NCBI GenBank assembly: GCA_024743315.1
Contig: JANSWU010000006.1
Span: forward strand, 62,001 to 126,000
DNA length: 64,000 bases
Source of the DNA: Hyphomonadaceae bacterium
GTDB taxonomy: Bacteria; Pseudomonadota; Alphaproteobacteria; Caulobacterales; Hyphomonadaceae
Direction: 5' to 3'
Under the pieces are notes generated by a model. The model was not told the DNA's origin. It searched no databases and worked only from the letters and a program-made list of their open reading frames with translations. Of this stretch, positions 1 through 64,000 are shown one piece after another (position 1 is the stretch's first letter; every line of letters begins with the position of its first letter). The translations under genes were made by a program, and so were the position numbers.

Positions 1-267
1 CGGGCGCTGCCGCGAGCGCCGCGCCGGGTATCTCTTCAACACCCTGTGCTGCCCCACAGGCCGCGACCCCCAATAGGAAACTTGCCAAACTCAAATTGCG
101 GAGCTTCATTTAATCCTGCCTGATCGAAGAACTTACAATAAAAAGGGCAAAGTCGGGCCCCACCACGGCTCCGATTACCGTAGATCCATGGAACTATGTT
201 TCATTCATAATCTTGCAAGTACCTTGATCAAAAAGCCCACGCCACCCGATCCGGATCACGGATCGCA
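1..267. other. Left-edge stretch without an assignable gene
   Basis: No complete gene is visible. Two plus-strand frames are open from the left edge, one to a stop at about 76 and one to a stop at about 111, so the 3' tail of a plus-strand gene may enter from outside the window. Neither short tail is recognisable. From about 112 to 267 there is no plausible coding frame; this part lies downstream of the minus-strand phosphatase-family gene and presumably holds its transcript end. Confidence 0.3.
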
Positions 268-900
268 TCAGCATTCAATGTTAGCGAGGTGAGACGTGTC
301 GTTTAAATAGTTGATCGCCTTATTGTCGAAAAAGCCCCCCCGCTGGAGATGCGTAATCCCCCCAGGCGTCGCCGCAAAGTTCACATATCCGGCGTCGGTC
401 ATTCGCATCCCAATCCAATTCGCGATCACGAACGTCAACGCGAAGCCATGCGTCACAATGATGGTATCTGATGTATCGGAAAGCTTCGACATGGAAGCGT
501 ATATCCGCCCCATAAACTCGCGTTTGCTCTCGGCTCCAGCGACAATGCGGTGATCTAGACGATTGGAAGCTGGCGCCGGCACGATGCGCTCGTCTAGCCA
601 TTCTTGCGGTTTGCCCTCAGCTTCCCCATAGCTGATTTCGCGAAAACCTCGATCAAGAGCAACAGGCTTGCCCAGGGCAGTGCCGATCACATTGGCCGTT
701 TCAGCCGCACGCTTCAGATCAGAACTGATCAAGTCGAGGTCTCTATTGGTGGGTATTAAACCTCGAAGTCGAGCTGCGACAGCCTTGGCCTGATCTCTGC
801 CGCGCGCTGTGAGACTGGTATCATACCATCCCCCAACCCGGCCCTGGATGTGATGCTCAGATTGCGCATGAGTGATGACATATACGTTTTGCATTTCCAC
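268..900 (-). CDS. Histidine phosphatase family protein (phosphoglycerate mutase-like)
   Basis: This 210-residue protein has the size and motif order of the histidine phosphatase superfamily. Near the N-terminus is ITHAQSE, the counterpart of the usual RHGxT/S motif. The phospho-accepting His is kept (about residue 11), but the preceding Arg is replaced by Thr and the Gly by Ala. A second conserved His sits in IIVTHGFAL at about residue 150, and SSDLKRAAETA matches the family's phosphate-pocket Arg segment. Substrate cannot be told; family members act on small phosphoesters or phosphoproteins in the cytoplasm. The first codon is GTG, and an ATG two codons later is an equally possible start. 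It is divergent from the LysR gene with a 478-bp gap, so it could be a LysR target. The altered RHG motif makes activity uncertain. Confidence 0.8.
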   Translation of the reverse strand: MEMQNVYVITHAQSEHHIQGRVGGWYDTSLTARGRDQAKAVAARLRGLIPTNRDLDLISSDLKRAAETANVIGTALGKPVALDRGFREISYGEAEGKPQEWLDERIVPAPASNRLDHRIVAGAESKREFMGRIYASMSKLSDTSDTIIVTHGFALTFVIANWIGMRMTDAGYVNFAATPGGITHLQRGGFFDNKAINYLNDTSHLANIEC

Positions 901-1127
901 GCTTTATCACGGTCTGATGCCGCTCATAGAGAGAAGGAAAAGTCCAAGCCTAGAAGCCCGCTGGAATTCGTAGAGCTCACAAACTTCTTCCAATGTTTGC
1001 TTTATCGCTGACCGTCGGGTTTGTTTTCGGGTTCGGTGTGGGGTTTCTGATTTAGAGCCGCCAGCAGGCTGCCTTGAGCAATGATTTGATCTTGATCCTA
1101 AAAGCGGTGTTTGCAGCATCAAAGAAC

Positions 1128-1161
1128 GAACCCGCCAACCGGGGACTTGGTTGGCGGGTTC
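1128..1161. terminator. Perfect 13-bp hairpin, terminator- or attenuator-like
   Basis: GAACCCGCCAACC (1128-1140) pairs exactly with GGTTGGCGGGTTC (1149-1161) around an 8-nt loop. The stem is GC-rich like an intrinsic terminator, but no clean T-run follows on the plus strand and only a mixed T-rich stretch on the minus strand. Neither annotated neighbour ends here, so it may close an unannotated short transcript or be part of a leader RNA. Confidence 0.5.
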
Positions 1162-1264
1162 TAAGACCTCATACAGGCTGGGTGGGGGAACGCACGCAGA
1201 GGCCAAACAGAAACTATCTCCCTGATTTAACACCACATTTAGACTCGCCAATTGAAATTTGAGA

Positions 1265-1284
1265 CCAAATATGAAACTATTTGG
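1265..1284. promoter_or_regulatory. Inverted repeat upstream of lysR, candidate operator
   Basis: CCAAATA and TATTTGG form a perfect 7-bp inverted repeat separated by 6 bases, centred about 105 bases before the LysR start. LysR-type regulators usually bind dyads with a T-N11-A core near divergent promoters, and this AT-rich dyad fits loosely. Binding is inferred only. Confidence 0.25.
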
Positions 1285-1378
1285 AACAAGAGGGGCGATC
1301 TGTGGCGAGAAATTCAATAAAATTATGCATACCAATAACCTCTATGGTTCGTTGGGATAGGCCTTGTGAGACGGTCTT

Positions 1379-2257
1379 ATGGACCTGAAGAAGATCGCTC
1401 ATTTTGAATGCGTCTATCGCCTTCGAAGCTTTTCAAAAGCCGCTGAAGAGCTTTCATTGACCCATTCCGCCCTGACGAAAAGCATTCGTTCATTGGAAGC
1501 GACGTGGGATACTGTTCTGTTTCTCAGAACCACCCGGTCTGTCCTGCCTACGGAAGCGGGCATCCGGCTATACCCGATGGCCGAACGACTTCTAGCGCTC
1601 GCCGATGAAACGAAAAAGGAAGCAATTGGGGTCGAACGTGAACTTACCATCATTACCGGCCCCGTCGTCTTAGAAGCGTATCTGCCGGTAGCAATTTCGA
1701 AGTTTCGTGAGCAGTTTCCCGGCACTCGAATCGTGGCGGAAACACTACCTCCACAGCGGGCTATGCAAGAGCTTATCAATCGGCGCGCCCACTTGCTTTT
1801 GTTTCCTGAAGTGACCTTGCAAGGCATGCCGCCGCCCGAAAACCTCATACTGAAAAGCCTGATCGAAGAAGAAAGCCTTGTCGCCTGCCGCCGAGATCAT
1901 CCCGTGCTGTCTCGGGAGAAATCTTATGAAGATTATTTTGCAGCTGATTGGGCCGTTCCGGGCGATTATTCCTATGAATTGTCTCGCCTACCCACGGAAG
2001 CGCAGAATCGATTGAAAAGCGCCGGTTACCCAAAATACCGTCTCAATAGTCTCTCCGCATGTCTTGAACTTTGTATGCGCTCTGACGCATTAGTGCTTGT
2101 TCCCAAGTCCTTCGCACATCCATTCTTTGAAAACGGTTCACTGTCCGCGCGACCACACACTTTCACTCACCAATTCTCTGTGAGCGCCGCGGCTTTGAAT
2201 GACTCAGTCTATGAGCGATCGGTGGACGCCTTTATCAGCTGCTTAGAGACAGATTGA
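1379..2257 (+). CDS. LysR family transcriptional regulator
   Basis: At 292 residues the protein has the standard LysR length. Residues 1-60 form the winged helix-turn-helix, with the typical pattern FECVYRLRSFSKAAEELSLTHSALTKSI followed by LE and a TEAG turn, given here in short form: SFSKAAEEL, then TTRSVLPTEAG. Residues about 85-290 form the two-lobed LysR substrate-binding fold. A TGAGACGG stretch lies just before the ATG. Such proteins are cytoplasmic homotetrameric regulators responding to a small ligand, and often control the divergent neighbour, here the phosphatase-family gene. The ligand cannot be predicted. Confidence 0.93.
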   Translation: MDLKKIAHFECVYRLRSFSKAAEELSLTHSALTKSIRSLEATWDTVLFLRTTRSVLPTEAGIRLYPMAERLLALADETKKEAIGVERELTIITGPVVLEAYLPVAISKFREQFPGTRIVAETLPPQRAMQELINRRAHLLLFPEVTLQGMPPPENLILKSLIEEESLVACRRDHPVLSREKSYEDYFAADWAVPGDYSYELSRLPTEAQNRLKSAGYPKYRLNSLSACLELCMRSDALVLVPKSFAHPFFENGSLSARPHTFTHQFSVSAAALNDSVYERSVDAFISCLETD

Positions 2258-2383
2258 GCCTGCTGGAAGAAGTGCGACCTTGCGCTTTGGAGAAAACGCT
2301 TATGGGTGCTTTTGCTCCATAGCTTGTCATTCCGAGCGTGCGTTTTAGGGCGTTTTAGGTCATTCGCGTGACCCGGAGCATTG

Positions 2384-2407
2384 TCGGGCGAGGTCTCCCT
2401 CGCCCGA
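2384..2407. repeat. Perfect hairpin containing the dispersed TCGGGCGAGG motif
   Basis: TCGGGCGAGG (2384-2393) and CCTCGCCCGA (2398-2407) form a perfect 10-bp stem with a TCTC loop between the convergent ends of lysR and the RTX gene. There is no T-run on either side, so it is a weak candidate for a bidirectional terminator. The arm sequence recurs in other gene-free places of the window (18459-18474, 43116-43131, 61864-61875), suggesting a REP-like dispersed element. Confidence 0.5.
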
Positions 2408-2452
2408 TAGTGACCCCCCTCTCAAGGTCTTTAAACCCGCAGCCTCCGCGGC

Positions 2453-5400
2453 CTACGCAAAGTCCCATTCAGATGAAGTAAGAATACTATCAATGTCGCC
2501 GAAGCCGTCTGTGAGATCGCTTGAAACAAAGCTCGGGAGGATGATCGTATTATCACCTATGACGCCTTGATCAGTCATGTCGACGAACCAATCGGTGACA
2601 GGCGAGACATCATTTGAAACAGGTTCGAACATCTCACTCACAAGCGAAGACACCGACGCCGTCTCCATCTCGAAGTCTTTGATCGGCGTCATAACGCTGG
2701 TTGTTTCTATGATCTCCGCCCCCGCGTCATCGAATTGCTTGATCGGTGAGAGCGGCTCGGACAAAGACGTCTTGCTGGCGACCGATAGAGCCAATGACTC
2801 CACCACGTCCGCTTCGGCAATGTAGATCACCGACGCGAGCACCTCTTCCTGGTTAAATCCATTGAGATTGATCTTGACGTGGAACTCACCAGTTCCAAAG
2901 CCTTCGATCAGCTTGATGACCGTACCGCCTGAAATCGAGCGCACTTCCAAATCGTCGGACGTCAATCCAAGCGCGCTCAGATCGATGATATCTCCAGGCG
3001 CCCAGTCGAAAACCGTATCGATCGCACCGTTGACGGATGTACCCGGCGCAAACGTGAACGCGTCGGCGGCATCGGTTCCGAATAGGTTTTCCTGACCGAT
3101 GCCCGCTTCGATCACATTGAACTCTTCCTCTTGGGGCGGTTCTGGTGAAGTAGCTACACCGATGAAATTGGCCTCGGTTAGATCACCAGCGCTAATGCCA
3201 GAGAGCTCCAGGGTGTCACCATTTCCGAAATCCACATAAACGAAGCCGGTTGTGTTCGAGACCAACGCAAGTGCTTGAGCGCTAGTCAAGCCCAGTTCTG
3301 AAACATTCAACCGATCATGTTCTGGATTGAACCCGTTCACAATATCTGCGCCGTCTCCAGGCCGGATCACTAGCGTTTGCTGACCTGTGCCGCCACCAAT
3401 GTAAATGTAGTCTGCGCCGGTTCCGCCGATAATCAGGCTCTCGCCATCACCATCACGGATCAGGATATAATCGTCGCCAGCGCCACCATCAAAGAACTTA
3501 TTGCCGAGATCTCCGGCTATGGTGTCATTACCCTCGCCACCTTGAACAATGTCGTTCCCGTCTTCGGCGTCTAGATAATTGTCTTTACCATCCCCAATCA
3601 AGCGATCATCAAAATCAGTTCCAATAATCCGTTCGATGCTCGTAATGGGGGCTTGGCCGCCATATCCGTCATCGACAATTTCCCCAATTGCGAGATCAAC
3701 GTGAACACCCGTGGATCTCGAAGTTGATGACAAACTCAATGGGCCGTTTTCAGTTATGGGTATGGTCTCGAGGAAATAGACGCCATCGCTGCCTTCCCCT
3801 CCGTCGATACTCGAAGGCGCGAGTTCAATAAAGAAGACGTCGCTCCCGGCATGCCCTTGAATTACATCAGCGCCGCCGCCGAGGATGGTGAACGTGTTAT
3901 CCGCGTCATTCCCTATAATGATGTCGTCCGTCGGGCTACGCAGGTGCACACGTTCTATGTCTCTGATAATGTCGACCCCGCCATGACCATCTGCGAAAAC
4001 CGTTTCCGCTGAAAGGTCGACGTGGACTGGATTTATGAGAGATGAAACGCGGTACATATCGATCGTGTCCGGGCTTCCAATCAGCAGATCATTCCCGGGA
4101 TCAGCGTAGAAAAAGTCACCAAAGGCGCTGAGTTCACTTCCACCGCCAATAACAATATCGTCGCCTGCGCCTCCGTACAGCCTGTCCCGACCGAGTCCAC
4201 CGATCAGCAGATCATCACCGGCAAATCCTTGCAGCGTATCGTCGCCGTCTAGTCCTTGGATTTCATCTGCCAGATCGGTGCCACCAATCAGTTCGGTATC
4301 GTCCGAACCAACGATTAGATTGCGCTCAACAGTTTCTATGACAGTCAAATCAACACTTGCCTGGTTTGTCGCGGCGCCGTTGCTGACTGTATAGTTGAAG
4401 CTATCGCTTCCGACGAACCCAATGTCCGGAGTGTACTGGAAGACACCATTGCCAACATACACCAAGACGCCGTTTGTGGGCTGCGTAAATTCAGCAATAA
4501 AGAGAGAGGCATCATTTGGATCTGTGTCATTGCTTAAAACAGAGACCGCTACGACCGAGTTCAATTCTGTTCTCACGATGTCATCATTCGCCATCGGCAC
4601 AGTCTGTTCGGGCGGAGTCTCGCCGTCATAGATGACAGAAGCAAGCACGTCTTCCTGGCTGTAGCCATTGAGATTGATTTTGACGTGGAATTCACCTTCG
4701 CCAAAGCCCTCGATAAGCTTGATGACCGTACCACCAGAGATCGTACGGACTTCAATATCCTCCGAAGTCAATCCAAGCGCAGAGAGATCAATGACATCTC
4801 CAGGCGCCCAGTCGAGAACCGTGTCTATGGCACCATTGACGGACGTACCGGGCGCAAAGATGAACGCGTCTGCCGCTTCGGTCCCGAATAGGTTTTCCTG
4901 GCCAGCACTGGCGTCAATGAGATTGAATTCAGGCTCTGGAGGTGGCGGCTCAACCCCGATGAAATTCGCTTCCGTGAGAGCAGTCGCGGTCGTATTGCGA
5001 ATCTCGAGACTGTCGCCATTTCCGAAATCGAGAACAACCGAAGAGTCGACTTGTTGAGCAAGCCCTAGTGCCTGCGTAGCTGTTAGCCCAAGCGCGGAAA
5101 CATCGATGCGGTCTTCGCTTGGATTGAAACGTTCCTCAGCGTCGCCACTGCTAAGGGGATTGTTCTCAACAAAAGCAATAAAGTCTTTGCCACCCCCGGT
5201 CTCGAGCACCACGATGTCGGCGCCGACCCCAAGAATGTACTCATCATCGCCGAGACCTCCAATCAGGATGTCATCTCCGATACCAGCAAACAATCGGTCA
5301 TCGCCGTCGCCACCATCCAAACGGTCGTCACCGGCGTCACCGTAGAGCCAGTCTACGGCACCGCGACCGAAAAGAATATCATTGCCGAACTCTCCAAAGA

Positions 5401-7948
5401 GATCATTGTCCTCGTCATCTCCGGAAATTTGGTCGTCATGATTACTCCCCGATACCCGCTCGATCGAGATCAACTGGTCACTAAATTGCTGCCCATTTGC
5501 ATCTGTGTAAGTGGCACTCCCTGCCACCAGATCCACAAACAGCGAGGAAATCTCCAATGGCGTATACAAAACCATGTCGAACCCAGGGCCGCCGTCGGCA
5601 ATATCATTCCCTAGTCCAGGACGAAGAAAGTCATTTCCCTCACCGCCGCGTAGCTCGTCATCACCTTCATCGCCGTAGAGAAAATCCAGTCCTGCACCAC
5701 CCTCGATTAAGTCATTCCCCTCATTGCCGTATGCTATGTCTGAACCACCAAAAGTTTGAATGGTGTCGTCTCGCGATGTCCCGATCAGAAAGTCGTCGAA
5801 TTCTGATCCCAGTATAATACTCGGCCCAGGTTCAGCGACTTCAATGCTCACTGTCGCCGTTGAGGTCAGTTCGCCATCGGTGACTGTGTAAGTGAAAGTG
5901 TCCGTTCCAATAAAGCCGGCCTCAGGGACATATCGAAACCCGCCCTCACCTTGATCCAAGACCAAACCACGTTCGGCTTGAGCGAAACTCACAATTGAAA
6001 GCGCATCACCGTCAGGATCGTTATCATTGCCAAACACAAAGATTGAGACACCACTGTCAACATCCGTCTCAGAGCTATCATCGTTTGCAACCGGTGCTGA
6101 ATTTGCTCTCAGTTCAAGGTGTCCGAACTCTCCGATCGCTGTGCGCAAGCCACCCGTATATCCTTTAAGCGTAACGCTCGCATCGGCTTGTCCGTCTCCA
6201 TCGCTATCCTCAAGAATTACCGTGTCGCCGTCTTGCACCTCATAACGAATTTGGAAGGCGACGCCGGAAAATTCGCTGGTTCCTATGAAATCGATTTCTT
6301 CGGGCGGGATGCTTGAACGAATAATTGTAACCGCGTCCTCATCGTCAAAGTCGACGATCGTGTCGTTATCGAAAATTCGCCCGTCTTCACGCCAGTATAA
6401 AAACTTATCCGCTCCTAAGCCGCCCGCAAGCAGGTCGGCTCCAGCGCCGCCATTTAGTTCATCATCGCCTGAACCGCCGTAAAGCTCATCCGCGGCGAAA
6501 CCGCCATCTAGATCATCGTTGCCGTCGCCGCCTCTGAGAAACGCGGTCTCGCTACTGCTGCGCGCAAAGAGTCTATCGTCGCCAGCGCCGCCATCGGCTT
6601 CACCTCCGTCTTGGAGGACAAGAAGGTCATCACCTCCTCTTCCTTCGAGCCGATCATATCCACCCTGGCCATCGAGATAATTGTTATTGTCGTCGCCCAA
6701 CAATGTATCGTCAAATCTTGTTCCTTGAAGATTTTCGATACGTGAAACTTGCGTTTCACCGCCAAAGCTCAAATCGCGATAAATACCTTCATCAAGATCG
6801 ATAGAAACGCCTGCATCTCTATCGATCCGAATTATGAACCCGTCCGCGTTGAGTCGATCTGCAGCCCCCCAGAAGCGTAGAAAATCAGTTCCTTCACCAC
6901 CATCGATCGATGCAACTGGTCCGTCGATTAGGAAGCTATCATCACCCCGCCCACCTTCCAGGACATCTTCACCTCCTCCAGTCAGAACGAAACGATTATC
7001 ACTGTCATCCCCAATGAGAATGTCACTTCCGAACCCTCTAATCCACGCTCCATTGATGTCGGTAAAAGTATCAGTGCCCCCAAAGCCATCACTCACAACG
7101 ATACCGAGGGAGAAATCGATATGAACCTGGTTCGTTAGCAAGGAAGGGAAGTCGAGGGAGCCCGCTACAATGAAATTATTCCATCCATCGGTGGGCTCGG
7201 AGCCAACGAAAGTATCGTTCCCGGCATCGAGGAAGAAGTAATCACCTTGTCCAGTTCCAGCGACATCCCCGCCGACAAGTTCATCGTCACCTTCGCCCCC
7301 ACGCAACCGATCTGAGCCGTCACCGCCCAAAATGAGGTCATTGCCGTCGCCTCCATCAATGATGTCGTTTCCAGAAAGCCCCTGGATTTCATCATCTAAG
7401 TCCGTTCCGGTGAGGGTTTCGTTTTCATCCGTGCCGATGATGAGATTTCGAACGGATTCTTCTGGCGGAAGCTCAAACAGGACCGATGCCAAGACGTCTT
7501 CGGGACTATTTCCATTCAAGTTGATTTTGAGGTGGAACTCGCCTTCACCGAAGCCTTCGATCAGCTTCAGAACGGTCCCGTCAGAGATTGTCCGCACCTC
7601 TAGGTCTTCTGCGCTCAGACCCAGCTGCGAAAGATCAATGATATCCCCTGGCGCCCAATCGAGAATGGTGTCAATCGCCCCATTTATCGAGGTTCCCGGC
7701 GCAAAGGTGAACACATCGACCGCATCTGTTCCCAGCAAGTTTTCGCGACCAACGCTGGCCGTAATCACATTCCTCTCAGCGTTGGAGAGCGATGAAACCG
7801 TATTGTCCTCCGAGACCGAAGAAAGCGAGGTTGTGCCACCTGAGCCGTCACTTTCACCGAACTGCTGATTTTTGATTGTATCCAAGACGTCCACCCGATT
7901 CGAAAATATTAGTGATTTCCAATTCTCGCCTTGCTTCCCTCCAATCAA
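2453..7948 (-). CDS. Giant RTX-repeat calcium-binding protein, probable type I secretion substrate
   Basis: The 1,831-residue acidic protein has no N-terminal signal peptide and is full of RTX nonapeptides of the GGxGxDxhx type (for example GGDGNDLILGG), which bind calcium and fold into parallel beta-rolls outside the cell. Approximate order: repeat module A (68-158), RTX blocks (170-560), cadherin-like/Ig-like domain with NDNDPDGD motif (617-710), RTX (716-946), module B (1017-1107), second NDTDPND-type domain (1116-1203), RTX (1207-1516), module C (1620-1709), and a C-terminal 120-residue tail of type I secretion character. It starts at TTG with GAGGGGA upstream. No ABC exporter lies next to it. 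The role could be adhesion, S-layer or matrix formation beside the polysaccharide locus. It is not a recognisable enzyme. Confidence 0.9.
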   Translation of the reverse strand: MIGGKQGENWKSLIFSNRVDVLDTIKNQQFGESDGSGGTTSLSSVSEDNTVSSLSNAERNVITASVGRENLLGTDAVDVFTFAPGTSINGAIDTILDWAPGDIIDLSQLGLSAEDLEVRTISDGTVLKLIEGFGEGEFHLKINLNGNSPEDVLASVLFELPPEESVRNLIIGTDENETLTGTDLDDEIQGLSGNDIIDGGDGNDLILGGDGSDRLRGGEGDDELVGGDVAGTGQGDYFFLDAGNDTFVGSEPTDGWNNFIVAGSLDFPSLLTNQVHIDFSLGIVVSDGFGGTDTFTDINGAWIRGFGSDILIGDDSDNRFVLTGGGEDVLEGGRGDDSFLIDGPVASIDGGEGTDFLRFWGAADRLNADGFIIRIDRDAGVSIDLDEGIYRDLSFGGETQVSRIENLQGTRFDDTLLGDDNNNYLDGQGGYDRLEGRGGDDLLVLQDGGEADGGAGDDRLFARSSSETAFLRGGDGNDDLDGGFAADELYGGSGDDELNGGAGADLLAGGLGADKFLYWREDGRIFDNDTIVDFDDEDAVTIIRSSIPPEEIDFIGTSEFSGVAFQIRYEVQDGDTVILEDSDGDGQADASVTLKGYTGGLRTAIGEFGHLELRANSAPVANDDSSETDVDSGVSIFVFGNDNDPDGDALSIVSFAQAERGLVLDQGEGGFRYVPEAGFIGTDTFTYTVTDGELTSTATVSIEVAEPGPSIILGSEFDDFLIGTSRDDTIQTFGGSDIAYGNEGNDLIEGGAGLDFLYGDEGDDELRGGEGNDFLRPGLGNDIADGGPGFDMVLYTPLEISSLFVDLVAGSATYTDANGQQFSDQLISIERVSGSNHDDQISGDDEDNDLFGEFGNDILFGRGAVDWLYGDAGDDRLDGGDGDDRLFAGIGDDILIGGLGDDEYILGVGADIVVLETGGGKDFIAFVENNPLSSGDAEERFNPSEDRIDVSALGLTATQALGLAQQVDSSVVLDFGNGDSLEIRNTTATALTEANFIGVEPPPPEPEFNLIDASAGQENLFGTEAADAFIFAPGTSVNGAIDTVLDWAPGDVIDLSALGLTSEDIEVRTISGGTVIKLIEGFGEGEFHVKINLNGYSQEDVLASVIYDGETPPEQTVPMANDDIVRTELNSVVAVSVLSNDTDPNDASLFIAEFTQPTNGVLVYVGNGVFQYTPDIGFVGSDSFNYTVSNGAATNQASVDLTVIETVERNLIVGSDDTELIGGTDLADEIQGLDGDDTLQGFAGDDLLIGGLGRDRLYGGAGDDIVIGGGSELSAFGDFFYADPGNDLLIGSPDTIDMYRVSSLINPVHVDLSAETVFADGHGGVDIIRDIERVHLRSPTDDIIIGNDADNTFTILGGGADVIQGHAGSDVFFIELAPSSIDGGEGSDGVYFLETIPITENGPLSLSSTSRSTGVHVDLAIGEIVDDGYGGQAPITSIERIIGTDFDDRLIGDGKDNYLDAEDGNDIVQGGEGNDTIAGDLGNKFFDGGAGDDYILIRDGDGESLIIGGTGADYIYIGGGTGQQTLVIRPGDGADIVNGFNPEHDRLNVSELGLTSAQALALVSNTTGFVYVDFGNGDTLELSGISAGDLTEANFIGVATSPEPPQEEEFNVIEAGIGQENLFGTDAADAFTFAPGTSVNGAIDTVFDWAPGDIIDLSALGLTSDDLEVRSISGGTVIKLIEGFGTGEFHVKINLNGFNQEEVLASVIYIAEADVVESLALSVASKTSLSEPLSPIKQFDDAGAEIIETTSVMTPIKDFEMETASVSSLVSEMFEPVSNDVSPVTDWFVDMTDQGVIGDNTIILPSFVSSDLTDGFGDIDSILTSSEWDFA
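2822..3091 (-). repeat. RTX protein module C (third 90-residue copy)
   Basis: Encodes a 90-residue module beginning ENLFGTDAADAFTFAPG and ending in ASVIY. It is almost identical to the modules at 4628-4897 and 7475-7744, including the DWAPGDIIDLSALGL and KLIEGFG segments. The C-terminal copy directly precedes the presumed secretion tail. Confidence 0.85.
4628..4897 (-). repeat. RTX protein module B (second 90-residue copy)
   Basis: Second copy of the module, beginning ENLFGTEAADAFIFAPG. It sits between an RTX block and the second cadherin-like domain. Amino-acid identity to the other copies is high over the full 90 residues, indicating internal duplication. Confidence 0.85.
7475..7744 (-). 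repeat. RTX protein module A (first 90-residue copy)
   Basis: N-terminal copy, beginning ENLLGTDAVDVFTFAPG, slightly more diverged than copies B and C (Ser/Ala, Ile/Val and Leu/Ile exchanges). It follows a Ser/Thr-rich N-terminus of about 65 residues. Confidence 0.85.
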
Positions 7949-8104
7949 GACCTATCCCCTCAGAGGAGAATTATTTTAGCAGTGAAGCAAAAAAGTGGAT
8001 TTTATTCTGGCTTTATTGGCCCAACCAATAGAGGAAACAAAAGCAATCTTTGAAACCCGCGCCCTTCGGGGCTAACGGAACCGCACGCGAAGAAGCCCTA
8101 AAAA

Positions 8105-8136
8105 GCAAAAAGCCGTCCCATTTAGGACGGCTTTCA
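8105..8136 (-). terminator. Rho-independent terminator of the FecR-like gene
   Basis: AAAGCCGTCC (8109-8118) pairs with GGACGGCTTT (8125-8134) around a 6-nt loop. Read on the minus strand the hairpin is followed by a T-rich run (TTGCTTTTT), and it lies 25 bases after the stop of the minus-strand gene at 8162. This is the clearest intrinsic terminator in the window. Confidence 0.85.
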
Positions 8137-8161
8137 AAAAAGGTTGTGGTCAGTCAAAGAC

Positions 8162-8662
8162 CTATGGGCTGGTTGGCGTCGGCGTGCCGTCATCACCGCC
8201 GCCCCCTCCAGCAGCCGCCGCGATACCGCCCGCTGCCACAACGATACCGCCAATGATCAGGGGCGCGTTACCTCCGCCTGCCGCAGCTCCGGCGCCTTCA
8301 CCACCTGTCGGTGTTGGTGTTGCAATCTCATTCGCTGCGAGCTGCGCTTCCGTCGGCGTTTCCATGGCTTGCATGACCGTACAGAAATCACCGTTCAGGA
8401 CGATATCCTGACCTGCTGGGATCGTATGGGTGCATCCATTGAACGTCACTGTAGCATCACCGCTTCCAGTGTTTGTCATCCGAATGGTGTCGCCGAAATA
8501 CAGGTCTTCCCCCACAGAAAGAGAATAAGTCACTCCGTCCCTGGCGACAATCAAGTCACCATAAGCTCCAGTATACTCAGCGACTGATCCGCCCGCCGTC
8601 TGTGCAACAGCAACCGGACCCATCATAGCGACCGCAAGGCCGAGCGCTAAAATTCGTGACAT
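8162..8662 (-). CDS. Secreted FecR-like protein with hydrophobic Gly/Ala C-terminal tail (copy 1)
   Basis: I take the ATG at 8662 as the start because AAGGGGA lies just upstream and a signal peptide begins there (SRILALGLAVAMMGPVAVAQ, cleavage after AVA). The reading frame extends 29 codons further upstream without such support. The mature part resembles a FecR-type beta fold (a polar start, then VGEDLYFGDTIRM and a two-Cys stretch from about residue 75). A Pro/Thr/Gly linker leads to a hydrophobic segment GGNAPLIIGGIVVAAGG at about residue 130, then a Gly-rich acidic end. The paralogue just upstream (8850-9362) shares this tail almost exactly. Function is unknown; envelope or polysaccharide association is suggested by location. 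Confidence 0.75.
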   Translation of the reverse strand: MSRILALGLAVAMMGPVAVAQTAGGSVAEYTGAYGDLIVARDGVTYSLSVGEDLYFGDTIRMTNTGSGDATVTFNGCTHTIPAGQDIVLNGDFCTVMQAMETPTEAQLAANEIATPTPTGGEGAGAAAGGGNAPLIIGGIVVAAGGIAAAAGGGGGDDGTPTPTSP

Positions 8663-8849
8663 TCTACGTCCCCTTTGACTTGGAGGCATTTCATTAACCA
8701 AACGAAACGCAAATGTACACGACCCTGTGGATAAATTTTTTATAACCAAGTCTATTTGGACTTCATTGTTGCAAATCTAGCGCGCATTCTAAGAACGTTG
8801 CCTGACATTCAGGCAACTTAAATGCTCTCACCTAGATCTGATTGCCTGA

Positions 8850-9362
8850 TTAAGGGCTGGTCGGCGTGGTCCCGCCATCGTCACCGCCGCCTGCAGCAGC
8901 TGCAATCCCGCCGGCCGCCAGAACGATGCCGCCAATGATCAAGGGCGCGTTCCCGCCGGCTGCGGCAGTGCCACCCCCAGCCCCGCCAGCAGCAGCTGCC
9001 GCCGCAGCAGATTGGATTGGCGCAGTCTTAAGCAGCGCACCACAAACATCAGCCGCACCCGCCTGATAGGCGGCAACACCTGAGCCAAGATCAAGCGTAT
9101 AGGCTTGGCCACTGGTCAGCGCGCAAGTTTTATCGCCGAATGTCAGCAGGCCATTATTCACAACAATGTCTGGATTATTGGAAAGCGAAATAACGTCTCC
9201 AGACTGAAGCTGCGTGCCAATCGTGATGTCGAGCGGCTGACCGCCGCGCTCAACCGAGACCAAAACTGGGTTTGATACGGTTGCCGCTGGTGTATCGGCT
9301 GTTGCTGCAAAAGCTGATGCCATTGCTGCAAGTATTGCGAAGCTTGAAACTGATCGAATCAT
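8850..9362 (-). CDS. Secreted FecR-like protein with hydrophobic Gly/Ala C-terminal tail (copy 2)
   Basis: This 170-residue protein begins with a clear signal peptide (about 1-22, ending ASAFAATADT). The body carries a FecR-like pattern, VERGGQPLDITIGTQLQSGD, two Cys residues at about 82 and 107, an Ala-rich stretch, and the tail GGNAPLIIGGIVLAAGG followed by a Gly/Asp-rich end and TPTSP. Length, order and tail match the neighbour at 8162-8662, so the two are tandem paralogues; the 187-bp gap may allow separate transcription. The tail could be a membrane anchor or a sorting signal. No enzymatic motif is seen. Confidence 0.75.
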   Translation of the reverse strand: MIRSVSSFAILAAMASAFAATADTPAATVSNPVLVSVERGGQPLDITIGTQLQSGDVISLSNNPDIVVNNGLLTFGDKTCALTSGQAYTLDLGSGVAAYQAGAADVCGALLKTAPIQSAAAAAAAGGAGGGTAAAGGNAPLIIGGIVLAAGGIAAAAGGGDDGGTTPTSP

Positions 9363-9474
9363 AGATGTCCCCTGATCGTGTTTGCGTGGCTGCGTTAACT
9401 ATTTTTACCTGTTTTGTATACGCCTGACAGGCGAATTTGCTGAACCCTTCTGGATTTGCCTATTTCTGTTGCAT

Positions 9475-10221
9475 TTATGTCGTTGAAAGGAACGACACAC
9501 TTTCCTCTTCAATACAGATGGCTGAGAGCTTGCCCGTCTTATAGGCCCCGGTGTCGAGGCCGATGCGGTTTGATTTGACCACGACCTCGTCATTCACAGT
9601 ATGACCGTGCACGACGACAACGCCATGATCGCCTTCATGCTCCAGAAACGGCCCTCTAATCCAGCGCATTTCTCGGCCCGATTGCTTGTCCAGAGGAATG
9701 CCCGGGCGGATGCCGGCATGGGTGAAAAAATAGTCTCCAAACTGCACAGATTCCAAAAAGGACTTCAGGAAGTCAGCATGCTTTTTGGGAATGGCCGATC
9801 TCAATATGTGCTCTAGCGCATCGGGTTGTTGCCCCTGCAAATGACTGCGCGGCACGCCATAGCTTTCAGCACAAGCAAATCCGCCATGTTCAAGCCAGCC
9901 AGACAACAGTTCCGGCTCTCCCATCAACCCACGCACCATCATCTCTTCATGGTTTCCGGTAATAAAGTGTGGTTGCGCGAACCGGTACGGAAAATCCATT
10001 AGCAGCTCGATCACGCCGCGCGACTCCGGTCCGCGGTCTATAAGGTCACCGAGGAAAATCAGGTGCGTGGTCTTGGGGTCTCGCTGCGCGCAATCGGCTT
10101 CAATCTGCTCGAGCAATTGTAGCGTTTCTTGCAGACAGCCATGAATATCGCCGATCGCATAAGCGCGTTCGCCGGGTTTGCCTCTCGGCAACCGCGCTGA
10201 TTTTTTCCTAAATGCGAACAC
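9475..10221 (-). CDS. Metallophosphoesterase, PPP-type serine/threonine phosphatase-like
   Basis: The protein carries the full metal-binding motif set of calcineurin-like phosphoesterases: GDIHGC (about residue 24), GDLIDRGPES (about 58), GNHEEM (about 90), THAGIRPG (about 165) and HGHT (about 208). This order and the length of about 248 residues match bacterial PPP-family/diadenosine-tetraphosphatase-like enzymes that hydrolyse phosphoproteins or nucleotides in the cytoplasm. I choose GTG at 10221 because GGAGG lies six bases upstream; a GTG ten codons earlier is possible. It is divergent from the NusG-like gene. A role in reversing tyrosine- or serine-phosphorylation of the polysaccharide machinery is conceivable but inferred from location only. 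Confidence 0.88.
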   Translation of the reverse strand: MFAFRKKSARLPRGKPGERAYAIGDIHGCLQETLQLLEQIEADCAQRDPKTTHLIFLGDLIDRGPESRGVIELLMDFPYRFAQPHFITGNHEEMMVRGLMGEPELLSGWLEHGGFACAESYGVPRSHLQGQQPDALEHILRSAIPKKHADFLKSFLESVQFGDYFFTHAGIRPGIPLDKQSGREMRWIRGPFLEHEGDHGVVVVHGHTVNDEVVVKSNRIGLDTGAYKTGKLSAICIEEESVSFLSTT

Positions 10222-10251
10222 GCTCGGCCTCCAAACAACCCCAAAATACAC

Positions 10252-10474
10252 TTTGAACCGGACGAATCCCGACTCATAGACGTCATTTAGATCAATAAAA
10301 TCAAACTCTTCTTCGAAATAAAAGTGTGACTGACTTTATTTTGGTCAGACTTGCGCCCAATCATTGCAAAAATACAATTGAACTACGAAAATTTTATGAA
10401 AAAAGTTTAGTTTCTATTTACCTTACGCGTCACCTGTTTAAACGTCACCACGCATTAGGTCGTGGGGACGTAGA
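10252..10474. promoter_or_regulatory. AT-rich divergent promoter region ahead of the NusG-like gene
   Basis: A 223-bp gap separates the minus-strand phosphatase from the plus-strand antiterminator. It is markedly AT-rich (10300-10420), as expected for promoters. Two direct copies of CGTCACC lie 15 bases apart (10428-10434 and 10443-10449), roughly one and a half helical turns, just upstream of the GTG start. They could be a regulator site or part of the transcript leader. Confidence 0.35.
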
Positions 10475-10975
10475 GTGACTTCCAATTGGTATGCTTTGGC
10501 GGTTCAGCCGCGCAAAGAGCAATACGTTGAAAAGCAGCTGGCAACGAATGGCTATCGCGTGGCCTGCCCGCGGTTCCAGAAGATTGTCCGTCATGCGCGC
10601 CAAACCAAAACGGTCTTGTCGCCGCTCTTTCCTGGATACCTCTTTGTTGAGCTAGACCTGAATTCGCAATCCTGGCGAAAAGCCAATTGGACGCCTGGCA
10701 GTATCGGTCTGATCAAATTCGACAACCGCCCAGCGCGTCTCTGCAGCGACTTTGTTGAAAGCTTTATTCTCGGCCTCGGCGATAATGGGCTGGCGCAATT
10801 TGATCATGACCTGAAAGTCGGCGACCGCGTGCAAGCCGTTGGCGGCCCTTTTGACCGCTTCATCGGTGAAGTGATCGCCATGTCGGATTGCGAGCGGGTG
10901 AAAGTCCTGATGGAAGCGCTGAACCGGAAGGTTGAGATGACGCTCCCGAAATCCTCAATCGTAATCGCGGCGTAG
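10475..10975 (+). CDS. NusG/RfaH-family transcription antiterminator
   Basis: At 166 residues this is a NusG paralogue. The NGN domain spans about 1-110, with the diagnostic WYALAVQPRKE start and LFPGYLFVEL; a KOW domain follows (KVGDRVQAVGGPFDRFIGEV, about 116-135). Specialised NusG proteins such as RfaH and UpxY join RNA polymerase at the head of long polysaccharide operons and suppress Rho-dependent termination. Its position immediately before the sugar transferase (10-bp gap) fits this role. Start is GTG preceded by GGGGA. No RfaH-type ops element was recognised. Housekeeping NusG is unlikely because secE and ribosomal genes are absent nearby. Confidence 0.9.
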   Translation: MTSNWYALAVQPRKEQYVEKQLATNGYRVACPRFQKIVRHARQTKTVLSPLFPGYLFVELDLNSQSWRKANWTPGSIGLIKFDNRPARLCSDFVESFILGLGDNGLAQFDHDLKVGDRVQAVGGPFDRFIGEVIAMSDCERVKVLMEALNRKVEMTLPKSSIVIAA

Positions 10976-10985
10976 GGAGGCAGAG

Positions 10986-12305
10986 ATGGATTATGTACAA
11001 ACCGTCTCTGTTAGCGAACGGGCGGAAACGCCGAAGCAGCTAACCCATTCCATTGCCGATGCGATGAGCCGTATCCGGTTCCAACTGCTTGGAGGATTGA
11101 TTTTCGCTGTTGCAGTCCCCGCTTTGATCCGAGGAAATTTTGAAAGGTTCGGGGATCAACTTTCAAGTTACGAGCACTCTCTGATCGGGACGGTGTGTGC
11201 ACTCCTGCTCGGATATTTGATCTTTAGAAAAATGACGGTGCTGCCGGGTGCACGCGCGATTACGAATGTCATTCCAGCATTCATGTCATCTTACGCGGTC
11301 GTGGTCGCCTTCTTCTTTTTGATGCGCATTGACTACAGCCGCTACCAATTCCTCGTCAGCTTTGTCTTCGCGTGCATCTGGTTTGCTGGCCTGCTCTTTC
11401 TCATGGCGCGCTTTCGGCGACCGGTTTTCTCGGTTTTACCGGGCGCGCAAACTTCGCGATTGCAAACCTATCGAGGCGTGAAGTGGGAAGTCCTGAAATC
11501 TCGTGAAGAGATGCAGCGCTCGCCGCATATCCCGATTGTGGTCGATTTCCGCGATCCCAATCTCGAGCCGAAATGGGAACGCGCCATCGCTGAAGAAGCA
11601 ATCAAGGGCCGGCGGATCCTCAGCGCCCGACAATTGGCGGAGTCGCTGACCGGCCGCGTTCAGATTGAGTATCTCTCGGAAAACACGTTCGGTCACCTTG
11701 CTCCAGATTCTATCTATGCCCCCGCCAAACGCTATGTGGATATTTTCTCTGCGCTTTGCGTGATCGCTGTCTTCTGGCCGGTCATGCTCATCACCGCCAT
11801 CGCTATTCGCTTGGAATCAAAGGGCCCTGCCATCTTTAAACAGGAACGTATGGGCTTTCGCGGCAAAACGTTCACGGTCTACAAATTCCGCTCGATGCGG
11901 GTGCAGGACGAGAGTGAGCGAAACCTTCAAGCCGATAAGACGCTTTCTGATGATGACCGGATTACGCGCATCGGTCGCTTCATTCGTAAAACGCGGATCG
12001 ATGAGCTTCCGCAAGTCTTCAATATCCTGAAAGGCGATATGAGCTGGATCGGACCGCGCCCAGAAACGCTTCGCCTGTCAAAATGGTACGAAACAGAAAT
12101 CCCGTTCTACCGCTATCGCCATATCGTGCGGCCAGGCATTTCAGGCTGGGCGCAGGTTAAGCAAGGCCATGTCACCGAAGTGGACGATATTCGCCTTAAG
12201 CTCGAATATGACATGTATTACGTAAAGCATTTCTCGCTCTGGCTGGACTTGCTCATCGCGGTCAAAACCGTCTCAGTCATCTTCACCGGCAATGGTGCGA
12301 AATAG
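10986..12305 (+). CDS. Polyprenyl-phosphate sugar-1-phosphate transferase (initiating EPS glycosyltransferase)
   Basis: The 439-residue protein has four to five N-terminal membrane helices (about 35-145), a cytoplasmic middle domain, a further helix (about 258-280) and the C-terminal bacterial sugar transferase domain. The catalytic signatures are KRYVDI, FKQERMGFRGKTF, FRSMR, RKTRIDELPQ and IGPRPE, followed by RPGISGWAQV. Members such as WbaP, ExoY-like and GumD-type enzymes transfer a sugar phosphate to undecaprenyl phosphate at the inner membrane and start repeat-unit synthesis. It is presumably co-transcribed with the antiterminator before it and the VanZ-like gene after it. The sugar specificity cannot be read from the sequence. 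Confidence 0.93.
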   Translation: MDYVQTVSVSERAETPKQLTHSIADAMSRIRFQLLGGLIFAVAVPALIRGNFERFGDQLSSYEHSLIGTVCALLLGYLIFRKMTVLPGARAITNVIPAFMSSYAVVVAFFFLMRIDYSRYQFLVSFVFACIWFAGLLFLMARFRRPVFSVLPGAQTSRLQTYRGVKWEVLKSREEMQRSPHIPIVVDFRDPNLEPKWERAIAEEAIKGRRILSARQLAESLTGRVQIEYLSENTFGHLAPDSIYAPAKRYVDIFSALCVIAVFWPVMLITAIAIRLESKGPAIFKQERMGFRGKTFTVYKFRSMRVQDESERNLQADKTLSDDDRITRIGRFIRKTRIDELPQVFNILKGDMSWIGPRPETLRLSKWYETEIPFYRYRHIVRPGISGWAQVKQGHVTEVDDIRLKLEYDMYYVKHFSLWLDLLIAVKTVSVIFTGNGAK

Positions 12306-12328
12306 GACGATAGACCATACAGTCCGGT

Positions 12329-12697
12329 ATGATTCGAATGTTCATCGTCTGGGGCGCGCGCCTTGGCCTGCTTGGTCTGACCGGGTTCTTCACGGTCGCG
12401 GCGCTCAATACCGACGCCTTCGGGATCAATGAATTGGTCAAACGCCATCCTGATAAGATCGTCCACATCGCTGCGGCCTTCCTGTTCTCGCTTCTCAGCA
12501 TTCTCGCTTTGCCGGGGTTCAAGGCGTGGAAAGTCTTGGCCGGCATGCTCGCTCTATCTGTAATTGCGGAATTGGTTCAGGTCTTTGGCGGGCGATCGGC
12601 GCACTTGTCGGATTTGGCCATGAGCTGGCTTGGTGTCGCAGCGTTTGCGATTGCTTATTATTGTTCGCGCGTCAAAAGAACGATCGCATCTGACTAA
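12329..12697 (+). CDS. VanZ-like family membrane protein
   Basis: This 122-residue protein has four predicted membrane helices and the VanZ-like signature: a charged loop with HPDKIVHIAAAF and a later AELVQVFGGRSAHLSDLAM. The invariant features of the family are the DK..H motif and the E-x-x-Q-x-F...R...D-x-x-x-N/S pattern, all recognisable here. VanZ proteins modify envelope properties in several bacteria but have no general reaction. The gene follows the sugar transferase by 23 bp and its last four bases overlap the convergent O-antigen ligase gene. Confidence 0.85.
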   Translation: MIRMFIVWGARLGLLGLTGFFTVAALNTDAFGINELVKRHPDKIVHIAAAFLFSLLSILALPGFKAWKVLAGMLALSVIAELVQVFGGRSAHLSDLAMSWLGVAAFAIAYYCSRVKRTIASD

Positions 12698-14100
12698 AGC
12701 ACAATGCGCTTTTCATTGTCGGACGATCTCGGCTTGGCGCGCGCGCCTCGGCTTTCTGGGATCGTGACGAGCGCCAGGCACAATCCTACAATTGCCGCAA
12801 TTGCAGGGGTGCGGGCTGGGTAGTCGACAATGCTATGCAACAAGATCGCCACCAAAGCGACAAAGGCAAACTTGCGCAGCGACCCGGTCGAGCCGCCACG
12901 TTTCTTGCCCCAGAGCTTCAGGAAAATCTGTCCGAACCAGATCAAGGCGAAAACCAATAAGATCAGGCCGAGTATCCCACCCTCCATCAAGATTTGCAGA
13001 TAATCATTATGGGCTTTCGCCACGAAAGTCGCCGTCACCGTCTCGGGGTTTTCATAAAGCGGAATGACGCTCTCATAGGTGCCGAGCCCAGAGCCTGTCA
13101 GCCAATGCTCACGGATCGCCTCGATCGTGATCATCCAGATATTGTAACGAGAGCCTTCGCCGTCTGAGAATGAAGTAACGCCAATCCCTTCCAGAACGGG
13201 GCTTGAGCCCACCAAAATGGCGCCGATCAAGAAGGCCCCCATGATGCCAAGCTGCGTCGATCGCCGCATGCCAGACTTGTCCGACTTTCGCGAGGCGAGG
13301 AAAGACAAAGCCGCAATCGGCGCGAGGATGGCATAGCCGCCAACAGACCCGGCGCCGAACACCCCAACCAGCAACATGAAAATCATCGCCACGATGACGA
13401 TGGCGACGGCGACATTGCTATCGTCGCCCTGCCAATCTTGTCCAAGTTCGCTGAGCAGGAAGAATGCGAACGGAAGGATCATCAACAACAAGCTTGCTTG
13501 ATGATTGACGTTGGAGAAGAACCCGACCGGCAATCCTCGGGACGTAAACTCATAAAGATAGAGAAGGCTGTCGCGTCCATCGAATACCTGGAAGAGACCA
13601 TAAATGACCGTCGTCACGCCGAGGATCGCAAGGAACCAGGGCACGCTCGATTGCAGCCGTCGCATGCCAATCCTGACGCTCAGAGCGAGCACAAAGATCG
13701 GGGTGATGACATATCCTATCGTGATCATCGTTGCTTCAACATCGAGACTGATTGGTCGTGATTGCAGGGTTTGCCCCAAGCTTTCATATCCGTCGGTAAC
13801 GAGCTCTCTACCGGGCAAAGCCGACCAAATCCCGCTTGGAAGTGGAATGAGCTGTAGCAATCCGATGCCCGCAATGGCGATCAATATGAAAAGCGGTGTT
13901 CGAGCATCGCCCAGTTTGACCCGCGCCGGCCAGGTGATCACCAAGGCGGCGAGGCCAAGCGCGGCAATCCCATGCACCAGTCCATGCCAGTATAATCCCT
14001 CACGTCCGGCTCCGCCCATCACCACACAAAGCGCGAGATAGGCGAAAAGAATAGCGGTGAGGCCATGCTTTTGAAGAGAACGTTTGATCCGTCTTCGCAC
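12694..14100 (-). CDS. O-antigen ligase/polymerase family membrane protein
   Basis: The 468-residue protein is predicted to have about eleven or twelve membrane helices and the Wzy_C (O-antigen ligase/polymerase) region at about 330-410. It shows the periplasmic loop pattern TGSGLGTYES and AHNDYLQILMEGGILG, where the conserved His-Asn and Glu are typical of WaaL/Wzy_C enzymes. These proteins polymerise repeat units or ligate them to an acceptor at the periplasmic face. It is the last gene of the minus-strand operon wza - wzc - unknown - this gene, starting 9 bp after its upstream neighbour. Polymerase is favoured over ligase because of the export genes. Confidence 0.88.
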   Translation of the reverse strand: MRRRIKRSLQKHGLTAILFAYLALCVVMGGAGREGLYWHGLVHGIAALGLAALVITWPARVKLGDARTPLFILIAIAGIGLLQLIPLPSGIWSALPGRELVTDGYESLGQTLQSRPISLDVEATMITIGYVITPIFVLALSVRIGMRRLQSSVPWFLAILGVTTVIYGLFQVFDGRDSLLYLYEFTSRGLPVGFFSNVNHQASLLLMILPFAFFLLSELGQDWQGDDSNVAVAIVIVAMIFMLLVGVFGAGSVGGYAILAPIAALSFLASRKSDKSGMRRSTQLGIMGAFLIGAILVGSSPVLEGIGVTSFSDGEGSRYNIWMITIEAIREHWLTGSGLGTYESVIPLYENPETVTATFVAKAHNDYLQILMEGGILGLILLVFALIWFGQIFLKLWGKKRGGSTGSLRKFAFVALVAILLHSIVDYPARTPAIAAIVGLCLALVTIPESRGARAKPRSSDNEKRIVL

Positions 14101-14109
14101 CGAGGCCCC

Positions 14110-15279
14110 CTATTCGCGGAACTTATCAAGCGAAACAGAGAGGATCTCCGTGCGCGAGGTCTTGGGAAATGCTCCAGAGCGTCCCCAAAGGTCGAGTCGT
14201 TGGAAGTCGCAATTCGTCTCTGGGATGGTCAGTGTGGTCTCGAATGTCTCCTGCTCGCCAATCGTCTTGAGTTCAATCTGCGACGCCGCAAGTCGTGAAT
14301 TGTCTCCGAGACACGTCAGTGTCCATTCCAGTGATCCGCCCTCTTCCGGCATTCGCCCAAGCGCTTCGGTGCTAAGGATATAGTCGCCAGGGCTCGCGGA
14401 TATGATCTGCCGCGCCATTAAAGGCCGCTCGGTCCCGAGATAAGTCACATAGAGACCGCCGCGTGATTGGAACTCGGCGCGTTCCCGGCTGATCACCCAA
14501 TTGAAAGGTGGCGGCGCAGGGAGGTCTTCAAATTGCTGGTTGAAGGGAAGTGATTTGAGCGCATCATCGGCTAAACCTGTAAAACGCTGCCAAGCGGAAA
14601 AGGCCTGCGCCGTTGCTCCGTCTCGGATCAGACGATCAAGATAACGCGACTGCTGCTGGGGATAGAGCGCGATGACACTTTCCAGATCCTCAACAGCTAC
14701 CGGCTCATCCATCAGCCGCTGCAGGATGGCGCGTCCGGTGCTCGGTTGAGACTTCAAATACTCAATCAAAGCCGACCAATCACCGCCGCCTCGAAACACC
14801 CCAACAATGGCGTCTGAGAGGACATTGCGATCGATGGCGCGCAACTCGATGACCCTTTCATAGTCGGCGATGACGCGGTCATAATCTCCGGTTTGAGCGG
14901 CGCGGCTCAGACCAAATAGTCGAGCGGCGAGACTGCGAGGTTGGCGGCGTAGTGCCTGGTCAGCAAAAGCATTCGCAGCCTCGGCGTCATTGCGCGTGAG
15001 CGCTCTGGCAAGCTCAATTTCAAATGGCAGAACGTCCAGCGGTGCGCGCTCCGATAGTGCTGCGAGGTCCTGATCAAAATCGCCCATCAGGTCGTTCTGT
15101 ACCCTCGACGTGAGTCCCGTCTTGATCTCGTCGGTCTTTAATGGCGCCATTATCGAGAGCGAAGCAGGTGCAGCGGTGTCAGTCGCACCGCGTTGTTCGC
15201 CGACGCTATAGGTGAACACCGCCACGAAGACGAAAAAGGCGGCCAGAGCCGCCTTCATCACCCATTGGATTATGCCCAA
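14110..15279 (-). CDS. Membrane-anchored protein of the EPS export operon, unknown function
   Basis: I do not recognise this 389-residue protein. A single N-terminal membrane helix (about 7-24) suggests a periplasmic body. Residues about 50-250 are alpha-helical and TPR-like (AARLFGLSRAAQTGDYDRVIADYERV is the clearest repeat, cited here as ARLFGLSRAAQTGDYD), and the last 120 residues look beta-rich with two Cys. It overlaps the end of the Wzc-like gene by 10 bp and is followed after 9 bp by the O-antigen ligase/polymerase gene. It is therefore almost certainly translated with them and may serve as a periplasmic scaffold of the assembly machine. Confidence 0.75.
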   Translation of the reverse strand: MGIIQWVMKAALAAFFVFVAVFTYSVGEQRGATDTAAPASLSIMAPLKTDEIKTGLTSRVQNDLMGDFDQDLAALSERAPLDVLPFEIELARALTRNDAEAANAFADQALRRQPRSLAARLFGLSRAAQTGDYDRVIADYERVIELRAIDRNVLSDAIVGVFRGGGDWSALIEYLKSQPSTGRAILQRLMDEPVAVEDLESVIALYPQQQSRYLDRLIRDGATAQAFSAWQRFTGLADDALKSLPFNQQFEDLPAPPPFNWVISRERAEFQSRGGLYVTYLGTERPLMARQIISASPGDYILSTEALGRMPEEGGSLEWTLTCLGDNSRLAASQIELKTIGEQETFETTLTIPETNCDFQRLDLWGRSGAFPKTSRTEILSVSLDKFRE

Positions 15280-17552
15280 CGTTCCGACTCGTCCGCGTCT
15301 TCGCCATCTTGTGCCGCTTCAATCAGCACTTTGCGACGCGACGCAGCTTTCTTGCTGTCATTCTCGACATAGGCGTATGCCTGGCGGCCATAGGATGAGT
15401 AGTAATAGGAGTACTCATAGCCAGCATTCTTGGCATCGAACTTGGTCAGGACCGCGCCGAGCACATTGGTGCGCGCCTCATACATCCGCGCGACTGTACG
15501 TTGCGCCGCCGGTGTGCGGATCGATCCGGCCTGCACGACGATCAGCGCCCCCTCAACAATTGAGCCGAGGCGCGGGCTATCGGTGAAACTGAGCACTGGC
15601 GGCGAGTCGACAATCACGATGTCGAACATTTGTTCGGCCGCTTCGATGATGTCTCGCAGGCGCGGACCCGACAGTAATTCGGCTGGGTTTGGTGGGACGA
15701 CGCCGCTTGGCAAAATGGATAGGCCGGGTGTTTTCGATACGACAACGTGGTCGTGCAAAGCGTCATGGCCTGTCAGCAATCCTGACAAACCGATCGACTT
15801 TTTGGTGTCGATGACAAAGGAGGGTTTGCGCATATCCGCATCAATAATGAGAACGCGCTTGCCACCTTTGGCGAACGTTGTTGCCAGAGCAATCGTGGTC
15901 GACGTCTTGCCTTCGCCAGGCCGGGTACTGGTGACGAGCAGCGAGCGAGGTGCGCCCTCCACCGTTGCAAACTCAAGCGCGGTTCTCGCTGACGAAAAGG
16001 CTTCAGAGATCTGCGACTTCGGATCATTGAGCTCATCAACAACCACATCTTTTTTGCCGGGCAGTTTCGGAACGACACCGATTGCCGGAAGGCTCAATTT
16101 CGCTCGTAGGTCTTCGGGCGTTTTGATCGTGTCGTCGATATAGTTCAGCGCGAAGGCCAAGCCGACACCGAGCGCGAAGCTCAAGACAAAAGCTTGTAGA
16201 AGGGTCCGGCGTAAGTTCGGCTCAAAAGGCAGCCCCGGCACCAAGGCTTCGTCGACGACTGAGACTTTGCTCGAACCGATGCCGGACGCGATCGAGATCT
16301 CCTTCGAGCGCTGCAAGAGCGCTTCATATTGAGACCGGCTGGTATCGACCTCGCGCTGTAAGATCCGGTATTGAATGCGCCGGTTGCGATCATCCTGGAG
16401 GCCTGAACGCAGCTCCGCAACTCTTGACCGCAAAGACGCTTCGCGCGCGACGGCCGCCTCATAATCGGCCCTCAACGTGCTGATCAGCGCATTGATCAAA
16501 GCCTGGGTTTCAGATTCAATTTCGGCGTTCACCGCATCGATCCGCGTTTGAAGCTTGATCATGTCGGGATAGTCCGGTTTGAACTTGCCCAACATCTCTT
16601 GATAATCTGCCGTCAGAGCCGCCCGCCGCTCCCGCATATTTGCGAGCACATTGCTTTCAACCAGCTCTCGCGAATTCGGGCGCTCGCGCGTGGCTCGGTA
16701 GACCTGCTCAGCTTCGATGCGGGCACTCTCAGCCTCGGACAATTCATTGTTCAGCGCGATAATCGAATTTGCGTCGAGCGAAGCGGCCCCTTCTCCGCCG
16801 GTTTCAATGTCGAGAATGCCTTGCGATTCGGCATATTCAACCATTTCGCGCTCAGACTCTTCCAATGCGCGTTTGGCCGTTGCCAAGCGCTCTTCCAGGA
16901 ATTCCCTTGCGTAGGCTGTGGTGTTGTATTTGCGCTCGAGGTTGGACTGAATGAAGGACTCAACGAGGGCGTTCGAGATTCGCGCGGCTTCAGCTGGATA
17001 TGGGCTGATATATTGAACATTTACAACGCGCGAGCGACCTTCAGGCGAAACCCGTAAATTGTTGACGATCTTGCTCGCCGCTTGAAGCACACGGGTGTCT
17101 CGGGGTTGATTTTGATCGGCGTAGCGTTCGTCATTTGGAAGGTTCAGTTCTTCCGCCACCCGCTCTGCCAAGGACCGGCTCTGCAAGAGTTCATATTGCG
17201 TCGCCATATATTCAGCGTCTGCGACAAGCGCCGGCTCCACCCCAGCCCCTTCAAGGATTTGAACTTCTTCGCGCTGGATCTCAATTGTGGAAGTTGCTTT
17301 GTAGAGAGGCTCAACACGCAAGGTCAGCGCGAAAGCCGCTGCGAGGCCGACAATGGTGATCGCCAGGATCATCCATTTGCGCGCCAGCAAAACGCGCACT
17401 GCGCCCCAAAAATCAAAGCCATCTTGTTGCGGCTCATCATATCCGAGCTCTCTTGGATAGAGCATGTTCTGCTGGTCGGCATCACGGAATGGAACGACGC
17501 CGCCAAGACCGTCGCCGCGATCTCCTGGATATCCCCGATTATCATAGCTCAT
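15270..17552 (-). CDS. wzc: Wzc-like polysaccharide co-polymerase / tyrosine autokinase
   Basis: The 760-residue protein combines a Wzz chain-length domain with a membrane helix at about 57-77, long periplasmic coiled coils (about 200-410), a second helix (about 440-462) and a cytoplasmic BY-kinase. Kinase motifs are clear: Walker A TRPGEGKTST (about 544), Walker A' VLIIDADMRKPS (about 572) and Walker B IVIVDSPPV (about 645). A Tyr-rich tail with EYSYYYSSYGRQAYAY (about 714-735) is the expected autophosphorylation cluster. Such proteins control polymer length and pair with the Wza-type outer-membrane channel, encoded directly upstream. The fused kinase is the proteobacterial type. Confidence 0.95.
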   Translation of the reverse strand: MSYDNRGYPGDRGDGLGGVVPFRDADQQNMLYPRELGYDEPQQDGFDFWGAVRVLLARKWMILAITIVGLAAAFALTLRVEPLYKATSTIEIQREEVQILEGAGVEPALVADAEYMATQYELLQSRSLAERVAEELNLPNDERYADQNQPRDTRVLQAASKIVNNLRVSPEGRSRVVNVQYISPYPAEAARISNALVESFIQSNLERKYNTTAYAREFLEERLATAKRALEESEREMVEYAESQGILDIETGGEGAASLDANSIIALNNELSEAESARIEAEQVYRATRERPNSRELVESNVLANMRERRAALTADYQEMLGKFKPDYPDMIKLQTRIDAVNAEIESETQALINALISTLRADYEAAVAREASLRSRVAELRSGLQDDRNRRIQYRILQREVDTSRSQYEALLQRSKEISIASGIGSSKVSVVDEALVPGLPFEPNLRRTLLQAFVLSFALGVGLAFALNYIDDTIKTPEDLRAKLSLPAIGVVPKLPGKKDVVVDELNDPKSQISEAFSSARTALEFATVEGAPRSLLVTSTRPGEGKTSTTIALATTFAKGGKRVLIIDADMRKPSFVIDTKKSIGLSGLLTGHDALHDHVVVSKTPGLSILPSGVVPPNPAELLSGPRLRDIIEAAEQMFDIVIVDSPPVLSFTDSPRLGSIVEGALIVVQAGSIRTPAAQRTVARMYEARTNVLGAVLTKFDAKNAGYEYSYYYSSYGRQAYAYVENDSKKAASRRKVLIEAAQDGEDADESERWA

Positions 17553-17579
17553 GCGTTTAAACCTCGGCCTGCGTCCGTT

Positions 17580-18257
17580 CTAGAGAACAAGCAATGTTAG
17601 AAGTGGAACAGACCTGATCAAATCGCGATAATTCTCCCGCAGATCAGAGCCATCTACGACAACAATGTCATTGCCATAGATTTGCGGATCATCCGCCTCG
17701 CCTTTGCGGATCGCCACTAGGTTGAAACTCGCAGCCCGTCGCTCGCCTTCGATCTCGCGAAACAAAAAGACGTTTTTTGGGTTGGATCGGCTTGTCGTAC
17801 CGCCAGCAAGCGCGACCGCCTGCAACAAGGTCAATCGGCCGCGGACGGGGAACAATCCTGGAGAGCTTACCGCCCCCTCAACCGTCACTTGCCGGCCGAC
17901 ACTCTCTGCGATGGTTACGGTGACATCAGGGTCCTGGAGATAGGTTTCGCCATACAACCGCTCTAAATCCTCAGCGAGCTCGCTGGAATTCAAACCAACG
18001 GCTCGGACCTCGCCAATCAATGGCAATTTGATCAGGCCAGTGAAGTCGACTTGGTAAGTGCCGTTTAGCTCTGCGACTCCGAATACCGTCACATCGAGCA
18101 TATCCATCGGTCCGATCCGCAGGTCACCAGCGGTGATCGAGGTGGTTGAATCTGGGATGGTCAGAGACTGATTGGGCGCCGCCGTTTCACCGGTCGCGCA
18201 CGCCCCAAGCCACATAAGCCCGGCAAATAAAACCAAATATTGAAATCTACGCCACAT
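17580..18257 (-). CDS. wza: Wza-like polysaccharide export lipoprotein
   Basis: The 225-residue protein starts with a signal peptide ending in the lipobox LGAC (Cys about 20). It carries the Poly_export domain (about 40-125; LRIGPMDMLDVTVFG and the DFTGLIKLPLIGEV stretch) and one SLBB-like beta-grasp (about 130-200; RQVTVEGAVSSPGLFPVRG). It forms the outer-membrane/periplasmic channel for polysaccharide export. It is shorter than E. coli Wza (about 380) and closer to the short form of many alphaproteobacteria. It is the first gene of the operon, 27 bp ahead of the Wzc-like gene. Confidence 0.92.
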   Translation of the reverse strand: MWRRFQYLVLFAGLMWLGACATGETAAPNQSLTIPDSTTSITAGDLRIGPMDMLDVTVFGVAELNGTYQVDFTGLIKLPLIGEVRAVGLNSSELAEDLERLYGETYLQDPDVTVTIAESVGRQVTVEGAVSSPGLFPVRGRLTLLQAVALAGGTTSRSNPKNVFLFREIEGERRAASFNLVAIRKGEADDPQIYGNDIVVVDGSDLRENYRDLIRSVPLLTLLVL

Positions 18258-18678
18258 GGGTAGGCCTGCCTAACGTCCCTTAAGCACTTGTTAATTTTAA
18301 ATTCTGACCGCATCAAGGCATTTCCCTCAGGCCGTGTGGTCTTTTCAAAGGACATGCTGGCTTTTTAAGCACACCTGATCTGAGCCCTACTCAACTACCG
18401 CTAAAAGGGGTCTGGAGCGAGGTTTTGCCAATCGGAAAACGAGCATCTTTGCACCCAGCATTATCGGGCGAGGTTGCGGACCAAGCACTTGTCGTTATTG
18501 GACCTAGCCCACTGCCTTTTTATCAAACGCGCCTGTATTCAAAGTGAAATCGCATTAAGCTAGGTCGCGGAGCGCGCGCGATCTCAGAACGTTTTGCTAC
18601 GCAATCTGGAAAGCTAGACAATCCCACAGAGTTCGATATTTGGTTAAAGCTCTGAGCACTTATTGGTCGTAGGACACG
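18258..18678. other. 421-bp gene-free region upstream of wza; left border zone of the island
   Basis: No coding frame is supported. It must hold the promoter of the minus-strand export operon and that of the plus-strand OmpA-like gene. It contains a copy of the dispersed motif (18459-18474). The change from GC-rich polysaccharide genes to the more AT-rich accessory block occurs about here, but I could not find a matching attachment-site repeat at the right border. Confidence 0.5.
18459..18474 (+). repeat. Dispersed motif CATTATCGGGCGAGGT
   Basis: This 16-base copy shares the TCGGGCGAGG core with the hairpin at 2384-2407 and with copies at 43116-43131 and 61864-61875. All lie outside genes. 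Confidence 0.4.
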
Positions 18679-19125
18679 ATGAAAGTTAGAGCGTTGCGAT
18701 TATTGCTTTTAAGCTTTGTGCTGTCAGCAAACTCACCCTTGGGGTTCTCTCAAGGTGGTGAGTGTGGCGATCAACAAGCAGGCGTGATCTATTTCGAATG
18801 GGACAAAAGCGACATTACAGAGATGGGACGTGCTTTGGCAGAGGCCCAAATCGCAATCGTTGTCGATAGGATTAACACCTGTAGGTCGTTCGATTATGAA
18901 ATTTTCGTTCAGGGGCACGCAGACACGGAGATGGAGAGCGACTACTCCATGGCAATCTCCGGGCGACGAGCTGAAACGGTTCGCGATGAGTTGGTAAATC
19001 TAGGAATCCCATCGTGGAAAATTGTTCCTGAAGCCTACGGTGAAACGCGCCTTCAAATGCAAACGCCAGATGGTGTACGAGAACCAATTAATCGAAGAGT
19101 AGAGATCCTGATCGACTTTTTCTAA
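18679..19125 (+). CDS. OmpA-family peptidoglycan-binding protein
   Basis: The 148-residue protein has a signal peptide (about 1-25, ending GFSQ) and a single OmpA-like domain covering the rest. Diagnostic elements are YFEWDKSDIT, a QGHADTE segment, the SGRRAETVRDEL helix and REPINRRVEI, which includes the Asp and Arg that hold the diaminopimelate side chain. It would bind peptidoglycan in the periplasm. Unlike Pal it lacks a lipobox Cys, and unlike OmpA it lacks a beta-barrel. It lies 88 bp before the TIR-STAND gene on the same strand, so it could be co-transcribed with the first island gene, but it may also be core DNA. Confidence 0.88.
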   Translation: MKVRALRLLLLSFVLSANSPLGFSQGGECGDQQAGVIYFEWDKSDITEMGRALAEAQIAIVVDRINTCRSFDYEIFVQGHADTEMESDYSMAISGRRAETVRDELVNLGIPSWKIVPEAYGETRLQMQTPDGVREPINRRVEILIDFF

Positions 19126-19213
19126 AAACCGAAAAACTCGTTTCGTTGACGCTAGCACAGTGGAAATTGATCCAACCGAATTCGCTCGACTTAGTTATGG
19201 GGAATGAAGTCAA

Positions 19214-21850
19214 TTGTCGACGATATTTATAAGTCATAGCAGTTCAGATGATAGAATAGCCACAGAATTTCATCGATGGCTTATAGATAACGGGTTCAAG
19301 GACACATTTATTGATCATCATACCATTCTTGGTGGCGAACGATGGAAAGAAGCACTTCGAAGAGCTTCATCCACGGCACGGGTAACTATTTGCCTCGTAA
19401 CGCCCAGCTGGCTGGAATCGTCGGTATGTTTTGGTGAATTCGAAGTTTCTTGGCTAATGGGGAAACGCACAGTCCCAATATATTTGCTCAACAGCGACCA
19501 TGAACTTTCCGATACTGCGCTTCAAAGGCTCTCGAGAGTTAATGCAGAAGACCAGGGAGTTGACGGAACATGCTTTATTGATGGGCAAAATGGCCGGCTG
19601 AATTTTTCCTTGGACGAAGAGCGCGCGAACTTGATCCTGAGCGGACTCAGAGCGGCAGGCGCCTCGACCGATGTCGGATTAGACCCTTGCGCATTCGCGG
19701 TGGAATCGAACCAACGGCCATCTCCTTTTCCTGGATTGCGGGCTTATGGTGATGACGATGCTGATGCTGCTATTTTTTTTGGTCGCTCCAGAGAAATCGC
19801 TGAAATACTCGAAATGCTCAGAAGAATGCGTGCCTCGAAGGAAACGCATCCGCTCGTCTTGTTCGGTGCTTCTGGAGCGGGGAAATCATCATTATTGCGT
19901 GCGGGCGTCATTCCTCGTTTGAGACGAGAGGTTCCAGCCTGGATAACTCTCAGAGCGTTTCGGCCGGGGTCTGATCCGCTTTTCAACTTTGCAGAAGCGA
20001 TTTCTACAACCCTTCTCGACTACGGTCAGTTGCACGCGAGTGGCGTAATTAAAAGCAACCTGCTTGAAGCTTGGCGAAAAGAAAACGCACAGCGGGATGA
20101 GGCTACCCGATCAGGCGTACTTGAAGCTTTAGAAGGGTACGTCTCCCAACTTCGGCTCGCAGCTGGCAGACCGAATGCGACCGTTTTGATGTCCGTCGAT
20201 CAAGCTGAAGAACTCGTTAGAGCTGGTGGCGAAAGCGGTGATGCGTTCAGCGATTACATAAAAGCGGCATTGGTTGACCAGAGCAATTGGCAACTGGTTT
20301 TCACTATAAGAACGGACAGTTTTTCGGAGCTCCAAGAAAGCAGTAAGTTTTCAGGAATTGAAACCCGCGGCTATGACCTAAGAGCCATGCCGGTATTCAG
20401 ATTTGATGACGTCATTAAAAAGCCAGCCGAACGATACGGAATAACTATAGCAGACAAATTAATAGACCGGCTGATTGAGGATTCACCAGGAAGCGATGCG
20501 TTACCATTGTTGGCTTTCGCGTTGGAACGTCTCTGGAGACAGTTTTCGGGAAAAGGTGAGCTGAAGCTGCAAGACTATGAAACGATGGGTGGGTTGTCCG
20601 GATTGATCGAGGACGCCGCGGAGCGTGCGCTTGCTGGAACATCTCCGAGTGACAAAGACGCTCTGCTACAGCGAATTCGCCCTAAAAGTAAAATCCTTGG
20701 CGTAGCGGAGAACGCTTTCGTTCCATCACTGGCGGATGTAAACGACGAAGGGAAGGCAATTCGGAGAGTTGCGAGTTGGAATAGCTTTGATCCTGAGCAG
20801 CAAGAACTATTACAACACTTTGACGCTTGGCGCCTAGTGGTTCGTCGTGGCGGCGAAATCGACACAGTAGAAGTAGCGCATGAGGCTCTATTCCGAGAGT
20901 GGAGCCGATTGCGCAGTTGGTTAGAGCCGGAACGTGACCGGCTGGAACTTCTGAGAGGCCTCCAATCAGCGGCGGCGTCCTGGAGCAAAAGTAACCAATC
21001 AGCGGAGTACCTAACGCATTTTGGATCAAGATTGCGGGCAGCGGAGCATCTACGGCGCAACCCTAAGTATGTCGATCAAATTAGCGCCAACCAACTCGAC
21101 TACCTTGCTCAATGCAGAAAGACTGAGCGGAAAAACCTCAGAAGGCGGAATCTCCTTCAGCTTACAGTCGTCGCCACACTACTGCTTTTTGCCACCAGTC
21201 TGATTGCGTTCATGAACCGCGAAACTGTGATTCCGCTTGTTTCAGCACAATTAAATTTTCGTCCTCATGTCCAGTCCTCAAAAACTCTCATGGGTCTGCA
21301 CGAAGGAGAATCTTTTTTCGACTGCGCACCCACCTCGAATAATTGCCCAGAAATGCTCGTAACGACCGATGGCGCTCATCCAAATCTCCCAATATCACGT
21401 GTTGCTGTATCCCGGCACAAAATTACCTTCGATAATTGGAAAGCCTGCGTGCGAAATGGCGGATGCCAAAGTCTCCCAGAACCGATCGGCAGCGGTCAGG
21501 ACAGTGGTTCCGATCCGGTGGTAAACGTTAGTTGGCTTGATGTGAACGAATACACGTACTGGCTTTCTCAAATGACCGGTAAAAAGTATCGCCTATTGTC
21601 CGAGTCAGAATGGCTTCATCTAACTGCTTCAACCGAAGGATTTTCAATTTCTAATCAAGAGATATGGGAGTGGGTACAGGACTGCGGAGGGGACCCTGCT
21701 GATCGTCCTTTAGACGGTTCGGCGCGGGAGACCGTTCCATGCACTGCGAGGGTCCGCGTTGCGATTGGGCAACGAACTAGAGCAATAAGTAACGCCTCCA
21801 GCCGTCGAACGGATTTAGGGTTTCGAGTCGCCCATTCTATTGAGGGCTAG
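19214..21850 (+). CDS. TIR - STAND NTPase - membrane helix - FGE-like domain protein
   Basis: The 878-residue protein starts at TTG (GGGGAA upstream), giving the TIR start STIFISHSSSDD. TIR spans about 1-140, with the putative NADase Glu in CFGEFEVSW. A novel-STAND-type NTPase follows (about 165-560): GLRAYGDDDADAAIFFGR, Walker A GASGAGKSS (about 218) and Walker B VLMSVDQAEELV. A helical segment leads to a membrane helix (about 648-667) and a C-terminal formylglycine-generating-enzyme-like domain (about 690-875; INxVSWLDVNEY-type region VVNVSWLDVNEYTYW and LLSESEW). The FGE domain is short and lacks the catalytic Cys pair, so it is probably a ligand-binding module. STAND proteins switch on by oligomerising when a signal is sensed; the likely output is TIR NAD+ cleavage. 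Confidence 0.9.
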   Translation: MSTIFISHSSSDDRIATEFHRWLIDNGFKDTFIDHHTILGGERWKEALRRASSTARVTICLVTPSWLESSVCFGEFEVSWLMGKRTVPIYLLNSDHELSDTALQRLSRVNAEDQGVDGTCFIDGQNGRLNFSLDEERANLILSGLRAAGASTDVGLDPCAFAVESNQRPSPFPGLRAYGDDDADAAIFFGRSREIAEILEMLRRMRASKETHPLVLFGASGAGKSSLLRAGVIPRLRREVPAWITLRAFRPGSDPLFNFAEAISTTLLDYGQLHASGVIKSNLLEAWRKENAQRDEATRSGVLEALEGYVSQLRLAAGRPNATVLMSVDQAEELVRAGGESGDAFSDYIKAALVDQSNWQLVFTIRTDSFSELQESSKFSGIETRGYDLRAMPVFRFDDVIKKPAERYGITIADKLIDRLIEDSPGSDALPLLAFALERLWRQFSGKGELKLQDYETMGGLSGLIEDAAERALAGTSPSDKDALLQRIRPKSKILGVAENAFVPSLADVNDEGKAIRRVASWNSFDPEQQELLQHFDAWRLVVRRGGEIDTVEVAHEALFREWSRLRSWLEPERDRLELLRGLQSAAASWSKSNQSAEYLTHFGSRLRAAEHLRRNPKYVDQISANQLDYLAQCRKTERKNLRRRNLLQLTVVATLLLFATSLIAFMNRETVIPLVSAQLNFRPHVQSSKTLMGLHEGESFFDCAPTSNNCPEMLVTTDGAHPNLPISRVAVSRHKITFDNWKACVRNGGCQSLPEPIGSGQDSGSDPVVNVSWLDVNEYTYWLSQMTGKKYRLLSESEWLHLTASTEGFSISNQEIWEWVQDCGGDPADRPLDGSARETVPCTARVRVAIGQRTRAISNASSRRTDLGFRVAHSIEG

Positions 21851-21981
21851 CGACCGGACCCAAAATTACTTCTGTCGCGTCACGTTGAGCTCAACTTTAA
21901 TTGCGAAAAACTAAATCCTCATATGCGTATATGTTTGTGTACACATCGCAAGCATCGCAAAGGAACCGCAAATCAGAGGCT

Positions 21982-22392
21982 TCAGTTAAGGCTCACGAGA
22001 ATCTGACTGTCGGGGTTATCGCGGCAATGATCACGCATGCGTTCAAGCAATTCTGCAGTGAAGACATTTAAAACGCGGTTCTGAAACTCGTCTGTGTTTT
22101 TTCTACCAAATCGCTCGTGCGCCTGTCTCGCCTTCAGAAGAAGTTCAAACTCTTCCACCAGATCACCCGCTCGCGGAAGATCGTCAAGCTTTACGACCTC
22201 TTCGTTAACCCCCCAGTAGGCGTAATCCACATAGCTAGAATGCCGTTCCTCAAACGCTAACCACTTTCGGCCCGAAGGAAGATGCGGATGCAGCATCGTG
22301 CGAAATGCCGCCACGTATGCGTTGCGACAGTGAAGGAGAGTTATGTCCAGCGTAACATCCTCGATATTCAGATCAACGCTCATGGTCGTCAC
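21982..22392 (-). CDS. Hypothetical protein downstream of TIR-Sel1 gene
   Basis: I do not recognise this 136-residue protein. It is soluble, mixed alpha/beta in appearance and has no signal peptide or membrane segment. It starts at GTG with GGAG very close upstream; an ATG three codons later is the alternative. It follows the TIR-Sel1 gene by 27 bp on the same strand and is probably co-transcribed with it, so a role as partner, regulator or immunity factor of that protein is plausible. There is no sequence evidence for any specific function. Confidence 0.6.
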   Translation of the reverse strand: MTTMSVDLNIEDVTLDITLLHCRNAYVAAFRTMLHPHLPSGRKWLAFEERHSSYVDYAYWGVNEEVVKLDDLPRAGDLVEEFELLLKARQAHERFGRKNTDEFQNRVLNVFTAELLERMRDHCRDNPDSQILVSLN

Positions 22393-22419
22393 GTCTCCAC
22401 CCTATGCTGCGATCTACGA

Positions 22420-23736
22420 TTATGGTTCGAGCTCCGATAACCTTTCTTGCGCCCAACGATTTCCCTGGTCAGCGGCTAACTTATACAGTCGCGCAGCTTT
22501 TTTCCTATCGATCAACACCCCTCCACGTCCGCTCTCATAAAGATATCCGAGGTCAGCTTGCGCATACATATTCCCTTGCTCTGCAGCGAGTGTGTATAAA
22601 CGTACTGCCTCCTCAACATCCTTCTGAAGACTTCCTCGACCATCGCGGTACATTGCAGCGAGATTAGCTCTGGCACCGGCGTTGCCCTGCTGCGCCGCCA
22701 ATTTATAAAGCTGGGCCGCTTGCGTTTCATCCTTTGCCAAGCCTCCGCGTCCTCGCTCGTACATAAACCCAAGATCAGACTGCGCAAACGTGTTGCCCTG
22801 ATCTGCCGCCAATTTGAAAAGGCGTACGGCCTCGTTCTCATTCTGATCTAATCCACCGCGACCATCTCGATGCATGATTGCCAGATTAGCTTGGGCGCCG
22901 GCATTGCCTTGGTCGGCCGCAAGCTTGTACAACCGCACAGCCTCCTTATCATCTTTTGGCGCTCCTCCACGACCACACGCGTACATGAAACCGAGATTCG
23001 CCGTAGCGCTAACGTTGCCTTGATTTGCTGCCAGTTCGTAGAGACGCACCGCTTCCCTATCGTTTTGTGGCAATCCGCCACGTCCGAATTCGTAATGCCA
23101 AGCGATTTGATAAAGCGCGACAGGGTCACCGTCGATTGCGTTACGCCAATGATTCTTGAGATTTTGCGATAATCCTGAGGGAGGTTGTTGCGGCAATGCA
23201 CCTGCGGTCTGGCGTTCATTACGAGACTCCAAGGTTGCCCCTGGTGTGAGTGCCTCGCCCAATGCAAATTGCGATAGCGATGGCGCCCCGTAACCTCGCC
23301 AGTCCTCATCCAGTTCTCGGAGCCGATTGAAATCCATTGTGGGATCGCGCTCGAGTCGACGCGCAACATCGCCAAGCAGTCGATCCAAAACATGGCTGCG
23401 AGGAGCCCCATCCCAGTCAATCAGGTTGATTGTATCCGCCAAGGCGAAATCATCCGGAAGATCAGTGCTTTCAATCCGGCACGGCAGGTATTTACCGGTC
23501 TGCACAGCCTCTTTGGCCTCCCTGTTCACCCAATCACTCGCTTTCGCCATGCTGCACCAAAGCACAAGAATGATCTGAGCTTCAGCCATTTCGGTGTGAA
23601 GTCGTCGTTCAAAATTCTCCCCAGGTATGAGACCGTAATCGTACCAAACCTTATAACCATATGCCCCCAGAACTTTCGCCAAGTGTCGTGCTGCAGGGCG
23701 TCGTTCGCTTTTGTAGGAAACAAAGATATCTGCCAT
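22420..23736 (-). CDS. TIR domain - Sel1 repeat protein (soluble)
   Basis: The 438-residue protein has an N-terminal TIR domain (1 to about 130; ADIFVSYKSERR, YGLIPGENF and the Glu-bearing DWVNREAKEAV). A linker leads to six full Sel1-like repeats of 36-37 residues plus a partial seventh (about 195-438), each with the pattern LGxMYxxGRGGxxKDxxEAVRLYKLAADQG. No membrane helix is seen, which distinguishes it from the TIR-Sel1 proteins further right. Sel1 repeats form a superhelical binding surface, so the layout is sensor plus NADase-like effector. The repeats are very regular, suggesting recent internal duplication. A 136-residue protein of unknown function follows after 27 bp. Confidence 0.92.
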   Translation of the reverse strand: MADIFVSYKSERRPAARHLAKVLGAYGYKVWYDYGLIPGENFERRLHTEMAEAQIILVLWCSMAKASDWVNREAKEAVQTGKYLPCRIESTDLPDDFALADTINLIDWDGAPRSHVLDRLLGDVARRLERDPTMDFNRLRELDEDWRGYGAPSLSQFALGEALTPGATLESRNERQTAGALPQQPPSGLSQNLKNHWRNAIDGDPVALYQIAWHYEFGRGGLPQNDREAVRLYELAANQGNVSATANLGFMYACGRGGAPKDDKEAVRLYKLAADQGNAGAQANLAIMHRDGRGGLDQNENEAVRLFKLAADQGNTFAQSDLGFMYERGRGGLAKDETQAAQLYKLAAQQGNAGARANLAAMYRDGRGSLQKDVEEAVRLYTLAAEQGNMYAQADLGYLYESGRGGVLIDRKKAARLYKLAADQGNRWAQERLSELEP

Positions 23737-23929
23737 GCAACCGCCTCTTAATGCGGTTGGCTCTTATCGCAAGCTAGTGATCTTGAAGAATCCGATGTCG
23801 TTCTCCACTGCCCTTGGAGCCATCGACCCTTAAGGCTTAACGACGACTGGTTGTGAAGCCCATGAACAAATCACCTAATTGAAATTAAGTTCGAGAACCC
23901 CTGAACTCAAAATGATTTAGCCCCCTTTT

Positions 23930-25123
23930 TTATCGTTCAAGTTCTTTGATTATTCGATTGACGATATCGGCTGCGTCTTGATGGTAAGTCTCAAACGTTA
24001 TCTTTCGACGGCTTTGTTTTTTAAGCACTTGCCTGACAGCTTCTGGGAAGCGCTCATCATTTGGCCATGCGTGATGGTCAACGAGAACAGGTAGTATCAC
24101 TTTTGGCGGTTTAGCGGATAGAGCTTCTTCGAATTCATAAAGGACCATGTCCTCCGGGTTCGAAGTTAGGCTTTTTATATTATCTTCACTCGCCCATTGA
24201 GGACCGAAAAGAGGAATGAAGACCCGAGCAGATTTCAATGCGTTGTCGAGTTCTGCGTCCCAATCTGTCGTTTCGCGAATAGTACGATGATCAAGAAAAA
24301 CCTTCTCTAGTCCAAATGCCATTGACAACCGGTCGTGCAGCGCTGCGGCCGCCCAAGCGGAGTCATTTCTGCGATAGCTGATAAAAATCTCTGTTTGGTT
24401 CGAGGTACTGTGCGTTGCAGGCGCTTTTATCCGCCGCTCTTCTTCGGCCCCCAATCCCATGGGCTCGCCGAATATATCAGTTGCTTTACTCCACACCTCT
24501 TCAAAGTGGTCATTTAAATGGCGATAAAGCTCATTGCTGGACGAAGCAGAAAACCCCACTTGATGGCGTTGAGAGGTATATAGCCTCACGAATATCTTAT
24601 CATCGAGAATCACGCACATTGCTGGCACGTAATTCGGCACAACTCTCATTCTAACATAGCCCATCCGGTCTGCGAGTTCAGGTTCCGAAAAAATATCCTG
24701 CAGGGTGGTTGCAGTGCCTTTCAAGAGTTCTTTGTGACGTTGTTTGGTAATGAGGATGTCAGATCCCAAAATTAGTAGCTCGGCGAAGGTATCTGATACA
24801 GACTGTCCATGATCGCTATCTACGACCGCGTTGAGCACATTATAGGTCCGTTCGAGGTTTGTTGCCTTTAGCAAAGTTGCAGCGTCGGCATCGGTTCGAG
24901 ACTTTAGACGTGTGATCTGTGTGTCCCAGGCCAACACCTCAACCTCGAAATCACTAGCCAGATAAATACTCAAGTCTTCTATTAGGCGAGTGGAGGTATT
25001 CCCAAAATTGAAACCATATAGGCGAAGTTTGCGAACACCGTTTTGGGATGAACGCGCATGATCAAGAATGCGCCGTCGCATCTCTGTTGAGCCCTCGAAT
25101 ATCTCCAGTTCATGACTTGCCAT
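23930..25123 (-). CDS. PLD-like domain - C-terminal TIR protein
   Basis: Here the TIR domain is C-terminal (about 245-397; EIFISYRRNDSAWAA, VFLDHRTI and a candidate catalytic Glu in LYEFEEAL). The N-terminal 225 residues resemble a phospholipase-D-like fold (VRKLRLYGFNFGNTS, VEVLAWDT, a central strand CVILDDKIFVRLY), but no HKD catalytic motif is present, so it is probably a non-catalytic sensor. The same kind of domain seems fused to the NDT-like protein at 26329-27387. It is monocistronic or alone on the minus strand. The protein appears soluble with no signal peptide. Confidence 0.85.
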   Translation of the reverse strand: MASHELEIFEGSTEMRRRILDHARSSQNGVRKLRLYGFNFGNTSTRLIEDLSIYLASDFEVEVLAWDTQITRLKSRTDADAATLLKATNLERTYNVLNAVVDSDHGQSVSDTFAELLILGSDILITKQRHKELLKGTATTLQDIFSEPELADRMGYVRMRVVPNYVPAMCVILDDKIFVRLYTSQRHQVGFSASSSNELYRHLNDHFEEVWSKATDIFGEPMGLGAEEERRIKAPATHSTSNQTEIFISYRRNDSAWAAAALHDRLSMAFGLEKVFLDHRTIRETTDWDAELDNALKSARVFIPLFGPQWASEDNIKSLTSNPEDMVLYEFEEALSAKPPKVILPVLVDHHAWPNDERFPEAVRQVLKKQSRRKITFETYHQDAADIVNRIIKELER

Positions 25124-25198
25124 GCTCAGCCGCTGTAACTTACCTACCTATCCTGGATAAGAAGCGATGATTGAACAGAGGCGTCAAGGAATGATGGG

Positions 25199-25954
25199 TT
25201 GCTAGAGCATATTCCCTTCTGGATGACCTTTTTTGGCTTCTTTGTCGGTGTTTTTGGGGTTGTGTTCGGCGCCAGCATGTTTCTCGCGCTGCCAATATTT
25301 CAGTTAATGTTTCCTGGAACAGCGAATATTGGCGTCTTGGTTGGGAGCATAAAGGTAGGCTCTTTAGCCCGGGGCATAGGTTCTTCGTTAGCCACTCGAG
25401 AGCACCTTAAACAACCGGGACTGCGCCGATATGCACCCGTTTTTCTAGGTGTTCTCATTGGAGTTCTATTGATTTCGTCGCTGACGAAAGAGTTCATAGT
25501 TCCAGTTTTGTTGATAGCTATCGGAGTTACCGCTTATGCGCGCGCAATTTCCAAGTGGATAATCTCGCGTCCAGGTTTGCCTGCTTTAGTAGGACTCTTA
25601 GTCGGAATATATATTGGCTTCTTCGGAGCTGGCGCAGCGCTTCTGATAATGGCGGTAATTCGAATTTATGAGCTCGAAGAGTATGGCGATGATGACAAAC
25701 TCATCCTCCTTCAAATGCAATCTCGCTACTTGGAGCTTCTATTGGGTGTCTTGGCAGTCGTCGGACACATTGCGGTTGGAACGCTCATATTTGGTGATTG
25801 GCCGATGTGGCTTTGGTGGGCTATTGGATCTTTCTTCGGAGGGGTCGTCGGAGGCCTTCTGCTAACAGCACTAAGATCAGTGCCTCCAGTAATCCAACGC
25901 GTTATTGTTTACTCGAGTTTTGCGCTAGCTTTGGCCGTAGCGGTTTTGTTTTGA
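25199..25954 (+). CDS. TSUP (TauE/SafE) family permease
   Basis: The 251-residue protein is almost entirely membrane helices (about eight), with the two-fold repeat layout of TSUP permeases: FGASMFLALPIFQL in the first half and YIGFFGAGAALLIMA in the second, both rich in Gly near the helix start. Members export or import sulfite, sulfonates or related organic anions. Start is TTG; the nearby ATGs are out of frame. It is isolated among the conflict genes, and a substrate cannot be assigned. It may be unrelated cargo. Confidence 0.75.
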   Translation: MLEHIPFWMTFFGFFVGVFGVVFGASMFLALPIFQLMFPGTANIGVLVGSIKVGSLARGIGSSLATREHLKQPGLRRYAPVFLGVLIGVLLISSLTKEFIVPVLLIAIGVTAYARAISKWIISRPGLPALVGLLVGIYIGFFGAGAALLIMAVIRIYELEEYGDDDKLILLQMQSRYLELLLGVLAVVGHIAVGTLIFGDWPMWLWWAIGSFFGGVVGGLLLTALRSVPPVIQRVIVYSSFALALAVAVLF

Positions 25955-26017
25955 TAAGGTTTGTGATTTCGAAAAGAAATTAGTCTCAAAAGAACATAGC
26001 CCTTGTGAGGCGGATAC

Positions 26018-26254
26018 ATGGTGGAAAGTACTAAACTCCTAGCTGTGCTAAGCTCGATTTTGAGCGAGCGAGGTGAAAATCTCGACGACTGGCTCGAGCT
26101 ATGGGACCAGGAGGCTGGATATAAAAGAGGTCGAACTAAGCAGCTTTTATCGCCGCAAGATGGGCTCGTCTTAAATCGCAATGTGCGCCTCGCTGCAAAT
26201 CGATTGGGAATTTCAGGCAACGCGCTTTATGCACAGATCTTGGCCTTAAAATAG
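26018..26254 (+). CDS. Small hypothetical protein
   Basis: A 78-residue frame starts at ATG with a good ribosome-binding site (GAGG, seven bases upstream), 63 bp after the permease gene. The product is soluble and charged, with a helical C-terminus (LNRNVRLAANRLGISGNALYA) that could be a small helix-turn-helix-like segment. I do not recognise it. A 103-codon open frame covers much of the same stretch on the other strand but lacks a ribosome-binding site. Small regulator is a guess. Confidence 0.5.
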   Translation: MVESTKLLAVLSSILSERGENLDDWLELWDQEAGYKRGRTKQLLSPQDGLVLNRNVRLAANRLGISGNALYAQILALK

Positions 26255-26328
26255 ACGATGACTGATTGCGCAGAGAAGCGCCTTATCTATCGGCATCGCC
26301 CTTCGACAGCGGCGCGCGATATCGTGAG

Positions 26329-27387
26329 CTATTTCTTTGTTTTGGTCGGTTTGATCCTATTTGCGTTCTCCCAAAGGAAGACGAACTCTTCTTTCATAGT
26401 GTCGAAGTAGGCGCTATTTCGTTTAGCGCTGATGAATGGGCTACGCATAGTGCCTCGGGAAACAAGATACGGAACCGATATCGCTGCGTTCTCAGTGAAA
26501 ATTGCCTGATATCCTAGATTATATCGATCTAGGGTCTTCACCTTCGGTTTCAGGCCTTTCAATGAACCCAAGAAATTCATCCAATCCGTCGGCATCCTTC
26601 CGGCGGCATTATGGACCTGCTTGGCTTCGGTTTTGGTTTTCATGGAAAGTGGAAGCGCGGCGTTGTTTTGTCCCATCAAAATGACCCGCACCTCCAGTCG
26701 CTCGTCCCGCTTATTAGCCGATCTGGTTGCGTTTCCCGCGCTTTTCAGTGCTTTCGCAAAAGACTCATTCATGAGCCATCCACTGAGCGAGTAACCCATT
26801 AGATAGACATAGCGTCGCGCCGATCTCACTATCTCGATTGCGACGTCCTCACCTTCAGATGCGCGATCACCAATAGTTTGAAGTGGATCACCGAGAGGAA
26901 CCAGGTGAGGTGCGAACGGCACGATGGGCCGCCGGGAGTTTTCTGCCACGGCATTCATGGATGATCTTAGTAATTTCGCATATGTCCCGTTGAAAATGCT
27001 TTGCGCTTCGAAATCGTAGTAGATGATGCGTTGATCTTTAATATCAAATGGCGCAGCAAATCCCTTTTCCAAAAGAAGAATTACCGGCTTTGCAGCCGAT
27101 TGAGCGATCGCCAATTCGTAGTACACGTTCGGGTTGGACTCTGTGAGAACAGCTATAATCAAATCAGCGGCGAGGATATCCTCATAGATTTGATCCGTGA
27201 TCTTCCCCGGCGCTGTTTTATGATCACCGCGTTCGGGATGATAGACGGGGCCTCCTTGACCAAATGAGTCAGCACAAGCAGGCTTTATTAAGCATTCATA
27301 GACCGTATCTGCGTGCCTGCGTGTTTCGCTTCCCTCCGCACCAATAGGACTAATCACGAAACAGCGTAGCGCTTCAGATTTACTCAT
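26329..27387 (-). CDS. Nucleoside deoxyribosyltransferase-fold (TIR-like) effector with PLD-like domain
   Basis: Residues about 8-135 match the NDT/DRHyd-like fold related to TIR: CFVISPIGAEGSETRRHAD, then ADLIIAVLTESNPNVYYELA with the conserved Glu of the active site, then AAKPVILL. Such domains cleave N-glycosidic bonds of nucleotides and are found as effectors in conflict systems. Residues about 165-340 resemble a PLD-like fold without HKD (RRYVYLMGYSLSGWLM, VRVILMGQN, ending EEFVFLWENA), as in the TIR protein at 23930-25123. The 352-residue protein is soluble. The two neighbours thus appear to pair one sensor type with two different nucleotide-attacking effectors. Confidence 0.85.
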   Translation of the reverse strand: MSKSEALRCFVISPIGAEGSETRRHADTVYECLIKPACADSFGQGGPVYHPERGDHKTAPGKITDQIYEDILAADLIIAVLTESNPNVYYELAIAQSAAKPVILLLEKGFAAPFDIKDQRIIYYDFEAQSIFNGTYAKLLRSSMNAVAENSRRPIVPFAPHLVPLGDPLQTIGDRASEGEDVAIEIVRSARRYVYLMGYSLSGWLMNESFAKALKSAGNATRSANKRDERLEVRVILMGQNNAALPLSMKTKTEAKQVHNAAGRMPTDWMNFLGSLKGLKPKVKTLDRYNLGYQAIFTENAAISVPYLVSRGTMRSPFISAKRNSAYFDTMKEEFVFLWENANRIKPTKTKK

Positions 27388-27479
27388 AAGTCTATTCTTT
27401 GGTTCGTTTGAATCGCGAGAACGTAAATACGATTAATGGTGCACGTCTATCCGATTCACTTTTTACGAGAACGGCCTCG

Positions 27480-29135
27480 CTAAAACGCACCGTTCCAGCC
27501 CTCGGGCCGCAACTTTATGGCCGAACGGATTGAGTGAACGCTGATGCCCTCATTGCATCCGCGATGGACAATTTCCCGATGATGAACCGCAAGCGCTTGG
27601 AGGGTCTTCCAAGACAAGACCGGGCTTCCGGAATTGCCTTCCATAGTCGGGCACTTGTACCAAATTCGCTCAGGAGCACCTTCAGCCCGAGGAACATCAA
27701 TGTCTTCGACGCTTAGATTCTCGATGGCGAGATGCAGGAGGTCAGATCCCATTGGGTGTCCGATTACGGTCACGGGCTCATAGGTATCATCTTCGGGCGC
27801 GACGAGACTTGTGATGGGTTCCGTCTGCGACATGCTTCGCGCCCCGTCCGGCAAGTCCTGCATTCTAAAGATCGTGATATCGTGATCCTCTCTTTTAGAG
27901 CACCACAGCACTTCTCCCAACTTGACCTGTCCAGAGCCCGGAGACTGTGTGAAACGAACTGCGGCTTGAGACGGCTTCAACGTCGTGCCTCCATAGGCAC
28001 TTACAACGTGCTCATTCGTTACAAATACGTGGCCAATGGATGCCCAATCAGGGTTCAATTCTTCACCACGGAAAACCGTGCCCGTGCCAAACCTCGAGGT
28101 TAGATCACCCCCACCTAAGCGCTCAACACGGCCAATGCATTGGCTCAACTGAATCAGTCTTTGAACCCAACCGATTGGAACCGGGCGACCTCCAAACAGT
28201 CCTTCGTAACCGTCAGTGGCCAACCTCTGACGCATTCCGATCAACTCAGACTGCGAAAGTTCAACTCTACTCCCTGGTGTCTGCAACAAATCAGCTGTGA
28301 TTTCATCATATATGGCCTTCAACTCACGTTCGGGTCGGGTCTCGATCTGCCAGAGCTCCATCAATTGTCGCCTTGCAGAATTGAGCGCAAAGGCATTGCT
28401 AGTCTTTTCACAAAAGCGCCCAAAGGCCTTAAGCGCTAAATCAAACTGGCCAAGCGCGAGATAGGCCTCTCCGAGTGACGCAAGTGGCCAAGGATCATCC
28501 GAGTTCTCGGCAAATCGTGCGCCCGCCAACTCGATCACCGCGTTTGCGAGCTGTTGGTTCATCTCTAAATCTATTTGACGGTCAAACGTAGCCGCTTCGA
28601 TCTCATTCAGCGCTAGAAGATTGCAAGCATGCCAATAGCCGGTGTGCTCGGAAAGCTCCCATCCTTGGAGATATGCGCGTCTTGAGGATTCTAGCAATTC
28701 GAGATCGGCTCTGCCCTGCTGTTTGGTTTCAATGAAGAGCTGCTTAAAAGCGCGACCTTCAAGGCCCGAAAATTCCAACAAATCATCACGCGTTACACCA
28801 ATTTGATCTACGGCCGCAGAGATCTCTATGATGGCGGTGGAGAGTTGGCCAAGTTCGATAAGCGCTTGGACGCGCATTTGAGCGGCAAGGGTTGGGACAA
28901 TGCCCCGATGTTTGAGTTCATTCGCAGCGAAACACAGAAGTGCGTGCGCCCGTGTGTCTTTTAGCATTTTCAACAACGCCCGCGCGGGTGCGGAGGCGTT
29001 GCTTCCCAAACCATCGAGTTCAGATACAATGGATAAGAGTTCGGTAACTCCGAATTCTTCCAAGCTCTCGTCTAGGCGCTCTTGAAAAGATCGCAGGCGT
29101 TCTTCGACTCCTTCGATTTCTTCAAATACGGTCAT
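27480..29135 (-). CDS. Trypsin-like serine protease with helical N-terminal domain
   Basis: The 551-residue protein has an alpha-helical, TPR-like N-terminal half (about 1-290; SLGEAYLALGQFDLALKAF is a clear TPR) and a C-terminal trypsin-like peptidase (about 340-545). The catalytic triad is intact: His in TNEHVVSAYGG (about 374), Asp in EDHDITIF (about 418) and Ser in EGNSGSPV (about 502). There is no signal peptide, so it acts in the cytoplasm. Cytosolic trypsin-like domains with TPR partners are known effectors in prokaryotic conflict systems. Its start codon overlaps the stop of the upstream muramidase gene (ATGA), so the two are translationally coupled. The cleavage target is unknown. 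Confidence 0.9.
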   Translation of the reverse strand: MTVFEEIEGVEERLRSFQERLDESLEEFGVTELLSIVSELDGLGSNASAPARALLKMLKDTRAHALLCFAANELKHRGIVPTLAAQMRVQALIELGQLSTAIIEISAAVDQIGVTRDDLLEFSGLEGRAFKQLFIETKQQGRADLELLESSRRAYLQGWELSEHTGYWHACNLLALNEIEAATFDRQIDLEMNQQLANAVIELAGARFAENSDDPWPLASLGEAYLALGQFDLALKAFGRFCEKTSNAFALNSARRQLMELWQIETRPERELKAIYDEITADLLQTPGSRVELSQSELIGMRQRLATDGYEGLFGGRPVPIGWVQRLIQLSQCIGRVERLGGGDLTSRFGTGTVFRGEELNPDWASIGHVFVTNEHVVSAYGGTTLKPSQAAVRFTQSPGSGQVKLGEVLWCSKREDHDITIFRMQDLPDGARSMSQTEPITSLVAPEDDTYEPVTVIGHPMGSDLLHLAIENLSVEDIDVPRAEGAPERIWYKCPTMEGNSGSPVLSWKTLQALAVHHREIVHRGCNEGISVHSIRSAIKLRPEGWNGAF

Positions 29136-30190
29136 TCCACGAGGTCATCGTTGACCCGTGCCATCAAGGCGCCCGGAACCCATTGCGAGGTAATCAATTC
29201 TGTCCAACTGCTGAACAGTGACTCAAACCCATCACCCGTTCCCGCCACAATCAAAGCGTTTAGTCGGTTAGACCAACCCTTTTCAAACGCTTCCAACTTA
29301 GGTCGTTTCGTGACTAATCGCCCGTAAAAATCACTTCGCTCGCTATTCACCGCCTCAAACACCACTTCAGGGTCTGCCGCGTGTACCGCGGCCAGTGTTT
29401 GAGGACCAATGACGCCGTCCTGCTCAACCCCAACCGCCTTTTGCAGGGCCTTCACTGCACGCTGATGTCCGCAGTTCACAGCAAAATCAAAGACCGCGAG
29501 AGCAACACGCTCTGGTAACTCGTCTCCTTTGACTTTGTTCCAATAATCCCGTTCATAGATTTGGTAAGCCTCTTCAGCAGATATCTCGAAAACGTCCTGG
29601 CGCTCGAGACCTTTGCCGTCTCGCCAACTGTCGAATGTAGATTGCGTGATCCCAAGGTTTGTTTTTCCGCCCGGGTCATCTGGATGATCGACTTTGCCCC
29701 CCTCCCATAGCGCAGTGAACTGCATTACACGTAGGAACAGATCAGCCTTCATCGATGGGGCGCCAGGACGAACGTCAACACTATTCGCAGCAGCAACTTC
29801 AACCATCGGATCGAAGGTGATCGGTGCCGGGTCGACAACTGATGCGTCAGCGTCCAAATTTCCAAGGCCTGTTATGGCCACCGTGCTCACCAAGATAGCT
29901 CTCAAGGCAGCACGATTTCCGATCAGGCTTGCGAGATCCGAAAGCCCCTCATATCCATCGCTTCCGCCACTCGTCCCGCTTTTTGAGATCGCGTGCTCGT
30001 TCAGAGACGTTTTTAGCTTAGCCTTCTCTTCATCTGAAAACGCCTCCAATTCATCGATCGCCTCTTTCAATGCGCTCAGAGCCGCAGCATCTTTGAACTT
30101 CGTTTCGCAAAGTTTTGACCAAACCGGCATCAAAGCCGTTTCCGCCTTTTCAATATCAACCGCAACGGCCAGCTGTTTGTCATCTATCAT
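29132..30190 (-). CDS. GH108 N-acetylmuramidase with N-terminal extension and PG-binding domain
   Basis: Residues about 155-245 match the glycoside hydrolase 108 domain: EGGKVDHPDDPGGKTNLGIT, with the catalytic Glu at about 163, and FDFAVNCG. Residues about 246-310 match the associated predicted peptidoglycan-binding domain (GVEQDGVIGPQTLAAV). Phage endolysins of this family hydrolyse the glycan strand. Here the enzyme is preceded by an unusual 150-residue extension: a charged helical part, then a hydrophobic segment (about 95-110) that may be a signal-anchor or SAR-like release helix. Total length is 352 residues, against about 170-200 for typical family members. It is coupled by ATGA to the protease gene. 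Domestication of a phage lysin as a suicide or predation effector is inferred. Confidence 0.88.
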   Translation of the reverse strand: MIDDKQLAVAVDIEKAETALMPVWSKLCETKFKDAAALSALKEAIDELEAFSDEEKAKLKTSLNEHAISKSGTSGGSDGYEGLSDLASLIGNRAALRAILVSTVAITGLGNLDADASVVDPAPITFDPMVEVAAANSVDVRPGAPSMKADLFLRVMQFTALWEGGKVDHPDDPGGKTNLGITQSTFDSWRDGKGLERQDVFEISAEEAYQIYERDYWNKVKGDELPERVALAVFDFAVNCGHQRAVKALQKAVGVEQDGVIGPQTLAAVHAADPEVVFEAVNSERSDFYGRLVTKRPKLEAFEKGWSNRLNALIVAGTGDGFESLFSSWTELITSQWVPGALMARVNDDLVE

Positions 30191-30338
30191 GACTTGAAGT
30201 CCCCTGGATTAAGGAATGCGCCAAACTTTTTTAAGTAAACAGAAATGCTGTTCAGGAGACAAGGAGAACTTTCTCGCCCACGCCAAAATCTAATCGGGAT
30301 GGCCCTGCGCTAATATTGCGCCGCACCCGTCTGAGAGT

Positions 30339-31520
30339 TTACGCAAATAAATCGGCCGTCACGAGATCAGTGCCAAGCGAGGCTCCGAGTTGGTAGCAAT
30401 AGGCCAAGTTCTTTTTGCGACCATTGGCCATATCTCGAAGTCCGTCCCTAATCTTATCCATTTGCGCGCCTTTCAGGCTATGGAGTTTTAGTCGTTCGCG
30501 TATGTCACTACTATTCAACTCGACATCGATATGTTGAAAGCCCAGAATCGGCTTTTCGGTTAAAAGCTCGCCTTCCAGCCCCTCGATTTCCCCGTTAATT
30601 ATGCGTGGGCGTCTCGGGTTAGAGAGTGATTGCAGCATCATGAGCGTATTTCGTTCGCTCTCAGAGATCATGCTACTAAGCGCCGCAATACCTTGCTCAA
30701 CCGTGCGCCGTTTCAAAAAAGCATCAGCTCCGATCCGCTGTCGAAAATACCCCGTGCCGATAGACAAAATGCTCAGCTGGTCGGCACCACGCTTCCAGTT
30801 GAACTTATATGACGGCAGCGTCGCGATCTTTAATGCCGCCAAGGACGGATTGTTTTGTCCACCAATAGCGCCGTCAACAAAAACGCCGTCATCTTTTGGA
30901 AAACCCGCCCGCCCATCAGAAATTGTTATACGCATTGGGGATAGGTATGTCGGCGCCGCGGTGCTGGCGCGGACTAGGTCTTTGAGTTTGTAATGCTTGT
31001 TGGGCAAAAACGATTGATCAAGCCCCGCTTGGAAGAAGCGAGCGTTCGGATGGTTTGTGAGCAACCAAGCAGAATCTGTATCCATTCTCTTGGCGCAAAT
31101 CAGCAGCCCTGTTTTTAACGCCGGCGACCCCAACTCAAGATCTTCTCCTTGTTCATCAACGAGGTGCTGCTCCAAAACATCTTGAAGTTTTTGTGCTTCG
31201 AAGCGTGGCTTGAAAAACCCCAGACGGCGATTTGGTCGGAATAGAATAGGACATAGCTCATCATAAAGCGCTTTAATTCGTGAAACCTCCCACCCCATGG
31301 CGAGGCTAACGGAAATGATCGAGCCTGTAGACGTTCCCGCGATCAGGTCATAGAAGTCAGAAAGAACAATACTCTCATCATCAAACTCTGATCGGATCAT
31401 AGCTTCAAGATGAGCCAAGGTCCCAAGAGTCACTAATCCACGTACGCCGCCACCTGACAAAGACAAAATGCGCTTCGGCCCAACAGTTGGATCGAGATGC
31501 TGCTCAAAAGTTCTGCGCAT
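30339..31520 (-). CDS. Patatin-like phospholipase
   Basis: The protein has the full patatin set: oxyanion hole SLSGGGVRG (about 21-29), nucleophile elbow GTSTGS (Ser about 64) and the DGA dyad motif (about 217). It cleaves acyl chains from membrane phospholipids. I start at the ATG at 31520 because GAGGAAG lies just before it, giving 393 residues; the frame extends 17 codons further to a TTG. Patatins are effectors of CBASS (CapV-type) and other defence systems, but no cyclic-nucleotide synthase is visible in this window. It is likely to be switched by another signal of the island or to stand alone. Confidence 0.9.
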   Translation of the reverse strand: MRRTFEQHLDPTVGPKRILSLSGGGVRGLVTLGTLAHLEAMIRSEFDDESIVLSDFYDLIAGTSTGSIISVSLAMGWEVSRIKALYDELCPILFRPNRRLGFFKPRFEAQKLQDVLEQHLVDEQGEDLELGSPALKTGLLICAKRMDTDSAWLLTNHPNARFFQAGLDQSFLPNKHYKLKDLVRASTAAPTYLSPMRITISDGRAGFPKDDGVFVDGAIGGQNNPSLAALKIATLPSYKFNWKRGADQLSILSIGTGYFRQRIGADAFLKRRTVEQGIAALSSMISESERNTLMMLQSLSNPRRPRIINGEIEGLEGELLTEKPILGFQHIDVELNSSDIRERLKLHSLKGAQMDKIRDGLRDMANGRKKNLAYCYQLGASLGTDLVTADLFA

Positions 31521-31660
31521 CAACTTCCTCATTACAAACACTAATTGAAGCTTGAGTGAATACCGACACAAAGCGTCTCGACAAGCCCGCCGTCCGATAC
31601 ACGTAAAATCCCATTGTTAGACCTATTCACGAGAGTGACGTTCTAATCTTCATCCAAAGA

Positions 31661-32038
31661 CTATTCCTGAATCTCCGCCAGCGCCGATATGACCGCGTTC
31701 ATCAGCGAGTCTTTCATCCGTTCGACTTCCGGAAGCTCTTCATATGGGATCAGCAGCGGATGGGTTTTTGCTTCTGGGTTTTTCAAAGGCCCTTGCTTCC
31801 AGCCGTCGCGAAGCTTCTTGTCCATCCATTGCTCATGTTGCTTAGAAGCGGACGTGTTTGGGTCTTGCAAAACCATCATGACACTGTCCTTAGTCGCAGA
31901 CACCATCCAATCAGGCGCGTCTTCCCAATCTGGGATACTCTCCTGACCATTGGCCAACCTCCAACCTTTGATCGCCTCATGGGCGGTGCGTGCGATTTTC
32001 TCAATCTTAGAAGGGGATACCGCGTCTTTGTTTTGCAA
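31661..32038 (-). CDS. Free-standing RyR-domain protein
   Basis: The 125-residue protein is essentially one RyR (ryanodine-receptor repeat) domain: a helix with IARTAHEAIKGWRLANG, a helix with HEQWMDKKLRDGWKQG, then the diagnostic THPLLIPYEELPEVER near the end. Prokaryotic RyR domains occur in conflict systems and are thought to bind nucleotide-derived or other small ligands. The start is TTG with GGGAGG eight bases upstream; the nearby ATG is out of frame. It is divergent from the TIR-pYEATS gene. A ligand-sensing accessory role is inferred. Confidence 0.85.
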   Translation of the reverse strand: MQNKDAVSPSKIEKIARTAHEAIKGWRLANGQESIPDWEDAPDWMVSATKDSVMMVLQDPNTSASKQHEQWMDKKLRDGWKQGPLKNPEAKTHPLLIPYEELPEVERMKDSLMNAVISALAEIQE

Positions 32039-32223
32039 TCCATGATCCTCCCGGTGCTTAAAACAACGCTAAGGACTGATACACAACGATCAAGGCCGAT
32101 CGGATGCTCGCCTTATTCTTGATATTTGAGATTTCTAAAAATACACCAGCGTACGCTATCAAACTTCAGGCTAAACATGACCATCAAAATTGAACATGAA
32201 AGTCTGCACATGGAAGAAATAAA

Positions 32224-33021
32224 TTGGCAGACGTATTTATAAGCTATCGCACCGAAGACACCGCGTGGATCGCCGGCCGGATCGCCGAGAGATTACAGCT
32301 AGCACTCGATGATCGCTCGGTTTTCCTGGATAAATCGACCATTGAACCTGGTGCTGATTTCATAGATGCCATTGGAGACCACATTGACGATAGTCGTGTT
32401 CTATTAGCTATCATCGGATCGAAATGGACCGACATATTGAAGTCCAAGCAGCACGAACCGGTCGACTATGTTAGAATTGAAATCGAGCAGGCTCTCGCCC
32501 GTGGGATTAGGGTAATTCCGATCACAATTGATGGTACCGTGATGCCGTCGTTCACCGATCTCCCAACTAGTTTAGAAGGGCTCACGCGTTTGCATGCGTT
32601 TAAAATCTCTCCCGATTTTTTTGATGCCGGTATGACAACCTTATCGGAGTTCTTAAAAAACTATTTAGCGCGGGATTTACCCTCGCAACCAGTCGCACCG
32701 TTCTCCGCTGATACGAGCGAAACAGATACAAACATCAAGCTTTCACACCGCACCGAGTATTGGAAAACGGGGAAAGATGGTCGTCCACGCTATCGAATTT
32801 TTGTCTGGATCGAAGCTTCAAGCCGCGACCTCGATCGCATTTCCAAGGTGACCTATTTTCTACATAGAACCTTCAAAAACCCAGTTCGTGAAATCACAGA
32901 TCGTCACAGTAAATTTGAGTTGAGAACGAATGGTTGGGGTGCATTTGAAATTCAAGCCAACGTCGAGTTTTCTCATTCTCAACAGTTACTCAAAACTTCG
33001 CGGATGATCACGTTCGACTAA
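32224..33021 (+). CDS. TIR - pYEATS domain protein
   Basis: TIR spans about 1-155 (ADVFISYRTEDTAWIA, VFLDKSTIEPGADF, VDYVRIEIEQALARGI with the candidate catalytic Glu, and PITIDG). Residues about 175-265 match the prokaryotic YEATS-like domain (VTYFLHRTFKNPVRE, FELRTNGWGAFEIQA). The pYEATS beta-sandwich is known from conflict systems, and eukaryotic YEATS domains read acylated lysines. Start is TTG (ADV...), with GGAAG upstream. The protein is 265 residues and soluble. It probably senses a modified protein or ligand and fires the TIR. It is adjacent to the divergent RyR gene and could share its promoter region. Confidence 0.9.
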   Translation: MADVFISYRTEDTAWIAGRIAERLQLALDDRSVFLDKSTIEPGADFIDAIGDHIDDSRVLLAIIGSKWTDILKSKQHEPVDYVRIEIEQALARGIRVIPITIDGTVMPSFTDLPTSLEGLTRLHAFKISPDFFDAGMTTLSEFLKNYLARDLPSQPVAPFSADTSETDTNIKLSHRTEYWKTGKDGRPRYRIFVWIEASSRDLDRISKVTYFLHRTFKNPVREITDRHSKFELRTNGWGAFEIQANVEFSHSQQLLKTSRMITFD

Positions 33022-33078
33022 TTCCTCTACACCGAATAACCTGACACTTAGGTCAAGTGCCACTAAGCTCTCGTCGCA

Positions 33079-35313
33079 TCAATTGAAATTAGGGAGCTCT
33101 CGCGCTGGCAAGGAGTCCCAATAGTCGAGACACCAATCAACGTCTTGATAGCCCGGGGCACAGATTATATCTTCGTGCAAGGGGAACTTTCTGGACCGAT
33201 AACTAGAGTTTAAGTCTTCAAGAAGCTGAGAATATACATTTTCCGACTTCAGCTCATGGTTTAATTTCACAACAGCGTCTTCAGCGAGATCCTGAAAGTC
33301 CGGGTTTGGGATGTAAGTCCAAAATACATCGTGAGAGATTGTTGTTTCGCCGCTATAGAGCGCCTGCCTCAGTAACGTCACGCCCGCTGCACGGTCGTTT
33401 GGAAAATGATCTGTGGCCAAGTAAAGCTTCGCCAAAGCCAAAGCCGATAATACGTGACCGTTCTCATACGCTTTTGTGTAATACTCCTCAGCGACTTGAA
33501 AGTCTGGTGAACCGTCCACCAAGCCGGTTTCATACATCCACCCCAGTTGAGTTGCGCTTAAAGGAGCCGTAGCGGTAAACTTAGCGGCCGATTTGAAACG
33601 TTGAATGGCTTCATCACTGTCTTCATTCGTCCCAATTCCATGCCTTTTCATCACTCCGATGTTGTACATCGCCCGAGGGAAAGTGATTGCGTCTTCAAAA
33701 TAAGCAAGTGCGCGTTCAGGTTGTGGCTCTCCGTTCACACCAGAGAAGTAAAAACTACCCAAAGCACTTTTCGCGATAACATCTCCTCGTGATGCGGCCA
33801 GCTCTAAAAGCGCCTCAGCTCGAGCGAAATCCTGCACATACGCTCCTCCATTAGTGTATTCCGTGGCCAGCTGTACAATAGCTCGGCTTTGTCCCAAGAG
33901 AGCGGCTGCCTCGAAATTCTCAATCGCCCGAACCTTGTTGCGTTGCGCGTTGTATGCGCGACCAAGATTGTATTTCATCCTAGGACTACCAGGTGCTAGG
34001 AGAACCGCGTTAGAACAAGCCTTTGTGGCAGGCTCGGGGTTTTTGCGAATTAAACCGATGGTGAGCGCCGATTGTCCGTCTGCAAATGTACCTGGAGGGA
34101 TTGTTGTGTCAGCGTAGTGACCCGCTAGCTGGTCGCACAGCATAATTGCTTCCAATACGACGGGGTCTTCGTACGTCGGCTCGGTCGCAAAGATTATACT
34201 CCCAGGGTCGAATTCGGATTTTGTACTTGCTATCGCTGCTTCGCGGGAAAAAAGAAATTGTAACAGTGCGATCAACACGATCAAAAAAAGCAAGAAGCCC
34301 ACAGCGACCTTAAGCAATTTGCCAGATCCACTCAGTTCACTTTCGTTTTCTATTCGGGGACCATCGTTTCGTTGACCGGCTTGTCGCGCCTCACCGAGGC
34401 CACCCACGACTGGGTCACTTTGATAGCCGGACTGAAGAGCCGGATGGGTATTGCGATCGTTTAATACGGTGCCTGCACGCTGATGCTTCTCCAGCTTCTG
34501 CTCTATGTACTCTTTTTCAACTGTACCAACCGCAGCCATCGCCTCTCCTAGAGTTTTTTCAGTAGATTTTTCCAACGCAGCGAATAGTGGCGATCGCTCT
34601 TTCGCGAGGCGACGAAAATGGAATACGGCCTCATAGCTTCTCTGGTCTATGCTAGACCAGTCTTTCAGCTGACGAAGCCGCTTTCCGGCTTCAAAGGCAT
34701 ATTTGCTCGTCGGAAAATGCTCCTTAAATTCCTGATAGTCTCTTGGGTCTAAACTACTTTCTATGCTCAGCCACATCTTTGCACCACCGTCATTACTCGC
34801 GCGCGATGGGGCAGGCCCTTCTGGAGTAGAAGGCACGCTTGCCGAGGGTTTAAGTTCGATTGGTAATCCTCTCACCAACCTCGCAACATCTGCATCGAAA
34901 GAGAGACGCTGAATTGGGACGCCGTTTCGGCGCGATAGTGGCTTTAGGTCATCCGGTAATTCTTCGGCAGATGGTACCTGGACACCATCTAAGAGCACCG
35001 GCACGACTGAAATGCCTCGCTTCAAAGCAGAAGCTATTTCAATCCGAACGAAGTCTCCGGGATCGTCGATGCGACGATGTCCTGGCGCCAATTCCTCAGA
35101 AAGCCATCTATCGCCGATTACGGCGAGAAGTACCTCGCACTGACCAACCTTCCCATCTAAGTATTCCACGAAATCGACACCGAAAGGGATGTTATCAACG
35201 TCGATAAATATATTGGTTTCGGCGTCATCGACGTGAGGCTTCAAAGCATTGTAAAGCTTGTCCGCTTGGTACTGACTGTCGCTGCGCCTGTAAGAAATGA
35301 AGATCTTCGCCAT
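33079..35313 (-). CDS. TIR - membrane helix - Sel1-repeat protein (744 aa)
   Basis: I place the start at ATG 35313 (GGGA before it), giving the common AKIFISYRRSDSQYQAD opening. TIR covers about 1-160, with Glu in DFVRIEIASAL. Next comes a helical juxta-TIR module (about 185-260, SLDPRDYQEFKEHFP) shared with the gene at 36657-38135. A membrane helix follows (about 333-357), then an extracytoplasmic part. The latter begins with CDQLAGHYADTTIPPG and an SPRMKYNLGRAYNAQ segment, continues with Sel1 repeats and closes with a tail containing FWTYIPNPDF and RKFPLHEDIIC. TIR would be cytoplasmic and the Sel1 part periplasmic, that is, an envelope sensor with a TIR output. Closest relatives are at 38424-40160 and 40321-41991. 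Confidence 0.9.
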   Translation of the reverse strand: MAKIFISYRRSDSQYQADKLYNALKPHVDDAETNIFIDVDNIPFGVDFVEYLDGKVGQCEVLLAVIGDRWLSEELAPGHRRIDDPGDFVRIEIASALKRGISVVPVLLDGVQVPSAEELPDDLKPLSRRNGVPIQRLSFDADVARLVRGLPIELKPSASVPSTPEGPAPSRASNDGGAKMWLSIESSLDPRDYQEFKEHFPTSKYAFEAGKRLRQLKDWSSIDQRSYEAVFHFRRLAKERSPLFAALEKSTEKTLGEAMAAVGTVEKEYIEQKLEKHQRAGTVLNDRNTHPALQSGYQSDPVVGGLGEARQAGQRNDGPRIENESELSGSGKLLKVAVGFLLFLIVLIALLQFLFSREAAIASTKSEFDPGSIIFATEPTYEDPVVLEAIMLCDQLAGHYADTTIPPGTFADGQSALTIGLIRKNPEPATKACSNAVLLAPGSPRMKYNLGRAYNAQRNKVRAIENFEAAALLGQSRAIVQLATEYTNGGAYVQDFARAEALLELAASRGDVIAKSALGSFYFSGVNGEPQPERALAYFEDAITFPRAMYNIGVMKRHGIGTNEDSDEAIQRFKSAAKFTATAPLSATQLGWMYETGLVDGSPDFQVAEEYYTKAYENGHVLSALALAKLYLATDHFPNDRAAGVTLLRQALYSGETTISHDVFWTYIPNPDFQDLAEDAVVKLNHELKSENVYSQLLEDLNSSYRSRKFPLHEDIICAPGYQDVDWCLDYWDSLPARELPNFN

Positions 35314-35349
35314 CCGTTCCCGCACCAGAAAATGCTCACTTTCTTGCAC

Positions 35350-35685
35350 CTAACGATAATGAGACTTTCGTGTCACCCCGAGTGATACGCGAAACCCTTG
35401 AAAACCGCGAAGCTAAACAAATAACGGAGCGCGATCTTATTGAAGATTCACCACCAAGATTTGTTCTCGAATATCTTCAATAGATAAAAACGTACAGGGC
35501 GCTTTGTTGCGTGGGGTCGACAGACTATCGAGTATTTAAAAATCATAATCGAAGCAAATATCGCCAACCCTCCCGTCAAGGATGGCACCCCTGGGTTCAT
35601 CACACAAAATACAACCGACGTGTTGACGGTCTTTGTTCAAGCTGGCGTAACAAAACTGGGGAAGGCATTTGAGGCACGCGGGCTA
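35350..35685. other. 336-bp divergent intergenic region between two TIR genes
   Basis: Nothing codes convincingly here. An in-frame upstream extension of the plus-strand TIR gene reaches back to about 35620, but it does not resemble the other TIR starts. The stretch must hold promoters for the two divergent genes. I saw no convincing operator. Confidence 0.5.
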
Positions 35686-36606
35686 TTGTTTTTCATTTCT
35701 TATAGAAGACAGGACACCCAATATGAGGCGGATCGGCTTTGCAGCTTCCTAAGACCGTTATTCGCCGAACCTGACAAAAACATATTCATTGATATCGATA
35801 ATATACCACTCGGCGTGGACTTCGAGGAGCATTTAAAATCGCAGGTTGCGAGATGCGAAATATTGCTCGCGTTGATCGGGAAAGGTTGGCTTGAAGCCAC
35901 CGACCCGAAGACGGGGTTGCGTCGGTTAGACCTACAGAATGATTTCGTGCGCATCGAAATTAGCTCGGCTCTTCAACGTGGAATTAGGGTTATCCCTATT
36001 CTCTTCGATGGTGCCGAAGTCCCAAGTGAAGTTGATTTACCCACCCCTCTCAAGCCACTATCCAAACGTCACGGGATCCAAATAAATCGCATCAGCTTCG
36101 AGAGTGACGTGATGCGGCTATTAAATGGACTCAACATAAAAGCGGGGTCCTCTGGAGAACCTGCATCGCCTCTACGACCGACACATGAGAGCTCAAAGAA
36201 AGAGATTAACCAGACAAATTACTCAACTTTCCTCAATGAGTTTTTGTTGCCAGTACTCAAATGCCTTCAAAAGGATAACGCTATCTGGTCGAGGATCCTG
36301 GGTGTTCGAAAGGACGCCTCAACTTTGGAATTCAAAATCGCTGCACAAATCGAAAAAGAAGAGATATTTCCGAACCACCAAAAGGTCATCGATTTGATCG
36401 GCCTTTGGAGACACGAGCCGATCGTAGATGATGACACTGAGTTAGCAGAAGTTTTAGATGCCTATCTGGATCATGTCACGGTTTACAAAACGATCAGACA
36501 AACGGGTGATCTAAACTCACTCCCGATCGACGTAGGTGCGCCGTGGCCAGATGCAATTTATGCGATTCTGCAAAAACGTGTGCAAGAACACCAGCAGAGC
36601 AAGTAA
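35686..36606 (+). CDS. TIR domain protein with unknown C-terminal domain
   Basis: TTG at 35686 is the best start: it gives FFISYRRQDTQYEAD directly at the N-terminus, as in its paralogues, and GAGGC lies upstream. The frame stays open 22 codons further left. TIR spans about 1-150 (IFIDIDNIPLGVDF, DFVRIEISSAL with Glu, PILFDGAEVP). The TIR is very close to those at 33079-35313 and 36657-38135. Residues about 175-306 form a soluble, helical domain that I do not recognise, with no membrane helix. The gene therefore keeps the TIR but has a different C-terminal module from its neighbours. Confidence 0.88.
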   Translation: MFFISYRRQDTQYEADRLCSFLRPLFAEPDKNIFIDIDNIPLGVDFEEHLKSQVARCEILLALIGKGWLEATDPKTGLRRLDLQNDFVRIEISSALQRGIRVIPILFDGAEVPSEVDLPTPLKPLSKRHGIQINRISFESDVMRLLNGLNIKAGSSGEPASPLRPTHESSKKEINQTNYSTFLNEFLLPVLKCLQKDNAIWSRILGVRKDASTLEFKIAAQIEKEEIFPNHQKVIDLIGLWRHEPIVDDDTELAEVLDAYLDHVTVYKTIRQTGDLNSLPIDVGAPWPDAIYAILQKRVQEHQQSK

Positions 36607-36610
36607 AGCA

Positions 36611-36625
36611 AACCTGAAGCAGGTT
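36611..36625. terminator. Small hairpin between convergent TIR genes
   Basis: AACCTG and CAGGTT form a 6-bp stem with a 3-nt loop just after the plus-strand stop; ATGCATTTTCTG follows. It could terminate transcription between the convergent TIR genes, but the stem is short. Confidence 0.35.
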
Positions 36626-36656
36626 ATGCATTTTCTGCCGTTCACGAGGTACGCAG

Positions 36657-38135
36657 TCAGTCAGAGTCTTTTTGCCAAACGCAATCCCTCATTTCGCTCG
36701 TTTTGAGCCAATCGGTAGAACTTGGTTGGATGATACGTAGATCGTCATCCTTTAGCAGGATATCATAGTCATCTGCGAGTGACGTCGTTCGAAACCGGCC
36801 AGGTGCAACAGTCTGAAGTGGATCACCGATTGAAGCTTGGTCAATCCCTATAAGATTTACCCATCGGTACTCACCCAACAGCATATCGAACTTCTTAATT
36901 ATCACTCTCTCGGAGGTGTTTCCCTGAGAAAATGATAGACGAGGACATCCGGCGTCGCTTGACCGCCATGTTCCTAGCAAAGCAGAGCGTGGGATTGTTG
37001 GGGTAGTATTTTGAGTTGCAGGATCCTGCACCGCATTTGTGGGGCCAGCCTGCTCAGCGGTCGAGCGGTTCGCATCTCCTTCTGCTTCGTTGACTTCCCT
37101 CGTGCTACGACCTGAGATCACGTCGAGGGGTAGTCGACCCTCGTTCTCCACGGTCGTGTATAAGTCCCCACTCCCAAGGGTCGTGTCTGTGGCTTGCCTC
37201 ACAGGGTCTTCTTGCATATCGATCAGATCGGTCGGATGCGCCGGCACGCTATCCTGCGAAAACATCCCATTCGTCATCAACACTACTGTAGACAGCGCCA
37301 CCACAACTATTGGTATCGCCCATAAAGCCAATTTCGTTGTTGCATTTTCGCTGTCGGTTGTTTGAGCTCTTTTTTGCGCACGACGCGCCACCTGTTCTAA
37401 AGCGCGAAACACGCCGCGCGGATTTTGCGCGAACCAAAACGCTATTGCATCAGCATCAGATTGATCAACTTTGGACCAACTCGCTAACTGCTCCAACCTT
37501 TCCTGGGCGGTCGTAGTTTCTGGTCCATCGGAGAACCTATTTAGGAATTCGCGGTATTCAGTTTCATCAAGACTTTTCTCGAGAGACGAGAAAACCGCTG
37601 CGCGTTCTTTGGCCTCAGCGTTTTGCAAACTGGCTTTACCAGCCCAGGTTGATCGATTGCGAAAGCGCAGATCACTTGAAATTGGAAGTCCGTTGATCAT
37701 TCTCGCCACGTCAGCATCAAAAGATAGCCTTTGCACCGGAACCCCGTTTCGCCTTGAAAGAGGTTTTAGTTCCTCTGGCAACTGATCAGGGGACGGAAAT
37801 GGCGCTCCATCAAGAAGCACTGGCACTACCGGTATTCCGCGCTTTAGCGCCGCAGCAATTTCAATTCGAACAAAGTCATTCGGTTCATTGATGCGTGGCT
37901 TCCCGCTCACAGGATCTGCTTGCAACCATCGATCGCCAATTAATGCAAGCAGCACCTCACATTGACTCACTTTACTGCTAAGGTGCTCAATGAAATCAAC
38001 ACCGAAAGGAATGTTGTCAATATCGATGAAAATATCGTGCTTGGGGTCGTCGACATATTGCTTGAGTGCGGTATGCAGCCGATCCGCTTGGTGCTGACTG
38101 TCCTCTCTTCTATAGCTGATAAAGAACTTCGCCAT
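36657..38135 (-). CDS. TIR - membrane helix - unknown C-terminal domain protein
   Basis: The 492-residue protein opens with AKFFISYRREDSQHQAD. TIR covers about 1-155 (IFIDIDNIPFGVDF, DFVRIEIAAAL with Glu, PVLLDG). A juxta-TIR helical module (about 185-250, SLDETEYREFLNRF) matches that of the gene at 33079-35313. A membrane helix lies at about 263-285. The following Thr/Asn-rich linker and terminal domain (about 385-492; LLGTWRSSDAG, then a Trp-rich end with DCVW) look like a small beta-sheet domain of lipocalin-like style and would be periplasmic. It lacks Sel1 repeats. This is a variant sensor on the same TIR chassis. Confidence 0.88.
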   Translation of the reverse strand: MAKFFISYRREDSQHQADRLHTALKQYVDDPKHDIFIDIDNIPFGVDFIEHLSSKVSQCEVLLALIGDRWLQADPVSGKPRINEPNDFVRIEIAAALKRGIPVVPVLLDGAPFPSPDQLPEELKPLSRRNGVPVQRLSFDADVARMINGLPISSDLRFRNRSTWAGKASLQNAEAKERAAVFSSLEKSLDETEYREFLNRFSDGPETTTAQERLEQLASWSKVDQSDADAIAFWFAQNPRGVFRALEQVARRAQKRAQTTDSENATTKLALWAIPIVVVALSTVVLMTNGMFSQDSVPAHPTDLIDMQEDPVRQATDTTLGSGDLYTTVENEGRLPLDVISGRSTREVNEAEGDANRSTAEQAGPTNAVQDPATQNTTPTIPRSALLGTWRSSDAGCPRLSFSQGNTSERVIIKKFDMLLGEYRWVNLIGIDQASIGDPLQTVAPGRFRTTSLADDYDILLKDDDLRIIQPSSTDWLKTSEMRDCVWQKDSD

Positions 38136-38423
38136 TCCGAAAGGCCCTATACATTTGAACAGCAGTTCAAATCATCGAGACTGAATTATCAAGCAGAATG
38201 TCGCATCGTTTGCGCCAGCGCGCCGGGTATTCAAGGAATCGAAGACAGAACCTTAGATACGACCCGGATCAGCTTTGCCGCAGGACGGTGTCACCCGTTA
38301 GTAGCATGGCAAAACTGGAACTTAATTTCAGAAATTCTAGTACGGCAAAGGTGAAACGCAAAAGAGCAACGATGCGATTTGTTTTTTGATTGCGATAATA
38401 ATTTTCGCTGGGGATAAGCCTCA

Positions 38424-40160
38424 TCAGTCAAGTGGCTTAACTGGTTTGTCCTCCCAATAACCAACACACCAAGCGATTGATTTCCGGTCTTGTGGGTCAC
38501 TGCATCGGATCTGTTCGTGAATCGGTATCCGACGACTTTCGTACTCAGATTTCAAACGCGCGACCAGATCGCCCAGTTCTGCATCATTTGTTGCGAGTGA
38601 CACATTCCGAATTTCTCGTGCGGCAGCCCTGGTCAAGGCGTCAAAATGTGGATTTGGTTCGTATACCCAAAAAGCGTCTTCGCGTATTGAGTAAAAATCT
38701 TTTCGAAGGGCTTCCTCCAAGTATTGTTTGCCCAATTCGATATTGCGCTGAACGTGCTCACCGTCGATGTAATATTTTGCCAATGCCAGACTGGCGAGCC
38801 TATGACCGAATTTGCGTCCGTCCTGATAGTGCTCAAGTGCGCGACCGTGGTTGACAGGAACCCCACCTATTCCATTCTCTGCCATCCAACCAAGTTGAGT
38901 ATGGGCTAGCGGTGTTATAGACGGATTCACAATGGACGTAATGAAATAGCTCCTGGCAAGCTCTTCGTCGCGCGCTACACCAATACCGTTTGCGAGCCTC
39001 ACGCCAGTATTATAGCGTGAGCGATTGTAACCTTCTTCCGCTGCTTTAAACCCGATTCTGTAGGCTTTCTCCAGATCGACAGGCTCCCTCACTCCGGCGG
39101 CTGCAAATCGGGCCAGCGCGCTTCGCGCAGTCGCCTCCCCTCTTCGATCGGCCCTCTCAAAGTAATCTCGAGCTAAATCAAAATCCTGCCCTGCCTGTGC
39201 TTCCCCATCAACATGTCTCAAACCAACGCTCATCAAGGCTCTTAAACTGCCAAGCTCCACCGACCTGCGAACATGCTCCATGCCCGCGTTCGGTTCGCTT
39301 CCGGCGAAGTAGGCGCGGGAGAGGTTTAGGTGCATTCGCGGGCTATTAGGAACCGCATCTACGGCTTTGGTACAGGCCTCTTGCGCCGCCAGAGGGTCCT
39401 CTCTAACTTCGGAAATTGTTTTCCCGTCGATATCTCGCGGAAGCGTACGGTCCAAGTGATGACCCGCGAGGGCATCACACTGCCTCATGATCTCAAGCGT
39501 CTCCTGATCCGTAACAATTGGTTCCGTACCTTTGGTTGGAGCGAAAGTAATTCCTTGTGGGGTATGATCTTGTTCAGCGGTTGAAGACGATAGGCCCCAA
39601 TAAATAGCCGCCATCACAAAAATAGATATTCCAGCAAAGGCAGCCAAAGCTAATGTGTTCGATCCGGAGAGAAAGCCCGCAAGTCGACCGCCTTGCTTAG
39701 TTTGACTTTTGATTGTCAGTTTTTCTAGCAAGCGGTCTACGTCATGATCGAATGTCCGCAGCTGCACGTGTTCTGCATTGCGCAATGCCAGTTCAGAAAT
39801 CTCATTTGGAAGTTCAGCTTTAGATGGCATCTCAGCGCCGTCGATAAGCACGGGAACCACCGGGATCCCACGGGCTAGCGCTTCTGCAATTTCAACTCGG
39901 ACAAAATCGTCGTCGTCATCGATGCGTCTGGTCAAGCCGCCGTCTGCACTGGCGGTTAACCAGAGGCGTCCGATAATTACGAGTAACAAATCGCAATTTT
40001 GAACTGCGTTAGAGATATGCTCGGAAAAATCGACCCCCGCGGGAATTGAATCGATGTCGATAAAGACCTCAGTTTCAGGGGCGCTGCGCGCGATGGTTTG
40101 CGCCAACCGCTGTGTAGGCCATTTTGAGTCTTCCCGCCGATAACTAAGGAATACTTTCAT
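38424..40160 (-). CDS. TIR - membrane helix - Sel1-repeat protein (578 aa)
   Basis: TIR covers 1 to about 155 (KVFLSYRREDSKWP, VFIDIDSIPAGVDF, DFVRVEIAEALARGI with Glu, PVLIDGAEMP). A membrane helix lies at about 172-192, much nearer the TIR than in the gene at 33079-35313. The extracytoplasmic part starts with CDALAGHHLDRTLPRD and NSPRMHLNLSRAYFAG, continues with Sel1-like repeats and ends with a tail containing FWVYEPNPHF and RRIPIHEQIRC. The CDxLAGH start segment and the tail motifs recur in two other genes, so they are conserved parts of one sensor family. It is separated from the next TIR gene upstream by 160 bp and is probably transcribed on its own or with it. Confidence 0.9.
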   Translation of the reverse strand: MKVFLSYRREDSKWPTQRLAQTIARSAPETEVFIDIDSIPAGVDFSEHISNAVQNCDLLLVIIGRLWLTASADGGLTRRIDDDDDFVRVEIAEALARGIPVVPVLIDGAEMPSKAELPNEISELALRNAEHVQLRTFDHDVDRLLEKLTIKSQTKQGGRLAGFLSGSNTLALAAFAGISIFVMAAIYWGLSSSTAEQDHTPQGITFAPTKGTEPIVTDQETLEIMRQCDALAGHHLDRTLPRDIDGKTISEVREDPLAAQEACTKAVDAVPNSPRMHLNLSRAYFAGSEPNAGMEHVRRSVELGSLRALMSVGLRHVDGEAQAGQDFDLARDYFERADRRGEATARSALARFAAAGVREPVDLEKAYRIGFKAAEEGYNRSRYNTGVRLANGIGVARDEELARSYFITSIVNPSITPLAHTQLGWMAENGIGGVPVNHGRALEHYQDGRKFGHRLASLALAKYYIDGEHVQRNIELGKQYLEEALRKDFYSIREDAFWVYEPNPHFDALTRAAAREIRNVSLATNDAELGDLVARLKSEYESRRIPIHEQIRCSDPQDRKSIAWCVGYWEDKPVKPLD

Positions 40161-40320
40161 CGCTTAATCCAGGATTTCTGAGTATAGGTAGCTTGCCATT
40201 TCGTAAGAAGATCTAGAGAAACAGCGGCGCGCCCAGGCCAAGCCTTATCTCCAAACACTACGCCACGACGCTCAGGCCTATTCCGTGCTCTTGAGCAGGA
40301 TTGGAATTGAGGCGATATTT

Positions 40321-41991
40321 TCATTTCACATATGAGCCTATGGCTGGTTGGAGGTATATCCTTCTTGGGAAGCGTCCACTATCACGACCTTGTATAAGTG
40401 ATGAGAGCGCTTCCCTTAGTTCGGGGTGAGGCTGCATTTCCAACAACACCTCACAGGCTTCTATGAAACGGTCGATCATTTCGATTTCACTGGGATTAAT
40501 TTCGTAGACCCAGTAAACGTCGTCTAAAATTGGATTAAACTCAGAACTTAAATACTTCGACAGAGCTTCCGCCATAGTGTCCAACGCGTCAGTCGTTGAA
40601 CGTGCATTAGAGGTTTCTAGTCTTGCAAGATTTAGACTGGCGAGACGATATTGTCCTTCGGATGCAAGCTCATAAAACCTCATCGCGGCGGGTATGTCGC
40701 TTGAAACCCCGATGCCGGTCTCGAGAAGCCACCCGAAAAAATTTTGGGCAACCGGGTCAGTTGTATTTTGTGTAGCGGTTTGACAGAAGCTCGCGCCGGT
40801 CGCGGTATCTTTTGATACCCCTATTCCATGAATACTTTGCACGCACACATTATATTGTGAACGGCTAAGGCCACGTTTTGCTGCGTCCAAATTGTAGCTA
40901 TACGCGGATTGTTTGTCGATCGGTTCCGTTATCCCTAATGAGGGAAATACTGAGAGAAGTCCGATCGCGCGCGGATCACCCATGCTCGCAGCTTCGTCTA
41001 GCAATTGCCTTGCTTTATCGTAATCGTTCGCCACTCCCCTGCCCTCCATAAATCTGATGGCGAGAGTCACGGTGGCCGAAACAGAACCGAGATCGCTTGC
41101 AGCATTTAAGAAATCTACTTGGTAAGTTCGCTCTCCTCTGGCCGCTTGAATTCGAGCAAACAGCCATAATAACTCGGGATTGGATGGGTCGCTTTGCAGA
41201 GCACTACCGCAGCTCTCTTCTGCCTTTTCCGCCACAGCTCCTAACTCCGTCACCGTCTTACCGATCACTCCAGCCGGTAAGTTTGGATCAAGATTGTGCC
41301 CTGCAAGCTGATAGCATTCTTGTACCAGTTTAGATTGGAGATCCTCGGCATTCTGCTTTAACGGACCGATCTTGGATCGAACTAATTCGATCGCGATGCC
41401 TTCAGGCGTTTGAACTTCGCTCTGCGAGCCAGATGTTGTTTGAGAATTCCACGCGAACAACGAAGCTATTGCAAGCGCACCGATCGCGACCGCGGCGACA
41501 ACTGAGTGTTGACCGACCCGGCTCAGAAGGGTCTCCTTAGTTATTCCAACTTTCTTAAATAACCTCTGACAATCAAGCTCGAAGCTTTGATTGTTTATGA
41601 CTTCTCCATTTCGGCGGAGAAGCCCCGAGATGCTCTCAGGAATAGAGTCCGCTGAAGGCAGTTGTGCACCATCAACTAACGTGGGCACCACTTTAATGTT
41701 CCGAGAAAGCGCTTCTTCGATCTCAAGTCTAACAAAATCATCGGGTTCGAAAATTCTGCGAAGACCCGTGTCAGCGTTCGACTCCGAAACCCATCTGGTG
41801 CCGATTACAGCGATTAAAATGTCTGTCTGATTCAGCTTCTCTCTAATATAGTCACCATAATCAATTCCCGCGGGGATCGAGTCGACGTCGATGAATATGC
41901 TTTCTTGCGGGATCAACTTGGATAATTCTGCGCTGATCTTTTGCGCAGGCCAATAGGAATCGCTTCGGCGATAACTAATGAAAACGTTCAT
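40321..41991 (-). CDS. TIR - membrane helix - Sel1-repeat protein (556 aa)
   Basis: TIR covers 1 to about 160 (NVFISYRRSDSYWPAQ, IFIDVDSIPAGIDY, DFVRLEIEEALSRNI with Glu, PTLVDGAQLP). A membrane helix follows at about 180-198 (VVAAVAIGALAIASLFAW). The external part keeps the family start CYQLAGHNLDPNLPAG, then Sel1-like repeats (MEGRGVANDYDKARQLLDEA is the clearest, cited as MEGRGVANDYDKARQL). Its tail is more divergent, with YWVYEINPSEI kept but the final HExIxC motif lost. It is the most diverged member of the trio, which could reflect a different ligand or early decay. Confidence 0.9.
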   Translation of the reverse strand: MNVFISYRRSDSYWPAQKISAELSKLIPQESIFIDVDSIPAGIDYGDYIREKLNQTDILIAVIGTRWVSESNADTGLRRIFEPDDFVRLEIEEALSRNIKVVPTLVDGAQLPSADSIPESISGLLRRNGEVINNQSFELDCQRLFKKVGITKETLLSRVGQHSVVAAVAIGALAIASLFAWNSQTTSGSQSEVQTPEGIAIELVRSKIGPLKQNAEDLQSKLVQECYQLAGHNLDPNLPAGVIGKTVTELGAVAEKAEESCGSALQSDPSNPELLWLFARIQAARGERTYQVDFLNAASDLGSVSATVTLAIRFMEGRGVANDYDKARQLLDEAASMGDPRAIGLLSVFPSLGITEPIDKQSAYSYNLDAAKRGLSRSQYNVCVQSIHGIGVSKDTATGASFCQTATQNTTDPVAQNFFGWLLETGIGVSSDIPAAMRFYELASEGQYRLASLNLARLETSNARSTTDALDTMAEALSKYLSSEFNPILDDVYWVYEINPSEIEMIDRFIEACEVLLEMQPHPELREALSSLIQGRDSGRFPRRIYLQPAIGSYVK

Positions 41992-42334
41992 CTGGAAACG
42001 CTAACATGAACGTAGTAATACTCAAATGGGTTTTTACTGAGTGAGGAAAATATTCCGTCGTCACTTGGCTTCTATTTGCTCCGATTTTTGCAATCACCTC
42101 GAATTGGCCGTTAGTTACTGGTCTTGCCAATTCCAAGAATCGCCTAGACGGGGTCTGTTTAAATCTCATCGCCAGGATCAAAGAGATCGACTTGACTGTT
42201 CGCAACCATAATCGACACGATCCAGCGCCATTTAAGCATAAGGATCAACCAAACCCTGTGAGAACCGACTCTGGGAGAATACACGCAACTTGCATTTTTA
42301 GGGCCTTTCTGGATCAGTCTTCCCGATATCCGGA
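41992..42334. other. 343-bp divergent intergenic region
   Basis: No supported gene. Lies between the minus-strand TIR gene and the plus-strand phage-like pair, and must contain both promoters. Nothing repetitive was seen. Confidence 0.5.
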
Positions 42335-42826
42335 GTGAATCAAATGACAGAGACATCAAACGAGAATGGCGATGCCGAAGTTCACATCGATCAACAACCC
42401 GAGCCCGCGCAGGAAATCCTCCCAGTGCCCATTCTGCGGTCGAACACGCAATCCAGAATAACGACACACCTTGAACGCCTGGATGAGGCGATTGCGATCT
42501 GTAACGCGGGTTTAGCGTCGGCCAATGGAAACGCAAAAACGGTTGATATTTATCTTCGTCATTTGACCCGCTTGATCGCTTTATCTGGCCGGCTTGAGGA
42601 AACCCGTTTTCGAATGAACTTCGTGTTTCAAAAGGAAGAAGCCAGCATAGAAGAGAAACGGGCGCAGCAAACGAATGCAGAATTGGAAGAAACTCTACAA
42701 AAGTACACAGACGATCAATTGGCCGTCGTAAGACAACTCATGGAGGTCTACGGTGAGCGGATCCCCTTCGGCGAATTACTTGAAAAAGCAGTTGCAGAGT
42801 ATAAGGCAGAAAATGGGATCGAGTAA
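42335..42826 (+). CDS. Hypothetical protein, coiled-coil, partner of HGG-motif gene
   Basis: The 163-residue protein begins with an acidic, Gln/Pro-rich N-terminus (about 1-35), followed by a mostly helical, charged body with likely coiled coil (about 85-135, EEASIEEKRAQQTNAELEET). It is soluble. It overlaps the start of the next gene by 14 bp, so the two are coupled. Proteins of this kind commonly accompany HGG-motif proteins in phage-derived or integrated segments, but I cannot assign a function. Confidence 0.65.
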   Translation: MNQMTETSNENGDAEVHIDQQPEPAQEILPVPILRSNTQSRITTHLERLDEAIAICNAGLASANGNAKTVDIYLRHLTRLIALSGRLEETRFRMNFVFQKEEASIEEKRAQQTNAELEETLQKYTDDQLAVVRQLMEVYGERIPFGELLEKAVAEYKAENGIE

Positions 42827-43079
42827 GATGCACGAAAGCCCACGATGCGGCGCGCGGACTCGTGCCGGAACGCCGTGCCAATCGCCAGCCGTCAAAGGGA
42901 AAACTCGTTGCAGGATGCATGGGGGAGCAGACGGCTCAGGCGCGCCGGCAGGCAATAAGAATGCCCTAAAAACAGGGCTGTATACCAAAGCGGCGATGGC
43001 TGAACGCAGACGTTTAAAAGCAATAGCAGATGAGGCAGAAGCCTTTCTTCAAGAAACTAAGAGTAACGATCTGGCTTGA
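42813..43079 (+). CDS. HGG-motif small protein, phage-like
   Basis: The product carries an N-terminal Cys pattern (CGARTRAGTPCQ, then TRCRMHGG), followed by GNKNALKTGLYT, the signature of small HGGxSTG-type proteins found beside phage and mobile-element genes. Cys and His spacing suggests a metal site. I choose ATG 42813 because AAGG lies six bases upstream; ATG 42828 is also possible. A link to DNA packaging or a terminase-like function is sometimes assumed for this family but is not proven. It lies in the island's right part near the integrase. Confidence 0.7.
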   Translation: MGSSKMHESPRCGARTRAGTPCQSPAVKGKTRCRMHGGADGSGAPAGNKNALKTGLYTKAAMAERRRLKAIADEAEAFLQETKSNDLA

Positions 43080-43749
43080 TCTCACCACATCGCGCAAGGG
43101 AGAGCCGACCCTTGGCATTATTGGGCGAGGTCTGCCCTGCCTGTCCGTCAACACAGCCGCAGACTAAGTACGGATTGGCGATCGAGCGCATCAGCACAAC
43201 ACTCATAAAGGGCTGGTGGCCGGTCGATTATGCTGCTTTGATAAAAACTACCCGCGCCAACTACACCGAACCAGAACGATTTGTAGAGTTCAGATTCTAC
43301 ACTCAAGACGATGATCGGTTGGATGATCAAAAATCGACGTATCGATATTGTGCAGGATAGCAAGCGAGTAGATTTTATTAGAGCGGCTTACTCGGGGCGA
43401 CTTTGGGACTGTCAGCAAAACGCCGACCGGCCTACGTTTACCCGTTCCAATGTATCAGCAGCCCGATGATGGCTGTGGCATGAGTTGTCATATGCATGGA
43501 GTAACAGGTCCAGTAGCGCCTTTGGGATATCAGAACGCGCTCAAGCTTGAGAAGTATTCGATGGTCGAAGCGATGCGAGTGCTTTCGAATATGAACAGAT
43601 AGTTCAAAACAAATACGGCCACATTTACTCGTGCATTCGGAACAGGCAAAGCACAGGCGTTTGATACAACCAGGACTTCTCTCATTAATGACAGGTCGGC
43701 AGTTTTAGATATAGAAACCCTATGCTGACTTCGGGTGGAGATTTTCAGT
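43080..43749. other. 670-bp stretch without a convincing gene
   Basis: Several short open frames occur (for example 43076-43360 and one of about 79 codons near 43365-43602), but none has a good start, ribosome-binding site and recognisable product together. The stretch carries a copy of the dispersed motif at 43116-43131. It may be decayed mobile-element DNA plus the promoter of the TIR-FGE gene. Confidence 0.5.
43116..43131 (+). repeat. Dispersed motif CATTATTGGGCGAGGT
   Basis: One mismatch (T for C) from the copy at 18459-18474. Followed by TCTGCCCTGCC, a decayed version of the second hairpin arm seen at 2398-2407. Confidence 0.4.
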
Positions 43750-45435
43750 TTGCCAAAGATATTCATTAGCTACAGGCGCAACGACACTAAGTGGCCCGCG
43801 GAGAAGCTTTATAAGTTCTTAGCCGAAAGGCTGCCCAAAGACGATTTGTTCATGGACTTAGATTCACTCAGTCCAGGAGAAAAATTCGCCGAGAAGATTC
43901 GGGAAGCTCTTAACAAGATCGACATTATGTTAGTGCTCATCGGTCACAAGTGGACAGGTGAAAGCGACACAAGCCCGTCTCGAATGGAAGATGAGGCCGA
44001 TTTCGTTCGTCTGGAAATCGAAACCGCCATCGAACGAAATGTGCGTCTCATTCCGGTTCTTGTAGACGGTGCAGAAATACCCACGATGGAGATTTTACCT
44101 CTTTCAATTTCAGAACTGGTCGAGCACCAAGCGGAGTATTTGACTCAACGGACATTTGACTACGATGTTGCGAGGATAGCTAAGTCGATAGCGCCGGAGT
44201 ATTTTCGTGAACGAGGACTCTTTCATCGACCTGGTGCGTCGATAATGGCAATATTTGCGATAATCGCTGTCTCACTAATCATCGCTACCGTTTTTCGGGC
44301 CGAAGATCCTTCCCCGACGGATGTAAGTATTGAACAGATTATGCAAAATTCTGATCTTGCTTATGGCGATCTAACAAAGCGCCTATACGAAATAGGTTTT
44401 TTGGCATCCCCTGATCCGGAGCAAGACACTATAAGCGTTGAAACAAGCGTTGAAGCGATCCGTGCAGCCACAAAGTATCAAGCGCCGCCGATTGACTTAG
44501 TTCAGCGCGATCCTCGTCAGATAGAAACCTTTCTAAACTTTTTGCTGAGTCGGTATCAGCCGAGTGTAGATTTACCGGATATGGTGAGCACAAGCTCCAA
44601 CGGGTTCAGAGTGTTCACCGATTGCAGCTTTTGTCCAGAAATGATCGAGATTCCCGCCGGAACCTTTGAGTTTGGTTCCCCTCGCTCCGAACAATTGCGC
44701 GACCCTGATGAAGCGCCAGCGGTAACAACAGTAATTGCTGATGCTTTTTCAGTTTCCAAGTATGAAATAACCGTCGCTCAATTCGCAGAGTTTGTAAACG
44801 ATACTGGTTATTCACCGCCAGGTCGATGCCGAATTTCCAACGGAGTATCGAGTTGGGAATGGGTGGATGGTTTGAACTATAGAAGCCCAGAAATCGCTAC
44901 TTCAGCAGACCATCCCGTCACTTGCATAGACTGGTATGCCGCACGGGCTTACGCGGTGTGGCTGACACAGAAAACGGGATTTCGTTATAGATTGTTGACT
45001 GAAGTAGAATGGGAATATGCGGCTAAGGGAGAATTCAAGTCTGCTGGATTTGTCCAATCTGAAAACAAGAGTCTTTGCGACGTAGCTAACTTTGCAGACG
45101 CAGAAACTAACTATGATTGGAGATATGATGCCTGCTCTGATGGATATGCAATGACATCGCCTGTGGGCGCGCTTCTGCCGAACGAGTTCGGCCTGCATGA
45201 CATGCTAGGTAACGTATGGGAATGGGTGGAGGATTGCTACGATTTTGATCGCGAACCCGATGCATTACCTTTCACAAGCAAGAACTATTTGTTTTGCACG
45301 GCGGGCGTCACAAAGGGCGGCTCTTGGAGTAGTTATCCGAGTCGAGTCCGCATCGCAAAAAGAAATAATTACTCGCGGTCATTTGCCAGCGATGTTCATG
45401 GATTTCGAGTGGCTCGAAACATAGTTCCTCAGTGA
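43750..45435 (+). CDS. TIR - membrane helix - FGE-like domain protein
   Basis: TTG at 43750 (GGTGGAG upstream) gives PKIFISYRRNDTKWPAE at the N-terminus; a GTG five codons earlier is possible. TIR covers about 1-155 (LFMDLDSLSPGEKF, DFVRLEIETAIERNV with Glu, PVLVDGAEIP). A membrane helix lies at about 165-185. The external C-terminal part is a complete FGE/sulfatase-modifying fold (about 295-560; IEIPAGTFEFGS, ITVAQFAEFV, RLLTEVEWEYAAKG, GLHDMLGNVWEWVED, GGSW). The Cys pair of true FGEs after GGSW is absent (GGSWSSYPSRVRIAKRN), so it probably binds rather than oxidises. It is the rightmost TIR gene. Confidence 0.9.
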   Translation: MPKIFISYRRNDTKWPAEKLYKFLAERLPKDDLFMDLDSLSPGEKFAEKIREALNKIDIMLVLIGHKWTGESDTSPSRMEDEADFVRLEIETAIERNVRLIPVLVDGAEIPTMEILPLSISELVEHQAEYLTQRTFDYDVARIAKSIAPEYFRERGLFHRPGASIMAIFAIIAVSLIIATVFRAEDPSPTDVSIEQIMQNSDLAYGDLTKRLYEIGFLASPDPEQDTISVETSVEAIRAATKYQAPPIDLVQRDPRQIETFLNFLLSRYQPSVDLPDMVSTSSNGFRVFTDCSFCPEMIEIPAGTFEFGSPRSEQLRDPDEAPAVTTVIADAFSVSKYEITVAQFAEFVNDTGYSPPGRCRISNGVSSWEWVDGLNYRSPEIATSADHPVTCIDWYAARAYAVWLTQKTGFRYRLLTEVEWEYAAKGEFKSAGFVQSENKSLCDVANFADAETNYDWRYDACSDGYAMTSPVGALLPNEFGLHDMLGNVWEWVEDCYDFDREPDALPFTSKNYLFCTAGVTKGGSWSSYPSRVRIAKRNNYSRSFASDVHGFRVARNIVPQ

Positions 45436-45603
45436 ATCAAAGGCCTTCCAATTTGTAGCAAACATATCGGGAGACTCATCAGGAGCGAGTTTAAGACCCT
45501 TAGCTAATGTATCGTTTCGGCGTCAAAGCGCACTTTGGGCGGCGCGCCAAGTCTGTTTAGTTGTCCAAACCTCCTACGCGGATAAAAGGTTCGAGTTGAG
45601 GAG

Positions 45604-45969
45604 TTAGAACACAAATGGCTGATGTTTTATTGAGTTATGCTCGTGCAGACACGAAAGCAACTCTTTGGCGGCATCCGCATTGAAGGCGAGCAGCAAGACG
45701 TCTTCTGGTTGGCACACACCGCTCTCGATAAGGTAAGCGGCTTTGGCTATGATGACCGAGGTCTTTCCAGACCCTGCTCCCGCAACAACCAAATTCCGAC
45801 GCTCGTCGAGGATCACCGCCCTTCTTTGAAGCTCCGTAGGGGGTTGGCTTTCAATTGTATCGAAGAGTGATTGGAACTTTTCTAGCTGCTGATCTTGATG
45901 GCGCCAGAAAAGCGTACTTCGAAAGTTAAAATTGGTTTGAACAAAGTTTCGGAGTTCCTCGCTCAGCAT
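45604..45969 (-). pseudogene. Truncated UvrD/Rep-type helicase (N-terminal fragment)
   Basis: Only the start of a superfamily 1 helicase is left: the Q-motif region (SQPPTELQRRAV), Walker A VVAGAGSGKTSV (about residue 62) and the motif Ia stretch ILLLAFNADAAKEL (seen as LLLAFNADAAKEL). The frame ends after 121 residues with an unrelated tail, whereas helicases of this type have about 650 or more. All later motifs (II-VI) are missing. It is probably a remnant broken when a neighbouring segment inserted. A functional short form cannot be excluded. Confidence 0.75.
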
Positions 45970-46047
45970 GACGTCCCAACCAAATTACGCAGTAGTCGTT
46001 TTTATTGCGCAGGCGGGAGAATAATTGAAGGCCGGGGAGAGCGTAGG

Positions 46048-46281
46048 CTAGCGTTTTAGGCGCACGCCTGGGGAGTGGATGGGGTCGCCGAGGAATTCTA
46101 TACCTTGTTGCTCGAGAGCCTCTTTCACGCGCTCTAGCGTGCCTGATCTGGATGGTGGCACACCATTCACAGACTCAAACCGTTGTACTGTCTTCCAGGT
46201 GACCCCAGCCATGTTAGCGAGCTCAGCAGCCGAAATCCCAAGCATCCCGCGCGCTGCACGAATTTGAGATGATGAGATCAT
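46048..46281 (-). CDS. XRE-family helix-turn-helix regulator
   Basis: The 77-residue protein is a single Cro/C1-type HTH domain (about 5-65): SQIRAARGMLGISAAELA, VTWKTVQRFESV, then TLERVKEALEQQGIEF. The pattern with a C-terminal GIEF is common in small XRE regulators near phage and island integrases. I start at ATG 46281; a TTG two codons earlier is possible. It is divergent from the integrase with only about 35 bp between them, so it probably represses both promoters. Confidence 0.88.
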   Translation of the reverse strand: MISSSQIRAARGMLGISAAELANMAGVTWKTVQRFESVNGVPPSRSGTLERVKEALEQQGIEFLGDPIHSPGVRLKR

Positions 46282-46316
46282 TGACAAACGGCTCTTGAGT
46301 ACTATTTTATGACTTA

Positions 46317-47237
46317 ATGTCTATGGATATTTCACAGTCTTCTGTTTTGCAGGAATGGGCAAGTAAGCTCGACATCCTCTTTGCGCGGTGCGAGGGTGCG
46401 TATTCAGACCTAACGCTGTCAGGATACCGGAAAGACCTCGAAATTTTTGCGGGATGGTGCGCTGAGAATGGCGAAGCATTCTTACCGGCGGACCCGAGGT
46501 CGATCGCGAGTTTTTTTAATGCACAGCTTGAAAAGTGCAGCTATGCGACCATCAGGCGTCGGGCCAGCGCAATCAGATTTGCACATGTCTTGTCTGACCT
46601 ACCCTCGCCTATCGGGCACTCAGAAGTCTACTTAGCTCTACGACGAGCAGCGCGCACCAAAGGGCGCCGTCCGAAGCAGGTGCTAGGGCTCACAAGAGAC
46701 TTGTTGGAGAAGATGCTTGCAGCGTGCCCAGACACACTAGCCGGCAAGAGAGACGCGGCTGTGCTTAGCGTGGGATATGACACGCTTTGCCGGAGTTCTG
46801 AATTGTCGTGGATGCGGGTCGAAGATGTGCGGTTGGATGAAGGGCGAATCTATATTCCACGCTCCAAAAGCGATCCGTTTGGAGACGGACGCTTTGCTCC
46901 GCTATCGGCGCCAACAGTAGAGCTTGTCGAATGCTGGCTTGACTCTGCCGCGATCATGGCTGGCCCGCTCTTTCGTGGACTGCATACCGGTGCATTGGGA
47001 CAATCGCATCTGGAGACTTCATCTATTAGGCGCCTGATGAAGGCAGCTGCTCGAAGGGCAAACCTTCCCAACCAAGCCCAACTCTTAAGTGGTCACTCCA
47101 TGCGAGTAGGCGCAGCTCAAGATATGCTTCGAATGGGGTGCGACGCCCTTGCAATCATGACTGCGGGCGGATGGAAAAATTTTGAGGTCGTAAGCCGATA
47201 CGTAGAGTGGACGCCAGATGTCAGAAAGTTCGGTTGA
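46317..47237 (+). CDS. Tyrosine recombinase / integrase
   Basis: The 306-residue protein has an N-terminal SAM-like core-binding domain (about 15-100, DLTLSGYRKDLEIFAGW) and a C-terminal catalytic domain (about 115-300). Catalytic residues are visible: Arg in TLCRSSELSW, Lys in the beta-hairpin (PRSKSDP), SGHSMRVG (H-x-x-R), Trp in AGGWKNFEV in place of the third His, and the nucleophile Tyr in SRYVEW. Such enzymes integrate and excise islands. It lies at the right boundary, convergent with the glycosyltransferase gene, and is divergent from an XRE regulator. The target site was not identified. Confidence 0.92.
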   Translation: MSMDISQSSVLQEWASKLDILFARCEGAYSDLTLSGYRKDLEIFAGWCAENGEAFLPADPRSIASFFNAQLEKCSYATIRRRASAIRFAHVLSDLPSPIGHSEVYLALRRAARTKGRRPKQVLGLTRDLLEKMLAACPDTLAGKRDAAVLSVGYDTLCRSSELSWMRVEDVRLDEGRIYIPRSKSDPFGDGRFAPLSAPTVELVECWLDSAAIMAGPLFRGLHTGALGQSHLETSSIRRLMKAAARRANLPNQAQLLSGHSMRVGAAQDMLRMGCDALAIMTAGGWKNFEVVSRYVEWTPDVRKFG

Positions 47238-47268
47238 GGTTCTTGGTACATCACCAAGTTGCCTCTGG

Positions 47269-48108
47269 CTAACCAGATTGCTCCAGAATGATATTTCTTA
47301 CGGTCTGAAAATACCACTTCTTGTAAGACGCATATTGGTACCCTGCGCGTCCATCCATGAACCCGCCTTTGCCAATGTAGGTATAGAAAAAATAGAACCA
47401 TGCGAACCAAGGTTTTTCGATATTCTGGTACTTAAAAGTCTGGCGAGATGTCAGAACCGAAGATCTCGCCTCAAGATCTGACTTTAGTTGTATGTATCGA
47501 GATGCTTCCCATTTCGCGTAGTCGATGTGACGCTGCAGAAAACGTGCTAGTCCTCTAAAGTCTCTATGGTCGATAGGAGCCTTTATCTCTCCAACGGTGC
47601 CAGTCAAAACCGGGTGCTCGTGAACTTCCATATCAAGCGAAGACCATCCTTCTTCGTCAATGCGCTCATACTCCCCAGCTTGGTGTTTGAAGCAAGCGAG
47701 CTTTCGTTGTGGAACTCCGTGCATTAGGGACCTACCCATGAAGTAGTTTGTATAATTGAGCCAGAATCCGACATGGGTGGTTTCGTTGATCGCTCGAGAC
47801 AACTCATTACAGAATGCATCATCCACGACCTCGTCTGCATCCAGGAAAATCACCCAGTCAGTCTGAAATTTAAAGTTCCTGAGCGTCCAATTGCGCTTTT
47901 TCGGGAAGCGCCCATCCCAGTTAAACTGCAAAATCTCGGCACCCCCGTCACTTGCGATTTCGAGAGTACGATCGTCACTGCCAGAATCTACAACCAAGAC
48001 TGAGTGAAATCGACCCAGCGCAGCCAGACAAGCTGGGAGATTATGCTCTTCGTTTTTCGTGGGCACTACCACTGTCACATTGATTTTTGATGTATCGAAT
48101 TCGTTCAT
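47269..48108 (-). CDS. Glycosyltransferase family 2 (WaaE/KdtX-like)
   Basis: The 279-residue protein has a GT-A fold: VVVPTKNEEHNL at the N-terminus, VVDSGSDDRT, and the metal-binding DADE stretch (IFLDADEVV, about residue 88). The middle contains GFWLNYTNYFMGRSL-type residues typical of LPS-core beta-1,4-glucosyltransferase relatives. It would transfer a sugar to the lipid-linked repeat unit at the cytoplasmic face. It is the last gene of the right-hand operon, and its ATG overlaps the stop of the acetyltransferase gene (ATGA). Its 3' end is only 31 bp from the island's integrase, so the island probably joined here. Confidence 0.9.
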   Translation of the reverse strand: MNEFDTSKINVTVVVPTKNEEHNLPACLAALGRFHSVLVVDSGSDDRTLEIASDGGAEILQFNWDGRFPKKRNWTLRNFKFQTDWVIFLDADEVVDDAFCNELSRAINETTHVGFWLNYTNYFMGRSLMHGVPQRKLACFKHQAGEYERIDEEGWSSLDMEVHEHPVLTGTVGEIKAPIDHRDFRGLARFLQRHIDYAKWEASRYIQLKSDLEARSSVLTSRQTFKYQNIEKPWFAWFYFFYTYIGKGGFMDGRAGYQYASYKKWYFQTVRNIILEQSG

Positions 48109-48656
48109 CGAAGACTTGATTTTCTGGTTCCGATTGTGTTCGCCGGATTGCCCACAACTATTGCATCTTCATCAACATTTTTAGTCAAAACTGCGCGCGC
48201 CCCGACGACCGCGCGGTCGCCAATTGAAACGCCGGGTCCTATGAATGCCTCGGCACACACCCAAGCATCTTCACCAATATAGATTGGATCTTTTCTGAGT
48301 GTCATTCTTGGGTCCAAATGATCGTGAGACCCTGCACATAGATGCGCTCCTTGCGAGATGGTGGCCCTGTTGTCGATTTTTATTTTGCCCAGAGCATACA
48401 AATTGGCGCGATCTCCAATCCCAACATCATCTCCAATTTCTAGGTTCCAAGGAATTGTTATTCGAACCGACGGGTGAAACCGTACATTCTTTCCGACCTT
48501 TGCGCCGAAAACACGGAGCAACATGTTACGCCAAAACCAAAGCGGCCTCGGGCTAAATGCGAAAAAAACGCCGATCAAGGCCCAAAGAACACGACCCAGA
48601 AGTTCCTTACGACTCCATTTTTCAGCGGTACGGTTTGCTGAAACGTCTACGCGCAT
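48105..48656 (-). CDS. WcaF-like sugar O-acetyltransferase
   Basis: ATG 48656 is preferred because it avoids a 58-bp overlap with the gene before and gives 183 residues, typical of WcaF-type enzymes. Two N-terminal hydrophobic segments precede left-handed beta-helix hexapeptide repeats (about 70-175; IGDDVGIGDRANLYAL, ISQGAHLCAGSHDH, VSIGDRAVVGARAVL). The His of CAGSHDH is the expected catalytic base. It acetylates a sugar of the polysaccharide using acetyl-CoA. Part of the coupled minus-strand operon. Confidence 0.88.
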   Translation of the reverse strand: MRVDVSANRTAEKWSRKELLGRVLWALIGVFFAFSPRPLWFWRNMLLRVFGAKVGKNVRFHPSVRITIPWNLEIGDDVGIGDRANLYALGKIKIDNRATISQGAHLCAGSHDHLDPRMTLRKDPIYIGEDAWVCAEAFIGPGVSIGDRAVVGARAVLTKNVDEDAIVVGNPANTIGTRKSSLR

Positions 48657-48684
48657 AACGTAACGGAGATTTTTAAAGCAATCA

Positions 48685-49830
48685 TCACAACTCGACGAAT
48701 TCCGGCTTATCAACGCGGCCTTCAAGCCACTCATAAGTCTCAAGCATTTTGCACGCGATCGTTTCCCAACTGAAGTCTCGCTTCATCCAATGCCGTCCTC
48801 GAATACCCATCTCGTTCAGAGTCGGAATGGGCAAGCTCATCGCTTCACATAGCGCATGGGCCAAAGGTCGTTGACCGTGCTCAATCCACCAACCACATCC
48901 TTCATCAAGGAGCCCCGACCAAGGAGCGCCTTTCGTTGATATCACAGGTGTTTCTACCGATAGGCTTTCTGCCACGGTCATAGCAAAATTCTCATGTAGC
49001 GTAGGGAGCGCAAAGACTCGAGCATTCCTCATTGCTTCAATTTTTTTCTCGCCGAAAACAGGCTCCTCGATCGAAACTGTTTCCTCGACACCCAAGCTAT
49101 TTGCGAGCCTATGCAACTCAGCTGCATGCCCTCCCTCATCTGGTCCGATTATACGCAAGCTCCACTCTGGGAATGCGCCAACTATATCGGCCCAAGCCGA
49201 AACCAAACGATCCAATCCCTTTTTGGGATGAATTCGGCCAAGAGATAGTACATAAGGTGAAGTGACATATTCGTTTGTTCTCTGGGGCATGACGGGAAGC
49301 TCAATTCCATTGGGAATAATCGTTACTGGGTTCGTAAGCCCCTGTTTCCGAATGTCTTCTAATTCGCTAAACGCTGTCGCATGAAGACAGTCCGCTTGGC
49401 GTAATGCATTCTTTTGGAAGCACGACCAAAACACTTGTTTTTTTAACCTGGAGAACTGCAACGCCCCGTCTCCAAGCATCCCTCGTGGAGATAGAACAAA
49501 TTTCTTATTCCTTTTGCGAGACACATTTGCGGGATACACATTAGGCATCATCCACAATCCATGAGAATGGAAAATATTTGAGTTTACCCGATTCAGCGCC
49601 TTGCTCATTCCGCTAGAAAACCCCAACCGCCTAAGTGCCGGAGCGAATTCCAAGGTGTTTCGAAAAGTGCGCTCTGTTACTCCCGACCGGCGACGTTTCA
49701 TTGGTTCACCAAGAGAATAAAGCTCCACATCGACACCAAGAGCCGCCAAACCACTAGATAGTCCGGGTACTGAATATGATGGACCAGCTGCTGGGTCGCT
49801 GGCTGATCCCAAAACCTGAACAACCTTCAT
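48685..49830 (-). CDS. Glycosyltransferase family 4
   Basis: The chosen start is ATG 49830 (GGTGAAG upstream), giving KVVQVLGSASDPAAGPSYS at the N-terminus and 381 residues; ten more codons are open upstream. GT-B fold: N-terminal glycine-rich acceptor half with SYSVPGLSSGLAALG, then a C-terminal nucleotide-sugar half with LGRIHPKKGLDRL (about 200-212), and the E-x7-E motif at LPTLHENFAMTVAESLSV (seen as HENFAMTVAESL). It transfers a sugar from a nucleotide donor, retaining the anomeric configuration. One of three GT4 enzymes of this locus. Confidence 0.9.
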   Translation of the reverse strand: MKVVQVLGSASDPAAGPSYSVPGLSSGLAALGVDVELYSLGEPMKRRRSGVTERTFRNTLEFAPALRRLGFSSGMSKALNRVNSNIFHSHGLWMMPNVYPANVSRKRNKKFVLSPRGMLGDGALQFSRLKKQVFWSCFQKNALRQADCLHATAFSELEDIRKQGLTNPVTIIPNGIELPVMPQRTNEYVTSPYVLSLGRIHPKKGLDRLVSAWADIVGAFPEWSLRIIGPDEGGHAAELHRLANSLGVEETVSIEEPVFGEKKIEAMRNARVFALPTLHENFAMTVAESLSVETPVISTKGAPWSGLLDEGCGWWIEHGQRPLAHALCEAMSLPIPTLNEMGIRGRHWMKRDFSWETIACKMLETYEWLEGRVDKPEFVEL

Positions 49831-49869
49831 TGTGACTTCACCAGGAACGTCCAGCTGCAACTTCAGAAA

Positions 49870-51186
49870 TCATTCTAACCTGAAAATGAATTTTTCTTTC
49901 CCCGCCGCGGTCGTTTGCTTCGAATATTCGGTACTGAAAATGACACTATTTTCGCAAATTCCGTCCACCTCTTTTTTGAGATTAGAATAAATTTTTTCTT
50001 TTACATCGTCCACCTGTTGGTCATCTTCCAAACTAACAACTATTTCTAATAGCCCTTTCTTTTGGCGCACCTGAAATGCGCGCACTCGATCATCACATTT
50101 TATACAATGAGTGAGAAGTTCACTATGAATTTCTTGTGGAGGGGCGTTTACCCTTGGAAGGAGTATATTGTCGTTTTTCCGACCGACCACCTTAGCCCAG
50201 GATAGTGCAGCTTCTTCGTCATTAAGTCGAACCAAGTCACCGGTAGGGTAATTAAAAAACGGAAATGCTGTTTGATCCAAATCGAATATGTACAACTCGC
50301 CACTTTTATCGATACGAGTATAAAAGGACCACCAAAATGGCGACAGATTTTCCTCTTTTGGTGACGAGTAAGCAATTGGACCAAACTCTGCCGAACCGTA
50401 CTCAACCACGAGCTTGTGATTGGCCCCCAATGAAGCCACAAGAGAGTAATCCTTTTTCTCATATTGCTCAGACGTCATAACCCATGTCTCTGGCAGACAC
50501 GCGCGGGTGGAGCTTGGTAATGATTGAGCGGTCTGCAACAACGCCCTTAGCGCTGAACTATATCCGATCACTGAGCGATAGTTGCCTGAGCATAAACGGC
50601 GAAGCGTTTCTTTCAAGTTGGCTTCATCCAAATGATAAGCACTGATTCGATCCGTATTGCTTCCCCAATCGAGAACAGACCTAATTACCCTCTTGAGTTG
50701 CCCCTGAGCTCCGCTTCCAAACAGGTGAGAATGCCCCCAAATTAATGCTAACTTATCCCAAGGCTTAATTCCTGCAACTAGCCGGCCAGCAGTCAAGTTG
50801 CGAAGCGCCCGGCGCCTGTTGCGAATATCTACCGGAAATCTGAACGGAGTTCCGGCAGACCCCCCAGTGGACATCCATTGATTGAACTCTTGCCCATTGC
50901 CGCGTTGAGAAAAGTAATCCGACAAGTCTGCCTTATTGATAACGGGGAAATGGTCTAAATCCTCTAGTGACTCGAAGGATGCCGGTAGACCGTTGCTTCT
51001 TGCCAAGTCTGCGTAGAACGCATGCCTTTCTATAGCATTCTGCCAATTGGAGTTAAATTGAGCTAGCTGAGTTGCTCGAATATTCTCGGTACTTTCGAAT
51101 CCAAAGCGTAAAGCCCGTTCACTGGCTACACTCAATTCGTTCGGGTACCTTCGCAGATACAAAAATTTTGCGAGATTTAGTCTCAT
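49870..51186 (-). CDS. CapK-like adenylate-forming enzyme (phenylacetate-CoA ligase-like)
   Basis: The 438-residue protein belongs to the CapK/PaaK-like branch of adenylate-forming enzymes. Evidence is the substrate-binding STGGSAGTPFRFP loop (about 105-117), VVEYGSAEFGP (about 275-285) and the FFNYPTGDLVRL segment (about 315-326), whose Asp binds ATP ribose. These proteins sit in capsule loci and are thought to activate a carboxylic acid for attachment to the polymer; the exact substrate is unknown. It begins within the stop of the sulfotransferase gene (ATGA overlap). Confidence 0.85.
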   Translation of the reverse strand: MRLNLAKFLYLRRYPNELSVASERALRFGFESTENIRATQLAQFNSNWQNAIERHAFYADLARSNGLPASFESLEDLDHFPVINKADLSDYFSQRGNGQEFNQWMSTGGSAGTPFRFPVDIRNRRRALRNLTAGRLVAGIKPWDKLALIWGHSHLFGSGAQGQLKRVIRSVLDWGSNTDRISAYHLDEANLKETLRRLCSGNYRSVIGYSSALRALLQTAQSLPSSTRACLPETWVMTSEQYEKKDYSLVASLGANHKLVVEYGSAEFGPIAYSSPKEENLSPFWWSFYTRIDKSGELYIFDLDQTAFPFFNYPTGDLVRLNDEEAALSWAKVVGRKNDNILLPRVNAPPQEIHSELLTHCIKCDDRVRAFQVRQKKGLLEIVVSLEDDQQVDDVKEKIYSNLKKEVDGICENSVIFSTEYSKQTTAAGKEKFIFRLE

Positions 51187-51986
51187 GCGGAGATTTCGCT
51201 CGACTTGCGGTATTTTTCGATCATCTCAAGCTGCTTGCCTGCTGATTGCTCGAAATTGACCATGTCATCCTCAGAAAATGCTTCGCGCCAAGATCTCTTA
51301 AAACCATCTCCAACGATTGGCGTTTTTCCTGCTTTGATCAGTTTCGCAAACATAGGAGCTGCCATTTCAGCTCTTCTGATGGCGTCTGGGGTGCAAGAAC
51401 GCACCGCCTGATCTATCATCCCAACCTTAGGCTCCAGCCTCATAGACTCAATAACAGCAGATAGCGCCGCGGCTGGATCGTCGATCAAATCTTCATAGTG
51501 CAAGATGATCCAATTAGCGGCATCGCCTTCGATATAATCGAACCAAGCTTGTGTATGTTGTTGCCACGAGCCATACCCTCCAAACTTTCCTTCGACCTGT
51601 AATCTTAGAAAATCCGAGAACTCTCCAGCGAACCTTTCGCGCCTCCTCACCGACCGAAACAACGACCATGCGACCGGTCGACCATCTCTGATCAAGAATA
51701 CACCAGACTTGTACTTTCGGTGAGGCAACTCATGCGTCTTGAAAAGCGGTAAAAATTGGTCTCCGAGTGTTTTTGTTCGACCTATATAGGGAATGAAGTT
51801 CTCCATTTCCTGGTACTGGGGGTCATTCCCAGTCAGATAAGTATACAGAAGAAACCGTAGATAGGTGCTGCCCGACTTGGGGTATCCACTCACAATAAAA
51901 TTACGGTCTGGGAGTGTCAGGTGTCTTTTGAAATTCAGAGCTGGTCTGAGTACCCTGCGCACAAGATGTAATGAATCTGGATACAC
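51183..51986 (-). CDS. Sulfotransferase (PAPS-dependent), EPS-associated
   Basis: The 267-residue protein shows the sulfotransferase 5'-PAPS loop SGYPKSGSTYLRF (about 32-44) and a 3'-phosphate-binding-like segment LIRDGRPVAWSLF (about 98-110). The middle includes a WFDYIEGD region and catalytic-base candidates. It would transfer sulfate from PAPS to a sugar hydroxyl. Overlaps the polymerase gene upstream by one base and the CapK-like gene downstream by ATGA. Together with the gene at 55922-56644 it points to a sulfated polysaccharide, typical of marine bacteria. Confidence 0.88.
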   Translation of the reverse strand: MYPDSLHLVRRVLRPALNFKRHLTLPDRNFIVSGYPKSGSTYLRFLLYTYLTGNDPQYQEMENFIPYIGRTKTLGDQFLPLFKTHELPHRKYKSGVFLIRDGRPVAWSLFRSVRRRERFAGEFSDFLRLQVEGKFGGYGSWQQHTQAWFDYIEGDAANWIILHYEDLIDDPAAALSAVIESMRLEPKVGMIDQAVRSCTPDAIRRAEMAAPMFAKLIKAGKTPIVGDGFKRSWREAFSEDDMVNFEQSAGKQLEMIEKYRKSSEISA

Positions 51987-53269
51987 TATAACCTCACGGC
52001 GTCTCGAATCGGGCTGGCCGTTATTGGTCGCAAGATTTTGCGAGAGGCAACCGGCACGGGAAGGTGATAACGCAGTGCGGTAAATACAACCATCAAGTTT
52101 AAAGCGATATCAAATCGAAGACGACCTGGTTCGAACAATCCTTGGAATATCAAATCTGTCGCACACGCCACGACCAAAACAGATTGCCAACCGGTAACAG
52201 CAAGATAATCGCGCAGCACTTTGATCGAGAACGCAATAATTATTCCCCAGAACACTCCACCCAATATCCCGTAGCGAACCCAGGCACCCAAAATGCCGCT
52301 GTGCAGAACAAGCCCCCTCTCCAGATGGGCTTCAAGACGTTCGCCTTTTAACTGTTGTACCTCGGGGTCGAGAAGCAACATCTTGACAGACCAAGACTGA
52401 TCAGGGCCGTTCGCACCATAGCCAGTTATTGGCCTCTCCATAACAGCCTCTATCATCGGAACTTGATCAGGCCGAGCGCCCGCCAAAAAGCCATATTCAT
52501 GCTCGGCCTGACTTAGTATTTTGGCGCTGAACCTCTCGTTGAATACTTCATATTTTGCCCCAAGCACCAGCCCCTCGCCCGCGACAACAGCCGCCACACA
52601 AATTCCGACCACGATGCTAAAATACTCGTGCAAAGGCCGGTGTTTTTTTGGAACCTTCGCTCTCAGTAGTATTTGTGCGAACACCCCTGACAAAGCCGCC
52701 AAATATACAACAGCTTGACCCCGGTCGGAGTTCATGAGTGCCACGCACAAAGCGGCTGTGATGAGCAGCATCGCAATGACTCTCGACCTTCCGAAGCTTA
52801 TGAGCGCCAAAATAAAAAGCGGCACGTGCACGAACGAAACCGCCCTCTCCAGCAATGGCTTTTGCGATATCCATGAAGCGTCGTTCCCAAAGGCTACGAT
52901 AGATAATGCCAGGCCCAGGCTGGCGCCTGCATAGATGCGGAACACTCTTGACCATTGGTACTTTGAATAGGCGATCAACCCCATCAAGAACAATAACATG
53001 AGCAAAAATGTTCCGAACCAGTCTATGTTACTGGACAATAAAACATCATTTGAAAGCAGAATTCTTATGAGTAGCAGCACGCCAAAGAAGAGAAAAAACA
53101 ACTCAGTCTTTAAGAATTTTCTCCCGGCCAAAAACGACCCGGCAAATACCCCAATCGCGAATAACTCAAATATATATATCTTTCCTACCGCATTCACAAA
53201 AATAGGCGAAAGAGTTAGCGGAATGAAAAAGCAATAAGTACTTATTTTGCCGATTTTCATTTTGTTCAC
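51986..53269 (-). CDS. Wzy-like O-antigen/EPS polymerase
   Basis: The 427-residue protein has about ten membrane helices and a large periplasmic loop in its second half, typical of Wzy polymerases and O-antigen ligases. Signatures include ITGYGANGPDQSW, VLHSGILGAWVRYGILGG and GLFEPGRLRFD, corresponding to the Wzy_C-like region. It is presumed to polymerise repeat units in the periplasm. A second Wzy/WaaL-like gene lies at 12694-14100, so the locus has two, one perhaps acting as ligase. Starts 3 bp after the end of the neighbouring glycosyltransferase gene. Confidence 0.82.
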   Translation of the reverse strand: MNKMKIGKISTYCFFIPLTLSPIFVNAVGKIYIFELFAIGVFAGSFLAGRKFLKTELFFLFFGVLLLIRILLSNDVLLSSNIDWFGTFLLMLLFLMGLIAYSKYQWSRVFRIYAGASLGLALSIVAFGNDASWISQKPLLERAVSFVHVPLFILALISFGRSRVIAMLLITAALCVALMNSDRGQAVVYLAALSGVFAQILLRAKVPKKHRPLHEYFSIVVGICVAAVVAGEGLVLGAKYEVFNERFSAKILSQAEHEYGFLAGARPDQVPMIEAVMERPITGYGANGPDQSWSVKMLLLDPEVQQLKGERLEAHLERGLVLHSGILGAWVRYGILGGVFWGIIIAFSIKVLRDYLAVTGWQSVLVVACATDLIFQGLFEPGRLRFDIALNLMVVFTALRYHLPVPVASRKILRPITASPIRDAVRL

Positions 53270-53272
53270 ATC

Positions 53273-54496
53273 TTAAAATTCGGACAAATAATGGACCAGT
53301 TGATTAGCATACCTATCGGTTGATACAAACCTCTGCGCACTCTCGGACGGCATATCGAGTCCGTTTTTCTTCGCATTCATTAAAGCATCAACAAGCGCAG
53401 ACACACTCCTAACCGGCACCTCCAATATACCATCAATAGGCGGCGCACCTGCATTAGGTGTGCATATCACAGGCAAACCAGAGCTTATCGCTTCTGAAAT
53501 TACGGTCGCTGATCCCTCAAAAAGCGACGGCAAAACTAACGCGTCCGCCCAGGCGTACTGGGATAAAATTTCACTACGAGGCACCGCCCCCAACACCGAA
53601 ACATGAGAACTAAATTGCGCAAGTATCTCGGGGTCCAGGGCAACTCCACCCACCATCCTACATTCGATATCCGGGTCTGAGATTTGCCTCATCGCCTCCA
53701 GCAAGTACGGTGCACCTTTTCGTAAGCCTACTTCGCCAACGAAAAGTAACCTCAACCTCCCATTCGGGTCGCGCCTGACTGAGTCTCGCGAAGGGAACTG
53801 TCTACGGTCAATCCCGTATGGCAAGAGCTTGCATTTGTGCATCGGACCGCCGGCCCTCAATACAGAGTTAACCACAAATTCTGATGGGCACAGTATAACG
53901 TCAGCTAACTCCCATTCCTTTTGTTCTCGAATTGACCTTTCGTCACTGTGGTCCGGCAGCTGAAGAGTGGTCTGCCAACCTGGCCAATCCAGCGGCTCAT
54001 TTCTCAAAGCCTCAGCCATCGTTGAACGAGCGGCTAGCGTTTGGTCCATTACGCAGAGCATTCCTTTGGATTTTGCGTACTTGAACGCCTCTAAACACGC
54101 GCCGTTATAACCAAAGACCGCATCACTGTTAAACAGTCCGCATTTGATCGCCATTTCATTTATTTGCCGAGCATGATCACAAAATGCTAGCGCTTGAAAA
54201 TTGGTGTCACGACTCATCCTTCGCCTTATCGCATGCTTAAGGCCAATGAGCTCGAGACTCTTTATTTTTTTGGCGGGCAGGTTTCCGCCACTTCTACTCA
54301 ACCATCGCTTGGTGAAGTCGTTAGGAAGTGCTTTGGTGAAAGCGCCGACTACGCTTGCAGTGAATGGTCGCGAGCCGGCGTAACCGTCTGTAAAAAAACC
54401 AGCGAGCATTCCCTCTTGCTCTAGAATTTTTGGCACTGCGTAGTGGTGCCTCGCACCAATCTGAATGACGGAGTATTGATAACGCTGTTTCATCAT
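53273..54496 (-). CDS. Glycosyltransferase family 4 (GT-B)
   Basis: The 407-residue protein has the GT-B layout. The N-terminal half begins with YSVIQIGARHHYAVPKIL. The C-terminal half carries the donor-binding GEVGLRKGAPYLLEAM (about 255-270), VLPSLFEGSATVISEAI with the family E-x7-E motif (about 325-341), and an NAGAPP segment. It probably adds a sugar to the lipid-linked intermediate. It lies between the flippase and polymerase genes in the same orientation. Donor specificity unknown. Confidence 0.9.
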   Translation of the reverse strand: MMKQRYQYSVIQIGARHHYAVPKILEQEGMLAGFFTDGYAGSRPFTASVVGAFTKALPNDFTKRWLSRSGGNLPAKKIKSLELIGLKHAIRRRMSRDTNFQALAFCDHARQINEMAIKCGLFNSDAVFGYNGACLEAFKYAKSKGMLCVMDQTLAARSTMAEALRNEPLDWPGWQTTLQLPDHSDERSIREQKEWELADVILCPSEFVVNSVLRAGGPMHKCKLLPYGIDRRQFPSRDSVRRDPNGRLRLLFVGEVGLRKGAPYLLEAMRQISDPDIECRMVGGVALDPEILAQFSSHVSVLGAVPRSEILSQYAWADALVLPSLFEGSATVISEAISSGLPVICTPNAGAPPIDGILEVPVRSVSALVDALMNAKKNGLDMPSESAQRFVSTDRYANQLVHYLSEF

Positions 54497-54574
54497 CTTC
54501 TAGCAGTTTCATTTATCAGTATTTGAGCGTTGCAACTACCAATCACATAGCTCCAAAAAACACACGCCCGTAAG

Positions 54575-55912
54575 TTACGATCGACCACGCGAGGATAGAC
54601 CAGCAATCAAAATTTTACTGAGATCGACGAATATACTTGGCGATGGGATCAACCATTTTAGGGGAGTGATGTCAGCTGAAACGCGATAGAGTCGCCAGCT
54701 TGCAAAAATTATTGAGACCAAATTTCCGATCGCGAAAGCTGCTATGAATGGCCATGCTCCGCCTAGCAAAAGCGCCACAACGTAAACGCTAACAAATACA
54801 CAAGCATACAAAGCCTCAGAGGCAGTAACAGTATGCCCCATCTTTTCAGCTTTGAATATCTGATTTGCTGCTCGACGGACAGGCACAAAAACGGTCGCAC
54901 ACGCAATCCAAGAAGCCATTAGGCCGGAATCGGCAAATTCGCGTCCAAACAAGAAGGTTGCTGCGAACGGTGCGATTGCCGCGATTGCAAGCGCTGCAAA
55001 TAGAGAGGTGGCGAAACTGAGCTTAAGAAGCTTTTTGTAAGCTTCCGTTCGAACTTGCTTGGGGAGGGAGACCAGCACAGGCAGACCAACGGTGGAAAGC
55101 GTAGCGGCCACAATCCCCTGAACTGGGGCAGCTAATGTTATTGCTGCCAAGTAGAGTCCGATATCGTGGGCCTCAAAGGTCAACATGACCATCGCGCGGT
55201 CTATATGTTGCCCCAAGAATGTCAGGAGCGTCCCACCGTAAAACACTCGCAGTAGAGCGCCAAATGAACCCGTCCTCTTCTTGCTGTCGTGTGAGCCTGT
55301 CCCCGCTTCATCGTGGCTTGAATTTTTAGTATCAATCAAGAAGACTCTAAAAAGATAAGACAGCAACATGGCGCAAATGTGTGAAACCACAAAACCTGTT
55401 AGCCCAAGCCCCATGTAAACAGCAAACAACAAGAAAGTTAAGTATAGAATTGGAACACTCAATCTAAAAATATTAACCATATCAAATCTATGGTTGCTTC
55501 TTAATATTCCCTCAAATACTTGTGCTTGAAATGAGCAAAACAACAAAATCAGACCAAAGCCCAATCCGAGCTGAGGCACCGGATCCGGAAACTCGCGCAG
55601 AATAAGATAAAGCAAAATCAGGAAGATTGGCGCCACGATCGCGGCGCTACCCCAAGCCCAATTTAATGCGGTTTTGAAGATCGCGACACGATCCACCCCC
55701 TCATCTTGATCACCTGCGCTAACGACGATTGCGTCCGCGAAAGGTGGTCGGCCAAATGTTGCCAAAAATTGCGGCCAAAACACGATTACCCCCAGGTAAC
55801 CCCTCGCCTCCGGCCCCAAGATACGCGCCGCGATAATTCCCGTAATCAAGCCCACCAGGATTGATAAGACGGACGTAACAGCGGATCTTGAGAAAGCAGC
55901 GCTAGACTTCAC
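54575..55912 (-). CDS. Wzx-like oligosaccharide flippase
   Basis: The 445-residue protein has twelve to fourteen predicted membrane helices in the MATE/MOP-type polysaccharide-exporter pattern, with the conserved N-terminal SVLSILVGLITGIIAARILGPEARG stretch (cited as LITGIIAARILGPEARG). It moves undecaprenyl-linked repeat units across the inner membrane. Located 10 bp after the sulfotransferase gene and 78 bp before the glycosyltransferase gene in the same operon. Confidence 0.9.
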   Translation of the reverse strand: MKSSAAFSRSAVTSVLSILVGLITGIIAARILGPEARGYLGVIVFWPQFLATFGRPPFADAIVVSAGDQDEGVDRVAIFKTALNWAWGSAAIVAPIFLILLYLILREFPDPVPQLGLGFGLILLFCSFQAQVFEGILRSNHRFDMVNIFRLSVPILYLTFLLFAVYMGLGLTGFVVSHICAMLLSYLFRVFLIDTKNSSHDEAGTGSHDSKKRTGSFGALLRVFYGGTLLTFLGQHIDRAMVMLTFEAHDIGLYLAAITLAAPVQGIVAATLSTVGLPVLVSLPKQVRTEAYKKLLKLSFATSLFAALAIAAIAPFAATFLFGREFADSGLMASWIACATVFVPVRRAANQIFKAEKMGHTVTASEALYACVFVSVYVVALLLGGAWPFIAAFAIGNLVSIIFASWRLYRVSADITPLKWLIPSPSIFVDLSKILIAGLSSRGRS

Positions 55913-55921
55913 GTTTTAGTC

Positions 55922-56644
55922 TCAAGATCCATTGGGTGAGGTATCGTATTCGAATAAGTCGAAATCTCGCTCAAAAGCCCGGCGGATTTCGTAGGCGGAT
56001 TTGGAACTAATCACATTTGCATAGTCTATCCGTGGAGCCCGACGACCAACCCTTGGAAGAGCACCCGGCGGCAGCTTCAGGTCACAACGTAATCCTTCGA
56101 AGTCTTGTTCGAGATACTCAAACCTCAGAACCCGATCGACGGCAATTTGATTATCAAAATCCAAAACATACTCACTTTGAGGTCGCCTATGAGCCAACAA
56201 ATTATGGTCTAGCTCAAACACCTCCAACCAAAATGATATCGCACGCTCGAACTCGAGCGCGCTCGAGTTGGCGGATAAATTTTCGAAAGCACTAAATCGA
56301 TATTTGAAGTGAAAAAGAGAGGAAAAAACCCTCTCAAATGGATTTCGTGCAACAGCGAACTTATAGCAAGTTTCGAGCTCTTTTGGAGGAATTAAGCCGA
56401 GGAGCCTGATTTCCATGTAGGTAAGATGCTGCGCTGCAAGCGGAATATCTAACGTGCCCAGAAGCTGTGCGTTTGCCTTAGCGTCCGAAGTAATTACCTC
56501 CAGCCCGTGAAATAGTTTATTTAGGCTGGATCGTCCACCTGAATGCGGCGTCAGTGGCGGATCCAAAAACGCTGCCTCTATTGAACGCCCAGCGTTTTTT
56601 GGAATGTGTATAAATAGTGCGTTGATTTTTGGGAAGTAGGGCAT
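55922..56644 (-). CDS. Sulfotransferase family 2 protein
   Basis: The 240-residue protein carries the HNK1-type 5'-phosphosulfate loop IHIPKNAGRSIE (about 12-23), and later YKFAVARNPFERVFSSLFHF (cited as VARNPFERVFSSLF, about 105-118), the 3'-phosphate-binding motif. The length fits this small bacterial branch. It would sulfate a sugar hydroxyl of the polysaccharide with PAPS. Distinct from the other sulfotransferase (51183-51986) in sequence class, so two different positions may be sulfated. Confidence 0.88.
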   Translation of the reverse strand: MPYFPKINALFIHIPKNAGRSIEAAFLDPPLTPHSGGRSSLNKLFHGLEVITSDAKANAQLLGTLDIPLAAQHLTYMEIRLLGLIPPKELETCYKFAVARNPFERVFSSLFHFKYRFSAFENLSANSSALEFERAISFWLEVFELDHNLLAHRRPQSEYVLDFDNQIAVDRVLRFEYLEQDFEGLRCDLKLPPGALPRVGRRAPRIDYANVISSKSAYEIRRAFERDFDLFEYDTSPNGS

Positions 56645-56696
56645 AAACGAAATTATTATTAAGATCTATTGGTCACAATCGGAATACGCTGCCCAA

Positions 56697-57935
56697 CTAT
56701 ATTCGACTTAAAATATTCAATACAAACCAAGCTATGAAAAATGCGGAAAATATTCCGACTTCTACCCTGTTTTCGATTTTTAAGTAACGTGCCGAGAGCA
56801 TAGAAACCATCATAAGACACGCCACTTCAGAATAACGCTGCCAAGCGAAACTCTGCATCCCTAGAGCAAACGAGTAGATTATGAACCCGATTGCGAAGAT
56901 ACGTATTGTCTGTTGATCGGAAGTAAGCGCCCAAACCAAGGCTGACGCCCCCAACACGGAAAGGACAATGACAGAGATTGACGCACCAATCAATGAGTGC
57001 TCGAAGCGTGACAACGTCCAAATCATAGAACCGAAACGTCCAGATTCAGGGTTATAGCTTGTATCTGAGAAAATCGTGACCACGGCCACCGCGATCAGTA
57101 TGCCAAGTCCGATCGGAGCCAAAAAACTATTCTGCCGAGCAAATCTCCACAGAGCGGGTAACAACGGAACTACAAAAAACCCCAAAAGAGCAACGCTTTG
57201 AATTACGGCAGGTATGTTTATGGCTTCAGCTTCGTGCTTGGCGAACTCAGGAGGAGTCAGGCCGTTCCACACAAGATAGAATGGCAAGAACGCAATCAAC
57301 GGGAACATCGCTATTGCGAAATGGCGTACGGCGAATATTAAGCTTGTTCGGGCTGCTGCGGAGGCGAATAGTAACATCATCGCGATGCTAGCGGGGAGGT
57401 AAATCTGACGAACCAAAACCAGCGCACTGAGAGAAAGGCCCGCCGTTAGTTGCCTCGCGACTACATTTGACTGAGTCTGAGTGACCGCCAAAAAAAAGGC
57501 TATGAAAAGATAACTCAAACCGTCCGTGGTAAGGAAAGCAGCAGGCAACAAAAAGTACTGGGAAGTAAATACTGGTATGGCGAATAACGTAGCCCACATA
57601 TGTTTTCGAGAAATTCTCTGACAACAAAAGTACATGAGAGCCAAAGTCACCGCTGAGATCGCGGAACCCGAAAGTGCAATTATCCAATGATCAGGCTCAA
57701 GAAAAGTTACGCCAGACGCAATCGTAATAATCGCATAAATTAAATGGGCGCCCGGCGTGGTTGCGGACATACTTTGTCCAAACGGATTTAGATTTCGACT
57801 AATTATCTCGTTCACGAAGGGAATGTGGTACTTAACTTGGTCATGGTACGCCCAGTTATCTGTCTCCCAAATATACGACAGACCGTAGATCACCACAAAA
57901 GCGGATCCAGCGAAGAAAAGCGTTCTCAATTTCAA
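56697..57935 (-). CDS. Polytopic membrane protein, probable GT-C-like glycosyltransferase
   Basis: The 412-residue protein has about eleven membrane helices. Its first periplasmic loop holds ETDNWAYHDQVKYHIPF with acidic residues (Asp after a Trp-Ala-Tyr-His), as in GT-C enzymes that use polyprenyl-phosphate sugars. The remainder is hydrophobic, with a short periplasmic Tyr/Pro-rich loop (TSYNPESGRFGS). Its ATG overlaps the DprE2-like stop (ATGA), so it is the fifth gene of the pentose cassette, and a transferase for the polyprenyl-phosphate pentose made by that cassette is the natural inference. No direct family assignment is possible from the residues alone. Confidence 0.7.
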   Translation of the reverse strand: MKLRTLFFAGSAFVVIYGLSYIWETDNWAYHDQVKYHIPFVNEIISRNLNPFGQSMSATTPGAHLIYAIITIASGVTFLEPDHWIIALSGSAISAVTLALMYFCCQRISRKHMWATLFAIPVFTSQYFLLPAAFLTTDGLSYLFIAFFLAVTQTQSNVVARQLTAGLSLSALVLVRQIYLPASIAMMLLFASAAARTSLIFAVRHFAIAMFPLIAFLPFYLVWNGLTPPEFAKHEAEAINIPAVIQSVALLGFFVVPLLPALWRFARQNSFLAPIGLGILIAVAVVTIFSDTSYNPESGRFGSMIWTLSRFEHSLIGASISVIVLSVLGASALVWALTSDQQTIRIFAIGFIIYSFALGMQSFAWQRYSEVACLMMVSMLSARYLKIENRVEVGIFSAFFIAWFVLNILSRI

Positions 57936-58669
57936 ATTCGAAGCCGCTTGAAGAGAGCTTCAGGAATCCTTCGTATGACGAAAGTAATAAGCCACCAAAC
58001 TCGCCCCACATAAATCACATTCTTTTTGCGCTTACATGCGTGTGCAATTGCCTCAGCCACCCGACTGGGTTGTGTCGTCAGTGTTGCAGGCAGGTCTAAT
58101 CCTTCTGTCATTCGTGTGGCAACGAAACCCGGAAGTACGGTCAGAACGTGTATGCCCTTTCTCGCCAGTCGATTGCGAAGGCCTGATAAAAACGCGGTGA
58201 AACCAGCCTTAGCGGAACCATAAACGTAGTTTGTGGCCCGACCGCGTTCACCTGCGACGGAACTGATGCCCACAAGGATCCCACTTCCACGTTTTTCAAA
58301 GTGGTTGGCCAGCACGCCTAAGATACTAGCCGGGCCTTCGAAATTACTTCGCACGATTAGGCTAGCGACTTGCACGTCTTGTTCGGCTTGGTATTGATCC
58401 CCTAGCAACCCGACTGCGCATACCGCGATCTGTGGGAGCTCGCCAAGCCCTGCAACGAATGCGTCGTGAGTATCTAGAGCAAGAGCGTCGAATTCGTGCA
58501 GCGTTACGGTGACGTTATACCGGAGTTCAATATTGGTCTTATCGGCCAAAAGACTATTTGCGCCCCGTGCAGCCAACTGAATAGGATGCCCCATGGAGGC
58601 GAGTTTATGTGCGACAGCCATGCCGATATCAGATCGAGCACCTAGTATGAGTATGGGAAGCTTCTTCAC
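57932..58669 (-). CDS. DprE2-like SDR: polyprenyl-phosphoryl-2-keto-ribose reductase
   Basis: The 245-residue protein is a short-chain dehydrogenase with the NAD(P)-binding GARSDIGMAVA start (about 10-20), AVCAVGLLGDQ, catalytic Ser in VGISSVAGERGR (about 135) and YGSAKAG (about 150). GARSDIG and AGERGR are typical of DprE2-type enzymes, which reduce the 2-keto intermediate formed by DprE1 to give polyprenyl-phosphoryl-arabinose. Coupled by ATGA to the DprE1-like gene before it and to the membrane protein after it. Confidence 0.85.
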   Translation of the reverse strand: MKKLPILILGARSDIGMAVAHKLASMGHPIQLAARGANSLLADKTNIELRYNVTVTLHEFDALALDTHDAFVAGLGELPQIAVCAVGLLGDQYQAEQDVQVASLIVRSNFEGPASILGVLANHFEKRGSGILVGISSVAGERGRATNYVYGSAKAGFTAFLSGLRNRLARKGIHVLTVLPGFVATRMTEGLDLPATLTTQPSRVAEAIAHACKRKKNVIYVGRVWWLITFVIRRIPEALFKRLRI

Positions 58670-59991
58670 AAAACTAACCTATCCGCCTGAGCGGAGGCGA
58701 AGCGAGTTGAAAGGCCTCTAGCATTACGAACTGAACAAAACTTGTCGGCGCGTACATCTGTAGCACGCAGAGTTTGAGCGCTAATTCGGCTATCTTTAGC
58801 CAAATAGAATCTACCTTTGAAGTCTATGACAATTTGGTCCAGTTTCTCCGCGAGTCGAAGCGTTTTATCATTGATCGGAAAGTCGAGCGCGAGGGTGTAC
58901 CCCTCCATCGGAAAAGAGAATGAACTATCTTGAGGACCGAACCTTTTTAGTACGGCCAGAAACGAACCGCACCCAGCGGAGGCAACCTCCTCCAGAATAG
59001 CGGTTAGGCCCGCTTCCGATTGCTCGAGCGGAAAAACGCACTGAAACTGCGAGAAGCCCTTGCGGCCATAAATGCGATTCCAATTTAGGACTGAGTCTAA
59101 CGGATAAAAGTAGCTGTCCCAATCAACCAACCTGACATCGATTTTTTTTGCGCCACTTTGGTAGTATATATTATTGAAAGCACGAACGCTGAATCTATTC
59201 AAAAATATTGATGGAAAATCAAATGGAATTGATATCTTCCATTTAGTCTTCTTGTGGAATGGTTCTTTAGCTTTCGACGAGGGGAGCTCCGAAAGTTTTG
59301 CATGCTCACCTAGTATTACAAGGGACCGACCGAGATTACGGTTCGATGCGCAGCAATCGATCCAAGCAACCGAATAGGTCGCATTCTTTTCCACCTCAAA
59401 CGCTTCCAAAGCGGCGCTTAGGTTTGGGGCAGCAATGGTGCGCTGTCGCATCCATCCGCTTTCAACGGAGCGCAACCGGATCGCAGCGCGCAAAATCACC
59501 CCTGTGAGCCCCATACCGCCTAACGTATAGTCAAATAGATCTCGGTCTTCATCCCAGGAACATCGGTGAACTTCTCCGTCCGACCCCATGATGTCGATCC
59601 AGTCTACACAAGTTCGAAAGCTTCCTTCTTTGTGATGGTTTTTGCCATGCACATCGGCTGCGATGGCGCCACCAAGAGTCACAAACTTCGTACCTGGAGT
59701 AACCATTGGGAACCAACCGCGCGGCAGAAATGCTGCAACGATATCGCCCAAAAGGACACCAGCCTCAGCAACAAGTTGTCCAGAAGTTTGATCGAATGAA
59801 ATCATTCTGTTCAAGCATCTCGTTTCCAACGTGGCGTCAGCGTTAATAGCGCTGTCTCCGTAGGCTCTTCCGTTGCCTCGTGCTATCACGCTCTTTTTAG
59901 ACAACAGTATGTCGCGCAAATCGTCTTCGCTTCGCGGAGCATACGTCGATGCCTCGATCAATGGATATCTACCCCAACCCGATAATTTCAT
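58666..59991 (-). CDS. DprE1-like FAD-dependent polyprenyl-phosphoribose 2'-oxidase
   Basis: The 441-residue protein has the FAD-binding fold of the vanillyl-alcohol-oxidase type: ARGNGRAYGDSAIN (about 37-50), TPGTKFVTLGGAIAADVHGKNHH (cited as LGGAIAADVHGKNHH, about 106-120) and an ARG-like end. The HGKNHH motif is diagnostic of DprE1. It oxidises polyprenyl-phosphoryl-ribose at C2' so that DprE2 can epimerise it to arabinose. ATGA overlaps on both sides show tight coupling with GtrA and DprE2-like genes. Confidence 0.88.
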   Translation of the reverse strand: MKLSGWGRYPLIEASTYAPRSEDDLRDILLSKKSVIARGNGRAYGDSAINADATLETRCLNRMISFDQTSGQLVAEAGVLLGDIVAAFLPRGWFPMVTPGTKFVTLGGAIAADVHGKNHHKEGSFRTCVDWIDIMGSDGEVHRCSWDEDRDLFDYTLGGMGLTGVILRAAIRLRSVESGWMRQRTIAAPNLSAALEAFEVEKNATYSVAWIDCCASNRNLGRSLVILGEHAKLSELPSSKAKEPFHKKTKWKISIPFDFPSIFLNRFSVRAFNNIYYQSGAKKIDVRLVDWDSYFYPLDSVLNWNRIYGRKGFSQFQCVFPLEQSEAGLTAILEEVASAGCGSFLAVLKRFGPQDSSFSFPMEGYTLALDFPINDKTLRLAEKLDQIVIDFKGRFYLAKDSRISAQTLRATDVRADKFCSVRNARGLSTRFASAQADRLVL

Positions 59992-60410
59992 GCCGCGTCT
60001 ATATGTTCTTGATCCGTGAATACAAAGCGCCGATCTAAGTGATATTTGGCGAAATATCCAATGCTGAGGCCGATAATCGCCCCAAGTTCACGCATGAGAT
60101 TTGTTTTCCAAACCAACCAGAATACCGTCTCTGTCGCCCAGAAAACAATCGTCGTCAAAACGCCCATAGCTGTATAAAGCGAGAATTGCAGGCTGCGATT
60201 TCTTAAACCTGACGCCGTATCATAAAAGATCCAACGTTTGTCGAGAAGGTACTTGATCACCAGACCAACAATTGTTCCTGCCCCAACTGCCGCGGTGAAA
60301 AACAAAGCCGATTGACCAAACTGCAACACGGCTCGTTGGGTCGCAAGGTTTGCTACCGTAGCGATCAACGCAAAGGCGGAATATCGAAAAACCAGCGTTC
60401 GCAACCTCAT
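59988..60410 (-). CDS. GtrA-family membrane protein
   Basis: I choose ATG 60410, which overlaps the UbiA stop as ATGA and gives 140 residues, the usual size of GtrA proteins. The four membrane helices carry the typical RYSAFALIATVANLATQRAV start, LVIKYLLDKRWIFYD and FAKYHLDRRFVF end. GtrA proteins are implicated in moving polyprenyl-phosphate sugars across the membrane. In mycobacteria a GtrA-type protein is encoded beside DprE1/DprE2, so this gene likely serves the same lipid-linked pentose. Confidence 0.88.
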   Translation of the reverse strand: MRLRTLVFRYSAFALIATVANLATQRAVLQFGQSALFFTAAVGAGTIVGLVIKYLLDKRWIFYDTASGLRNRSLQFSLYTAMGVLTTIVFWATETVFWLVWKTNLMRELGAIIGLSIGYFAKYHLDRRFVFTDQEHIDAA

Positions 60411-61837
60411 AAAAGCGTTCCCAGGAGCAGGAAGGCCGCGACCAGCAGACCACATAGTTGGCTGACTCGGTCCTTAACTGCATAAACTACCGGGTCATCG
60501 TGCATACCCCCACGAGAGGAAACCATTACGGTACGAGTGATCCAATAGAGGAGTATCGCACATACCCCCCAAAGAGCTTCAGGATATGTATACAGTTTAG
60601 CCACGTCGGTGGATTCGACATATAGCACCAACACCAGAACGGATACGTAACCTGCTGCAATTGAGATCATCGAAATGATTGGCAGGTCACTCACATGGTA
60701 TCCGCGTCCCGTTGCGCTGAGCTTCCCGCGCTCTGCGCTATCTATTAGTTCCGCTTGACGCTTAACGGCCGCGAGTGACAAGAAGATGAAGACAGAAAAG
60801 GCAAGAAGCCAAATAGAGAGCGGAATCCCAGCTGCTGCACCGCCGGCAATAATTCGGATTGTGTAAAGACCAGCCAGTACGCAAATATCGATCACGACCC
60901 TGCGTTTCAAGTCAAAAGAGTAGGCGATATTCAGCAGGTAATATCCCGCTATCACGATGAGAAATTGCCACCCAATAATGAAACCTAAAATGGCTCCCAC
61001 CAACAGAAACCCGCCAGTCATCCACGCGCCATGAGCGATTGGAATACTCCCTGAGGCGAGAGGCCGATATTTTTTGCGGGGATGAGCACGATCTGATGCG
61101 AGGTCAACAAGGTCGTTCAAAACATAGACGCTTGAAGCAACGAGGCTGAAGCACAAAAAGGCCAATATCGACAGTGTCAGAGTTAGAAAATCAAACTGAT
61201 GCGCTGCCAGCGCTGGCAAGAACACCAATACGTTCTTCAACCATTGATGAGGACGTATTTCCTTCAGGTACGGTTCGAGAACATTTTCCCGTGTCGCTAT
61301 GTGCTCAGCCTCGCTGGAGACACGCTCAGCTTTGCGGCGCAATGCGTAATGCGCGTTCACCGTTATGGCTTTGGCTGAGCGTTTCCAAATAGCCAAATCT
61401 GACATTGCGTCACCCATATAGACGAAGCCGTTGTTTCCGAACTGCCGCTCCAGAAACTGGCCTTTTTTCTCTCCCTTAAGGTTGGTTTGACCATCCGATC
61501 CATGGACCTCATCAAAGATCCCGAGGTGCTCTGAGATAGCCTGAGCAAATTTGAAGTCGCTGGCCGTCACGAGTGCCGTTCGCCCGCCGGAGCTTCGCCA
61601 AGCCTCAATATATTCCACCACAACTTTGTCGTATGGCAACGTTGCCGCATCAACGTTAGACGCATGTGTTAAATGTCTTTTTAGGTTGGCGCGCCCTTTT
61701 GTTAGCGCTTTTACTGCAAAAAAAGGAGTGCGCCAGTCTCGCGCGACGGAGGACCAAAAACTCTCATAGAGCATATCGCTCCTGATCAATGTTCCGTCGA
61801 GATCGACTACGAGCGTGTCAGCGGAAGTCATATCCAA
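60407..61837 (-). CDS. HAD phosphatase - UbiA prenyltransferase fusion (phosphoribosyl-polyprenyl-phosphate synthase)
   Basis: The 476-residue protein has a soluble HAD domain (about 1-190; VVDLDGTLIRSD with the two catalytic Asp at 12 and 14, VTASDFKFA, GDAMSDLAIW) and a C-terminal UbiA domain with about eight membrane helices (about 205-476). UbiA motifs are LNDLVDLASDRAHPRKKYRP (cited as NDLVDLASDRAHPRK, about 245) and YSFDLKRRVVIDI. UbiA-type enzymes of this kind attach phosphoribose from PRPP to polyprenyl phosphate; the HAD part could remove the 5-phosphate afterwards. First gene of the five-gene cassette. Confidence 0.88.
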   Translation of the reverse strand: MDMTSADTLVVDLDGTLIRSDMLYESFWSSVARDWRTPFFAVKALTKGRANLKRHLTHASNVDAATLPYDKVVVEYIEAWRSSGGRTALVTASDFKFAQAISEHLGIFDEVHGSDGQTNLKGEKKGQFLERQFGNNGFVYMGDAMSDLAIWKRSAKAITVNAHYALRRKAERVSSEAEHIATRENVLEPYLKEIRPHQWLKNVLVFLPALAAHQFDFLTLTLSILAFLCFSLVASSVYVLNDLVDLASDRAHPRKKYRPLASGSIPIAHGAWMTGGFLLVGAILGFIIGWQFLIVIAGYYLLNIAYSFDLKRRVVIDICVLAGLYTIRIIAGGAAAGIPLSIWLLAFSVFIFLSLAAVKRQAELIDSAERGKLSATGRGYHVSDLPIISMISIAAGYVSVLVLVLYVESTDVAKLYTYPEALWGVCAILLYWITRTVMVSSRGGMHDDPVVYAVKDRVSQLCGLLVAAFLLLGTLL

Positions 61838-61863
61838 GTTGTATCAATCATGAGCCAGGCCCA

Positions 61864-61875
61864 CCCTCGCCCGAT
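61864..61875 (-). repeat. Dispersed motif (minus-strand copy of TATCGGGCGAGG)
   Basis: CCTCGCCCGATA on the plus strand is the reverse complement of the core shared with 2384-2407, 18459-18474 and 43116-43131. Confidence 0.4.
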
Positions 61876-61991
61876 AAATCCGAGTGAGGAGTGGACATGG
61901 GCGCGGTGTTTGGGGTTTTGGTTTGGTTTCGCGCTGACGCCTGCGGCGACGCGAAATGAAGCGGGGTCCGGTCCGCCTTTGGCGGCCCATG

Positions 61992-62041
61992 GTTCACGGC
62001 CGGCCAGCAATCGATCCACTGGATCGATTGGGCCTGTGAAC
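61992..62041. repeat. Long imperfect inverted repeat / hairpin
   Basis: CAATCGATCCA and TGGATCGATTG form perfect 11-bp arms around one base. The pairing extends outward through GGCC to GTTCAC...GTGAAC after a small bulge, giving about 22-25 paired positions in total. It lies between the GT4 gene and the HAD-UbiA gene, so it may act as a transcript terminator or processing hairpin, or be a transposable-element footprint. Confidence 0.55.
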
Positions 62042-62221
62042 GGCTCAGGGCTGATTTCTCTCCAAAACGCAGCCTTGAGCCTGGTCCATCGCGTAGGCGA
62101 AGCCGAAGCGGGTGACCTGCTTCGCCGCGCGTCGCCGAAGGCGTCAGCGCGCGGCAAAATAAGAGCGCGAAACCGCTTAGCGGGCATCACGACTTCAACG
62201 CCATCCATGCCATCACCCCTT

Positions 62222-63517
62222 TCACAGAGCATCATAGACCAGCTCCGAACCCGAGGTTTCAATGCCTGCTTGCCGTCCTGCCCTTGCCCGCGCCTCGGCG
62301 CCTTGCATAGATGCGATGGCGTCGTGCCAGCCTTTGGTAATGGTGCGGCGGGAGAATTGTTTTTGATACAGCGCATGGGCTTCGGCTTGCATCTTCAATA
62401 GCGCGGTCTTGTCCTTTGCCATTGCTCTGAGATCGCTCGCGACGGCGTCGACATTGCCCGCCCCCAGAACCCACCCTGTTTTTGAGCTCGTAATCCAATT
62501 GCCAATGGCGCTGTCTTTGGGCCCGGCAAACAAGACAGGCCGGCCGACTGAGAGCGAGCCAAAGAATTTCGAGGGCACGGCAATGCCGCTCCAATTGGCG
62601 TTGAGGCAGGCCAGATGGATGTCGGCTGCGCCGAGGCGTTTCTCTAAATCCTCAAGCCGGGCAAAACCGGCAAAGGAAATATTGGTATCGTCTGGCGTCA
62701 CGGCGGCCTGCAAATCATCGACGGCATTACCCCGCACGGCAAAGCAGAAGTGGATGTCTTCGTCGCCGCGTAAGGATCGGGCGAGCGCGAGCAAATCCTC
62801 GTGACTGTGCGCCTCGCCGAAGCTTCCTGAATATAAAAGGCCGAGCTTTGCGTCGCCGAAAAGCTCCTGTCTGACGCGCGCATCGACACTCAGAGGCGCG
62901 TCTGGCTCAGACAAGGCCCATGGCGTCAATTCAAGCTCTGGCTTGTCATGCCCATAGGTCTGCAAGAGCCGGCGCATGCAGGGACCAATATCGACCATCA
63001 GATCGCAGGATTTATAGGCGTTGCGCATCAGGCGTTCGGTTAGCGTTGCAAGCACGCCGCCTCTGGCCACTTTGCCCTGAACAATGGCCGCCTCTGGATG
63101 CACATCAAAACACCAATGCAGGATGCGGATGTCCTTTGCGACCCATTTCAAAAGCACGGCGGAGAAGGCACCAAACATCGGGTCAGTGCCAATGATCACC
63201 GTGCCGGGGCGTTTGTCTTTTGCGCGAAGACCGATCAGGCTCCAGGAAAGGATCATCCAGATTGAGTTGGCGAGACGGCCAAAGAAACTCTTTTGCGGGA
63301 AATCTGGCCGCCAGATCCTCTTATAGCGCACCCCATCAATGACCTCGCGTTTTGGATACGCCGCGCCGCGCCGGTGACAGGCGCGATTGCTTGGCAGTGC
63401 CTCGACTTCCCAGCCTTGTGCGACCAGGTCTTCGGCCAAGCCGTGAAGGATCACCGCCGAGACGACATCGTCGGGGGCCATGAAGTGGTAGAGGATGGCA
63501 ACGCGGTTGTTTGACAT
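62222..63517 (-). CDS. Glycosyltransferase family 4 (WcaI-like)
   Basis: The 431-residue protein is a GT-B enzyme. It has the WcaI-type opening VAILYHFMAPDDVVSAVI and an LHWCFDVHPEAAI segment in the acceptor half (about 130-142). The donor half contains LLYSGSFGEAHSHEDLL (about 225-241) and SKFFGSLSVGRPVLFAG with a conserved but unusual ending. WcaI-like enzymes add fucose or other sugars in colanic-acid-like polymers, which fits the GDP-fucose synthase gene next to it, 45 bp upstream. GC-rich like core DNA. Confidence 0.88.
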   Translation of the reverse strand: MSNNRVAILYHFMAPDDVVSAVILHGLAEDLVAQGWEVEALPSNRACHRRGAAYPKREVIDGVRYKRIWRPDFPQKSFFGRLANSIWMILSWSLIGLRAKDKRPGTVIIGTDPMFGAFSAVLLKWVAKDIRILHWCFDVHPEAAIVQGKVARGGVLATLTERLMRNAYKSCDLMVDIGPCMRRLLQTYGHDKPELELTPWALSEPDAPLSVDARVRQELFGDAKLGLLYSGSFGEAHSHEDLLALARSLRGDEDIHFCFAVRGNAVDDLQAAVTPDDTNISFAGFARLEDLEKRLGAADIHLACLNANWSGIAVPSKFFGSLSVGRPVLFAGPKDSAIGNWITSSKTGWVLGAGNVDAVASDLRAMAKDKTALLKMQAEAHALYQKQFSRRTITKGWHDAIASMQGAEARARAGRQAGIETSGSELVYDAL

Positions 63518-63562
63518 GCGCGTGAGGAGTAGCGGGTCGTCCCGCCGCGAGTTCAGCTCGAC

Positions 63563-64000
63563 CTAGCGTTCCCGGACATCATCCTGGTGCTGGAGGAACC
63601 ATTGATAGGTGTGCTCGAGGCCGTCTTTGAGAGAGGTGCCGGCTTTCCAGCCCAGGCGCTCAAGCTTGCTGACATCCATCAGCTTGCGCGGCGTGCCGTC
63701 CGGCTTGCTGGCATCCCATTCGAGGCGGCCTTCAAAACCTGTGACCTCGGCCATGGTCTCGGCGAGCTCGCGAATGGTGCAGTCGACGCCCGTGCCAACA
63801 TTGATATGGCTCAGCATCGGATCCGTATTCGCCTCATAGGTCGCCTGATCGAGGTTCATGACATGCACGCTCGCGGCGGCCATATCATCAACATGCAGGA
63901 ACTCGCGCATCGGCGCGCCGCTGCCCCAAACCGTTACCGTCTCGTCGCCGCGCTCCGCCGCTTCGTGGAACCGGCGCATCAAAGCCGGGACGACATGGCT
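63563..64000 (-). CDS. fcl: GDP-L-fucose synthase (C-terminal part, runs off the right edge)
   Basis: The C-terminal 145 codons of a GDP-fucose synthase are visible. The frame is open to the right edge, with SHVVPAL continuing into [11 protein letters not shown], so the true start lies outside. Signatures are [31 protein letters not shown] and [20 protein letters not shown], typical of WcaG/Fcl, which performs the epimerisation and reduction of GDP-4-keto-6-deoxymannose to GDP-L-fucose. It points to fucose in the polysaccharide. The usual partner Gmd would be expected just outside the window. Confidence 0.92.

Follow-up and report, generated by a model that had tools for sequence, protein, structure and literature searches.

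The window analysed here, a 64,000-nucleotide stretch of DNA from a marine Hyphomonadaceae bacterium, carries an island that on balance, and with modest confidence, we read as an acquired collection of TIR receptors that stand alone and in part face the envelope. The first-pass annotation had reported ten TIR genes within about 26 kb. All ten are present as open frames where they were first placed, between 19.2 and 45.4 kb, and each scores above the Pfam cut-off (gathering score) for TIR_2; two frames start earlier than first given, at 35620 (for 35686) and 43735 (for 43750). Naming each gene by the first coordinate of its frame, the TIR_2 E-values are 3e-13 (19214), 1e-17 (22420), 6e-14 (23930), 4e-14 (32224), 5e-9 (33079), 4e-9 (35620), 1e-10 (36657), 5e-12 (38424), 6e-8 (40321) and 7e-12 (43735). 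The whole genome (3.31 Mb, the window lying in its contig C2) yields 15 TIR_2 matches, of which the array holds ten, and hence two thirds of them fall in less than 1% of the genome.

At first pass, absence of the catalytic Glu from structural models was named as grounds for dropping the reading; in the sequence alignment, Phe, Ser, Asp, Trp and Pro residues and the catalytic-position Glu are invariant in 10/10. Seven of the proteins (32224, 33079, 35620, 36657, 38424, 40321 and 43735) form a core TIR subfamily, the other six members being 36–51% identical to 38424. Compared with solved structures, the core TIR profile matches 19 sequences at E≤0.01, all of them SARM1 or its worm orthologue TIR-1 (best 2.7e-14), and its catalytic-position Glu aligns with the SARM1 Glu. 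An AlphaFold model of 38424 (mean pLDDT 74.6 from a six-sequence alignment) agrees, its TIR part resembling the SARM1 TIR in Foldseek (TMt 0.76–0.80) and its C-terminal part Sel1 proteins. As judged by the best match among solved structures and by model superposition, the core TIRs are SARM1-like. SARM1 itself is reported to branch within a bacterial lineage in a passage of a 2026 preprint (PMC13142454). The likeness extends to the TIR profile, with its Glu aligned, and to the superposed model, whereas the overall arrangement differs: the island TIR is N-terminal and is followed by a helix and a far-side module, and no ARM or SAM domain appears in Pfam scans. The ten TIRs are putative NADases, an activity we infer from sequence; a passage in PMC7075850 states that the frequency of the catalytic Glu need not track TIR activity.

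The modules joined to these TIRs vary along the island. The leftmost gene (19214..21850, + strand, 878 aa) encodes a TIR, an nSTAND1 domain (Pfam E 2.3e-76) that marks it as an nSTAND1 STAND NTPase, a predicted transmembrane helix (residues 647–665 by hydropathy) and an FGE-like C terminus. It is followed by a TIR–Sel1 repeat protein in which no transmembrane helix was found (22420..23736, − strand, 438 aa) and by a protein whose TIR lies behind an unnamed N-terminal domain, again with no such helix found (23930..25123, −, 397 aa) and with two full-length relatives (P0225 and P0226). TIR–pYEATS (32224..33021, +, 265 aa) and TIR with an unnamed C-terminal domain (35620..36606, +, 328 aa), both of the core subfamily, also have no transmembrane helix found; the TIR–pYEATS architecture is identical in locus L062 of the same genus. 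In the remaining five, Pfam and hydropathy place a helix behind the TIR: 33079..35349 (−, 756 aa) has a linker as in 36657, the helix at 345–363 and TPR/Sel1 repeats; 36657..38135 (−, 492 aa) a linker, the helix at 269–287 and an unnamed C-terminal part with two Cys; 38424..40160 (−, 578 aa) and 40321..41991 (−, 556 aa) the helix at 169–187 and 163–181, respectively, followed in both by TPR/Sel1; and 43735..45435 (+, 566 aa) the helix at 169–187 and an FGE module, with eight Cys, all after the helix.

Pfam thus bears out the modules first proposed as STAND plus FGE (19214), pYEATS (32224), FGE (43735) and Sel1 (22420, 33079, 38424 and 40321). Two other assignments are not borne out. The 'PLD-like' module of 23930 matches no Pfam family and its fold model reaches a mean pLDDT of only 44.6, and for 36657, called lipocalin-like, Pfam shows the TIR alone. 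The NDT label of 26329..27387 (−, 352 aa) is likewise doubtful, its Pfam E-value of 0.069 being below the cut-off and its PADLOC TIR-effector match weak (1.5e-7), and we list it as a weakly detected TIR/NDT-like relative. A module common to 23930 and 26329 was considered, and profile comparison gave nothing. Interspersed with the TIR genes are a TPR-S and trypsin-like protease (27480..29135, −, 551 aa), which overlaps by four bases a GH108 muramidase with PG_binding_3 (29132..30190, −, 352 aa; NCBIfam holin_dep_muram below cut-off), a CBASS-effector-like patatin phospholipase (30339..31571, −, 410 aa; PADLOC 2.5e-39, NCBIfam CBASS_lipase 110 bits, under the 200-bit cut-off) and a RyR-domain protein (31661..32038, −, 125 aa), all identified by Pfam.

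A single strong hydrophobic helix is present in six of the ten TIR proteins (19214, 33079, 36657, 38424, 40321 and 43735), with mean hydropathy of 2.1–3.0, while five other island proteins peak at 0.9–1.3. In 19214 the helix separates nSTAND1 from FGE, with seven K/R before it and one after; in the other five it comes behind the TIR or a linker and ahead of the module, be that Sel1, FGE or unnamed. For all six the prediction is a cytosolic TIR and a periplasmic C-terminal module (Sel1, FGE or other), a topology that the first-pass annotation had not seen. These calls rest on hydropathy, charge and Cys counts, with a helix threshold of 1.9, at which three of 222 TIR domains were called falsely as against 24 at 1.6. 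In the model of 38424, residues 152–210, helix included, have pLDDT <50. Far-side Cys number six in 19214, four in 33079, two in 36657, four in 38424, five in 40321 and eight in 43735, the odd count making 40321 the exception. nSTAND1 proteins with C-terminal FGE/CLec sensors are described in DGR-linked systems in a passage of PMC10907252; 19214 resembles these in its TIR–nSTAND1–FGE order and differs by the helix between nSTAND1 and FGE, which would place the FGE domain in the periplasm.

The same layout recurs outside the island. Relatives of 36657 are widespread (1345 at E≤1e-10), and we listed 220 TIR-bearing database proteins, leaving out the window copies P0110 and P0111; one listing comprised 120 of those 1345 and the other was drawn from the 7990 candidates sharing most words. 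The TIR lies within the first 80 residues in 195 of the 220 relatives listed, and 119 combine such a TIR with a single helix downstream of it. A further 14 carry two or more helices after the TIR, 86 carry none, and in the last one the only helix comes behind a TIR that lies further into the chain. Within the 119 one-helix relatives listed, K/R are more numerous before the helix in 91, equal in 19 and fewer in nine, so that charge supports a TIR-inside orientation in the 91. Of 118 of these proteins (P0001 also left out), 70 have an even number of far-side Cys, 11 an odd number and 37 no Cys there; collapsed to 40 far-side sequence families, 23 are even, six odd and 11 without Cys (p 0.002). 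Even counts are what periplasmic disulfide bonding would give. Cys parity hence agrees with a periplasmic far side, but the control is not clean, since the non-TIR part of the helix-less relatives is also mostly even (52 even, 24 odd and 10 none). On the TIR side, 97 counts are odd and 15 even, which may reflect one inherited Cys. Some of the relatives called helix-less may nevertheless be exported: among the 27 FGE fusions of this kind, 14 reach a hydropathy maximum of 1.6–1.9, a range that also contains false TIR calls.

Which far-side modules accompany the helix can be read from class lists that were compiled by hand and overlap (for example FGE with OmpA). Exactly one helix is found, among the relatives listed, in 15/16 PASTA, 10/11 Sel1 (a row that keeps P0001 and P0111), 12/17 OmpA, 5/7 PG_binding_1, 2/2 S11 carboxypeptidase/PBP, 1/1 SBP_bac_3, 16/43 FGE and 0/2 PDZ proteins. 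No helix at 1.9 was called in 27/43 FGE, 5/17 OmpA, 2/7 PG_binding_1, 1/16 PASTA, 1/11 Sel1 and 2/2 PDZ proteins. Fusions to NTPase, kinase or caspase domains have exactly one helix in 3/11 of those listed; the TIR is C-terminal in 4/11 rows, and position after the TIR therefore says little there. Domain positions were mapped in ten proteins, and in every one the TIR comes before the module; in the five of these with a known helix position (P0008, P0046, P0064, P0084 and P0103), the module lies beyond the helix. P0112 runs from TIR to peptidase S11, and P0103 from TIR to transglycosylase and transpeptidase.

How bacterial TIR proteins detect threats is, to our knowledge, known for few systems. 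We tentatively propose, as a generalization that may well prove too broad, an extensive class of 'inverted Toll-like receptors' in bacteria, in which a periplasmic module, often peptidoglycan-binding or peptidoglycan-making (PASTA, OmpA, PG_binding, Sel1, FGE, D,D-carboxypeptidase or PBP-type), would be joined to a cytosolic SARM1-like NADase, wall or surface damage would directly trigger NAD+ loss, and the island would be the densest repertoire among the genomes searched. If this is right, bacteria own single-chain receptors that sense the condition of the envelope and respond by depleting NAD+, in a layout shared with animal Toll-like receptors and with a different output. The D,D-carboxypeptidase and PBP-type transglycosylase/transpeptidase fusions would make the trigger directly testable by cell-wall chemistry, and the dense island would offer ten variants in one genome for comparison. 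Toll-like receptors, as a passage of PMC8635717 describes them, are single-pass proteins whose TIR is cytosolic and whose sensor lies across the membrane, which is the arrangement predicted here; the island proteins differ in being TIR-first, the opposite order, and in carrying a TIR that is of the enzyme type by sequence, and the likeness is one of layout and not a claim that the whole receptors are homologous. The leucine-rich repeats of Toll-like receptor ectodomains are absent from Pfam scans of the island frames. The nearest described precedent for a transmembrane helix joined to envelope domains is a remark on iSTAND ternary conflict systems in part of Kaur et al. 2020 (PMC7159879), where PEGA, OmpA, PASTA and Sel1, typically after a transmembrane segment, are noted as effector domains; there such domains belong to vWA-MoxR ternary systems, whereas here they are fused directly to the TIR. 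Nothing found in the literature searched in full text, as far as the passages retrieved extend, reports a bacterial TIR linked by a single helix to domains of the envelope.

The commonest part of the repertoire would be a one-chain receptor made of a cytosolic N-terminal SARM1-like TIR, one helix and a periplasmic module. The module would recognize an attacker (phage or competitor), a polymer of the surface or damage to the envelope; once it is engaged, the TIR domains would gather, as in SARM1, and would cleave NAD+, so that the cell is stopped or killed. Differing modules would stand for differing triggers with the same output, and hence no partner effector gene would be needed. The four members in which no helix was found (22420 with Sel1, 32224 with pYEATS, and 23930 and 35620 with unnamed domains) would survey the cell interior. 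Activation by clustering, these ligands and a role in defence are what we infer for the array. The first-pass idea of a sensor repertoire with a common output survives in its SARM1-like TIRs, retained Glu and exchanged modules, and is altered by the six modules predicted to lie across the membrane.

A second reading takes the proteins for sensors of envelope stress or surface-polymer quality and not for immune receptors; the TIR would then adjust growth whenever the assembly of peptidoglycan or exopolysaccharide goes wrong. Peptidoglycan is the ligand or substrate of many far-side domains (PASTA, OmpA, PG_binding_1, S11 and PBP), the island sits in an exopolysaccharide locus, and the scanned neighbours of solitary relatives are mostly ordinary chromosomal genes. 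We scanned 20 such neighbours, from 12 of 16 loci and chosen from 60 listed. By Pfam, nine of ten carry DXS, TauE, Dus, M23, bactofilin, M13, RecJ, histidine kinase or PLP-enzyme domains and one has none; the M23 peptidase and bactofilin both occur at L048. By PADLOC, nine of the ten others have no match at 1e-6 and one matches mad3/mad8. A defence-island setting of the solitary relatives is hence unsupported in the 20 neighbours scanned, which leaves envelope-stress signalling as open as phage defence for the class. We regard the stress reading as less likely than not. A patchy distribution (21/105 family genomes) resembles defence more than core physiology, and conflict-type genes are also found in the island.

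Thoeris was the other signalling scheme to weigh. The first-pass annotation had taken one or two TIR proteins to be normal for Thoeris, which is not quite right: a passage of PMC11204291 defines the system as one ThsA with one or several ThsB. It was correct that no ThsA partner is visible, as Pfam finds no SIR2, Macro-SLOG or TM-macro ThsA among the 20 island-region frames scanned. A Thoeris-like arrangement, in which many ThsB-type sensors send a nucleotide signal to one unseen effector (the patatin, protease or muramidase), gains something from the several ThsB per ThsA noted in that passage, from the PADLOC ThsB model PDLC00434, which matches several TIRs weakly (best 2.7e-12), and from the effector-like enzymes nearby. 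It is nonetheless improbable. Besides the missing SIR2 or Macro-SLOG gene in the scanned frames, a STALD profile search of the whole genome gave no match, its control being silent too; NCBIfam ThcB4 reaches at most 43.8 bits against a 220-bit cut-off in the three TIRs tested (23930, 35620 and 36657); and relatives lie singly in other genomes. The island shares with Thoeris its TIR sensors, at times several per system (again a passage of PMC11204291), and departs from it in that no ThsA is seen, the core TIR genes are single elsewhere and sensor and TIR are parts of one protein. The best reading is that the array is not Thoeris. Neither is it recognizable as CBASS, since a Pfam scan of the island-region frames detects no family of CD-NTases, though the patatin resembles CBASS lipases.

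Among 398 genomes of the order, the array shows in this one alone, as far as the assemblies reveal. A core TIR match at E≤1e-10 is present in the 21 family genomes mentioned above, with eight in this one (the eighth being 23930) and one to five in the others; at E≤1e-20 a match is present in 40 of the 398 order genomes, counting this one, and no other of the 398 has more than five. This order search scored no more than nine candidates in any genome, and the fragmentation of many assemblies could hide neighbours. Two core matches close together on one contig occur in this genome only among the 398, draft contigs permitting. In the rest of the family the core subfamily occurs at 39 places, and each was inspected as far as contigs allowed: a second strong core match appears at none, and weaker TIR genes of other kinds (≤39.7 bits) appear at four (L047, L050, L054 and L067). 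In 19 named loci there is one TIR gene in 17 and two in two (L016 and L021). One genome of the same genus (G009) has a five-gene TIR island of other make-up, with WD40, FGE and caspase modules. Plasmid spread is unsupported, with one weak match for 36657 among 72,556 plasmid records. A conserved multi-TIR array is accordingly not found in family or order, where relatives show the core TIR singly, though short contigs may hide neighbours. The search for the same islands in related genomes, proposed at first pass, found no conserved co-occurrence among the 398, which is half of what was then named as refuting the reading; this holds for the array and not for the proteins, which occur widely (36657 alone has the 1345 relatives given above).

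A tree of 154 TIRs, in which bootstrap values had not settled, disperses the array. 38424 groups with P0002 (Hyphomonas) beside its near-copy P0001, and a database protein labelled Henriciella sp. is 97% identical to 38424, which makes a Henriciella-like host most likely; 43735 pairs with P0003, with 40321 adjoining; 32224 groups with L062, 35620 with L043 (88/72), 33079 with 36657 (98/45), and 23930 with L068 on a long, unsure branch. Several core TIRs have their closest relative in another genome. The AU test rejects a single tandem expansion in which the seven core TIRs share one origin (p 1.3e-5). Hence most members look collected and not copied in place, and the expanding family first suggested is not simply one family. 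The claim that everything outside the TIR core differs needs a similar correction. The modules do vary, but a 512-aa stretch aligns between 38424 and 40321 at 34% identity, the C-terminal part of 33079 is common to both, and 33079 is 55% identical to 36657 over 250 N-terminal residues reaching well past the TIR. 33079 is a mosaic of a 36657-like front and a 38424-like back, which points to local exchange between neighbours.

These data also bear on whether the island is a plain defence island, in which unrelated TIR and conflict genes were gathered by an integrase, their closeness is meaningless and the membrane TIRs are ordinary abortive-infection genes. Several TIR lineages share the island, patatin, RyR, TPR-S trypsin and pYEATS genes are interspersed, the array is not conserved, and a tyrosine recombinase (46317..47237, +, 306 aa, Pfam) lies at its right edge. 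We think this reading doubtful, since seven of the ten TIRs belong to one subfamily that is uncommon elsewhere in the order and the exchange seen in 33079 joined two neighbours. A repertoire of receptors, collected and partly reshuffled in place, is the account we prefer. Exopolysaccharide genes flank the island on both sides, and genes like those of the right flank adjoin the left-flank gene Wza in some relatives, an observation that also counts for a plain defence island: a 48105-like gene does so in 3/9 genus relatives, with no match there to the window's TIR genes, and a 47269-like gene is also there in two of those three (28–32% identity). One more relative has 48105/47269-like genes about 14 kb from Wza; the other five of the nine give no such match. 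This suggests that the island was inserted in an exopolysaccharide locus, an insertion supported and not proven, as such loci vary. The tyrosine recombinase is matched in 3/29 genus genomes, this one included.

Within the TIR island of the window, two genes at 27480-30190 share a four-base overlap: one encodes a TPR-S/trypsin-like protease (551 aa; 27480..29135, minus strand) and the other a GH108 muramidase with a PG_binding_3 domain (352 aa; 29132..30190, minus strand). Seven further loci of the family were read, and in three of them (L091, L096 and L097) the protease match has an adjoining GH108 match. The GH108 muramidase and the TPR-S/trypsin-like protease could form a lysis unit under protease control.

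Cell-wall enzyme domains are fused to TIR in two related database proteins, the C-terminal part being a D,D-carboxypeptidase (S11) in P0112 and a PBP-type transglycosylase/transpeptidase in P0103. At loci L048 and L053, from two genomes, genes of 405 and 176 aa precede a solitary core TIR gene; a Pfam scan of the two L048 genes identified them as an M23 peptidase and a bactofilin.

At 30339-32038 of the window, a patatin gene resembling the CBASS lipase is followed by a small RyR-domain gene, and no CD-NTase was found among the window genes scanned.

A second multi-TIR island, differing in make-up from that of the window, lies in another genome of the genus (L054; G009:C1:176000-194000), where five TIR genes within ~15 kb carry WD40, FGE and caspase modules.

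At the edge of the window island, a 121-aa open frame (45604-45969) adjoins the tyrosine recombinase gene. Its sole match is to a short stretch within DNA helicase IV, and the frame is possibly a remnant.
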